Shown in pieces: positions 1 to 64,000 of a DNA stretch of 64,000 bases. The notes below the pieces were generated by a model, which worked only from the letters and a program-made list of their open reading frames with translations, was not told the DNA's origin and made no database searches. Positions within the stretch are counted from its first letter, which is position 1; every line of letters starts with the position of its first letter. The position numbers and the translations under genes were made by a program. Origin of the DNA: Rhynochetos jubatus (Eukaryota; Chordata; Aves; Eurypygiformes; Rhynochetidae); assembly GCA_027574665.1 (NCBI GenBank), contig CM050659.1, positions 16,593,001 to 16,657,000 on the forward strand. The letters run 5' to 3'.

Positions 1-178
1 AGAGGAGCACGACACTGCACCGACATGGCTCCTTCCGCAGCTTTACCTAGCCAGAACCCAGGGGGGGCCGTGGCCGGAAACCGCGGTCGGCAACTTCTAG
101 GGTTAGGGTTAGGGTTAGGGTCCGGAGAACCAGAAAGCCCACAGCTCCAGGGATAATTGGGATTGCAAAGGCCTGCCA
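1..178 (+). repeat. First unit, cut by the window edge, with a 1-bp insertion
   Basis: The first unit begins at the AGAGGAGCAC landmark and the next begins at 179, so it is 178 bp. The extra base is an A at about 45, giving CTTTACCTAG where other units read CTTTCCTAG. It also has CCGCAG in place of the usual CCCCAG or CCCCTG. Confidence 0.8.
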
Positions 179-628
179 AGAGGAGCACGACACTGCACAG
201 ACATGGCTCCTTCCCCTGCTTTCCTAGCCAGAACCCAGGGGGGGCCATGGCCGGAAACCGTGGTCGGCAAATTCTAGGGTTAGGGTTAGGGTTAGGGTCC
301 GGAGAAGCAGAAAGCCCACAGCTCCAGGGATAATTGGGATTGCAAAGGCCTGCCAAGAGGAGCACGACACTGCACAGACATGGCTCCTTCCCCTGCTTTC
401 CTAGCCAGAACCCAGGGTGGGCCTTCGCCGGAAACCGCGGTCGGCAACTTCTAGGGTTAGGGTTAGGGTTAGGGTCCGGAGAACCAGAAAGCCCACATCT
501 CCAGGGATAATTGGGATTGCAAAGGCCTGCCAAGAGGAGCACGACACTGCACCGACATGGCTCCCTCCCCAGCTTTCCTAGCCAGAACTCAGGGGGGGCC
601 GTGGCCGGAAACCGCGGTCGGCAACTTC

Positions 629-645
629 TAGGGTTAGGGTTAGGG
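629..645 (+). repeat. Short telomeric tract TAGGG(TTAGGG)2 of a 171-bp unit (example)
   Basis: This unit lacks exactly one hexamer, which makes it 171 bp and leaves three GGG runs instead of four. The same shortened tract recurs in about 23 units, near 0.97, 1.69, 2.92, 3.62, 4.68, 5.03, 6.08, 7.14, 9.08, 15.98, 28.89, 29.60, 29.77, 31.18, 31.88, 32.05, 33.11, 33.63, 39.64, 39.82, 41.23 and 43.88 kb. I saw none between 44.3 and 64 kb. I saw no unit with four or more hexamers. Confidence 0.88.
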
Positions 646-1292
646 TCCGGAGAACCAGAAAGCCCACAGCTCCAGGGATAATTGGGATTGCAAAGGCCTG
701 CCAAGAGGAGCACGACACTGCACAGACATGGCTCCTTCCCCTGCTTTCCTAGCCAGAACCCGGGGGGGGCCGTGGCCGGAAACCGCGGTCGGCAACTTCT
801 AGGGTTAGGGTTAGGGTTAGGGTCCGGAGAACCAGAAAGCCCACAGCTCCAGGGATAATTGGGATTGCAAAGGCCTGCCAAGAGGAGCACGACACTGCAC
901 CGACATGGCTCCTTCCCCAGCTTTCCTAGCCAGAACCCAGGGGGGGCCGTGGCCGGAAACCGCGGTCGGCAACTTCTAGGGTTAGGGTTAGGGTCCGGAG
1001 AACCAGAAAGCCCACAGCTCCAGGGATAATTGGGATTGCAAAGGCCTGCCAAGAGGAGCACGACAGTGCACAGACATGGCTCCTTCCCCAGCTTTCCTAG
1101 CCAGAACCCGGGGGGGGCCTTCGCCGGAAACCGCGGTCGGCAACTTCTAGGGTTAGGGTTAGGGTTAGGGTCCGGAGAACCAGAAAGCCCACAGCTCCAG
1201 GGATAATTGGGATTGCAAAGGCCTGCCAAGAGGAGCACGACACTGCACAGACATGGCTCCTTCCCCTGCTTTCCTAGCCAGAACCCGGGGGG

Positions 1293-1315
1293 GGCCGTGG
1301 CCGGAAACCGCGGTC
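1293..1315 (+). other. Hairpin-capable segment next to the telomeric tract (example)
   Basis: GGCCGTGG (1293-1300) can pair with CCGCGGTC (1308-1315) around the 7-nt loop CCGGAAA. That gives an 8-bp stem with two G-T wobbles, and both would be G-U pairs in a plus-strand RNA. It lies 9 nt before the telomeric tract and overlaps the end of the G-run. The segment is present in most units but broken in the variant families with CCTTCG, CCATGCCC or CCATAACC in place of CCGTGGCC. The pairing is seen in the sequence; any biological role is unknown. Confidence 0.5.
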
Positions 1316-1324
1316 GGCAACTTC

Positions 1325-1347
1325 TAGGGTTAGGGTTAGGGTTAGGG
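1325..1347 (+). repeat. Telomeric tract TAGGG(TTAGGG)3 inside the monomer (example)
   Basis: The tract is 23 nt with four GGG runs separated by TTA, which meets the standard pattern for an intramolecular G-quadruplex. It also contains three overlapping TAGGGTTA matches, the core of the site bound by the Myb domains of shelterin proteins TRF1 and TRF2. The complementary strand is the C-rich (CCCTAA) sequence. An equivalent tract is present in every unit examined, always with the G-rich strand on the plus strand. If the array is subtelomeric, that orientation means the chromosome end lies to the right. Protein binding is inferred, not shown. Confidence 0.93.
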
Positions 1348-3231
1348 TCCGGAGAACCAGAAAGCCCACAGCTCCAGGGATAATTGGGATTGCAAAGGCC
1401 TGCCAAGAGGAGCACGACACTGCACAGACATGGCTCCTTCCCCAGCTTTCCTAGCCAGAACCCAGGGCAGGCCGTGGCCGGAAACCGCGGTCGGCAACTT
1501 CTAGGGTTAGGGTTAGGGTTAGGGTCCGGAGAACCAGAAAGCCCACAGCTCCAGGGATAATTGGGATTGCAAAGGCCTGCCAAGAGGAGCACGACACTGC
1601 ACCGACATGGCTCCTTCCCCAGCTTTCCTAGCCAGAACCCAGGGGGGGCCGTGGCCGGAAACCGCGGTCGGCAACTTCTAGGGTTAGGGTTAGGGTCCGG
1701 AGAACCAGAAAGCCCACAGCTCCAGGGATAATTGGGATTGCAAAGGCCTGCCAAGAGGAGCACGACACTGCACAGACATGGCTCCTTCCCCTGCTTTCCT
1801 AGCCAGAACCCGGGGGGGGCCGTGGCCGGAAACCGCGGTCGGCAACTTCTAGGGTTAGGGTTAGGGTTAGGGTCCGGAGAACCAGAAAGCCCACAGCTCC
1901 AGGGATAATTGGGATTGCAAAGGCCTGCCAAGAGGAGCACGACACTGCACAGACATGGCTCCTTCCCCTGCTTTCCTAGCCAGAACCCGGGAGGGGCCGT
2001 GGCCCGAAACCGCGGTCGGCAACTTCTAGGGTTAGGGTTAGGGTTAGGGTCCGGAGAACCAGAAAGCCCACAGCTCCAGGGATAATTGGGATTGCAAAGG
2101 CCTGCCAAGAGGAGCACGACACTGCACAGACATGGCTCCTTCCGCAGCTTTCCTAGCCAGAACCCAGGGCAGGCCGTGGCTGGAAACCGCGGTCGGCAAC
2201 TTCTAGGGTTAGGGTTAGGGTTAGGGTCCGGAGAAGCAGAAAGCCCACAGCTCCAGGGATAATTGGGATTGCAAAGGCCTGCCAAGAGGAGCACGACACT
2301 GCACCGACATGGCTCCCTCCCCAGCTTTCCTAGCCAGAACTCAGGGGGGGCCGTGGCCGGAAACCGCGGTCGGCAACTTCTAGGGTTAGGATTAGGGTTA
2401 GGGTCCGGAGAACCAGAAAGCCCACAGCTCCAGGGATAATTGGGATTGCAAAGGCCTGCCAAGAGGAGCACGACACTGCACAGACATGGCTCCTTCCCCT
2501 GCTTTCCTAGCCAGAACCCGGGGGGGGCCGTGGCCGGAAACCGCGGTCGGCAACTTCTAGGGTTAGGGTTAGGGTTAGGGTCCGGAGAACCAGAAAGCCC
2601 ACAGCTCCAGGGATAATTGGGATTGCAAAGGCCTGCCAAGAGGAGCACGACACTGCACAGACATGGCTCCTTCCCCAGCTTTCCTAGCCAGAACCCAGGG
2701 CAGGCCGTGGCCGGAAACCGCGGTTGGCAACTTCTAGGGTTAGGGTTAGGGTTAGGGTCCGGAGAACCAGAAAGCCCACAGCTCCAGGGATAATTGGGAT
2801 TGCAAAGGCCTGCCAAGAGGAGCACGACACTGCACCGACATGGCTCCTTCCCCAGCTTTCCTAGCCAGAACCCAGGGGGGGCCTTGGACGGAAACCGCGG
2901 TCGGCAACTTCTAGGGTTAGGGTTAGGGTCCGGAGAACCAGAAAGCCCACAGCTCCAGGGATAATTGGGATTGCAAAGGCCTGCCAAGAGGATCACGACA
3001 CTGCACAGACATGGCTCCTTCCCCTGCTTTCCTAGACAGAGCCCGGGGGGGGGCCGTGGCCGGAAACCGCGGTTGGCAACTTCTAGGGTTAGGGTTAGGG
3101 TTAGGGTCCGGAGAACCAGAAAGCCCACAGCTCCAGGGATAATTGGGATTGCAAAGGCCTGCCAAGAGGAGCACGACACTGCACAGACATGGCTCCTTCC
3201 CCAGCTTTCCTAGCCAGAACCCGGGGGGGGC

Positions 3232-3248
3232 CTTCGCTGGAAACCGCG
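3232..3248 (+). other. CENP-B-box-like variant, site 1
   Basis: The 17-mer CTTCGCTGGAAACCGCG matches 13 of 17 positions of the mammalian CENP-B box as I recall it (CTTCGTTGGAAACGGGA). The TTCG core and the central GGAAAC are intact, but the essential 3' CGGG reads CCGC. The majority unit has GTGG in place of TTCG. Binding is therefore doubtful; this may be chance. Confidence 0.35.
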
Positions 3249-3360
3249 GTCGGCAACTTCTAGGGTTAGGGTTAGGGTTAGGGTCCGGAGAACCAGAAAG
3301 CCCACAGCTCCAGGGATAATTGGGATTGCAAAGGCCTGCCAAGAGGAGCACGACACTGCA

Positions 3361-4760
3361 CCGACATGGCTCCCTCCCCAGCTTTCCTAGCCAGAACTCA
3401 GGGGGGGCCGTGGCCGGAAACCGCGGTCGGCAACTTCTAGGGTTAGGGTTAGGGTTAGGGTCTGGAGAACCAGAAAGCCCACAGCTCCAGGGATAATTGG
3501 GATTGCAAAGGCCTGCCAAGAGGAGCACGACACTGCACCGACATGGCTCCTTCCCCAGCTTTCCTAGCCAGAACCCAGGGGGGGCCGTGGCCGGAAACCG
3601 CGGTCGGCAACTTCTAGGGTTAGGGTTAGGGTCCGGAGAACCAGAAAGCCCACAGCTCCAGGGATAATTGGGATTGCAAAGGCCTGCCAAGAGGAGCACG
3701 ACACTGCACAGACATGGCTCCTTCCCCTGCTTTCCTAGCCAGAACCCGGGGGGGGGGCCGTGGCCGGAAACCGCGGTCGGCAACTTCTAGGGTTAGGGTT
3801 AGGGTTAGGGTCCGGAGAATCAGAAAGCCCACAGCTCCAGGGATAATTGGGATTGCAAAGGCCTGCCAAGAGGAGCACGACACTGCACAGACATGGCTCC
3901 TTCCCCAGCTTTCCTAGCCAGAACCCAGGGGGGGCCTTCGCCGGAAACCGCGGTCGGCAACTTCTAGGGTTAGGGTTAGGGTTAGGGTCCGGAGAACCAG
4001 AAAGCCCACAGCTCCAGGGATAATTGGGATTGCAAAGGCCTGCCAAGAGGAGCACGACACTGCACAGACATGGCTCCTTCCCCTGCATTCCTAGCCAGAA
4101 CCCGGGGGGGGCCGTGGCCGGAAACCGCGGTCGGCAACTTCTAGGGTTAGGGTTAGGGTTAGGGTCCGGAGAACCAGAAAGCCCACAGCTCCAGGGATAA
4201 TTGGGATTGCAAAGGCCTGCCAAGAGGAGCACGACACTGCACAGACATGGCTCCTTCCCCTGCTTTCCTAGCCAGAACCCGGGGGGGGCTGTGGCCGGAA
4301 ACCGCGGTCGGCAACTTCTAGGGTTAGGGTTAGGGTTAGGGTCCGGAGAACCAGAAAGCCCACAGCTCCAGGGATAATTGGGATTGCAAAGGCCTGCCAA
4401 GAGGAGCACGACACTGCACAGACATGGCTCCTTCCCCAGCTTTCCTAGCCAGAACCCAGGGCAGGCCGTGGCCGGAAACCGCGGTCGGCAACTTCTAGGG
4501 TTAGGGTTAGGGTTAGGGTCCGGAGAACCAGAAAGCCCACAGCTCCAGGGATAATTGGGATTGCAAAGGCCTGCCAAGAGGAGCACGACACTGCACAGAC
4601 ATGGCTCCTTCCCCAGCTTTCCTAGCCAGAACCCAGGGGGGGCCGTGGCCGGAAACCGCGGTCGGCAACTTCTAGGGTTAGGGTTAGGGTCCGGAGAAGC
4701 AGAAAGCCCACAGCTCCAGGGATAATTGGGATTGCAAAGGCCTGCCAAGAGGATCACGAC
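3361..4760 (+). repeat. Higher-order block, copy 1 (offset about 2.46 kb)
   Basis: A series of rare landmarks occurs here and again at 5.82-7.22 kb in the same order: CCGACATGGCTCCCTCC (3361/5824), GTCTGGAG (3461/5924), GAGAATCAG (3811/6272 for the preceding TCCGG), CCTTCG (3935/6396), CCCTGCATTCC (4081/6542) and GAGGATCACG (4751/7212). The offset is 2,463 bp at first and 2,461 bp after the unit near 3.75 kb, whose counterpart near 6.21 kb has a shorter G-run and GACAGAGCCC. Beyond 4.76 kb the copies go out of register by about one 171-bp unit. Confidence 0.75.
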
Positions 4761-5823
4761 ACTGCACAGACATGGCTCCTTCCCCTGCTTTCCTAGACAG
4801 AGCCCGGGGGGGGCCGTGGCCGGAAACCGCGGTTGGCAACTTCTAGGGTTAGGGTTAGGGTTAGGGTCCGGAGAACCAGAAAGCCCACAGCTCCAGGGAT
4901 AATTGGGATTGCAAAGGCCTGCCAAGAGGAGCACGACACTGCACAGACATGGCTCCTTCCCCAGCTTTCCTAGCCAGAACCCAGGGGGGGCCGTGGCCGG
5001 AAACCGCGGTCGGCAACTTCTAGGGTTAGGGTTAGGGTCCGGAGAACCAGAAAGCCCACAGCTCCAGGAATAATTGGGATTGCAAAGGCCTGCCAAGAGG
5101 AGCACGACACTGCACAGACATGGCTCCTTCCCCTGCTTTCATAGCCAAAACCCAGGGGGGGCCGTGGCCGGAAACCGCGGTCGGCAACTTCTAGGGTTAG
5201 GGTTAGGGTTAGGGTCCGGAGAACCAGAAAGCCCACAGCTCCAGGGATAATTGGGATTGCAAAGGCCTGCCAAGAGGAGCACGACACTGCACAGACATGG
5301 CTCCTTCCCCTGCTTTCCTAGCCAGAACCCGGGGGGGGCCGTGGCCGGAAACCGCGGTCGGCAACTTCTAGGGTTAGGATTAGGGTTAGGGTCCGGAGAA
5401 CCAGAAAGCCCACAGCTCCAGGGATAATTGGGATTGTAAAGGCCTGCCAAGAGGAGCATGACACTGTACCGACATGGCTCCTTCCCCAGCTTTCCTAGCC
5501 AGAACTCAGGGGGGGCCATAACCAGAAACAGCGGTCAGCAACTTCTAGGGTTAGGGTTAGGGTTAGGGTCCGGAGAACCAGAAAGCCCACAGCTCCAGGG
5601 ATAATTGGGATTGCAAAGGCCTGCCAAGAGGAGCACGACACTGCACAGACATGGCTCCTTCCCCAGCTTTCCTAGCCAGAACCCGGGGGGGGGCCGTGGC
5701 CGGAAACCGCGGTCGGCAACTTCTAGGGTTAGGGTTAGGGTTAGGGTCCGGAGAACCAGAAAGCCCACAGCTCCAGGGATAATTGGGATTGCAAAGGCCT
5801 GCCAAGAGGAGCACGACACTGCA

Positions 5824-7221
5824 CCGACATGGCTCCCTCCCCAGCTTTCCTAGCCAGAACTCAGGGGGGGCCGTGGCCGGAAACCGCGGTCGGCAACTTC
5901 TAGGGTTAGGGTTAGGGTTAGGGTCTGGAGAACCAGAAAGCCCACAGCTCCAGGGATAATTGGGATTGCAAAGGCCTGCCAAGAGGAGCACGACACTGCA
6001 CCGACATGGCTCCTTCCCCAGCTTTCCTAGCCAGAACCCAGGGGGGGCCGTGGCCGGAAACCGCGGTCGGCAACTTCTAGGGTTAGGGTTAGGGTCCGGA
6101 GAACCAGAAAGCCCACAGCTCCAGGGATAATTGGGATTGCAAAGGCCTGCCAAGAGGAGCACGACACTGCACAGACATGGCTCCTTCCCCTGCTTTCCTA
6201 GACAGAGCCCGGGGGCGGCCGTGGCCGGAAACCGCGGTTGGCAACTTCTAGGGTTAGGGTTAGGGTTAGGGTCCGGAGAATCAGAAAGCCCACAGCTCCA
6301 GGGATAATTGGGATTGCAAAGGCCTGCCAAGAGGAGCACGACACTGCACAGACATGGCTCCTTCCCCAGCTTTCCTAGCCAGAACCCAGGGGGGGCCTTC
6401 GCCGGAAACCGCGGTCGGCAACTTCTAGGGTTAGGGTTAGGGTTAGGGTCCGGAGAACCAGAAAGCCCACAGCTCCAGGGATAATTGGGATTGCAAAGGC
6501 CTGCCAAGAGGAGCACGACACTGCACAGACATGGCTCCTTCCCCTGCATTCCTAGCCAGAACCCGGGGGGGGCCGTGGCCGGAAACCGCGGCCGGCAACT
6601 TCTAGGGTTAGGGTTAGGGTTAGGGTCCGGAGAACCAGAAAGCCCACAGCTCCAGGGATAATTGGGATTGCAAAGGCCTGCCAAGAGGAGCACGACACTG
6701 CACAGACATGGCTCCTTCCCCTGCTTTCCTAGCCAGAACCCGGGGGGGGCCGTGGCCGGAAACCGCGGTCGGCAACTTCTAGGGTTAGGGTTAGGGTTAG
6801 GGTCCGGAGAACCAGAAAGCCCACAGCTCCAGGGATAATTGGGATTGCAAAGGCCTGCCAAGAGGAGCACGACACTGCACAGACATGGCTCCTTCCCCAG
6901 CTTTCCTAGCCAGAACCCAGGGCAGGCCGTGGCCGGAAACCGCGGTCGGCAACTTCTAGGGTTAGGGTTAGGGTTAGGGTCCGGAGAACCAGAAAGCCCA
7001 CAGCTCCAGGGATAATTGGGATTGCAAAGGCCTGCCAAGAGGAGCACGACACTGCACAGACATGGCTCCTTCCCCAGCTTTCCTAGCCAGAACCCAGGGG
7101 GGGCCGTGGCCGGAAACCGCGGTCGGCAACTTCTAGGGTTAGGGTTAGGGTCCGGAGAACCAGAAAGCCCACAGCTCCAGGGATAATTGGGATTGCAAAG
7201 GCCTGCCAAGAGGATCACGAC
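5824..7221 (+). repeat. Higher-order block, copy 2 (offset about 2.46 kb)
   Basis: This is the second copy of the block at 3,361-4,760, recognised by the same ordered rare variants. The unit near 6,205 differs from its partner (GACAGAGCCC with an interrupted G-run), which suggests replacement of one unit after the duplication. Confidence 0.72.
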
Positions 7222-10200
7222 ACTGCACAGACATGGCTCCTTCCCCTGCTTTCCTATACAGAGCCCGGGGGGGGCCGTGGCCGGAAACCGCGGTTGGCAA
7301 CTTCTAGGGTTAGGGTTAGGGTTAGGGTCCGGAGAACCAGAAAGCCCACAGCTCCAGGGATAATTGGGATTGCAAAGGCCTGCCAAGAGGAGCACGACAC
7401 TGCACAGACATGGCTCCTTCCCCTGCTTTCCTAGCCAGAACCCGGGGGGGGCCGTGGCCGGAAACCGCGGTCGGCAACTTCTAGGGTTAGGGTTAGGGTT
7501 AGGGTCCGGAGAACCAGAAAGCCCACAGCTCCAGGGATAATTGGGATTGCAAAGGCCTGCCAAGAGGAGCACGACACTGCACAGACATGGCTCCTTCCCC
7601 TGCTTTCCTAGCCAGAACCCGGGGGGGGCCGTGGCCGGAAACCGCGGTCGGCAACTTCTAGGGTTAGGATTAGGGTTAGGGTCCGGAGAACCAGAAAGCC
7701 CACAGCTCCAGGGATAATTGGGATTGTAAAGGCCTGCAAAGAGGAGCACGACACTGTACCGACATGGCTCCTTCCCCAGCTTTCCTAGCCAGAACTCAGG
7801 GGGGGCCATAACCAGAAACAGCGGTCGGCAACTTCTAGGGTTAGGGTTAGGGTTAGGGTCCGGAGAACCAGAAAGCCCACAGCTCCAGGGATAATTGGGA
7901 TTGCAAAGGCCTGCCAAGAGGAGCACGACACTGCACCGACATGGCTCCCTCCCCAGCTTTCCTAGCCAGAACTCAGGGGGGGCCGTGGCCGGAAACCGCG
8001 GTCGGCAACTTCTAGGGTTAGGGTTAGGGTTAGGGTCCGGAGAACCAGAAAGCCCACAGCTCCAGGGATAATTGGGATTGCAAAGGCCTGCCAAGAGGAG
8101 CACGACACTGCACAGACATGGCTCCTTCCCCTGCTTTCCTAGCCAGAACGCAGGGGGGGCCGTGGCCGGAAACCGCGGTCGGCAACTTCTAGGGTTAGGG
8201 TTAGGGTTAGGGTCCGGAGAACCAGAAAGCCCACAGCTCCAGGGATAATTGGGATTGTAAAGGCCTGCCAAGAGGAGCATGACACTGCACCGACATGGCT
8301 CCTTCCCCAGCTTTCCTAGCCAGAGCCCAGGGGGGGCCATAACCAGAAACCGCAGTCGGCAACTTCTAGGGTTAGGGTTAGGGTTAGGGTCCGGAGAACC
8401 AGAAAGCCCACAGCTCCAGGGATAATTGGGATTGCAAAGGCCTGCCAAGAGGAGCACGACACTGTACCGACATGGCTCCTTCCCCAGCTTTCCTAGCCAG
8501 AACTCAGGGGGGGCCATAACCAGAAACAGCGGTCAGCAACTTCTAGGGTTAGGGTTAGGGTTAGGGTCCGGAGAACCAGAAAGCCCACAGCTCCAGGGAT
8601 AATTGGGATTGCAAAGGCCTGCCAAGAGGAGCACGACACTGCACAGACATGGCTCCTTCCCCTGCTTTCCTAGCCAGAACCCAGGGGGGGCCGTGGCCGG
8701 AAACCGCGGTCGGCAACTTCTAGGGTTAGGGTTAGGGTTAGGGTCCGGAGAACCAGAAAGCCCACAGCTCCAGGGATAATTGGGATTGCAAAGGCCTGCC
8801 AAGAGGAGCACGACACTGCACAGACATGGCTCCTTCCCCTGCTTTCCTAGCCAGAACACGGGGGGGGCCGTGGCCGGAAACCGCGGTCGGCAACTTCTAG
8901 GGTTAGGGTTAGGGTTAGGGTCCGGAGAACCAGAAAGCCCACAGCTCCAGGGATAATTGGGATTGCAAAGGCCTGCCAAGAGGAGCACGACACTGCACAG
9001 ACATGGCTCCTTCCCCTGCTTTCCTAGCCAGAACCCAGGGGGGGCCGTGGCCGGAAACCGCCGTCGGCAACTTCTAGGGTTAGGGTTAGGGTCCGGAGAA
9101 CCAGAAAGCCCACAGCTCCAGGGATAATTGGGATTGCAAAGGCCTGCCAAGAGGAGCACGACACTGCACAGACATGGCTCCTTCCCCAGCTTTCCTAGCC
9201 AGAACCCAGGGGGGGCCGTGCCCGGAAACCGCGGTCGGCAACTTCTAGGGTTAAGGTTAGGGTTAGGGTCCAGAGAACCAGAAAGCCCACAGCTCCAGGG
9301 ATAATTGGGATTGTAAAGGCCTGCCAAGAGGAGCACGACACTGCACAGACATGGCTCCTTCCCCAGCTTTCCTAGCCAGAACCCAGGGGTGGCCGTGGCC
9401 GGAAACCGCGGTCGGCAACTTCTAGGGTTAGGGTTAGGGTTAGGGTCCGGAGAACCAGAAAGCCCACAGCTCCAGGGATAATTGGGATTGCAAAGGCCTG
9501 CCAAGAGGATCACGACACTGCACAGACATGGCTCCTTCCCCTGCTTTCCTAGACAGAGCCCGGGGGGGGCCGTGGCCGGAAACCGCGGTTGGCAACTTCT
9601 AGGGTTAGGGTTAGGGTTAGGGTCCGGAGAACCAGAAAGCCCACAGCTCCAGGGATAATTGGGATTGCAAAGGCCTGCCAAGAGGAGCACGACACTGCAC
9701 CGACATGGCTCCTTCCCCTGCTTTCCTAGCCAGAACCCGGGGGGGCCCGTGGCCGGAAACCGCGGTCGGCAACTTCTAGGGTTAGGGTTAGGGTTAGGGT
9801 CCGGAGAACCAGAAAGCCCACAGCTCCAGGGATAATTGGGATTGCAAAGGCCTGCCAAGAGTTGCACGACACTGCACAGACATGGCTCCTTCCCCTGCTT
9901 TCCTAGCCAGAACCCGGGGGGGGCCGTGGCCGGAAACCGCGGTCGGCAACTTCTAGGGTTAGGATTAGGGTTAGGGTCCGGAGAACCAGAAAGCCCACAG
10001 CTCCAGGGATAATTGGGATTGTAAAGGCCTGCCAAGAGGAGCATGACACTGTACCGACATGGCTCCTTCCCCAGCTTTCCTAGCCAGAACTCAGGGGGGG
10101 CCATAACCAGAAACAGCGGTCGGCAACTTCTAGGGTTAGGGTTAGGGTTAGGGTCCGGAGAACCAGAAAGCCCACAGCTCCAGGGATAATTGGGATTGCA

Positions 10201-11871
10201 AAGGCCTGCCAAGAGGAGCACGACACTGCACAGACATGGCTCCTTCCCCAGCTTTCCTAGCCAGAACCCAGGGCAGGCCGTGGCTGGAAACCGCGGTCGG
10301 CAACTTCTAGGGTTAGGGTTAGGGTTAGGGTCCGGAGAACCAGAAAGCCCACAGCTCCAGGGATAATTGGGATTGCAAAGGCCTGCCAAGAGGAGCACGA
10401 CACTGCACCGACATGGCTCCCTCCCCAGCTTTCCTAGCCAGAACTCAGGGGGGGCTGTGGCCGGAAACCGCGGTCGGCAACTTCTAGGGTTAGGGTTAGG
10501 GTTAGGGTCCGGAGAACCAGAAAGCCCACAGCTCCAGGGATAATTGGGATTGCAAAGGCCTGCCAAGAGGAGCACGACACTGCACAGACATGGCTCCTTC
10601 CCCTGCTTTCCTAGCCAGAACGCAGGGGGGGCCGTGGCCGGAAACCGCGGTCGGCAACTTCTAGGGTTAGGGTTAGGGTTAGGGTCCGGAGAACCAGAAA
10701 GCCCACAGCTCCAGGGATAATTGGGATTGTAAAGGCCTGCCAAGAGGAGCATGACACTGCACCGACATGGCTCCTTCCCCAGCTTTCCTAGCCAGAACCC
10801 AGGGGGGGCCATAACCAGAAACCGCAGTCGGCAACTTCTAGGGTTAGGGTTAGGGTTAGGGTCCGGAGAACCAGAAAGCCCACAGCTCCAGGGATAATTG
10901 GGATTGCAAAGGCCTGCCAAGAGGAGCACGACACTGCACAGACATGGCTCCTTCCCCTGCTTTCCTAGCCAGAACCCGGGGGGGGCCGTGGCCGGAAACC
11001 GCGGTCGGCAACTTCTAGGGTTAGGGTTAGGGTTAGGGTCCGGAGAACCAGAAAGCCCACAGCTCCAGGGATAATTGGGATTGCAAAGGCCTGCCAAGAG
11101 GAGCACGACACTGCACAGACATGGCTCCTTCCCCTGCTTTCCTAGCCAGAACCCGGGGGGGGCCGTGGCCGGAAACCGCGGTCGGCAACTTCTAGGGTTA
11201 GGGTTAGGGCTAGGGTCCGGAGAACCAGAAAGCCCACAGCTCCAGGGATAATTGGGATTGTAAAGGCCTGCCAAGAGGAGCATGACACTGCACCGACATG
11301 GCTCCTTCCCCAGCTTTCCTAGCCAGAACCCAGGGGGGGCCATAACCAGAAACCGCAGTCGGCAACTTCTAGGGTTAGGGTTAGGGTTAGGGTCCGGAGA
11401 ACCAGAAAGCCCACAGCTCCAGGGATAATTGGGATTGCAAAGGCCTGCCAAGAGGAGCACGACACTGCACAGACATGGCTCCTTCCCCTGCTTTCCTAGC
11501 CAGAACCCGGGGGGGGCCGTGGCCGGAAACCGCGGTCGGCAACTTCTAGGGTTAGGGTTAGGGTTAGGGTCCGGAGAACCAGAAAGCCCACAGCTCCAGG
11601 GATAATTGGGATTGCAAAGGCCTGCCAAGAGGAGCACGACACTGCACAGACATGGCTCCTTCCCCTGCTTTCCTAGCCAGAACCCGGGGGGGGCCGTGGC
11701 CGGAAACCGCGGTCGGCAACTTCTAGGGTTAGGATTAGGGTTAGGGTCCGGAGAACCAGAAAGCCCACAGCTCCAGGGATAATTGGGATTGTAAAGGCCT
11801 GCCAAGAGGAGCATGACACTGTACCGACATGGCTCCTTCCCCAGCTTTCCTAGCCAGAACCCAGGGGGGGC

Positions 11872-11888
11872 CTTCGCTGGAAACCGCG
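11872..11888 (+). other. CENP-B-box-like variant, site 2
   Basis: This is the same 17-mer as at 3,232, in a domain 2 unit that otherwise carries CCCAGGGGGGG. The 3' CGGG is again missing. Confidence 0.33.
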
Positions 11889-12849
11889 GTCGGCAACTTC
11901 TAGGGTTAGGGTTAGGGTTAGGGTCCGGAGAACCAGAAAGCCCACAGCTCCAGGGATAATTGGGATTGCAAAGGCCTGCCAAGAGGATCACGACACTGCA
12001 CAGACATGGCTCCTTCCCCTGCTTTCCTAGACAGAGCCCAGGGGGGGCCGTGGCCGGAAACCGCGGTTGGCAACTTCTAGGGTTAGGGTTAGGGTTAGGG
12101 TCCGGAGAACCAGAAAGCCCACAGCTCCAGGGATAATTGGGATTGCAAAGGCCTGCCAAGAGGAGCACGACACTGCACAGACATGGCTCCTTCCCCTGCT
12201 TTCCTAGCCAGAACCCGGGGGGGGCCGTGGCCGGAAACCGCGGTCGGCAACTTCTAGGGTTAGGGTTAGGGTTAGGGTCCGGAGAACCAGAAAGCCCACA
12301 GCTCCAGGGATAATTGGGATTGCAAAGGCCTGCCAAGAGGAGCACGACACTGCACAGACATGGCTCCTTCCCCTGCTTTCCTAGCCAGAACCCGGGGGGG
12401 GCCGTGGCCGGAAACCGCGGTCGGCAACTTCTAGGGTTAGGATTAGGGTTAGGGTCCGGAGAACCAGAAAGCCCACAGCTCCAGGGATAATTGGGATTGT
12501 AAAGGCCTGCCAAGAGGAGCATGACACTGTACCGACATGGCTCCTTCCCCAGCTTTCCTAGCCAGAACTCAGGGGGGGCCATAACCAGAAACAGCGGTCG
12601 GCAACTTCTAGGGTTAGGGTTAGGGTTAGGGTCCGGAGAACCAGAAAGCCCACAGCTCCAGGGATAATTGGGATTGCAAAGGCCTGCCAAGAGGAGCACG
12701 ACACTGCACAGACATGGCTCCTTCCCCAGCTTTCCTAGCCAGAACCCAGGGCAGGCCGTGGCTGGAAACCGCGGTCGGCAACTTCTAGGGTTAGGGTTAG
12801 GGTTAGGGTCCGGAGAACCAGAAAGCCCACAGCTCCAGGGATAATTGGG

Positions 12850-13660
12850 ATTGCAAAGGCCTGCCAAGAGGAGCACGACACTGCACCGACATGGCTCCTT
12901 CCCCTGCTTTCCTAGCCAGAACGCAGGGGGGGGCCGTGGCCGGAAACCGCGGTCGGCAACTTCTAGGGTTAGGGTTAGGGTTAGGGTCCGGAGAACCAGA
13001 AAGCCCACAGCTCCAGGGATAATTGGGATTGTAAAGGCCTGCCAAGAGGAGCATGACACTGCACCGACATGGCTCCTTCCCCAGCTTTCCTAGCCAGAAC
13101 CCAGGGGGGGCCATAACCAGAAACCGCAGTCGGCAACTTCTAGGGTTAGGGTTAGGGTTAGGGTCCGGAGAAGCAGAAAGCCCACAGCTCCAGGGATAAT
13201 TGGGATTGCAAAGGCCTGCCAAGAGGAGCACGACACTGCACAGACATGGCTCCTTCCCCTGCTTTCCTAGCCAGAACCCGGGGGGGGCCGTGGCCGGAAA
13301 CCGCCGTCGGCAACTTCTAGGGTTAGGGTTAGGGTTAGGGTCCGGAGAACCAGAAAGCCCACAGCTCCAGGGATAATTGGGATTGCAAAGGCCTGCCAAG
13401 AGGAGCACGACACTGCACAGACATGGCTCCTTCCCCTGCTTTCCTAGCCAGAACCCGGGGGGGGCCGTGGCCGGAAACCGCGGTCGGCAACTTCTAGGGT
13501 TAGGATTAGGGCTAGGGTCCGGAGAACCAGAAAGCCCACAGCTCCAGGGATAATTGGGATTGTAAAGGCCTGCCAAGAGGAGCATGACACTGTACCGACA
13601 TGGCTCCTTCCCCAGCTTTCCTAGCCAGAACTCAGGGGGGGCCATAACCAGAAACAGCGG
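12850..13660 (+). repeat. Five-unit cassette, copy 1
   Basis: The ordered unit types are: ACGCAG with a long G-run, CCATAACC...GCAGTCGG followed by GAGAAGCAG, a plain G-run unit carrying CCGCCGTCGG, a G-run unit followed by the variant tract TTAGGATTAGGGCTAGGG, and the ACAGCGGTC subfamily unit. The order recurs at 14.09-14.90 kb and, with changes, at 17.45-18.26 kb. Confidence 0.7.
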
Positions 13661-14089
13661 TCGGCAACTTCTAGGGTTAGGGTTAGGGTTAGGGTCCGGA
13701 GAACCAGAAAGCCCACAGCTCCAGGGATAATTGGGATTGCAAAGGCCTGCCAAGAGGAGCACGACACTGCACAGACATGGCTCCTTCCCCAGCTTTCCTA
13801 GCCAGAACCCAGGGCAGGCCGTGGCTGGAAACCGCGGTCGGCAACTTCTAGGGTTAGGGTTAGGGTTAGGGTCCGGAGAACCAGAAAGCCCACAGCTCCA
13901 GGGATAATTGGGATTGCAAAGGCCTGCCAAGAGGAGCACGACACTGCACCGACATGGCTCCCTCCCCAGCTTTCCTAGCCAGAACTCAGGGGGGGCCGTG
14001 GCCGGAAACCGCGGTCGGCAACTTCTAGGGTTAGGGTTAGGGTTAGGGTCCGGAGAACCAGAAAGCCCACAGCTCCAGGGATAATTGGG

Positions 14090-14900
14090 ATTGCAAAGGC
14101 CTGCCAAGAGGAGCACGACACTGCACAGACATGGCTCCTTCCCCTGCTTTCCTAGCCAGAACGCAGGGGGGGGCCGTGGCCGGAAACCGCGGTCGGCAAC
14201 TTCTAGGGTTAGGGTTAGGGTTAGGGTCCGGAGAACCAGAAAGCCCACAGCTCCAGGGATAATTGGGATTGTAAAGGCCTGCCAAGAGGAGCATGACACT
14301 GCACCGACATGGCTCCTTCCCCAGCTTTCCTAGCCAGAACCCAGGGGGGGCCATAACCAGAAACCGCAGTCGGCAACTTCTAGGGTTAGGGTTAGGGTTA
14401 GGGTCCGGAGAAGCAGAAAGCCCACAGCTCCAGGGATAATTGGGATTGCAAAGGCCTGCCAAGAGGAGCACGACACTGCACAGACATGGCTCCTTCCCCT
14501 GCTTTCCTAGCCAGAACGCACGGGGGGCCGTGGCCGGAAACCGCGGTCGGCAACTTCTAGGGTTAGGGTTAGGGTTAGGGTCCGGAGAACCAGAAAGCCC
14601 ACAGCTCCAGGGATAATTGGGATTGCAAAGGCCTGCCAAGAGGAGCACGACACTGCACAGACATGGCTCCTTCCCCTGCTTTCCTAGCCAGAACCCGGGG
14701 GGGGCCGTGGCCGGAAACCGCGGTCGGCAACTTCTAGGGTTAGGATTAGGGCTAGGGTCCGGAGAACCAGAAAGCCCACAGCTCCAGGGATAATTGGGAT
14801 TGTAAAGGCCTGCCAAGAGGAGCATGACACTGTACCGACATGGCTCCTTCCCCAGCTTTCCTAGCCAGAACTCAGGGGGGGCCATAACCAGAAACAGCGG
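14090..14900 (+). repeat. Five-unit cassette, copy 2 (offset 1,240 bp)
   Basis: Landmarks repeat those of 12.85-13.66 kb at an offset of 1,240 bp, i.e. seven units plus one base. The third unit differs (ACGCACGGGGGG here). The last unit has GGTCAGC where copy 1 has GGTCGGC, a CpG change. Confidence 0.7.
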
Positions 14901-16292
14901 TCAGCAACTTCTAGGGTTAGGGTTAGGGTTAGGGTCCGGAGAACCAGAAAGCCCACAGCTCCAGGGATAATTGGGATTGCAAAGGCCTGCCAAGAGGAGC
15001 ACGACACTGCACAGACATGGCTCCTTCCCCTGCTTTCCTAGCCAGAACCCAGGGGGGGCCGTGGCCGGAAACCGCGGTCGGCAACTTCTAGGGTTAGGGT
15101 TAGGGTTAGGGTCCGGAGAACCAGAAAGCCCACAGCTCCAGGGATAATTGGGATTGCAAAGGCCTGCCAAGAGGAGCACGACACTGCACAGACATGGCTC
15201 CTTCCCCTGCTTTCCTAGCCAGAACCCAGGGGGGGCCGTGGCGGGAAACCGCGGTCGGCAACTTCTAGGGTTAGGGTTAGGGTTAGGGTCCGGAGAACCA
15301 GAAAGCCCACAGCTCCAGGGATAATTGGGATTGCAAAGGCCTGCCAAGAGGAGCACGACACTGCACAGACATGGCTCCTTCCCCAGCTTTCCTAGCCAGA
15401 ACGCAGGAGGGGCCGTGGCCGGAAACCGCGGTCGGCAACTTCTAGGGTTAAGGTTAGGGTTAGGGTCCAGAGAACCAGAAAGCCCACAGCTCCAGGGATA
15501 ATTGGGATTGTAAAGGCCTGCCAAGAGGAGCACGACACTGCACAGACATGGCTCCTTCCCCAGCTTTCCTAGACAGAACCCAGGGGGGGCCTTCGATGGA
15601 AACCGCGGTCGGCAACTTCTAGGGTTAGGGTTAGGGTTAGGGTCCGGAGAACCAGAAAGCCCACAGCTCCAGGGATAATTGGGATTGCAAAGGCCTGCCA
15701 AGAGGAGCACGACACTGCACCGACATGGCTCCTTCCCCAGCTTTCCTAGCCAGAACCCAGGGGGGGCCATAACCAGAAACGGCAGTCGGCAACTTCTAGG
15801 GTTAGGGTTAGGGTTAGGGTCCGGAGAACCAGAAAGCCCACAGCTCCAGGGATAATTGGGATTGCAAAGGCCTGCCAAGAGGAGCACGACACTGCACAGA
15901 CATGGCTCCCCCCCCTGCTTTCCTAGCCAGAACCCGGGAGGGGCCGTGGCCGGAAACCGCGGTCGGCAACTTCTAGGGTTAGGGTTAGGGTCCGGAGAAC
16001 CAGAAAGCCCACAGCTCCAGGGATAATTGGGATTGCAAAGACCTGCCAAGAGGAGCACGACACTGCACAGACATGGCTCCTTCCCCAGCTTTCCTAGCCA
16101 GAACCCAGGGGGGGCCGTGCCCGGAAACCGCGGTCGGCAACTTCTAGGGTTAAGGTTAGGGTTAGGGTCCAGAGAACCAGAAAGCCCACAGCTCCAGGGA
16201 TAATTGGGATTGTAAAGGCCTGCCAAGAGGAGCACGACACTGCACAGACATGGCTCCTTCCCCAGCTTTCCTAGCCAGAACCCAGGGGGGGC

Positions 16293-16309
16293 CTTCGCTG
16301 GAAACCGCG
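16293..16309 (+). other. CENP-B-box-like variant, site 3
   Basis: The same 17-mer lies one unit after a tract carrying the TTAAGG variant hexamer. The 3' CGGG is missing. Confidence 0.33.
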
Positions 16310-17449
16310 GTCGGCAACTTCTAGGGTTAGGGTTAGGGTTAGGGTCCGGAGAACCAGAAAGCCCACAGCTCCAGGGATAATTGGGATTGCAAAGGCCTGC
16401 CAAGAGGAGCACGACACTGCACAGACATGGCTCCTTCCCCTGCTTTCCTAGACAGAGCCCGGGGGGGGCCGTGGCCGGAAACCGCGGTTGGCAACTTCTA
16501 GGGTTAGGGTTAGGGTTAGGGTCCGGAGAACCAGAAAGCCCACAGCTCCAGGGATAATTGGGATTGCAAAGGCCTGCCAAGAGGAGCACGACACTGCACA
16601 GACATGGCTCCTTCCCCTGCTTTCCTAGCCAGAACCCGGGGGGGGCCGTGGCCGGAAACCGCGGTCGGCAACTTCTAGGGTTAGGGTTAGGGTTAGGGTC
16701 CGGAGAACCAGAAAGCCCACAGCTCCAGGGATAATTGGGATTGCAAAGGCCTGCCAAGAGGAGCACGACACTGCACAGACATGGCTCCTTCCCCTGCTTT
16801 CCTAGCCAGAACCCGGGGGGGGCCGTGGCCGGAAACCACGGTCGGCAACTTCTAGGGTTAGGGTTAGGGTTAGGGTCCGGAGAACCAGAAAGCCCACAGC
16901 TCCAGGGATAATTGGGATTGTAAAGGCCTGCCAAGAGGAGCATGACACTGTACCGACATGGCTCCTTCCCCAGCTTTCCTAGCCAGAACTCAGGGGGGGC
17001 CATAACCAGAAACAGCGGTCGGCAACTTCTAGGGTTAGGGTTAGGGTTAGGGTCCGGAGAACCAGAAAGCCCACAGCTCCAGGGATAATTGGGATTGCAA
17101 AGGCCTGCCAAGAGGAGCACGACACTGCACAGACATGGCTCCTTCCCCAGCTTTCCTAGCCAGAACCCAGGGGGGGCCGTGGCCGGAAACCGCGGTCGGC
17201 AACTTCTAGGGTTAGGGTTAGGGTTAGGGTCCGGAGAACCAGAAAGCCCACAGCTCCAGGGATAATTGGGATTGCAAAGGCCTGCCAAGAGGAGCACGAC
17301 ACTGCACCGACATGGCTCCCTCCCCAGCTTTCCTAGCCAGAACTCAGGGGGGGCCGTGGCCGGAAACCGCGGTCGGCAACTTCTAGGGTTAGGGTTAGGG
17401 TTAGGGTCCGGAGAACCAGAAAGCCCACAGCTCCAGGGATAATTGGGAT

Positions 17450-18260
17450 TGCAAAGGCCTGCCAAGAGGAGCACGACACTGCACAGACATGGCTCCTTCC
17501 CCTGCTTTCCTAGCCAGAACGCACGGGGGGCCGTGGCCGGAAACCGCGGTCGGCAACTTCTAGGGTTAGGGTTAGGGTTAGGGTCCGGAGAACCAGAAAG
17601 CCCACAGCTCCAGGGATAATTGGGATTGTAAAGGCCTGCCAAGAGGAGCATGACACTGCACCGACATGGCTCCTTCCCCAGCTTTCCTAGCCAGAACCCA
17701 GGGGGGGCCATAACCAGAAACCGCAGTCGGCAACTTCTAGGGTTAGGGTTAGGGTTAGGGTCCGGAGAACCAGAAAGCCCACAGCTCCAGGGATAATTGG
17801 GATTGCAAAGGCCTGCCAAGAGGAGCACGACACTGCACAGACATGGCTCCTTCCCCTGCTTTCCTAGCCAGAACCCGGGGGGGGCCGTGGCCGGAAACCG
17901 CGGTCGGCAACTTCTAGGGTTAGGGTTAGGGTTAGGGTCCGGAGAACCAGAAAGCCCACAGCTCCAGGGATAATTGGGATTGCAAAGGCCTGCCAAGAGG
18001 AGCACGACACTGCACAGACATGGCTCCTTCCCCTGCTTTCCTAGCCAGAACCCGGGGGGGGCCGTGGCCGGAAACCGCGGTCGGCAACTTCTAGGGTTAG
18101 GATTAGGGCTAGGGTCCGGAGAACCAGAAAGCCCACAGCTCCAGGGATAATTGGGATTGTAAAGGCCTGCCAAGAGGAGCATGACACTGTACCGACATGG
18201 CTCCTTCCCCAGCTTTCCTAGCCAGAACTCAGGGGGGGCCATAACCAGAAACAGCGGTCA
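17450..18260 (+). repeat. Five-unit cassette, copy 3
   Basis: This copy has the ACGCACGGGGGG unit, the CCATAACC...GCAGTCGG unit, two G-run units, the second followed by TTAGGATTAGGGCTAGGG, and the ACAGCGGTC unit ending with GGTCAGC. Its terminal unit is 3,357 bp downstream of that in copy 2. The ACGCACG unit has moved to the first position, so the cassette has been partly reshuffled. Confidence 0.62.
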
Positions 18261-18947
18261 GCAACTTCTAGGGTTAGGGTTAGGGTTAGGGTCCGGAGAA
18301 CCAGAAAGCCCACAGCTCCAGGGATAATTGGGATTGCAAAGGCCTGCCAAGAGGAGCACGACACTGCACAGACATGGCTCCTTCCCCTGCTTTCCTAGCC
18401 AGAACTCAGGGGGGGCCGTGGCCGGAAACCGCGGTCGGCAACTTCTAGGGTTAGGGTTAGGGTTAGGGTCCGGAGAACCAGAAAGCCCACAGCTCCAGGG
18501 ATAATTGGGATTGCAAAGGCCTGCCAAGAGGAGCACGACACTGCACAGACATGGCTCCTTCCCCTGCTTTCCTAGCCAGAACCCAGGGGGGGCCGTGGCG
18601 GGAAACCGCGGTCGGCAACTTCTAGGGTTAGGGTTAGGGTTAGGGTCCGGAGAACCAGAAAGCCCACAGCTCCAGGGATAATTGGGATTGCAAAGGCCTG
18701 CCAAGAGGAGCACGACACTGCACAGACATGGCTCCTTCCCCAGCTTTCCTAGCCAGAACGCAGGAGGGGCCGTGGCCGGAAACCGCGGTCGGCAACTTCT
18801 AGGGTTAAGGTTAGGGTTAGGGTCCAGAGAACCAGAAAGCCCACAGCTCCAGGGATAATTGGGATTGTAAAGGCCTGCCAAGAGGAGCACGACACTGCAC
18901 AGACATGGCTCCTTCCCCAGCTTTCCTAGACAGAACCCAGGGGGGGC

Positions 18948-18964
18948 CTTCGCTGGAAACCGCG
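18948..18964 (+). other. CENP-B-box-like variant, site 4
   Basis: The same 17-mer again follows a unit whose tract has TTAAGG (near 18.80 kb). This context matches site 3, so the two probably share descent. The 3' CGGG is missing. Confidence 0.33.
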
Positions 18965-19439
18965 GTCGGCAACTTCTAGGGTTAGGGTTAGGGTTAGGGT
19001 CCGGAGAACCAGAAAGCCCACAGCTCCAGGGATAATTGGGATTGCAAAGGCCTGCCAAGAGGAGCACGACACTGCACAGACATGGCTCCTTCCCCAGCTT
19101 TCCTAGCCAGAACCCAGGGCAGGCCGTGGCCGGAAACCGCGGTCGGCAACTTCTAGGGTTAGGGTTAGGGTTAGGGTCTGGAGAACCAGAAAGCCCACAG
19201 CTCCAGGGATAATTGGGATTGCAAAGGCCTGCCAAGAGGAGCACGACACTGCACAGACATGGCTCCTTCCCCAGCTTTCCTAGCCAGAACCCAGGGCAGG
19301 CCGTGGCCGGAAACCGCGGTCGGCAACTTCTAGGGTTAGGGTTAGGGTTAGGGTCCGGAGAACCAGAAAGCCCACAGCTCCAGGGATAATTGGGATTGCA
19401 AAGGCCTGCCAAGAGGAGCACGACACTGCACAGACATGG

Positions 19440-20940
19440 ATCCTTCCCCAGCTTTCCTAGCCAGAACGCAGGAGTGGCCGTGGCCGGAAACCGCGGTCGG
19501 CAACTTCTAGGTATAGGGTTAGGGTTAGGGTCCGGAGAACCAGAAAGCCCACAGCTCCAGGGATAATTGGGATTGTAAAGGCCTGCCAAGAGGAGCATGA
19601 CACTGCACCGACATGGCTCCTTCCCCAGCTTTCCTAGCCAGAACCCAGGGGGGGCAATAACCAGAAACCGCAGTCGGCAACTTCTAGGGTTAGGGTTAGG
19701 GTTAGGGTCCGGAGAACCAGAAAGCCCACAGCTCCAGGGATAATTGGGATTGCAAAGGCCTGCCAAGAGGAGCACGACACTGCACAGACATGGCTCCTTC
19801 ACCTGCTTTCCTAGCCAGAACCCGGGAGGGGCCGTGGCCGGAAACCGCGGTCGGCAACTTCTAGGTTTAGGGTTAGGGTTAGGGTCCGGAGAACCAGAAA
19901 GCCCACAGCTCCAGGGATAATTGGGATTGCAAAGGCCTGCCAAGAGGAGCATGACACTGCACAGACATGGCTCCTTCCCCTGCTTTCCTAGCCAGAACAC
20001 GGGGGGGGCCGTGTCCGGAAACCGCGGTCGGCAACTTCTAGGGTTAGGGTTAGGGTTAGGGTCCGGAGAACCAGAAAGCCCACAGCTCCAGGGATAATTG
20101 GGATTGCAAAGGCCTGCCAAGAGGAGCACGACACTGCACCGACATGGCTCCTTCCCCAGCTTTCCTAGCCAGAACCCGGGGGGGGCCGTGGCCGGAAACC
20201 GCGGTCGGCAACTTCTAGGGTTAGGGTTAGGGTTAGGGTCCGGAGAACCAGAAAGCCCACAGCTCCAGGGATAATTGGGATTGCAAAGGCCTGCCAAGAG
20301 GAGCACGACACTGCACAGACATGGCTCCTTCCCCTGATTTCCTAGCCAGAACCCAGGGGGGGCCGTGGCCGGAAACCGCGGTCGGCAACTTCTAGGGTTA
20401 GGGTTAGGGTTAGGGTCCGGAGAACCAGAAAGCCCACAGCTCCAGGGATAATTGGGATTGTAAAGGCCTGCCAAGAGGAGCTTGACACTGCACCGACATG
20501 GCTCCTTCCCCAGCTTTCCTAGCCAGAACGCAGGAGGGGCCGTGGCCGGAAAGCGCGGTCGGCAACTTCTAGGGTTAGGGTTAGGGTTAGGGTCCGGAGA
20601 ACCAGAAAGCCCACAGCTCCAGGGATAATTGGGATTGTAAAGGCCTGCCAAGAGGAGCATGACACTGCACCGACATGGCTCCTTCCCCAGCTTTCCTAGC
20701 CAGAACCCAGGGGGGGCCATAACCAGAAACGGCAGTCGGCAACTTCTAGGGTTAGGGTTAGGGTTAGGGTCCGGAGAACCAGAAAGCCCACAGCTCCAGG
20801 GATAATTGGGATTGCAAAGGCCTGCCAAGAGGAGCACGACACTGCACCGACATGGCTCCTTCCCCTGCTTTCCTAGCCAGAACCCAGGGGGGGCCGTGGC
20901 CGGAAACCCCGGTCGGCAACTTCTAGGGTTAGGGTTAGGG
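19440..20940 (+). repeat. Nine-unit block, copy 1
   Basis: Starting from the rare ATGGATCC variant, the ordered units carry GTATAGGG, GGGGCAATAACC, CCCGGGAGG, ACACGG with CCGTGTCC, two G-run units, GAGCTTGACAC with AAAGCGCGG, CCATAACCAGAAACGGCAG, and AAACCCCGG. The same order recurs from 21,739. Confidence 0.75.
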
Positions 20941-21738
20941 TTAGGGTCCGGAGAACCAGAAAGCCCACAGCTCCAGGGATAATTGGGATTGTAAAGGCCT
21001 GCCAAGAGGAGCATGACACTGTACCGACATGGCTCCTTCCCCTGCTTTCCTAGCCAGAACTCAGGGGGGGCCATAACCAGAAACAGCGGTCAGCAACTTC
21101 TAGGGTTAGGGTTAGGGTTAGGGTCCGGAGAACCAGAAAGCCCACAGCTCCAGGGATAATTGGGATTGCAAAGGCCTGCCAAGAGGAGCACGACACTGCA
21201 CAGACATGGCTCCTTCCCCTGCTTTCCTAGCCAGAACGCAGGAGGGGCGTGGCCGGAAACCGCGGTCGGCAACTTCTAGGGTTAGGGTTAGTTTTAGGGT
21301 CTGGAGAACCAGAAAGCCCACAGCTCCAGGGACAATTGGGATTGCAAAGGCCTGCCAAGAGGAGCACGACACTGCACAGACATGGCTCCTTCCCCAGCTT
21401 TCCTAGCCAGAACCCAGGGGGGCCATGCCCAGAAACCGCGGTCGGCAACTTCTAGGGTTAGGGTTAGGGTTAGGGTCTGGAGAACCAGAAAGCCCACAGC
21501 TCCAGGGATAATTGGGATTGCAAAGGCCTGCCAAGAGGAGCACGACACTGCACAGACATGGCTCCTTCCCCAGCTTTCCTAGCCAGAACCCAGGGCAGGC
21601 CGTGGCCGGAAACCGCGGTCGGCAACTTCTAGGGTTAGGGTTAGGGTTAGGGTCCGGAGAACCAGAAAGCCCACAGCTCCAGGGATAATTGGGATTACAA
21701 AGGCCTGCCAAGAGGAGCACGACACTGCACAGACATGG

Positions 21739-23240
21739 ATCCTTCCCCAGCTTTCCTAGCCAGAACGCAGGAGGGGCCGTGGCCGGAAACCGCGGTCGGC
21801 AACTTCTAGGTATAGGGTTAGGGTTAGGGTCCGGAGAACCAGAAAGCCCACAGCTCCAGGGATAATTGGGATTGTAAAGGCCTGCCAAGAGGAGCATGAC
21901 ACTGCACCGACATGGCTCCTTCCCCAGCTTTCCTAGCCAGAACCCAGGGGGGGCAATAACCAGAAACCGCAGTCGGCAACTTCTAGGGTTAGGGTTAGGG
22001 TTAGGGTCCGGAGAACCAGAAAGCCCACAGCTCCAGGGATAATTGGGATTGCAAAGGCCTGCCAAGAGGAGCACGACACTGCACAGACATGGCTCCTTCC
22101 CCTGCTTTCCTAGCCAGAACCCGGGAGGGGCCGTGGCCGGAAACCGCGGTCGGCAACTTCTAGGGTTAGGGTTAGGGTTAGGGTCCGGAGAACCAGAAAG
22201 CCCACAGCTCCAGGGATAATTGGGATTGCAAAGGCCTGCCAAGAGGAGCATGACACTGCACAGACATGGCTCCTTCCCCTGCTTTCCTAGCCAGAACACG
22301 GGGGGGGCCGTGTCCGGAAACCGCGGTCGGCAACTTCTAGGGTTAGGATTATTGTTAGGGTCCGGAGAACCAGAAAGCCCACAGCTCCAGGGATAATTGG
22401 GATTGCAAAGGCCTGCCAAGAGGAGCACGACACTGCACCGACATGGCTCCTTCCCCAGCTTTCCTAGCCAGAACCCGTGGGGGGCCGTGGCCGGAAACCG
22501 CGGTTGGCAACTTCTAGGGTTAGGGTTAGGGTTAGGGTCCGGAGAACCAGAAAGCCCACAGCTCCAGGGATAATTGGGATTGCAAAGGCCTGCCAAGAGG
22601 AGCACGACACTGCACAGACATGGCTCCTTCCCCTGCTTTCCTAGCCAGAACCCAGGGGGGGCCGTGGCCGGAAACCGCGGTCGGCAACTTCTAGGGTTAG
22701 GGTTAGGGTTAGGGTCCGGAGAACCAGAAAGCCCACAGCTCCAGGGATAATTGGGATTGTAAAGGCCTGCCAAGAGGAGCTTGACACTGCACCGACATGG
22801 CTCCTTCCCCAGCTTTCCTAGCCAGAACGCAGGAGGGGCCGTGGCCGGAAAGCGCGGTCGGCAACTTCTAGGGTTAGGGTTAGGGTTAGGGTCCGGAGAA
22901 CCAGAAAGCCCACAGCTCCAGGGATAATTGGGATTGTAAAGGCCTGCCAAGAGGAGCATGACACTGCACCGACATGGCTCCTTCCCCAGCTTTCCTAGCC
23001 AGAACCCAGGGGGGGCCATAACCAGAAACGGCAGTCGGCAACTTCTAGGGTTAGGGTTAGGGTTAGGGTCCGGAGAACCAGAAAGCCCACAGCTCCAGGG
23101 ATAATTGGGATTGCAAAGGCCTGCCAAGAGGAGCACGACACTGCACCGACATGGCTCCTTCCCCTGCTTTCCTAGCCAGAACCCAGGGGGGGCCGTGGCC
23201 GGAAACCCCGGTCGGCAACTTCTAGGGTTAGGGTTAGGGT
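21739..23240 (+). repeat. Nine-unit block, copy 2 (offset 2,299 bp)
   Basis: ATGGATCC (21,739 against 19,440) and GAGCTTGACAC (22,780 against 20,481) both give an offset of 2,299 bp, thirteen units minus two bases. Further partial copies follow: GAGCTTGACAC recurs at 24,373 and 25,435, at spacings of exactly 9 and 6 units. The G-run units are not identical (CCCGTGGGGGG at about 22.47 kb). Confidence 0.74.
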
Positions 23241-26200
23241 TAGGGTCCGGAGAACCAGAAAGCCCACAGCTCCAGGGATAATTGGGATTGCAAAGGCCTG
23301 CCAAGAGGAGCACGACACTGCACAGACATGGCTCCTTCCCCTGCTTTCCTAGCCAGAAGCCGGGAGGGGCCGTGGGCGGAAACCGCGGTCGGCAACTTCT
23401 AGGGTTAGGGTTAGGGTTAGGGTCCGGAGAACCAGAAAGCCCACAGCTCCAGGGATAATTGGGATTGCAAAGGCCTGCCAAGAGGAGCACGACACTGCAC
23501 AGACATGGCTCCTTCCCCTGCTTTCCTAGCCAGAACCTGGGGGGGGCCGTGGCCGGAAACCGCGGTCGGCAACTTCTAGGGTTAGGGTTAGGGTTAGGGT
23601 CCGGAGAACCAGAAAGCCCACAGCTCCAGGGATAATTGGGATTGCAAAGGCCTGCCAAGAGGAGCACGACACTGCACAGACATGGCTCCTTCCCCTGCTT
23701 TCCTAGCCAGAACCCGGGAGGGGCCGTGGCCGGAAACCGCGGTCGGCAACTTCTAGGGTTAGGGTTAGGGTTAGGGTCCGGAGAACCAGAAAGCCCACAG
23801 CTCCCGGGATAATTGGGATTGCAAAGGCCTGCCAAGAGGAGCATGACACTGCACAGACATGGCTCCTTCCCCTGCTTTCCTAGCCAGAACACGGGGGGGG
23901 CCGTGTCCGGAAACCGCGGTCGGCAACTTCTAGGGTTAGGGTTAGGGTTAGGGTCCGGAGAACCAGAAAGCCCACAGCTCCAGGGATAATTGGGATTGCA
24001 AAGGCCTGCCAAGAGGAGCACGACACTGCACCGACATGGCTCCTTCCCCTGCTTTCCTAGCCAGAACCCGGGGGGGGCCGTGGCCGGAAACCGCGGTCGG
24101 CAACTTCTAGGGTTAGGGTTAGGGTTAGGGTCCGGAGAACCAGAAAGCCCACAGCTCCAGGGATAATTGGGATTGCAAAGGCCTGCCAAGAGGAGCACGA
24201 CACTGCACAGACATGGCTCCTTCCCCTGCTTTCCTAGCCAGAACCCAGGGGGGGCCGTGGCCGGAAACCGCGGTCGGTAACTTCTAGGGTTAGGGTTAGG
24301 GTTAGGGTCCGGAGAACCAGAAAGCCCACAGCTCCAGGGATAATTGGGATTGTAAAGGCCTGCCAAGAGGAGCTTGACACTGCACCGACATGGCTCCTTC
24401 CCCAGCTTTCCTAGCCAGAACGCAGGAGGGGCCGTGGCCGGAAAGCGCGGTCGGCAACTTCTAGGGTTAGGGTTAGGGTTAGGGTCCGGAGAACCAGAAA
24501 GCCCACAGCTCCAGGGATAATTGGGATTGTAAAGGCCTGCCAAGAGGAGCATGACACTGCACCGACATGGCTCCTTCCCCAGCTTTCCTAGCCAGAACCC
24601 AGGGGGGGCCATAACCAGAAACGGCAGTCGGCAACTTTTAGGGTTAGGGTTAGGGTTAGGGTCCGGAGAACCAGAAAGCCCACAGCTCCAGGGATAATTG
24701 GGATTGCAAAGGCCTGCCAAGAGGAGCACGACACTGCACAGACATGGCTCCTTCCCCTGCTTTCCTAGCCAGAAGCCGGGAGGGGCCGTGGGCGGAAACC
24801 GCGGTCGGCAACTTCTAGGGTTAGGGTTAGGGTTAGGGTCCGGAGAACCAGAAAGCCCACAGCTCCAGGGATAATTGGGATTGCAAAGGCCTGCCAAGAG
24901 GAGCATGACACTGCACAGACATGGCTCCTTCCCCTGCTTTCCTAGCCAGAACACGGGGGGGGCCGTGTCCCGAAACCGCGGTCGGCAACTTCTAGGGTTA
25001 GGATTAGGGTTAGGGTCCGGAGAACCAGAAAGCCCACAGCTCCAGGGATAATTGGGATTGCAAAGGCCTGCCAAGAGGAGCACGACACTGCACCGACATG
25101 GCTCCTTCCCCTGCTTTCCTAGCCAGAACCCGGGGGGGGCCGTGGCCGGAAACCGCGGTCGGCAACTTCTAGGGTTAGGGTTAGGGTTAGGGTCCGGAGA
25201 ACCAGAAAGCCCACAGCTCCAGGGATAATTGGGATTGCAAAGGCCTGCCAAGAGGAGCACGACACTGCACAGACATGGCTCCTTCCCCTGCTTTCCTAGC
25301 CAGAACCCAGGGGGGGCCGTGGCCGGAAACCGCGGTCGGTAACTTCTAGGGTTAGGGTTAGGGTTAGGGTCCGGAGAACCAGAAAGCCCACAGCTCCAGG
25401 GATAATTGGGATTGTAAAGGCCTGCCAAGAGGAGCTTGACACTGCACCGACATGGCTCCTTCCCCAGCTTTCCTAGCCAGAACGCAGGAGGGGCCGTGGC
25501 CGGAAAGCGCGGTCGGCAACTTCTAGGGTTAGGGTTAGGGTTAGGGTCCGGAGAACCAGAAAGCCCACAGCTCCAGGGATAATTGGGATTGTAAAGGCCT
25601 GCCAAGAGGAGCATGACACTGCACCGACATGGCTCCTTCCCCAGCTTTCCTAGCCAGAACCCAGGGGGGGCCATAACCAGAAACGGCAGTCGGCAACTTC
25701 TAGGGTTAGGGTTAGGGTTAGGGTCCGGAGAACCAGAAAGCCCACAGCTCCAGGGATAATTGGGATTGCAAAGGCCTGCCAAGAGGAGCACGACACTGCA
25801 CCGACATGGCTCCTTCCCCAGCTTTCCTAGCCAGAACCCGGGGGGGGCCGTGGCCGGAAACCGCGGTCGGCAACTTCTAGGGTTAGGGTTAGGGTTAGGG
25901 TCCGGAGAACCAGAAAGCCCACAGCTCCAGGGATAATTGGGATTGTAAAGGCCTGCCAAGAGGAGCATGACACTGCACCGACATGGCTCCTTCCCCAGCT
26001 TTCCTAGCCAGAACCCAGGGGGGGCCATAACCAGAAACGGCAGTCGGCAACTTCTAGGGTTAGGGTTAGGGTTAGGGTCCGGAGAACCAGAAAGCCCACA
26101 GCTCCAGGGATAATTGGGATTGCAAAGGCCTGCCAAGAGGAGCACGACACTGCACAGACATGGCTCCTTCCCCTGCTTTCCTAGCCAGAACCCGGGGGGG

Positions 26201-26419
26201 GCCGTGGCCGGAAACCGCGGTCGGCAACTTCTAGGGTTAGGGTTAGGGTTAGGGTCCGGAGAACCAGAAAGCCCACAGCTCCAGGGATAATTGGGATTGT
26301 AAAGGCCTGCCAAGAGGAGCATGACACTGCACCGACATGGCTCCTTCCCCAGCTTTCCTAGCCAGAACCCAGGGGGGGCCATAACCAGAAACGGCAGTCG
26401 GCAACTTCTAGGGTTAGGG

Positions 26420-29400
26420 TTAGGGTTAGGGTCCGGAGAACCAGAAAGCCCACAGCTCCAGGGATAATTGGGATTGCAAAGGCCTGCCAAGAGGAGCACG
26501 ACACTGCACCGACATGGCTCCTTCCCCTGCTTTCCTAGCCAGAACCCAGGGGGGGCCGTGGCCGGAAACCCCGGTCGGCAACTTCTAGGGTTAGGGTTAG
26601 GGTTAGGGTCCGGAGAACCAGAAAGCCCACAGCTCCAGGGATAATTGGGATTGCAAAGGCCTGCCAAGAGGAGCACGACACTGCACAGACATGGCTCCTT
26701 CCCCTGCTTTCCTAGCCAGAACCCAGGGGGGGCCGTGGCCGGAAACCGCGGTCGGCAACTTCTAGGGTTAGGGTTAGGGTTAGGGTCCGGAGAACCAGAA
26801 AGCCCACAGCTCCAGGGATAATTGGGATTGCAAAGGCCTGCCAAGAGGAGCACGACACTGCACAGACATGGCTCCTTCCCCTGCTTTCCTAGACAGAACC
26901 CAGGGGGGGCCATGCCCAGAAACCGCGGTCGGCAACTTCTAGGGTTAGGGTTAGGGTTAGGGTCCGGAGAACCAGAAAGCCCACAGCTCCAGGGATAATT
27001 GGGATTGCAAAGGCCTGCCAAGAGGAGCACGACACTGCACAGACATGGCTCCTTCACCAGCTTTCCTAGCCAGAACCCAGGGGTTGCCGTGGCCGGAAAC
27101 CGCGGTCGGCAACTTCTAGGGTTAGGGTTAGGGTTAGGGTCTGGAGAACCAGAAAGCCCACAGCTCCAGGGATAATTGGGATTGCAAAGGCCTGCCAAGA
27201 GGAGCACAACACTGCACAGACATGACTCCTTCCCCTGCTTTCCTAGCCAGAACCCAGGGCAGGCCGTGGCCGGAAACCACGGTCGGCAACTTCTAGGGTT
27301 AGGGTTAGGGTTAGGGTCCGGAGAAGCAGAAAGCCCACAGCTCCAGGGATAATTGGGATTGCAAAGGCCTGCCAAGAGGAGCACGACACTGCACAGACAT
27401 GGCTCCTTCCCCTGCTTTCCTAGCCAGAACCCAGGGGGGGCCGTGGCCGGAAACCGCGGTCGGCAACTTCTAGGGTTAGGGTTAGGGTTAGGGTCCGGAG
27501 AAGCAGAAAGCCCACAGCTCCAGGGATAATTGGGATTGCAAAGGCCTGCCAAGAGGAGCACGACACTGCACAGACATGGCTCCTTCCCCTGCTTTCCTAG
27601 CCAGAACCCAGGGGGGGCCGTGGCCGGAAACCGCGGTCGGCAACTTCTAGGGTTAGGGTTAGGGTTAGGGTCCGGAGAACCAGAAAGCCCACAGCTCCAG
27701 GGATAATTGGGATTGCAAAGGCCTGCCAAGAGGAGCACGACACTGCACAGACATGGCTCCTTCCCCTGCTTTCCTAGCCAGAACCCAGGGGTTGCCGTGG
27801 CCGGAAACCGCGGTCGGCAACTTCTAGGGTAAGGGTTAGGGTTAGGGTCCGGAGATTCAGAAAGCCCACAGCTCCAGGGATAATTGGGATTGCAAAGGCC
27901 TGCCAAGAGGAGCACGACACTGCACAGACATGGCTCCTTCCCCTGCTTTCCTAGGCAGAACCCAGGGCAGGCCGTGGCCGGAAACCGCGGTCGGCAACTT
28001 CTAGGGTTAGGGTTAGGGTTAGGGTCCGGAGAACCAGAAAGCCCACAGCTCCAGGGATAATTGGGATTGCAAAGGCCTGCCAAGAGGAGCACGACACTGC
28101 ACAGACATGGCTCCTTCCCCTGCTTTCCTAGCCAGAACCCAGGGGGGGCCATGCCCGGAAACCGCGGTCGGCAACTTCTAGGGTTAGGGTTAGGGTTAGG
28201 GTCCGGAGAACCAGAAAGCCCACAGCTCCAGGGATAATTGGGATTGCAAAGGCCTGCCAAGAGGAGCACGACACTGCACAGACATGGCTCCTTCCCCAGC
28301 CTTCCTAGCCAGAACCCAGGGGTTGCCGTGGCCGGAAACCGCGGTCGGCAACTTCTAGGGTTAGGGTTAGGGTTAGGGTCCGGAGAACCAGAAAGCCCAC
28401 AGCTCCAGGGATAATTGGGATTGCAAAGGCCTGCCAAGAGGAGCACGACACTGCACAGACATGGCTCCTTCCCCTGCTTTCCTAGCCAGAACCCAGGGGG
28501 GGCCGTGGCCGGAAACCGCGGTCGGCAACTTCTAGGGTTAGGGTTAGGGTTAGGGTCCGGAGAACCAGAAAGCCCACAGCTCCAGGGATAATTGGGATTG
28601 CAAAGGCCTGCCAAGAGGAGCACGACACTGCACAGACATGGCTCCTTCCCCTGCTTTCCTAGCCAGAACCCAGGGGGGGCCATGCCCAGAAACCGCGGTC
28701 GGCAACTTCTAGGGTTAGGGTTAGGGTTAGGGTCCGGAGAACCAGAAAGCCCACAGTTCCAGGGATAATTGGGATTGCAAAGGCCTGCCAAGAGGAGCAC
28801 GACACTGCACAGACATGGCTCCTTCCCCAGCTTTCCTAGCCAGAACCCGGGGGGGGCCGTGGCCGGAAACCGCGGTCGGCAACTTCTAGGGTTAGGGTTA
28901 GGGTCCGGAGAAGCAGAAAGCCCACAGCTCCAGGGATAATTGGGATTGCAAAGGCCTGCCAAGAGGAGCACGACACTGCACAGACATGGCTCCTTCCCCT
29001 GCTTTCCTAGCCAGAACCCAGGGCAGGCCGTGGCCGGAAACCGCGGTCGGCAACTTCTAGGGTTAGGGTTAGGGTTAGGGTCCGGAGAACCAGAAAGCCC
29101 ACAGCTCCAGGGATAATTGGGATTGCAAAGGCCTGCCAAGAGGAGCACGACACTGCACAGACATGGCTCCTTCCCCTGCTTTCCTAGCCAGAACCCAGGG
29201 GGGGCCGTGGCCGGAAACCGCGGTCGGCAACTTCTAGGGTTAGGGTTAGGGTTAGGGTCCGGAGAACCAGAAAGCCCACAGCTCCAGGGATAATTGGGAT
29301 TGCAAAGGCCTGCCAAGAGGAGCACGACACTGCACAGACATGGCTCCTTCCCCTGCTTTCCTAGCCAGAACCCAGGGGGGGCCTTCGCCGGAAACCGCGG

Positions 29401-32400
29401 TCGGCAACTTCTAGGGTTAGGGTTAGGGTTAGGGTCCGGAGAAGCAGAAAGCCCACAGCTCCAGGGATAATTGGGATTGCAAAGGCCTGCCAAGAGGAGC
29501 ACGACACTGCACAGACATGGCTCCTTCCCCAGCTTTCCTAGCCAGAACCCAGGGGTTGCCGTGGCCGGAAACCGCGGTCGGCAACTTCTAGGGTAAGGGT
29601 TAGGGTCCGGAGAACCAGAAAGCCCACAGCTCCAGGGATAATTGGGATTGCAAAGGCCTGCCAAGAGGAGCACGACACTGCACAGACATGGCTCCTTCCC
29701 CTGCTTTCCTAGCCAAAACCCAGGGCAGGCCGTGGCCGGAAACCGCGGTCGGCAACTTCTAGGGTTAGGGTTAGGGTCCGGAGAACCAGAAAGCCCACAG
29801 CTCCAGGGATAATTGGGATTGCAAAGGCCTGCCAAGAGGAGCACGACACTGCACAGACATGGCTCCTTCCCCTGCTTTCCTAGCCAGAACCCAGGGGGGG
29901 CCTTCGCCGGAAACCGCGGTCGGCAACTTCTAGGGTTAGGGTTAGGGTTAGGGTCTGGAGAACCAGAAAGCCCACAGCTCCAGGGATAATTGGGATTGCA
30001 AAGGCCTGCCAAGAGGAGCACGACACTGCACAGACATGGCTCCTTCCCCAGCTTTCCTAGCCAGAACCCAGGGGTTGCCGTGGCCGGAAACCGCGGTCGG
30101 CAACTTCTAGGGTTAGGGTTAGGGTTAGGGTCCGGAGAACCAGAAAGCCCACAGCTCCAGGGATAATTGGGATTGCAAAGGCCTGCCAAGAGGAGCACGA
30201 CACTGCACAGACATGGCTCCTTCCCCTGCTTTCCTAGCCAGAACCCAGGGGTTGCCGTGGCCGGAAACCGCGGTCGGCAAATTCTAGGGTTAGGGTTAGG
30301 GTTAGGGTCCGGAGAACCAGAAAGCCCACAGCTCCAGGGATAATTGGGATTGCAAAGGCCTGCCAAGAGGAGCACGACACTGCACAGACATGGCTCCTTC
30401 CCCTGCTTTCCTAGCCAGAACCCAGGGGGGGCCTTCGCCGGAAACCGCGGTCGGCAACTTCTAGGGTTAGGGTTAGGGTTAGGGTCTGGAGAACCAGAAA
30501 GCCCACAGCTCCAGGGATAATTGGGATTGCAAAGGCCTGCCAAGAGGAGCACGACACTGCACAGACATGGCTCCTTCCCCTGCTTTCCTAGCCAGAACCC
30601 GGGTGGGGCCGTGGCCGGAAACCGCGGTCGGCAACTTCTAGGGTTAGGGTTAGGGTTAGGGTCCGGAGAACCAGAAAGCCCACAGCTCCAGGGATAATTG
30701 GGATTGCAAAGGCCTGCCAAGAGGAGCACGACACTGCACAGGCATGGCTCCTTCCCCTGCTTTCCTAGCCAGAACCCAGGGGTTGCCGTGGCCGGAAACC
30801 GCGGTCGGCAACTTCTAGGGTAAGGGTTAGGGTTAGGGTCCGGAGAACCAGAAAGCCCACAGCTCCAGGGATAATTGGGATTGCAAAGGCCTGCCAAGAG
30901 GAGCACGACACTGCACAGACATGGCTCCTTCCCCTGCTTTCCTAGCCAGAACCCAGGGCAGGCCGTGGCCGGAAACCGCGGTCGGCAACTTCTAGGGTTA
31001 GGGTTAGGGTTAGGGTCCGGAGAACCAGAAAGCCCACAGCTCCAGGGATAATTGGGATTGCAAAGGCCTGCCAAGAGGAGCACGACACTGCACAGACATG
31101 GCTCCTTCCCCTGCTTTCCTAGCCAGAACCCAGGGGGGGCCATGCCCGGAAACCGCGGTCGGCAACTTCTAGGGTTAGGGTTAGGGTCCGGAGAACCAGA
31201 AAGCCCACAGCTCCAGGGATAATTGGGATTGCAAAGGCCTGCCAAGAGGAGCACGACACTGCACAGACATGGCTCCTTCCCCTGCTTTCCTAGCCAGAAC
31301 GCAGGGGGGGGCCGTGGCCGGAAACCGCGGTCGGCAACTTCTAGGGTTAGGGTTAGGGTTAGGGTCCGGAGAACCAGAAAGCCCACAGCTCCAGGGATAA
31401 TTGGGATTGCAAAGGCCTGCCAAGAGGAGCACGACACTGCACAGACATGGCTCCTTCCCCTGCTTTCCTAGCCAGAACCCAGGGGGGGCCGTGGCCGGAA
31501 ACCGCGGTCGGCAACTTCTAGGGTTAGGGTTAGGGTTAGGGTCCGGAGAACCAGAAAGCCCACAGCTCCAGGGATAATTGGGATTGCAAAGGCCTGCCAA
31601 GAGGAGCACGACACTGCACCGACATGGCTCCTTCCCCTGCTTTCCTAGCCAGAACCCGGGGGGGGCCGTGGCCAGAAACCGCGGTCGGCAACTTCTAGGG
31701 TTAGGGTTAGGGTTAGGGTCCGGAGAAGCAGAAAGCCCACAGCTCCAGGGATAATTGGGATTGCAAAGGCCTGCCAAGAGGAGCACGACACTGCACAGAC
31801 ATGGCTCCTTCCCCTGCATTCCTAGCCAGAACCCAGGGGGGGGCGTGGCCGGAAACCGCGGTCGGCAACTTCTAGGGTTAGGGTTAGGGTCCGGAGAACC
31901 AGAAAGCCCACAGCTCCAGGGATAATTGGGATTGCAAAGGCCTGCCAAGAGGAGCACGACACTGCACAGACATGGCTCCTTCCCCAGCTTTCCTAGCCAG
32001 AACCCGGGGGGGGCCGTGGCCGGAAACCGCGGTCGGCAACTTCTAGGGTTAGGGTTAGGGTCCGGAGAACCAGAAAGCCCACAGCTCCAGGGATAATTGG
32101 GATTGCAAAGGCCTGCCAAGAGGAGCACGACACTGCACAGACATGGCTCCTTCCCCTGCTTTCCTAGCCAGAACCCAGTGGGGGCCGTGGCCGGAAACCG
32201 CGGTCGGCAACTTCTAGGGTTAGGGTTAGGGTTAGGGTCCGGAGAACCAGAAAGCCCACAGCTCCAGGGATAATTGGGATTGCAAAGGCCTGCCAAGAGG
32301 AGCACGACACTGCACAGACATGGCTCCTTCCCCTGCTTTCCTAGCCAGAACCCAGGGGGGGCCTTCGCCGGAAACCGCGGTCGGCAACTTCTAGGGTTAG

Positions 32401-35400
32401 GGTTAGGGTTAGGGTCCGGAGAACCAGAAAGCCCACAGCTCCAGGGATAATTGGGATTGCAAAGGCCTGCCAAGAGGAGCACGACACTGCACAGACATGG
32501 CTCCTTCCCCTGCTTTCCTAGCCAGAACCCGGGTGGGGCCGTGGCCGGAAACCGCGGTCGGCAACTTCTAGGGTTAGGGTTAGGGTTAGGGTCCGGAGAA
32601 CCAGAAAGCCCACAGCTCCAGGGATAATTGGGATTGCAAAGGCCTGCCAAGAGGAGCACGACACTGCACAGGCATGGCTCCTTCCCCTGCTTTCCTAGCC
32701 AGAACCCAGGGAGGGCCGTGGCCGGAAACCGCGGTCGGCAACTTCTAGGGTTAGGGTTAGGGTTAGGGTCCGGAGAACCAGAAAGCCCACAGCTCCAGGG
32801 ATAATTGGGATTGCAAAGGCCTGCCAAGAGGAGCACGACACTGCACAGACATGGCTCCTTCCGCAGCTTTCCTAGCCAGAACCCAGGGGTTGCCGTGGCC
32901 GGAAACCGCGGTCGGCAACTTCTAGGGTTAGGGTTAGGGTTAGGGTCCGGAGAACCAGAAAGCCCACAGCTCCAGGGATAATTGGGATTGCAAAGGCCTG
33001 CCAAGAGGAGCACGACACTGCACCGACATGGCTCCTTCCCCTGCTTTCCTAGCCAGAACCCAGGGGGGGCCATGCCCGGAAACCGCGGTCGGCAACTTCT
33101 AGGGTTAGGGTTAGGGTCCGGAGAACCAGAAAGCCCACAGCTCCAGGGCTAATTGGGATTGCAAAGGCCTGCCAAGAGGAGCACGACACTGCACAGGCAT
33201 GGCTCCTTCCCCTGCTTTCCTAGCCAGAACCCAGGGGTTGCCGTGGCCGGAAACCGCGGTCGGCAACTTCTAGGGTAAGGGTTAGGGTTAGGGTCCGGAG
33301 AACCAGAAAGCCCACAGCTCCAGGGATAATTGGGATTGCAAAGGCCTGCCAAGAGGAGCACGACACTGCACAGACATGGCTCCTTCCCCAGCTTTCCTAG
33401 CCAGAACCCAGGGCAGGCCGTGGCCGGAAACCGCGGTCGGCAACTTCTAGGGTTAGGGTTAGGGTTAGGGTCCGGAGAACCAGAAAGCCCACAGCTCCAG
33501 GGATAATTGGGATTGCAAAGGCCTGCCAAGAGGAGCACGACACTGCACAGACATGGCTCCTTCCCCTGCTTTCCTAGCCAGAACCCAGGGGGGGCCATGC
33601 CCGGAAACCGCGGTCGGCAACTTCTAGGGTTAGGGTTAGGGTCCGGAGAACCAGAAAGCCCACAGCTCCAGGGATAATTGGGATTGCAAAGGCCTGCCAA
33701 GAGGAGCACAACACTGCACAGACATGACTCCTTCCCCTGCTTTCCTAGCCAGAACCCAGGAGGGGCCGTGGCCGGAAACCGCGTTCGGCAACTTCTAGGG
33801 TTAGGGTTAGGGTTAGGGTCCGGAGAACCAGAAAGCCCACAGCTCCAGGGATAATTGGGATTGCAAAGGCCTGCCAAGAGGAGCACGACACTGCACAGAC
33901 ATGGCTCCTTCCCCTGCTTTCCTAGCCAGAAACCGGTGGGGGCCGTGGCCGGAAACCGCGGTCGGCAACTTCTAGGGATAGGGTTAGGGTTAGGGTCCGG
34001 AGAACCAGAAAGCCCACAGCTCCAGGGATAATTGGGATTGCAAAGGCCTGCCAAGAGGAGCACGACACTGCACCGACATGGCTCCCTCCCCAGCTTTCCT
34101 AGCCAGAACCCAGGGGGGGCCGTGGCCGGAAACCGCGGTCGGCAACTTCTAGGGTTAGGGTTAGGGTTAGGGTCCGGAGAACCAGAAAGCCCACAGCTCC
34201 AGGGATAATTGGGATTGCAAAGGCCTGCCAAGAGGAGCACGACACTGCACAGACATGGCTCCTTCCCCTGCTTTCCTAGCCAGAACCCGGGGGGGGCCAT
34301 GCCCGGAAACCGCGGTCGGCAACTTCTAGGGTTAGGGTTAGGGTTAGGGTCCGGAGAACCAGAAAGCCCACAGCTCCAGGGATAATTGGGATTGCAAAGG
34401 CCTGCCAAGAGGAGCACGACACTGCACAGACATGGCTCCTTCCCCTGCTTTCCTAGCCAGAACCCAGGGGTTGCCGTGGCCGGAAACCGCGGTCGGCAAC
34501 TTCTAGGGTTAGGGTTAGGGTTAGGGTTGGGAGAACCAGAAAGCCCACAGCTCCAGGGATAATTGGGATTGCAAAGGCCTGCCAAGAGGAGCACGACACT
34601 GCACAGACATGGCTCCTTCCCCTGCTTTCCTAGCCAGAACCCGGGGGGGGCCGTGGCCGGAAACCGCGGTCGGCAACTTCTAGGGTTAGGGTTAGGGTTA
34701 GGGTCCGGAGAACCAGAAAGCCCACAGCTCCAGGGATAATTGGGATTGCAAAGGCCTGCCAAGAGGAGCACGACACTGCACAGACATGGCTCCTTCCCCA
34801 GCTTTCCTAGCCAGAACCCAGGGCAGGCCGTGGCCGGAAACCGCGGTCGGCAACTTCTAGGGTTAGGGTTAGGGTTAGGGTCCGGAGAACCAGAAAGCCC
34901 ACAGCTCCAGGGATAATTGGGATTGCAAAGGCCTGCCAAGAGGAGCACGACACTGCACAGACATGGCTCCCTCCCCTGCTTTCCTAGCCAGAACCCAGGG
35001 GGGGCCGTGGCCGGAAACCGCGGTCGGCAACTTCTAGGGTTAGGGTTAGGGTTAGGGTCCGGAGAACCAGAAAGCCCACAGCTCCAGGGATAATTGGGAT
35101 TGCAAAGGCCTGCCAAGAGGAGCACTACACTGCACAGACATGGCTCCTTCCCCAGCTTTCCTAGCCAGAACCCAGGGGGGGCCATGCCCGGAAACCGCGG
35201 TCGGCAACTTCTAGGGTTAGGGTTAGGGTTAGGGTCCGGAGAACCAGAAAGCCCACAGCTCCAGGGATAATTGGGATTGCAAAGGCCTGCCAAGAGGAGC
35301 ACGACACTGCACAGACATGGCTCCTTCCCCTGCTTTCCTAGCCAGAACCCAGGGGTTGCCGTGGCCGGAAACCGCGGTCGGCAACTTCTAGGGTTAGGGT

Positions 35401-38400
35401 TAGGGTTAGGGTCCGGAGAACCAGAAAGCCCACAGCTCCAGGGATAATTGGGATTGCAAAGGCCTGCCAAGAGGAGCACGACACTGCACAGACATGGCTC
35501 CTTCCCCTGCTTTCCTAGCCAGAACCCGGGGGGGGCCGTGGCCGGAAACCGCGGTCGGCAACTTCTAGGGTTAGGGTTAGGGTTAGGGTCCGGAGAACCA
35601 GAAAGCCCACAGCTCCAGGGATAATTGGGATTGCAAAGGCCTGCCAAGAGGAGCACGACACTGCACAGACATGGCTCCTTCCCCAGCTTTCCTAGCCAGA
35701 ACCCAGGGCAGGCCGTGGCCGGAAACCGCGGTCGGCAACTTCTAGGGTTAGGGTTAGGGTTAGGGTCCGGAGAACCAGAAAGCCCACAGCTCCAGGGATA
35801 ATTGGGATTGCAAAGGCCTGCCAAGAGGAGCACGACACTGCACAGACATGGCTCCCTCCCCTGCTTTCCTAGCCAGAACCCAGGGGGGGCCGTGGCCGGA
35901 AACCGCGGTCGGCAACTTCTAGGGTTAGGGTTAGGGTTAGGGTCCGGAGAACCAGAAAGCCCACAGCTCCAGGGATAATTGGGATTGCAAAGGCCTGCCA
36001 AGAGGAGCACTACACTGCACAGACATGGCTCCTTCCCCAGCTTTCCTAGCCAGAACCCAGGGCAGGCCGTGGCCGGAAACCGCGGTCGGCAACTTCTAGG
36101 GTTAGGGTTAGGGTTAGGGTCCGGAGAACCAGAAAGCCCACAGCTCCAGGGATAATTGGGATTGCAAAGGCCTGCCAAGAGGAGCACGACACTGCACAGA
36201 CATGGCTCCTTCCCCTGCTTTCCTAGCCAGAACCCAGGGGGGGCCATGCCCGGAAACCGCGGTCGGCAACTTCTAGGGTTAGGGTTAGGGTTAGGGTCCG
36301 GAGAACCAGAAAGCCCACAGCTCCAGGGATAATTGGGATTGCAAAGGCCTGCCAAGAGGAGCACGACACTGCACAGACATGGCTCCTTCCCCTGCTTTCC
36401 TAGCCAGAACCCAGGGGTTGCCGTGGCCGGAAACCGCGGTCGGCAACTTCTAGGGTTAGGGTTAGGGTTAGGGTCCGGAGAACCAGAAAGCCCACAGCTC
36501 CAGGGATAATTGGGATTGCAAAGGCCTGCCAAGAGGAGCACGACACTGCACAGACATGGCTCCTTCCCCAGCTTTCCTAGCCAGAACCCAGGGCAGGCCG
36601 TGGCCGGAAACCGCGGTCGGCAACTTCTAGGGTTAGGGTTAGGGTTAGGGTCCGGAGAACCAGAAAGCCCACAGCTCCAGGGATAATTGGGATTGCAAAG
36701 GCCTGCCAAGAGGAGCACGACACTGCACAGACATGGCTCCCTCCCCTGCTTTCCTAGCCAGAACCCAGGGGGGGCCGTGGCCGGAAACCGCGGTCGGCAA
36801 CTTCTAGGGTTAGGGTTAGGGTTAGGGTCCGGAGAACCAGAAAGCCCACAGCTCCAGGGATAATTGGGATTGCAAAGGCCTGCCAAGAGGAGCACTACAC
36901 TGCACAGACATGGCTCCTTCCCCAGCTTTCCTAGCCAGAACCCAGGGGTTGCCGTGGCCGGAAACCGCGGTCGGCAACTTCTAGGGTTAGGGTTAGGGTT
37001 AGGGTCCGGAGAACCAGAAAGCCCACAGCTCCAGGGATAATTGGGATTGCAAAGGCCTGCCAAGAGGAGCACGACACTGCACAGACATGGCTCCTTCCCC
37101 TGCTTTCCTAGCCAGAACCCAGGGGTTGCCGTCGCCGGAAACCGCGGTCGGCAACTTCTAGGGTTAGGGTTAGGGTTAGGGTCCGGAGAACCAGAAAGCC
37201 CACAGCTCCAGGGATAATTGGGATTGCAAAGGCCTGCCAAGAGGAGCACGACACTGCACAGACATGGCTCCTTCCCCAGCTTTCCTAGCCAGAACCCACG
37301 GGGGGCCGTGGCCGGAAACCGCGGTCGGCAACTTCTAGGGTTAGGGTTAGGGTTAGGGTCCGGAGAACCAGAAAGCCCACAGCTCCAGGGATAATTGGGA
37401 TTGCAAAGGCCTGCCAAGAGGAGCACGACACTGCACAGACATGGCTCCTTCCGCAGCTTTCCTAGCCAGAACCCGGGGGGGGCCGTGGCCGGAAACCGCG
37501 GTCGGCAACTTCTAGGGTTAGGGTTAGGGTTAGGGTCCGGAGAACCAGAAAGCCCACAGCTCCAGGGATAATTGGGATTGCAAAGGCCTGCCAAGAGGAG
37601 CACGACACTGCACAGACATGGCTCCTTCCGCAGCTTTCCTAGACAGAACCCGGGGGGGGCCGTGGCCGGAAACCGCGGTCGGCAACTTCTAGGGTTAGGG
37701 TTAGGGTTAGGGTCCGGAGAACCAGAAAGCCCACAGCTCCAGGGATAATTGGGATTGCAAAGGCCTGCCAAGAGGAGCACGACACTGCACAGACATGGCT
37801 CCTTCCCCTGCTTTCCTAGCCAGAACCCGGGGGGGGCCGTGGCCAGAAACCGCGGTCGGCAACTTCTAGGGTTAGGGTTAGGGTTAGGGTCCGGAGAACC
37901 AGAAAGCCCACAGCTCCAGGGATAATTGGGATTGCAAAGGCCTGCCAAGAGGAGCACGACACTGCACAGACATGGCTCCTTCCCCAGCTTTCCTAGCCAG
38001 AACCCAGGGGTTGCCGTGGCCGGAAACCGCGGTCGGCAAATTCTAGGGTTAGGGTTAGGGTTAGGGTCCGGAGAACCAGAAAGCCCACAGCTCCAGGGAT
38101 AATTGGGATTGCAAAGGCCTGCCAAGAGGAGCACGACACTGCACAGACATGGCTCCTTCCCCTGCTTTCCTAGCCAGAACCCAGGGCGGGCCGTGGCCGG
38201 AAACCGCGGTCGGCAACTTCTAGGGTTAGGGTTAGGGTTAGGGTCCGGAGAACCAGAAAGCCCACAGCTCCAGGGATAATTGGGATTGCAAAGGCCTGCC
38301 AAGAGGAGCACGACACTGCACAGACATGGCTCCTTCCGCAGCTTTCCTAGCCAGAACCCAGGGGGGGCCGTGGCCGGAAACCGCGGTCGGCAACTTCTAG

Positions 38401-41400
38401 GGTTAGGGTTAGGGTTAGGGTCCGGAGAACCAGAAAGCCCACAGCTCCAGGGATAATTGGGATTGCAAAGGCCTGCCAAGAGGAGCACGACACTGCACAG
38501 ACATGGCTCCTTCCCCTGCTTTCCTAGCCAGAACCCGGGGGGGGCCGTGGCCGGAAACCGCGGTCGGCAACTTCTAGGGTTAGGGTTAGGGTTAGGGTCC
38601 GGAGAACCAGAAAGCCCACAGCTCCAGGGATAATTGGGATTGCAAAGGCCTGCCAAGAGGAGCACGACACTGCACAGACATGGCTCCTTCCCCAGCTTTC
38701 CTAGCCAGAACCCAGGGGTTGCCGTGGCCGGAAACCGCGGTCGGCAAATTCTAGGGTTAGGGTTAGGGTTAGGGTCCGGAGAACCAGAAAGCCCACAGCT
38801 CCAGGGATAATTGGGATTGCAAAGGCCTGCCAAGAGGAGCACGACACTGCACAGACATGGCTCCTTCCCCAGCTTTCCTAGCCAGAACCCAGGGCGGGCC
38901 GTGGCCGGAAACCGCGGTCGGCAACTTCTAGGGTTAGGGTTAGGGTTAGGGTCCGGAGAACCAGAAAGCCCACAGCTCCAGGGATAATTGGGATTGCAAA
39001 GGCCTGCCAAGAGGAGCACGACACTGCACAGACATGGCTCCTTCCCCAGCTTTCCTAGACAGAACCCAGGGGTGGCCGTGGCCGGAAACCGCGGTCGGCA
39101 ACTTCTAGGGTTAGGGTTAGGGTTAGGGTCCGGAGAACCAGAAAGCCCACAGCTCCAGGGATAATTGGGATTGCAAAGGCCTGCCAAGAGGAGCACGACA
39201 CTGCACAGACATGGCTCCTTCCCCAGCTTTCCTAGACAGAACCCAGGGGTGGCCGTGGCCGGAAACCGCGGTCGGCAACTTCTAGGGTTAGGGTTAGGGT
39301 TAGGGTCCGGAGAACCAGAAAGCCCACAGCTCCAGGGATAATTGGGATTGCAAAGGCCTGCCAAGAGGAGCACGACACTGCACAGACATGGCTCCTTCCC
39401 CAGCTTTCCTAGCCAGAACCCAGGGGTTGCCGTGGCCGGAAACCGCGGTCGGCAACTTCTAGGGTTAGGGTTAGGGTTAGGGTCCGGAGAACCAGAAAGC
39501 CCACAGCTCCAGGGATAATTGGGATTGCAAAGGCCTGCCAAGAGGAGCACGACACTGCACAGACATGGCTCCTTCCCCTGCTTTCCTAGCCAGAACCCGG
39601 GGGGGGCCGTGGCCAGAAACCGCGGTCGGCAACTTCTAGGGTTAGGGTTCGGGTCCGGAGAACCAGAAAGCCCACAGCTCCAGGGATAATTGGGATTGCA
39701 AAGGCCTGCCAAGAGGAGCACGACACTGCACAGACATGGCTCCTTCCCCAGCTTTCCTAGCCAGAACCCGGGGGGGGCCGTGGCCGGAAACCGCGGTCGG
39801 CAACTTCTAGGGTTAGGGTTAGGGTCCGGAGAACCAGAAAGCCCACAGCTCCAGGGATAATTGGGATTGCAAAGGCCTGCCAAGAGGAGCACGACACTGC
39901 ACAGACATGGCTCCTTCCCCTGCTTTCCTAGCCAGAACCCAGTGGGGGCCGTGGCCGGAAACCGCGGTCGGCAACTTCTAGGGTTAGGGTTAGGGTTAGG
40001 GTCCGGAGAACCAGAAAGCCCACAGCTCCAGGGATAATTGGGATTGCAAAGGCCTGCCAAGAGGAGCACGACACTGCACAGACATGGCTCCTTCCCCTGC
40101 TTTCCTAGCCAGAACCCAGGGGGGGCCTTCGCCGGAAACCGCGGTCGGCAACTTCTAGGGTTAGGGTTAGGGTTAGGGTCCGGAGAACCAGAAAGCCCAC
40201 AGCTCCAGGGATAATTGGGATTGCAAAGGCCTGCCAAGAGGAGCACGACACTGCACAGACATGGCTCCTTCCCCAGCTTTCCTAGACAGAACCCGGGGGG
40301 GGCCGTGGCCGGAAACCGCGGTCGGCAACTTCTAGGGTTAGGGTTAGGGTTAGGGTCCGGAGAACCAGAAAGCCCACAGCTCCAGGGATAATTGGGATTG
40401 CAAAGGCCTGCCAAGAGGAGCACGACACTGCACAGACATGGCTCCTTCCCCTGCTTTCCTAGCCAGAACCCGGGTGGGGCCGTGGCCGGAAACCGCGGTC
40501 GGCAACTTCTAGGGTTAGGGTTAGGGTTAGGGTCCGGAGAACCAGAAAGCCCACAGCTCCAGGGATAATTGGGATTGCAAAGGCCTGCCAAGAGGAGCAC
40601 GACACTGCACAGGCATGGCTCCTTCCCCTGCTTTCCTAGCCAGAACCCAGGGGTTGCCGTGGCCGGAAACCGCGGTCGGCAACTTCTAGGGTAAGGGTTA
40701 GGGTTAGGGTCCGGAGAACCAGAAAGCCCACAGCTCCAGGGATAATTGGGATTGCAAAGGCCTGCCAAGAGGAGCACGACACTGCACAGGCATGGCTCCT
40801 TCCCCTGCTTTCCTAGCCAGAACCCAGGGGTTGCCGTGGCCGGAAACCGCGGTCGGCAACTTCTAGGGTAAGGGTTAGGGTTAGGGTCCGGAGAACCAGA
40901 AAGCCCACAGCTCCAGGGATAATTGGGATTGCAAAGGCCTGCCAAGAGGAGCACGACACTGCACAGACATGGCTCCTTCCCCTGCTTTCCTAGCCAGAAC
41001 CCAGGGCAGGCCGTGGCCGGAAACCGCGGTCGGCAACTTCTAGGGTTAGGGTTAGGGTTAGGGTCCGGAGAACCAGAAAGCCCACAGCTCCAGGGATAAT
41101 TGGGATTGCAAAGGCCTGCCAAGAGGAGCACGACACTGCACAGACATGGCTCCTTCCCCTGCTTTCCTAGCCAGAACCCAGGGGGGGCCATGGCCGGAAA
41201 CCGCGGTCGGCAACTTCTAGGGTTAGGGTTAGGGTCCGGAGAACCAGAAAGCCCACAGCTCCAGGGATAATTGGGATTGCAAAGGCCTGCCAAGAGGAGC
41301 ACAACACTGCACAGACATGACTCCTTCCCCTGCTTTCCTAGCCAGAACCCAGGAGGGGCCGTGCCCGGAAACCGCGTTCGGCAACTTCTAGGGTTAGGGT

Positions 41401-44287
41401 TAGGGTTAGGGTCCGGAGAACCAGAAAGCCCACAGCTCCAGGGATAATTGGGATTGCAAAGGCCTGCCAAGAGGAGCACGACACTGCACAGACATGGCTC
41501 CTTCCCCTGCTTTCCTAGCCAGAACCCAGGGGGGGCCGTGGCCGGAAACCGCGGTCGGCAACTTCTAGGGTTAGGGTTAGGGTTAGGGTCCGGAGAACCA
41601 GAAAGCCCACAGCTCCAGGGATAATTGGGATTGCAAAGGCCTGCCAAGAGGAGCACGACACTGCACCGACATGGCTCCCTCCCCAGCTTTCCTAGCCAGA
41701 ACCCAGGGGGGGCCGTGGCCGGAAACCGCGGTCGGCAACTTCTAGGGTTAGGGTTAGGGTTAGGGTCCGGAGAACCAGAAAGCCCACAGCTCCAGGGATA
41801 ATTGGGATTGCAAAGGCCTGCCAAGAGGAGCACGACACTGCACAGACATGGCTCCTTCCCCTGCTTTCCTAGCCAGAACCCGGGGGGGGCCGTGGCCAGA
41901 AACCGCGGTCGGCAACTTCTAGGGTTAGGGTTAGGGTTAGGGTCCGGAGAACCAGAAAGCCCACAGCTCCAGGGATAATTGGGATTGCAAAGGCCTGCCA
42001 AGAGGAGCACGACACTGCACAGACATGGCTCCTTCCCCAGCTTTCCTAGCCAGAACCCAGGGGTTGCCGTGGCCGGAAACCGCGGTCGGCAACTTCTAGG
42101 GTTAGGGTTAGGGTTAGGGTCCGGAGAACCAGAAAGCCCACAGCTCCAGGGATAATTGGGATTGCAAAGGCCTGCCAAGAGGAGCACGACACTGCACAGA
42201 CATGGCTCCTTCCCCTGCTTTCCTAGCCAGAACCCAGGGCGGGCCGTGGCCGGAAACCGCGGTCGGCAACTTCTAGGGTTAGGGTTAGGGTTAGGGTCCG
42301 GAGAACCAGAAAGCCCACAGCTCCAGGGATAATTGGGATTGCAAAGGCCTGCCAAGAGGAGCACGACACTGCACAGACATGGCTCCTTCCCCTGCTTTCC
42401 TAGCCAGAACCCGGGGGGGGCCGTGGCCGGAAACCGCGGTCGGCAACTTCTAGGGTTAGGGTTAGGGTTAGGGTCCGGAGAACCAGAAAGCCCACAGCTC
42501 CAGGGATAATTGGGATTGCAAAGGCCTGCCAAGAGGAGCACGACACTGCACAGACATGGCTCCCTCCCCTGCTTTCCTAGCCAGAACCCAGGGGGGGCCG
42601 TGGCTGGAAACCGCGGTCGGCAACTTCTAGGGTTAGGGTTAGGGTTAGGGTCCGGAGAACCAGAAAGCCCACAGCTCCAGGGATAATTGGGATTGCAAAG
42701 GCCTGCCAAGAGGAGCACGACACTGCACAGACATGGCTCCTTCCCCAGCTTTCCTAGCCAGAACCCAGGGCAGGCCGTGGCCGGAAACCGCGGTCGGCAA
42801 CTTCTAGGGTTAGGGTTAGGGTTAGGGTCCGGAGAACCAGAAAGCCCACAGCTCCAGGGATAATTGGGATTGCAAAGGCCTGCCAAGAGGAGCACGACAC
42901 TGCACAGACATGGCTCCTTCCCCAGCTTTCCTAGCCAGAACCCAGGGCAGGCCGTGGCCGGAAACCGCGGTCGGCAACTTCTAGGGTTAGGGTTAGGGTT
43001 AGGGTCCGGAGAACCAGAAAGCCCACAGCTCCAGGGATAATTGGGATTGCAAAGGCCTGCCAAGAGGAGCACGACACTGCACAGACATGGCTCCTTCCCC
43101 AGCTTTCCTAGACAGAACCCAGGGGTGGCCGTGGCCGGAAACCGCGGTCGGCAACTTCTAGGGTTAGGGTTAGGGTTAGGGTCCGGAGAACCAGAAAGCC
43201 CACAGCTCCAGGGATAATTGGGATTGCAAAGGCCTGCCAAGAGGAGCACGACACTGCACAGACATGGCTCCTTCCCCAGCTTTCCTAGCCAGAACCCAGG
43301 GGTTGCCGTGGCCGGAAACCGCGGTCGGCAACTTCTAGGGTTAGGGTTAGGGTTAGGGTCCGGAGAACCAGAAAGCCCACAGCTCCAGGGATAATTGGGA
43401 TTGCAAAGGCCTGCCAAGAGGAGCACAACACTGCACAGACATGGCTCCTTCCCCTGCTTTCCTAGCCAGAACCTGGGGGGGGCCGTGGCCGGAAACCGCG
43501 GTCGGCAACTTCTAGGGTTAGGGTTAGGGTTAGGGTCCGGAGAACCAGAAAGCCCACAGCTCCAGGGATAATTGGGATTGCAAAGGCCTGCCAAGAGGAG
43601 CACGACACTGCACAGACATGGCTCCTTCCGCAGCTTTCCTAGCCAGAACCCAGGGGGGGCCGTGGCCGGAAACCGCGGTCGGCAACTTCTAGGGTTAGGG
43701 TTAGGGTTAGGGTCCGGAGAACCAGAAAGCCCACAGCTCCAGGGATAATTGGGATTGCAAAGGCCTGCCAAGAGGAGCACGACACTGCACAGACATGGCT
43801 CCTTCCCCTGCTTTCCTAGACAGAACCCAGGGGGGGCCATGCCCGGAAACCGCGGTCGGCAACTTCTAGGGTTAGGGTTAGGGTCCGGAGAACCAGAAAG
43901 CCCACAGCTCCAGGGATAATTGGGATTGCAAAGGCCTGCCAAGAGGAGCACGACACTGCACAGACATGGCTCCCTCCCCTGCTTTCCTAGCCAGAACCCG
44001 GGGGGGGCCGTGGCCGGAAACCGCGGTCGGCCACTTCTAGGGTTAGGGTTAGGGTTAGGGTCCGGAGAACCAGAAAGCCCACAGCTCCAGGGATAATTGG
44101 GATTGCAAATGCCTGCCAAGAGGAGCACGACACTGCACAGACATGGCTCCCTCCCCTGCTTTCCTAGCCATAACCCAGGGGGGGCCGTGGCCGGAAACCG
44201 CGGTCGGCAACTTCTAGGGTTAGGGTTAGGGTTAGGGTCCGGAGAACCAGAAAGCCCACAGCTCCAGGGATAATTGGGATTGCAAAT
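26420..44287 (+). repeat. Array domain 3: AGGGGTTGCC / CCATGCCCGG unit families
   Basis: The CCATAACC and GAGCATGAC types are absent here. Instead, units with AGGGGTTGCCGTGG (first near 27.08 kb, last near 43.31 kb), CCATGCCCGGAAAC and GGGTAAGGG predominate, with CAGGCATGG near 30.74, 32.67, 33.20, 40.61 and 40.79 kb. 171-bp units cluster at 28.9-33.6 and 39.6-43.9 kb. Unit order around 31.9-32.7 kb resembles that around 39.7-40.6 kb. The landmarks CCCAGTGGGG (32,179 and 39,943) and CCCGGGTGGGG (32,531 and 40,472) are shared, and the second copy has one extra unit between them. Confidence 0.72.
34080..37060 (+). repeat. 885-bp (5-unit) higher-order repeat
   Basis: The rare GCACTACAC variant falls at 35,126, 36,011 and 36,896, twice exactly 885 bp (5 x 177) apart. 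Between these markers the unit types run AGGGGTTGCC, G-run, CAGGGCAGG, CTCCCTCCCC, then GCACTACAC, with CCATGCCCGG nearby. The order is the same in the first two periods. In the third, CAGGGCAGG and CCATGCCC units are swapped in. A partial copy without the GCACTACAC marker precedes it from about 34.26 kb. Confidence 0.78.
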
Positions 44288-47200
44288 GCCTGCCAAGAGG
44301 AGCACGACACTGCACAGACATGGCTCCTTCCCCAGCTTTCCTAGCCAGAACCCGGGGGGGGCCGTGGCCGGAAACCGCGGTCGGCAACTTCTAGGGTTAG
44401 GGTTAGGGTTAGGGTCCGGAGAACCAGAAAGCCCACAGCTCCAGGGATAATTGGGATTGCAAAGGCCTGCCAAGAGGAGCACGACACTGCACAGACATGG
44501 CTCCTTCCCCTGCTTTCCTAGCCAGAACCCAGGGGGGGCCGTGGCCGGAAACCGCGGTCGGCAACTTCTAGGGTTAGGGTTAGGGTTAGGGTCCGGAGAA
44601 CCAGAAAGCCCACAGCTCCAGGGATAATTGGGATTGCAAAGGCCTGCCAAGAGGAGCACGACACTGCACAGACATGGCTCCTTCCCCTGCTTTCCTAGCC
44701 AGAACCCAGGGGGGGCCTTCGCCGGAAACCGCGGTCGGCAACTTCTAGGGTTAGGGTTAGGGTTAGGGTCCGGAGAACCAGAAAGCCCACAGCTCCAGGG
44801 ATAATTGGGATTGCAAAGGCCTGCCAAGAGGAGCACGACACTGCACAGACATGGCTCCTTCCCCTGCTTTCCTAGCCAGAACCCGGGAGGGGCCGTGGCC
44901 GGAAACCGCGGTCGGCAACTTCTAGGGTTAGGGTTAGGGTTAGGGTTCGGAGAACCAGAAAGCCCACAGCTCCAGGGATAATTGGGATTGCAAAGGCCTG
45001 CCAAGAGGAGCACGACACTGCACAGACATGGCTCCTTCCCCAGCTTTCCTAGCCAGAACCCAGGGCAGGCCGTGGCCGGAAACCGCGGTCGGCAACTTCT
45101 AGGGTTAGGGTTAGGGTTAGGGTCCGGAGAACCAGAAAGCCCACAGCTCCAGGGATAATTGGGATTGCAAAGGCCTGCCAAGAGGAGCACGACACTGCAC
45201 AGACATGGCTCCTTCCCCTGCTTTCCTAGCCAGAACCCAGGGGGGGCCCTGGCCGGAAACCGCGGTCGGCAACTTCTAGGGTTAGGGTTAGGGTTAGGGT
45301 CCGGAGAACCAGAAAGCCCACAGCTCCAGGGATAATTGGGATTGCAAAGGCCTGCCAAGAGGAGCACGACACTGCACAGACATGGCTCCTTCCCCTGCTT
45401 TCCTAGCCAGAACCCAGGGGGGGCCTTCGCCGGAAACCGCGGTCGGCAACTTCTAGGGTTAGGGTTAGGGTTAGGGTCCGGAGAACCAGAAAGTCCACAG
45501 CTCCAGGGATAATTGGGATTGCAAAGGCCTGCCAAGAGGAGCACGACACTGCACAGACATGGCTCCTTCCCCTGCTTTCCTAGCCAGAACCCAGGTGGGG
45601 CCGTGGCCGGAAACCGCGGTCGGCAACTTCTAGGGTTAGGGTTAGGGTTAGGGTCCGGAGAACCAGAAAGCCCACAGCTCCAGGGATAATTGGGATTGCA
45701 AAGGCCTGCCAAGAGGAGCACGACACTGCACAGACATGGCTGCTTCCCCAGCTTTCCTAGCCAGAACCCAGGGGGGGCCGTGGCCGGAAACCGCGGTCGG
45801 CAACTTCTAGGGTTAGGGTTAGGGTTAGGGTCCTGAGAACCAGAAAGCCCACAGCTCCAGGGATAATTGGGATTGCAAAGGCCTGCCAAGAGGAGCACGA
45901 CACTGCACAGACATGGCTCCTTCCCCTGCTTTCCTAGCCAGAACCCAGGGGGGGCCTTGGCCGGAAACCGCGGTCGGCAACTTCTAGGGTTAGGGTTAGG
46001 GTTAGGGTCCGGAGAACCAGAAAGCCCACAGCTCCAGGGATAATTGGGATTGCAAAGGCCTGCCAAGAGGAGCACGACACTGCACAGACATGGCTCCTTC
46101 CCCAGCTTTCCTAGCCAGAACCCGGGGGGGGCCGTGGCCGGAAACCGCGGTCGGCAACTTCTAGGGTTAGGGTTAGGGTTAGGGTCCGGAGAACCAGAAA
46201 GCCCACAGCTCCAGGGATAATTGGGATTGCAAAGGCCTGCCAAGAGGAGCACGACACTGCACAGACATGGCTCCTTCCCCTGCTTTCCTACCCAGAACCC
46301 GGGAGGGGCCGTGGCCGGAAACCGCGGTCGGCAACTTCTAGGGTTAGGGTTAGGGTTAGGGTCCGGAGAACCAGAAAGCCCACAGCTCCAGGGATAATTG
46401 GGATTGCAAAGGCCTGCCAAGAGGAGCACGACACTGCACAGACATGGCTCCTTCCCCTGCTTTCCTAGCCAGAACCCAGGGGGGGCCGTGGCCGGAAACC
46501 GCGGTCGGCAACTTCTAGGGTTAGGGTTAGGGTTAGGGTCCGGAGAACCAGAAAGCCCACAGCTCCAGGGATAATTGGGATTGCAAAGGCCTGCCAAGAG
46601 GAGCACGACACTGCACAGACATGGCTCCTTCCCCTGCTTTCCTAGCCAGAACCCAGGGGGGGCCCTGGCCGGAAACCGCGGTCGGCAACTTCTAGGGTTA
46701 GGGTTAGGGTTAGGGTCCGGAGAACCAGAAAGCCCACAGCTCCAGGGATAATTGGGATTGCAAAGGCCTGCCAAGAGGAGCACGACACTGCACAGACATG
46801 GCTCCTTCCCCAGCTTTCCTAGCCAGAACCCAGGGGGGGCCGTGGCCGGAAACCGCGGTCGGCAACTTCTAGGGTTAGGGTTAGGGTTAGGGTCCGGAGA
46901 ACCAGAAAGTCCACAGCTCCAGGGATAATTGGGATTGCAAAGGCCTGCCAAGAGGAGCACGACACTGCACAGACATGGCTCCTTCCCCTGCTTTCCTAGC
47001 CAGAACCCAGGTGGGGCCGTGGCCGGAAACCGCGGTCGGCAACTTCTAGGGTTAGGGTTAGGGTTAGGGTCCGGAGAACCAGAAAGCCCACAGCTCCAGG
47101 GATAATTGGGATTGCAAAGGCCTGCCAAGAGGAGCACGACACTGCACAGACATGGCTCCTTCCCCAGCTTTCCTAGCCAGAACCCAGGGGGGGCCGTGGC

Positions 47201-49952
47201 CGGAAACCGCGGTCGGCAACTTCTAGGGTTAGGGTTAGGGTTAGGGTCCTGAGAACCAGAAAGCCCACAGCTCCAGGGATAATTGGGATTGCAAAGGCCT
47301 GCCAAGAGGAGCACGACACTGCACAGACATGGCTCCTTCCCCTGCTTTCCTAGCCAGAACCCAGGGGGGGCCTTGGCCGGAAACCGCGGTCGGCAACTTC
47401 TAGGGTTAGGGTTAGGGTTAGGGTCCGGAGAACCAGAAAGCCCACAGCTCCAGGGATAATTGGGATTGCAAAGGCCTGCCAAGAGGAGCACGACACTGCA
47501 CCGACATGGCTCCCTCCCCAGCTTTCCTAGCCAGAACCCAGGGGGGGCCGTGGCCGGAAACCGCGGTCGGCAACTTCTAGGGTTAGGGTTAGGGTTAGGG
47601 TCCGGAGAACCAGAAAGCCCACAGCTCCAGGGATAATTGGGATTGCAAAGGCCTGCCAAGAGGAGCACGACACTGCACAGACATGGCTCCTTCCCCTGCT
47701 TTCCTAGCCAGAACCCGGGGGGGGGGCCGTGGCCGGAAACCGCGGTCGGCAACTTCTAGGGTTAGGGTTAGGGTTAGGGTCCGGAGAACCAGAAAGCCCA
47801 CAGCTCCAGGGATAATTGGGATTGCAAAGGCCTGCCAAGAGGAGCACGACACTGCACAGACAAGGCTCCTTCCCCTGCTTTCCTACCCAGAACCCGGGAG
47901 GGGCCGTGGCCGGAAACCGCGGTCGGCAACTTCTAGGGTTAGGGTTAGGGTTAGGGTCCGGAGAACCAGAAAGCCCACAGCTCCAGGGATAATTGGGATT
48001 GCAAAGGCCTGCCAAGAGGAGCACGACACTGCACAGACATGGCTCCTTCCCCTGCTTTCCTAGCCAGAACCCAGGGGGGGCCGTGGCCGGAAACCGCGGT
48101 CGGCAACTTCTAGGGTTAGGGTTAGGGTTAGGGTCCGGAGAACCAGAAAGCCCAAAGCTCCAGGGATAATTGGGATTGCAAAGGCCTGCCAAGAGGAGCA
48201 CGACACTGCACAGACATGGCTCCTTCCCCTGCTTTCCTAGCCAGAACCCAGGGCAGGCCGTGGCCGGAAACCGCGGTCGGCAACTTCTAGGGTTAGGGTT
48301 AGGGTTAGGGTCCGGAGAACCAGAAAGCCCACAGCTCCAGGGATAATTGGGATTGCAAAGGCCTGCCAAGAGGAGCACGACACTGCACAGACATGGCTCC
48401 TTCCCCAGCTTTCCTAGACAGAACCCAGGGGGGGCCGTGGCCGGAAACCACGGTCGGCAACTTCTAGGGTTAGGGTTAGGGTTAGGGTCCGGAGAACCAG
48501 AAAGCCCACAGCTCCAGGGATAATTGGGGTTGCAAAGGCCTGCCAAGAGGAGCACGACACTGCACAGACATGGCTCCTTCCCCTGCTTTCCTAGCCAGAA
48601 CCCAGGGGGGGCCGTGGCCGGAAACCGCGGTCGGCAACTTCTAGGGTTAGGGTTAGGGTTAGGGTCCGGAGAAGCAGAAAGCGCACAGCTCCAGGGATAA
48701 TTGGGATTGCAATGGCCTGCCAAGAGGAGCACGACACTGCACAGACATGGCTCCTTCCCCTGCTTTCCTAGACAGAACCCGGGGGGGGCCGTGGCCGGAA
48801 ACCGCGGTCGGCAACTTCTAGGGTTAGGGTTAGGGTTAGGGTCCGGAGAACCAGAAAGCCCACAGCTCCAGGGATAATTGGGATTGCAAAGGCCTGCCAA
48901 GAGGAGCACGACACTGCACAGACATGGCTCCTTCCCCAGCTTTCCTAGCCAGAACCCAGGGGGGGCCGTGGCCGGAAACCGCGGTCGGCAACTTCTAGGG
49001 TTAGGGTTAGGGTTAGGGTCCGGAGAACCAGAAAGCCCACAGCTCCAGGGATAATTGGGATTGCAAAGGCCTGCCAAGAGGAGCACGACACTGCACAGAC
49101 ATGGCTCCTTCCCCTGCTTTCCTAGCCAGAACCCGGGAGGGGCCGTGGCCGGAAACCGCGGTCGGCAACTTCTAGGGTTAGGGTTAGGGTTAGGGTCCGG
49201 AGAACCAGAAAGCCCACAGCTCCAGGGATAATTGAATTGCAAAGGCCTGCCAAGAGGAGCACGACACTGCACAGACATGGCTCCTTCCCCTGCTTTCCTA
49301 GCCAGAACCCGGGGGGGGCCGTGGCCGGAAACCGCGGTCGGCAACTTCTAGGGTTAGGGTTAGGGTTAGGGTCCGGAGAAGCAGAAAGCCCACAGCTCCA
49401 GGGATAATTGGGATTGCAAAGGCCTGCCAAGAGGAGCACGACACTGCACACACATGGCTCCTTCCCCAGCTTTCCTAGCCAGAACCCAGGGGGGGCCGTG
49501 GCCGGAAACCGCGGTCGGCAACTTCTAGGTTTAGGGTTAGGGTTAGGGTCCGGAGAACCAGAAAGCCCACAGCTCCAGGGATAATTGGGATTGCAAAGGC
49601 CTGCCAAGAGGAGCACGACACTGCACCGACATGGCTCCTTCCCCTGCTTTCCTAGCCAGAACCCGGGGGGGGCCGTGGCCGGAAACCGCGGTCGGCAACT
49701 TCTAGGGTTAGGGTTAGGGTTAGGGTCCGGAGAACCAGAAAGCCCACAGCTCCAGGGATAATTGGGATTGCAAAGGCCTGCCAAGAGGAGCACGACACTG
49801 CACAGACATGGCTCCTTCCCCAGCTTTCCTAGCCAGAACCCAGGGCAGGCCGTGGCCGGAAACCGCGGTCGGCAACTTCTAGGGTTAGGGTTAGGGTTAG
49901 GGTCCGGAGAACCAGAAAGCCCACAGCTCCAGGGATAATTGGGATTTCAAAG
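44288..49952 (+). repeat. 5,665-bp segmental duplication, copy A (32 units)
   Basis: Every rare variant I compared in this interval recurs 5,665 bp downstream: GGTTCGGAG, CCCTGG, AAAGTCCAC, CAGGTGGGG, TGGCTGCTTCC, GTCCTGAG, CTACCCAG, the G10 run near 47.72 kb, CCCAAAGCTCC, GGGGTTGCAA, AAAGCGCACAG and the 1-bp deletion ATTGAATTGC near 49.24 kb. The length equals 32 x 177 + 1, explained by two extra Gs at the G10 run and one deleted base at ATTGAATTGC. The left boundary is set by mismatches at 44,282 and 44,287. The junction lies within 49,953-49,980, where both sides agree. The only differences noticed inside are at 46,842 and 46,844. Confidence 0.92.
45247..48080 (+). repeat. Nested 8-unit (1,416-bp) higher-order repeat inside copy A
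   Basis: CCCTGG (T at 45,250 and 46,666), AAAGTCCAC (T at 45,494 and 46,910) and GTCCTGAG (T at 45,834 and 47,250) all recur at exactly 1,416 bp, which is 8 units. The CTACCCAG landmark recurs after 9 units plus 2 bp (46,291 and 47,886), because a CTCCCTCCCC unit and the G10 run lie within the second period. The same nested pair exists in copy B 5,665 bp downstream. Confidence 0.8.
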
Positions 49953-52900
49953 GCCTGCCAAGAGGAGCACGACACTGCACAGACATGGCTCCTTCCCCAG
50001 CTTTCCTAGCCAGAACCCGGGGGGGGCCGTGGCCGGAAACCGCGGTCGGCAACTTCTAGGGTTAGGGTTAGGGTTAGGGTCCGGAGAACCAGAAAGCCCA
50101 CAGCTCCAGGGATAATTGGGATTGCAAAGGCCTGCCAAGAGGAGCACGACACTGCACAGACATGGCTCCTTCCCCTGCTTTCCTAGCCAGAACCCAGGGG
50201 GGGCCGTGGCCGGAAACCGCGGTCGGCAACTTCTAGGGTTAGGGTTAGGGTTAGGGTCCGGAGAACCAGAAAGCCCACAGCTCCAGGGATAATTGGGATT
50301 GCAAAGGCCTGCCAAGAGGAGCACGACACTGCACAGACATGGCTCCTTCCCCTGCTTTCCTAGCCAGAACCCAGGGGGGGCCTTCGCCGGAAACCGCGGT
50401 CGGCAACTTCTAGGGTTAGGGTTAGGGTTAGGGTCCGGAGAACCAGAAAGCCCACAGCTCCAGGGATAATTGGGATTGCAAAGGCCTGCCAAGAGGAGCA
50501 CGACACTGCACAGACATGGCTCCTTCCCCTGCTTTCCTAGCCAGAACCCGGGAGGGGCCGTGGCCGGAAACCGCGGTCGGCAACTTCTAGGGTTAGGGTT
50601 AGGGTTAGGGTTCGGAGAACCAGAAAGCCCACAGCTCCAGGGATAATTGGGATTGCAAAGGCCTGCCAAGAGGAGCACGACACTGCACAGACATGGCTCC
50701 TTCCCCAGCTTTCCTAGCCAGAACCCAGGGCAGGCCGTGGCCGGAAACCGCGGTCGGCAACTTCTAGGGTTAGGGTTAGGGTTAGGGTCCGGAGAACCAG
50801 AAAGCCCACAGCTCCAGGGATAATTGGGATTGCAAAGGCCTGCCAAGAGGAGCACGACACTGCACAGACATGGCTCCTTCCCCTGCTTTCCTAGCCAGAA
50901 CCCAGGGGGGGCCCTGGCCGGAAACCGCGGTCGGCAACTTCTAGGGTTAGGGTTAGGGTTAGGGTCCGGAGAACCAGAAAGCCCACAGCTCCAGGGATAA
51001 TTGGGATTGCAAAGGCCTGCCAAGAGGAGCACGACACTGCACAGACATGGCTCCTTCCCCTGCTTTCCTAGCCAGAACCCAGGGGGGGCCTTCGCCGGAA
51101 ACCGCGGTCGGCAACTTCTAGGGTTAGGGTTAGGGTTAGGGTCCGGAGAACCAGAAAGTCCACAGCTCCAGGGATAATTGGGATTGCAAAGGCCTGCCAA
51201 GAGGAGCACGACACTGCACAGACATGGCTCCTTCCCCTGCTTTCCTAGCCAGAACCCAGGTGGGGCCGTGGCCGGAAACCGCGGTCGGCAACTTCTAGGG
51301 TTAGGGTTAGGGTTAGGGTCCGGAGAACCAGAAAGCCCACAGCTCCAGGGATAATTGGGATTGCAAAGGCCTGCCAAGAGGAGCACGACACTGCACAGAC
51401 ATGGCTGCTTCCCCAGCTTTCCTAGCCAGAACCCAGGGGGGGCCGTGGCCGGAAACCGCGGTCGGCAACTTCTAGGGTTAGGGTTAGGGTTAGGGTCCTG
51501 AGAACCAGAAAGCCCACAGCTCCAGGGATAATTGGGATTGCAAAGGCCTGCCAAGAGGAGCACGACACTGCACAGACATGGCTCCTTCCCCTGCTTTCCT
51601 AGCCAGAACCCAGGGGGGGCCTTGGCCGGAAACCGCGGTCGGCAACTTCTAGGGTTAGGGTTAGGGTTAGGGTCCGGAGAACCAGAAAGCCCACAGCTCC
51701 AGGGATAATTGGGATTGCAAAGGCCTGCCAAGAGGAGCACGACACTGCACAGACATGGCTCCTTCCCCAGCTTTCCTAGCCAGAACCCGGGGGGGGCCGT
51801 GGCCGGAAACCGCGGTCGGCAACTTCTAGGGTTAGGGTTAGGGTTAGGGTCCGGAGAACCAGAAAGCCCACAGCTCCAGGGATAATTGGGATTGCAAAGG
51901 CCTGCCAAGAGGAGCACGACACTGCACAGACATGGCTCCTTCCCCTGCTTTCCTACCCAGAACCCGGGAGGGGCCGTGGCCGGAAACCGCGGTCGGCAAC
52001 TTCTAGGGTTAGGGTTAGGGTTAGGGTCCGGAGAACCAGAAAGCCCACAGCTCCAGGGATAATTGGGATTGCAAAGGCCTGCCAAGAGGAGCACGACACT
52101 GCACAGACATGGCTCCTTCCCCTGCTTTCCTAGCCAGAACCCAGGGGGGGCCGTGGCCGGAAACCGCGGTCGGCAACTTCTAGGGTTAGGGTTAGGGTTA
52201 GGGTCCGGAGAACCAGAAAGCCCACAGCTCCAGGGATAATTGGGATTGCAAAGGCCTGCCAAGAGGAGCACGACACTGCACAGACATGGCTCCTTCCCCT
52301 GCTTTCCTAGCCAGAACCCAGGGGGGGCCCTGGCCGGAAACCGCGGTCGGCAACTTCTAGGGTTAGGGTTAGGGTTAGGGTCCGGAGAACCAGAAAGCCC
52401 ACAGCTCCAGGGATAATTGGGATTGCAAAGGCCTGCCAAGAGGAGCACGACACTGCACAGACATGGCTCCTTCCCCAGCTTTCCTAGCCAGAACCCAGGG
52501 GGGGCCTTCGCCGGAAACCGCGGTCGGCAACTTCTAGGGTTAGGGTTAGGGTTAGGGTCCGGAGAACCAGAAAGTCCACAGCTCCAGGGATAATTGGGAT
52601 TGCAAAGGCCTGCCAAGAGGAGCACGACACTGCACAGACATGGCTCCTTCCCCTGCTTTCCTAGCCAGAACCCAGGTGGGGCCGTGGCCGGAAACCGCGG
52701 TCGGCAACTTCTAGGGTTAGGGTTAGGGTTAGGGTCCGGAGAACCAGAAAGCCCACAGCTCCAGGGATAATTGGGATTGCAAAGGCCTGCCAAGAGGAGC
52801 ACGACACTGCACAGACATGGCTCCTTCCCCAGCTTTCCTAGCCAGAACCCAGGGGGGGCCGTGGCCGGAAACCGCGGTCGGCAACTTCTAGGGTTAGGGT

Positions 52901-55617
52901 TAGGGTTAGGGTCCTGAGAACCAGAAAGCCCACAGCTCCAGGGATAATTGGGATTGCAAAGGCCTGCCAAGAGGAGCACGACACTGCACAGACATGGCTC
53001 CTTCCCCTGCTTTCCTAGCCAGAACCCAGGGGGGGCCTTGGCCGGAAACCGCGGTCGGCAACTTCTAGGGTTAGGGTTAGGGTTAGGGTCCGGAGAACCA
53101 GAAAGCCCACAGCTCCAGGGATAATTGGGATTGCAAAGGCCTGCCAAGAGGAGCACGACACTGCACCGACATGGCTCCCTCCCCAGCTTTCCTAGCCAGA
53201 ACCCAGGGGGGGCCGTGGCCGGAAACCGCGGTCGGCAACTTCTAGGGTTAGGGTTAGGGTTAGGGTCCGGAGAACCAGAAAGCCCACAGCTCCAGGGATA
53301 ATTGGGATTGCAAAGGCCTGCCAAGAGGAGCACGACACTGCACAGACATGGCTCCTTCCCCTGCTTTCCTAGCCAGAACCCGGGGGGGGGGCCGTGGCCG
53401 GAAACCGCGGTCGGCAACTTCTAGGGTTAGGGTTAGGGTTAGGGTCCGGAGAACCAGAAAGCCCACAGCTCCAGGGATAATTGGGATTGCAAAGGCCTGC
53501 CAAGAGGAGCACGACACTGCACAGACAAGGCTCCTTCCCCTGCTTTCCTACCCAGAACCCGGGAGGGGCCGTGGCCGGAAACCGCGGTCGGCAACTTCTA
53601 GGGTTAGGGTTAGGGTTAGGGTCCGGAGAACCAGAAAGCCCACAGCTCCAGGGATAATTGGGATTGCAAAGGCCTGCCAAGAGGAGCACGACACTGCACA
53701 GACATGGCTCCTTCCCCTGCTTTCCTAGCCAGAACCCAGGGGGGGCCGTGGCCGGAAACCGCGGTCGGCAACTTCTAGGGTTAGGGTTAGGGTTAGGGTC
53801 CGGAGAACCAGAAAGCCCAAAGCTCCAGGGATAATTGGGATTGCAAAGGCCTGCCAAGAGGAGCACGACACTGCACAGACATGGCTCCTTCCCCTGCTTT
53901 CCTAGCCAGAACCCAGGGCAGGCCGTGGCCGGAAACCGCGGTCGGCAACTTCTAGGGTTAGGGTTAGGGTTAGGGTCCGGAGAACCAGAAAGCCCACAGC
54001 TCCAGGGATAATTGGGATTGCAAAGGCCTGCCAAGAGGAGCACGACACTGCACAGACATGGCTCCTTCCCCAGCTTTCCTAGACAGAACCCAGGGGGGGC
54101 CGTGGCCGGAAACCACGGTCGGCAACTTCTAGGGTTAGGGTTAGGGTTAGGGTCCGGAGAACCAGAAAGCCCACAGCTCCAGGGATAATTGGGGTTGCAA
54201 AGGCCTGCCAAGAGGAGCACGACACTGCACAGACATGGCTCCTTCCCCTGCTTTCCTAGCCAGAACCCAGGGGGGGCCGTGGCCGGAAACCGCGGTCGGC
54301 AACTTCTAGGGTTAGGGTTAGGGTTAGGGTCCGGAGAAGCAGAAAGCGCACAGCTCCAGGGATAATTGGGATTGCAATGGCCTGCCAAGAGGAGCACGAC
54401 ACTGCACAGACATGGCTCCTTCCCCTGCTTTCCTAGACAGAACCCGGGGGGGGCCGTGGCCGGAAACCGCGGTCGGCAACTTCTAGGGTTAGGGTTAGGG
54501 TTAGGGTCCGGAGAACCAGAAAGCCCACAGCTCCAGGGATAATTGGGATTGCAAAGGCCTGCCAAGAGGAGCACGACACTGCACAGACATGGCTCCTTCC
54601 CCAGCTTTCCTAGCCAGAACCCAGGGGGGGCCGTGGCCGGAAACCGCGGTCGGCAACTTCTAGGGTTAGGGTTAGGGTTAGGGTCCGGAGAACCAGAAAG
54701 CCCACAGCTCCAGGGATAATTGGGATTGCAAAGGCCTGCCAAGAGGAGCACGACACTGCACAGACATGGCTCCTTCCCCTGCTTTCCTAGCCAGAACCCG
54801 GGAGGGGCCGTGGCCGGAAACCGCGGTCGGCAACTTCTAGGGTTAGGGTTAGGGTTAGGGTCCGGAGAACCAGAAAGCCCACAGCTCCAGGGATAATTGA
54901 ATTGCAAAGGCCTGCCAAGAGGAGCACGACACTGCACAGACATGGCTCCTTCCCCTGCTTTCCTAGCCAGAACCCGGGGGGGGCCGTGGCCGGAAACCGC
55001 GGTCGGCAACTTCTAGGGTTAGGGTTAGGGTTAGGGTCCGGAGAAGCAGAAAGCCCACAGCTCCAGGGATAATTGGGATTGCAAAGGCCTGCCAAGAGGA
55101 GCACGACACTGCACACACATGGCTCCTTCCCCAGCTTTCCTAGCCAGAACCCAGGGGGGGCCGTGGCCGGAAACCGCGGTCGGCAACTTCTAGGTTTAGG
55201 GTTAGGGTTAGGGTCCGGAGAACCAGAAAGCCCACAGCTCCAGGGATAATTGGGATTGCAAAGGCCTGCCAAGAGGAGCACGACACTGCACCGACATGGC
55301 TCCTTCCCCTGCTTTCCTAGCCAGAACCCGGGGGGGGCCGTGGCCGGAAACCGCGGTCGGCAACTTCTAGGGTTAGGGTTAGGGTTAGGGTCCGGAGAAC
55401 CAGAAAGCCCACAGCTCCAGGGATAATTGGGATTGCAAAGGCCTGCCAAGAGGAGCACGACACTGCACAGACATGGCTCCTTCCCCAGCTTTCCTAGCCA
55501 GAACCCAGGGCAGGCCGTGGCCGGAAACCGCGGTCGGCAACTTCTAGGGTTAGGGTTAGGGTTAGGGTCCGGAGAACCAGAAAGCCCACAGCTCCAGGGA
55601 TAATTGGGATTTCAAAG
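49953..55617 (+). repeat. 5,665-bp segmental duplication, copy B (32 units)
   Basis: This block directly follows copy A and matches it base for base in everything I compared except two positions in one unit (52,507 T and 52,509 C, against G and G in copy A). It ends with the same GGGATTTCAAAGG variant that ends copy A. After it the sequence departs at 55,646 (TGCACCG against TGCACAG). Direct adjacency and near identity indicate a very recent event, or possibly an assembly duplication. Confidence 0.9.
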
Positions 55618-58600
55618 GCCTGCCAAGAGGAGCACGACACTGCACCGAAATGGCTCCTTCCCCTGCTTTCCTAGCCAGAACTCAGGGGGGGCCGTGGCCG
55701 GAAACCGCGGTCGGCAACTTCTAGGGTTAGGGTTAGGGTTAGGGTCCGGAGAACCAGAAAGCCCACAGCTCCAGGGATAATTGGGATTGCAAAGGCCTGC
55801 CAAGAGGAGCACGACACTGCACAGAGATGGCTCCTTCCCCTGCTTTCCTAGCCAGAACCCAGGGGGGGCCGTGGCCGGAAACCGCGGTCGGCAACTTCTA
55901 GGGTTAGGGTTAGGGTTAGGGTCCGGAGAACCAGAAAGCCCACAGCTCCAGGGATAATTGGGATTGCAAAGGCCTGCCAAGAGGAGCACGACACTGCACC
56001 GACATGGCTCCTTCCCCAGCTTTCCTAGCCAGAACCCAGGGGGGGCCGTGACCGGAAACCGCGGTCGGCAACTTCTAGGGTTAGGGTTAGGGTTAGGGTC
56101 CGGAGAACCAGAAAGCCCACAGCTCCAGGGATAATTGGGATTGCAAAGGCCTGCCAAGAGGAGCACGACACTGCACAGACATGGCTCCTTCCCCAGCTTT
56201 CCTAGCCAGAACCCAGGGCAGGCCGTGGCCGGAAACCGCGGTCGGCAACTTCTAGGGTTAGGGTTAGGGTTAGGGTCCGGAGAACCAGAAAGCCAACAGC
56301 TCCAGGGATAATTGGGATTGCAAAGGCCTGCCAAGAGGAGCACGACACTGCACCAAAATGGCTCCTTCCCCTGCTTTCCTGGCCAGAACTCAGGGGGTCC
56401 GTGGCCGGAAACCGCGGTCGGCAACTTCTAGGGTTAGGGTTAGGGTTAGGGTCCGGAGAACCAGAAAGCCCACAGCTCCAGGGATAATTGGGATTGCAAA
56501 GGCCTGCCAAGAGGAGCACGACACTGCACAGACATGGCTCCCTAACCAGCTTTCCTAGCCAGAACTCAGGTGGGGCCATGCCCGGAAACCGCGGTCGGCA
56601 ACTTCTAGGGTTAGGGTTAGGGTTAGGGTCCGGAGAACCAGAAAGCCCACAGCTCCAGGGATAATTGGGATTGTAAAGGCCTGCCAAGAGGAGCATGACA
56701 CTGCACAGACATGGCTCCCTCCCCAGCTTTCCTAGCCAGAACTCAGGGGGGGCCATGCCCAGAAACCGCGGTCGGCAACTTCTAGGGTTAGGGTTAGGGT
56801 TAGGGTCCGGAGAACCAGAAAGCCCACAGCTCCAGGGATAATTGGGATTGCAAAGGCCTGCCAAGAGGAGCATGACACTGCACCGACATGGCTCCCTCCC
56901 CAGCTTTCCTAGCCAGAACTCAGGGGGGGCCATGCCCAGAAACCGCGGTCGGCAACTTCTAGGGTTAGGGTTAGGGTTAGGGTCCGGAGAACCAGAAAGC
57001 CCACAGCTCCAGGGATAATTGGGATTGCAAAGGCCTGCCAAGAGGAGCACGACACTGCACAGACATGGCTCCTTCCCCTGCTTTCCTAGCCAGAACCCGG
57101 GAGGGGCCGTGGCCGGAAACCGCGGTCGGTGACTTCTAGGGTTAGGGTTAGGGTTAGGGTCCGGAGAACCAGAAAGCCCACAGCTCCAGGGATAATTGGG
57201 ATTGTAAAGGCCTGCCAAGAGGAGCATGACACTGCACCGACATGGCTCCCTCCCCAGCTTTCCTAGCCAGAACTCAGGGGGGGCCATGCCCAGAAACCGC
57301 GGTCGGCAACTTCTAGGGTTAGGGTTAGGGTTAGGGTCCGGAGAACCAGAAAGCCCACAGCTCCAGGGATAATTGGGATTGCAAAGGCCTGCCAAGAGGA
57401 GCACGACACTGCACAGACATGGCTCCTTCCCCAGCTTTCCTAGCCAGAACTCGGGGGGGGCCATGCCCAGAAACCGCGGTCGGCAACTTCTAGGGTTAGG
57501 GTTAGGGTTAGGGTCCGGAGAACCAGAAAGCCCACAGCTCCAGGGATAATTGGGATTGCAAAGGCCTGCCAAGAGGAGCACGACACTGCACAGACATGGC
57601 TCCTTCCCCAGCTTTCCTAGCCAGAACCCGGGGGGGGCCGTGGCCGGAAACCGCGGTCGGCAACTTCTAGGGTTAGGGTTAGGGTTCGGGTCCGGAGAAC
57701 CAGAAAGCCCACAGCTCCAGGGATAATTGGGATTGCAAAGGCCTGCCAAGAGGAGCATGACACTGTACCGACATGGCTCCCTCCCCAGCTTTCCTAGCCA
57801 GAACCCAGGGGGGGCCGTGGCCGGAAACCGCGGTCGGCAACTTCTAGGGTTAGGGTTAGGGTTAGGGTCCGGAGAACCAGAAAGCCCACAGATCCAGGGA
57901 TAATTGGGATTGCAAAGGCCTGCCAAGAGGAGCACGACACTGCACAGACATGGCTCCTTCCCCTGCTTTCCTAGACAGAACCCGGGAGGGGCCGTGGCCG
58001 GAAACCGCGGTCGGCGACTTCTAGGGTTAGGGTTAGGGTTAGGGTCCGGAGAACCAGAAAGCCCGCAGCTCCAGGGATAATTGGGATTGTAAAGGCCTGC
58101 CAAGAGGAGCATGACACTGCACCGACATGGCTCCCTCCCCAGCTTTCCTAGCCAGAACTCAGGGGGGGCCATGCCTGGAAACCGCGGTCGGCAACTTCTA
58201 GGGTTAGGGTTAGGGTTAGGGTCCGGAGAACCAGAAAGCCCACAGCTCCAGGGATAATTGGGATTGCAAAGGCCTGCCAAGAGGAGCATGACACTGCACC
58301 GACATGGCTCCCTCCCCAGCTTTCCTAGCCAGAACTCAGGGGGGGCCATGCCCAGAAACCGCGGTCGGCAACTTCTAGGGTTAGGGTTAGGGTTAGGGTC
58401 CGGAGAACCAGAAAGCCCACAGCTCCAGGGATAATTGGGATTGCAAAGGCCTGCCAAGAGGAGCACGACACTGCACAGACATGGCTCCTTCCCCTGCTTT
58501 CCTAGCCAGAACCCGTGAGGGGCCGTGGCCGGAAACCGCGGTCGGTGACTTCTAGGGTTAGGGTTAGGGTTAGGGTCCGGAGAACCAGAAAGCCCGCAGC

Positions 58601-59896
58601 TCCAGGGATAATTGGGATTGTAAAGGCCTGCCAAGAGGAGCATGACACTGCACCGACATGGCTCCCTCCCCAGCTTTCCTAGCCAGAACTCAGGGGGGGC
58701 CATGCCCAGAAACCGCGGTCGGCAACATCTAGGGTTAGGGTTAGGGTTAGGGTCCGGAGAACCAGAAAGCCCACAGCTCCAGGGATAATTGGGATTGCAA
58801 AGGCCTGCCAAGAGGAGCACGACACTGCACCGACATGGCTCCTTCCCCAGCTTTCCTAGCCAGAACTCGGGGGGGGCCATGCCCAGAAACCGCGGTCGGC
58901 AACTTCTAGGGTTAGGGTTAGGGTTAGGGTCCGGAGAACCAGAAAGCCCACAGCTCCAGGGATAATTGGGATTGCAAAGGCCTGCCAAGAGGAGCACGAC
59001 ACTGCACCGACATGGCTCCTTCCCCTGCTTTCCTAGCCAGAACACAGGGCAGGCCGTGGCCGGAAACCGCGGTCGGCAAATTCTAGGGTTAGGGTTAGGG
59101 TTAGGGTCCGGAGAACCAGAAAGCCCACAGCTCCAGGGATAATTGGGATTGCAAAGGCCTGCCAAGAGGAGCATGACACTGCACAGACATGGCTCCTTCC
59201 CCTGCTTTCCTAGCCAGAACCCGGGGGGGGCCGTGGCCGGAAACCGCGGTCGGCAACTTCTAGGGTTAGGGTTAGGGTTAGGGTCCGGAGAACCAGAAAG
59301 CCCACAGCTCCAGGGATAATTGGGATTGCAAAGGCCTGCCAAGAGGAGCACGACACTGCACAGACATGGCTCCTTCCCCTGCTTTCGTATCCAGAACCCA
59401 GGGTGGACCGTGGCCAGAAACCGCGGTCGGCAACTTCTAGGGTTAGGGTTAGGGTTAGGGTCTGGAGAACCAGAAAGCCCACAGCTCCAGGGATAATTGG
59501 GATTGCAAAGGCCTGCCAAGAGGAGCACGACACTGCACCGACATGGCTCCTTCCCCAGCTTTCCTAGCCAGAACCCAGGGGGGGCCGTGGCCGGAAACCA
59601 CGGTCGGCAACTTCTAGGGTTAGGGTTAGGGTTAGGGTCCGGAGAACCGGAAAGCCCACAGCTCCAGGGATAATTGGGATTGCAAAGGCCTGCCAAGAGG
59701 AGCACGACACTGCACAGACATGGCTCCTTCCCCAGCTTTCCTAGCCAGAACCCAGGGGGGGCCATGCCCAGAAACCGCGGTCGGCAACTTCTAGGGTTAG
59801 GGTTAGGGTTAGGGTCCGGAGAAGCAGAAAGCCCACAGCTCCAGGGATAATTGGGATTGCAAAGGCCTGCCAAGAGGAGCACGACACTGCACAGAC

Positions 59897-62550
59897 TTGG
59901 CTCCTTCCCCTGCTTTCCTAGCCAGAACCCGTGGGGGGCCGTGGCCGGAAACCGCGGTCGGCAACTTCTAGGGTTAGGGTTAGGGTTCGGGTCCGGAGAA
60001 CCAGAAAGCCCACAGCTCCAGGGATAATTGGGATTGCAAAGGCCTGCCAAGAGGAGCATGACACTGTACCGACATGGCTCCCTCCCCAGCTTTCCTAGCC
60101 AGAACCCAGGGGGGGCCGTGGCCGGAAACCGCGGTCGGCAACTTCTAGGGTTAGGGTTAGGGTTAGGGTCCGGAGAACCAGAAAGCCCACAGCTCCAGGG
60201 ATAATTGGGATTGCAAAGGCCTGCCAAGAGGAGCACGACACTGCACAGACATGGCTCCTTCCCCTGCTTTCCTAGCCAGAACCCGGGAGGGGCCGTGGCC
60301 GGAAACCGCGGTCGGCGACTTCTAGGGTTAGGGTTAGGGTTAGGGTCCGGAGAACCAGAAAGCCCGCAGCTCCAGGGATAATTGGGATTGTAAAGGCCTG
60401 CCAAGAGGAGCATGACACTGCACCGACATGGCTCCCTCCACAGCTTTCCTAGCCAGAACTCAGGGGGGGCCGTGGCCGGAAACCGCGGTCGGCAACTTCT
60501 AGGGTTAGGGTTAGGGTTAGGGTCCGGAGAACCAGAAAGCCCACAGCTCCAGGGATAATTGGGATTGCAAAGGCCTGCCAAGAGGAGCACGACACTGCAC
60601 AGACATGGCTCCTTCCCCTGCTTTCCTAGCCAGAACCCGGGAGGGGCCGTGGCCGGAAACCGTGGTCGGCGACTTCTAGGGTTAGGGTTAGGGTTAGGGT
60701 CCGGAGAACCAGAAAGCCCGCAGCTCCAGGGATAATTGGGATTGTAAAGGCCTGCCAAGAGGAGCATGACACTGCACCGACATGGCTCCCTCCCCAGCTT
60801 TCCTAGCCAGAACTCAGGGGGGGCCATGCCCAGAAACCGCGGTCGGCAACTTCTAGGGTTAGGGTTAGGGTTAGGGTCCGGAGAACCAGAAAGCCCACAG
60901 CTCCAGGGATAATTGGGATTGCAAAGGCCTGCCAAGAGGAGCATGACACTGCACCGACATGGCTCCCTCCCCAGCTTTCCTAGCCAGAACTCAGGGGGGG
61001 CCATGCCCAGAAACCGCGGTCGGCAACTTCTAGGGTTAGGGTTAGGGTTAGGGTCCGGAGAACCAGAAAGCCCACAGCTCCAGGGATAATTGGGATTGCA
61101 AAGGCCTGCCAAGAGGAGCACGACACTGCACAGACATGGCTCCTTCCCCAGCTTTCCTAGCCAGAACCCAGGGGGGGCCATGCCCAGAAACCGCGGTCGG
61201 CAACTTCTAGGGTTAGGGTTAGGGTTAGGGTCCGGAGAAGCAGAAAGCCCACAGCTCCAGGGATAATTGGGATTGCAAAGGCCTGCCAAGAGGAGCACGA
61301 CACTGCACAGACTTGGCTCCTTCCCCTGCTTTCCTAGCCAGAACCCGGGGGGGGCCGTGGCCGGAAACCGCGGTCGGCAACTTCTAGGGTTAGGGTTAGG
61401 GTTCGGGTCCGGAGAACCAGAAAGCCCACAGCTCCAGGGATAATTGGGATTGCAAAGGCCTGCCAAGAGGAGCATGACACTGTACCGACATGGCTCCCTC
61501 CCCAGCTTTCCTAGCCAGAACCCAGGGGGGGCCGTGGCCGGAAACCGCGGTCGGCAACTTCTAGGGTTAGGGTTAGGGTTAGGGTCCGGAGAACCAGAAA
61601 GCCCACAGATCCAGGGATAATTGGGATTGCAAAGGCCTGCCAAGAGGAGCACGACACTGCACAGACATGGCTCCTTCCCCTGCTTTCCTAGCCAGAACCC
61701 GGGAGGGGCCGTGGCCGGAAACCGCGGTCGGCGACTTCTAGGGTTAGGGTTAGGGTTAGGGTCCGGAGAACCAGAAAGCCCGCAGCTCCAGGGATAATTG
61801 GGATTGTAAAGGCCTGCCAAGAGGAGCATGACACTGCACCGACATGGCTCCCTCCCCAGCTTTCCTAGCCAGAACTCAGGGGGGGCCATGCCCATAAACC
61901 GCGGTCGGCAACTTCTAGGGTTAGGGTTAGGGTTAGGGTCCGGAGAACCAGAAAGCCCACAGCTCCAGGGATAATTGGGATTGCAAAGGCCTGCCAAGAG
62001 GAGCACGACACTGCACAGACATGGCTCCTTCCCCTGCTTTCCTAGCCAGAACCCGGGAGGGGCCGTGGCCGGAAACCGGTTCGGCGACTTCTAGGGTTAG
62101 GGTTAGGGTTAGGGTCCGGAGAACCAGAAAGCCCGCAGCTCCAGGGATAATTGGGATTGTAAAGGCCTGCCAAGAGGAGCATGACACTGCACCGACATGG
62201 CTCCCTCCCCAGCTTTCCTAGCCAGAACTCAGGGGGGGCCATGCCCAGAAACCGCGGTCGGCAACTTCTAGGGTTAGGGTTAGGGTTAGGGTCCGGAGAA
62301 CCAGAAAGCCCACAGCTCCAGGGATAATTGGGATTGCAAAGGCCTGCCAAGAGGAGCATGACACTGCACCGTCATGGCTCCCTCCCCAGCTTTCCTAGCC
62401 AGAACTCAGGGGGGGCCATGCCCAGAAACCGCGGTCGGCAACTTCTAGGGTTAGGGTTAGGGTTAGGGTCCGGAGAAGCAGAAAGCCCACAGCTCCAGGG
62501 ATAATTGGGATTGCAAAGGCCTGCCAAGAGGAGCACGACACTGCACAGAC
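59897..62550 (+). repeat. About 2,654-bp (15-unit) higher-order block, copy 1
   Basis: AGACTTGGC occurs at 59,897, 61,313, 62,551 and 63,967 (T position), at spacings of 1,416, 1,238 and 1,416 bp, that is 8, 7 (minus 1 bp) and 8 units. CTCCCTCCACAGC at 60,440 and 63,094 gives the overall period of 2,654 bp. The missing base is at AAACCGGTTCGG near 62.08 kb, where other units read AAACCGCGGTCGG. Confidence 0.78.
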
Positions 62551-64000
62551 TTGGCTCCTTCCCCTGCTTTCCTAGCCAGAACCCGGGGGGGGCCGTGGCC
62601 GGAAACCGCGGTCGGCAACTTCTAGGGTTAGGGTTAGGGTTCGGGTCCGGAGAACCAGAAAGCCCACAGCTCCAGGGATAATTGGGATTGCAAAGGCCTG
62701 CCAAGAGGAGCATGACACTGTACCGACATGGCTCCCTCCCCAGCTTTCCTAGCCAGAACCCAGGGGGGGCCGTGGCCGGAAACCGCGGTCGGCAACTTCT
62801 AGGGTTAGGGTTAGGGTTAGGGTCCGGAGAACCAGAAAGCCCACAGCTCCAGGGATAATTGGGATTGCAAAGGCCTGCCAAGAGGAGCACGACACTGCAC
62901 AGACATGGCTCCTTCCCCTGCTTTCCTAGCCAGAACCCGGGAGGGGCCGTGGCCGGAAACCGCGGTCGGCGACTTCTAGGGTTAGGGTTAGGGTTAGGGT
63001 CCGGAGAACCAGAAAGCCCGCAGCTCCAGGGATAATTGGGATTGTAAAGGCCTGCCAAGAGGAGCATGACACTGCACCGACATGGCTCCCTCCACAGCTT
63101 TCCTAGCCAGAACTCAGGGGGGGCCGTGGCCGGAAACCGCGGTCGGCAACTTCTAGGGTTAGGGTTAGGGTTAGGGTCCGGAGAACCAGAAAGCCCACAG
63201 CTCCAGGGATAATTGGGATTGCAAAGGCCTGCCAAGAGGAGCACGACACTGCACAGACATGGCTCCTTCCCCTGCTTTCCTAGCCAGAACCCGGGAGGGG
63301 CCGTGGCCGGAAACCGTGGTCGGCGACTTCTAGGGTTAGGGTTAGGGTTAGGGTCCGGAGAACCAGAAAGCCCGCAGCTCCAGGGATAATTGGGATTGTA
63401 AAGGCCTGCCAAGAGGAGCATGACACTGCACCGACATGGCTCCCTCCCCAGCTTTCCTAGCCAGAACTCAGGGGGGGCCATGCCCAGAAACCGCGGTCGG
63501 CAACTTCTAGGGTTAGGGTTAGGGTTAGGGTCCGGAGAACCAGAAAGCCCACAGCTCCAGGGATAATTGGGATTGCAAAGGCCTGCCAAGAGGAGCATGA
63601 CACTGCACCGACATGGCTCCCTCCCCAGCTTTCCTAGCCAGAACTCAGGGGGGGCCATGCCCAGAAACCGCGGTCGGCAACTTCTAGGGTTAGGGTTAGG
63701 GTTAGGGTCCGGAGAACCAGAAAGCCCACAGCTCCAGGGATAATTGGGATTGCAAAGGCCTGCCAAGAGGAGCACGACACTGCACAGACATGGCTCCTTC
63801 CCCAGCTTTCCTAGCCAGAACCCAGGGGGGGCCATGCCCAGAAACCGCGGTCGGCAACTTCTAGGGTTAGGGTTAGGGTTAGGGTCCGGAGAAGCAGAAA
63901 GCCCACAGCTCCAGGGATAATTGGGATTGCAAAGGCCTGCCAAGAGGAGCACGACACTGCACAGACTTGGCTCCTTCCCCTGCTTTCCTAGCCAGAACCC
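62551..64000 (+). repeat. 15-unit higher-order block, copy 2, cut by the window end
   Basis: The unit order repeats that from 59,897, including the TTCGGG tract variant, the CTCCCTCCACAGC unit and the GCCCGCAGC units. It runs to the window edge, so its full length cannot be seen. Confidence 0.75.

Follow-up and report, generated by a model that had tools for sequence, protein, structure and literature searches.

A GC-rich, nucleosome-sized satellite with a telomere-repeat block in its 177-bp monomer

FA-SAT, a satellite of the cat with a monomer of about 483 bp, has a telomere-like origin, and the heavy satellite of baleen whales is GC-rich and terminal, with telomere hexamers said to be contained in its unit of about 422 bp. 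One study in human cells reported binding of TRF1 and TRF2 to some satellite and interstitial telomeric repeats. The satellite PaB6 of Prospero autumnale is described as having seven TTAGGG per 249-bp monomer, and its loci are reported to light up with a telomere probe (PMC4273535). A satellite kind with TTAGGG in each monomer is therefore already in print. MarmoSAT, a subterminal satellite of callitrichine monkeys, is given a unit of 170/171 bp (PMC7767330, PMC13041921), and a review presents the large heterochromatic telomere-repeat blocks of the Chinese hamster as a major satellite component (PMC6410037).

The DNA analysed here (the window) is 64,000 nucleotides long, and all of it (1-64000, + strand) is a single head-to-tail array that passes both window ends. 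The tandem-repeat program TRF returned a period of 177 bp with 362.3 copies, 96% matches and 0% indels, and the autocorrelation was maximal at 177 (0.903) and at multiples of 177. These values bear out a preliminary description of the window as a satellite in which a telomere block recurs at a fixed phase of 177 bp. Monomers were cut at a conserved anchor, which gave 361 full monomers. The first of these (167-343, + strand) is used as the example unit and sets the register, in which the consensus starts AAAGGCCTGCC. Most monomers were 177 bp long (324), the others being 171 bp (23), 176 bp (6), 178 bp (5) and 179 bp (3). No foreign insert lies between anchors, because all anchor spacings fall within 165-195. 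Mean identity was 97.7% to the consensus and 96.1% between pairs of monomers, and 208 of the 361 sequences were distinct. The G+C content of the window was 59.3% (58.2-60.1% across 2-kb steps). The array is thus long, head-to-tail and built of near-identical, non-coding-looking units, as satellite DNA is, and the 177-bp unit is a nucleosome-sized, GC-rich tandem satellite.

Sub-repeats were looked for inside the 177-bp monomer and none were detected. A search of Rfam with positions 1-1500 of the window (E up to 1) gave 0 matches. When one strand of a monomer (window 1-177) was folded with DNA parameters and no quadruplex term, its stability was not notable, as 184 of 200 shuffles folded at least as well. 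The minus strand of the window contains stop-free stretches reaching 4868 codons. Both 177 and 171 are divisible by three, so that a reading frame with no stop in a single monomer continues open across many, and these long open frames are most likely mechanical rather than coding.

The full monomer consists of about 153 bp of other sequence and a 24-nt telomere block, CTAGGG(TTAGGG)3, at consensus positions 108-131 (274-297, + strand, in the example monomer). The block had this exact form in 305 of the 361 monomers, an 18-nt form in 21 and a substituted form in 35, two of which were also short; 23 monomers were one hexamer short. The tract of 17-23 nt and the 154-bp rest given previously correspond to the 24 (or 18) nt and 153 bp found here, the difference being one of edge placement. 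TTAGGG occurred 1029 times on the + strand of the window and once on the - strand. This total of 1030 compares with a mean of 81.6 on both strands in 100 dinucleotide shuffles, for which the sd was 8.5 and the highest count 98; the one-strand expectation by a simpler resampling was 52.8. The further claim of a telomere block in every monomer holds in the sense that at least one TTAGGG was present in 361/361. Exactly three were present in 308 monomers and four in 1.

The 153-bp remainder resembled the TTAGGG repeat no more than shuffled sequence did, with 310 and 72 of 500 shuffles scoring as high on the two strands. These scores lend no support to the remainder as a decayed telomere repeat; a make-up of internal sub-repeats was likewise unsupported. 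The array also differs from a heterochromatic ITS, which would consist mainly of telomere hexamers: the block accounts for about 24 of the 177 bp in each unit, and the remainder is not TTAGGG-like.

Substitutions were counted at 43 of 8526 cells in the block and at 1291 of 55227 in the remainder, a figure that becomes 604 of 43679 with positions 67-98 also removed. Each cell stands for a monomer rather than for an independent event, and six-base deletions fall outside the rate. When the 177 circular 24-nt segments of the monomer were ranked by low substitution rate, the block came 15th, with lower rates in segments covering 142-176. The block is therefore kept better than average and yet is not the best-conserved part of the monomer. 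Unusual conservation of the block was unsupported by this rank, and there was no sign of special upkeep, although its lower substitution rate would also fit selection. The 23 hexamer-short monomers represented 18 distinct backgrounds, and 6 of these were found with the full block as well. There was no hexamer gain in the 361 monomers, because the only lengths besides 177 were 171 and 176-179. Loss of hexamers without gain, together with the rank of the block, fits passive carriage and is compatible with function.

Local duplication was evident along the array. Monomers 250-281 (counted from 0) are repeated as the next 32, so that the first copy (44284-49948, + strand) is directly followed by the second (49949-55613, + strand), the two differing at 3 of 5,665 bases. 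This duplication indicates recent unequal exchange. The stretch 44284-55613 was either duplicated very recently by exchange or doubled in assembly. Runs of at least four consecutive monomers matching at 98.8% or more numbered 28, with lags of 2 to 65, and mean identity went from 0.963 at distances of 1-10 monomers to 0.958 at 201-360.

The most divergent part of the monomer is a variable box at consensus positions 69-87 (235-253, + strand, in the example monomer), which holds 10 of the 17 positions with a diversity of 0.1 or more. With CpG positions left out, 8 of 14 fell within one 20-nt stretch. Clustering at least as strong arose in 12 of 20,000 permutations, in a test that overstates independence, because the ten box sites are linked in 46 haplotypes. 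The box is G-rich, with multi-base haplotypes, and most other positions barely vary. Several haplotypes were partly regional (monomers counted from 0). Of the 24 monomers (among 361) with the variant CATAACC, 23 lie within monomers 30-148 and one is at 249; GGGGTTGCC was present in 21 of 361, all within monomers 152-244; and CATGCCC was present in 29 of 361, with 18 within monomers 319-360. This distribution suggests successive local amplifications. The clustering of variation at 69-87 is not accounted for by passive carriage alone, and could stem from a high mutability of this G-rich stretch, from conversion by sequence from elsewhere or from contact of the box with a protein.

CpG was observed in the window at 0.45 of its expected frequency. 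Transitions stood at 4.5% at CpG positions compared to 0.8% at other G/C. Four of the seven CpGs lie inside positions 67-98. Outside these positions there were 82 transitions in 2166 CpG cells, 51 of the 82 at position 22 alone, compared to 151 transitions in 41513 non-CpG cells outside both 67-98 and the block. This excess of change at CpG suggests a CpG-methylating genome. Taken with TTAGGG telomeres, it points most simply to a vertebrate host, TTAGGG-bearing plants such as Asparagales being a less simple alternative.

Collectively, these results make it likely that the array is an ordinary, recently recombining satellite in which the interstitial telomere tract of a founder has been copied passively, in a eukaryote with TTAGGG telomeres and probably with CpG methylation. 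On this reading, a short tract of interstitial telomere repeat would have been present in the founder unit, which was then multiplied by unequal crossing-over and conversion, with the tract carried along as one of its segments. Unequal exchange and conversion are expected to give duplications, shared and regional variants and a slight fall of identity with distance; local duplications and shared, partly regional variants are present in the window, in an array of a single orientation and period. An ordinary satellite of this sort would presumably be heterochromatic and have a subtelomeric or pericentromeric place, and its telomere tract would have no selected telomere function. Roles of the array in TRF binding or in recombination are possible.

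By analogy with brown lemurs, the array might instead be a functional centromere repeat of its host in which a telomere motif was co-opted, which we consider unlikely. The nucleosome-sized monomer and the long homogeneous array agree with such a role, and telomere repeats at Eulemur centromeres are reported as a precedent (PMC13228423). However, no long-range higher-order unit was found in the window, where identity by lag is nearly flat. A CENP-B box was also missing, though many centromere repeats are without one. The motif has nine essential bases, and with the set used here the best matches reached 7 of 9 on the + strand, in 23 places, and 6 of 9 on the - strand; 7 or more were reached by 2036 of 5000 resampled monomers. 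Variable boxes bearing TTCG (18 of 361 monomers) looked at first like a degenerate CENP-B box and proved to be at chance level.

A subterminal array that originated in telomere capture or in end-to-end exchange, and that uses its TTAGGG blocks to recombine with telomeres even now, is quite improbable. The presence of the telomere motif in all units in one orientation would suit this origin, and the subterminal MarmoSAT satellites are described as exchanging among chromosome ends (PMC13041921). Such exchange sits poorly with the lack of hexamer gain and with the lack of any pure telomere run within the window, in which the only 6-bp arrays returned by the program TRF had 4.2 copies.

Selection for a shelterin platform appears very unlikely to explain the array. 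Under this proposal, a TRF1/TRF2 site in each nucleosome-length unit would gather telomere proteins, and the array would act as a buffer or a heterochromatin anchor. YTAGGGTTR, the TRF binding-site consensus in the form used here, matched 1017 sites on the + strand and 0 on the - strand; with the same consensus, 347 of the 361 monomers had two or more sites, and GGG(TTAGGG)3, a four-tract quadruplex unit, was found in 307 places. At 1017 per 64 kb, however, the sites have about one tenth of the density found in a pure telomere, which has one per 6 bp, and titration would therefore need an array total of many megabases. Other parts of the monomer are more conserved than the block, which also speaks against a platform. 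The same low probability attaches to a two-part version, in which each unit of a phased shelterin-binding satellite would join a constant minimal telomere site, made up either of three TRF sites that overlap or of a single four-tract quadruplex, to a 19-bp diversifying box. Alpha satellite has an A/B box, and by this analogy the 19-bp box, in its several multi-base haplotypes, would serve a second, diversifying binder. An artefact of repeat assembly, affecting the 5,665-bp duplication or the whole array, would explain why the adjacent copies differ by only 3 mismatches but is highly improbable, since 208 of 361 monomers are distinct and the variants elsewhere have no fixed period, unlike those of a looped or copied contig.

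As it stands, the array is an orderly repeat of an already described kind, and no result obtained here shows the telomere stretch to have a function. No description of a 177-bp satellite with a TTAGGG block was recognised in the main texts of the open-licence papers listed, and one may still be in print. Exact conserved stretches had 0 matches among viral and prokaryote contigs, a result with little bearing on eukaryotes. If the family is unnamed, it adds another clear example of a telomere tract fixed within a satellite, and would be useful for asking whether nucleosome-spaced TTAGGG sites draw shelterin. In the host species, TTAGGG probes and read counts would overstate the telomere signal.

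The heavy satellite of baleen whales, as generally described, is GC-rich and carries telomere hexamers like the array here but in a unit of about 422 bp rather than 177. Satellites with 177-bp units are also on record for radish and cucumber. The minichromosome repeat of Trypanosoma brucei is described with both a 177-bp period and TTAGGG telomeres (PMC12975129, PMC6712790) and was ruled out, since its two diagnostic primers, TBR1 and TBR2, gave 0 matches in the window with up to 3 mismatches allowed.

MarmoSAT, FA-SAT and the lemur Ec6/Ec548 are neighbours in kind, likened by description. In brown lemurs, Ec6 with Ec548 is reported to place TTAGGG in very long interstitial arrays, made almost purely of the 6-bp repeat and interspersed with 548-bp repeats, in contrast to the block in each 177-bp unit here (PMC13228423). 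FA-SAT is described as rich in GC and as lying at telomeres and at some centromeres (PMC6379292). MarmoSAT has a similar tandem unit size, its described 170/171 bp standing beside 177 bp in 324/361 and a minority form of 171 bp in 23/361 monomers here, and its published accounts report no array-specific homogenisation (PMC7767330, PMC13041921). The marmoset genome paper, however, does not use the word TTAGGG in its main text (PMC13041921). As described, PaB6 differs in its 249-bp monomer, its sub-repeats and its dispersed TTAGGG accompanied by degenerate ones, whereas the unit here is 177 bp long, with a compact block and no sub-repeats detected. The oddity implied by the preliminary description was thus overstated with PaB6 in print, while the satellite with telomere blocks is itself real. 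What the two share, by description, is the architecture of intact TTAGGG inside each monomer (PMC4273535), which extends here to all 361 units.
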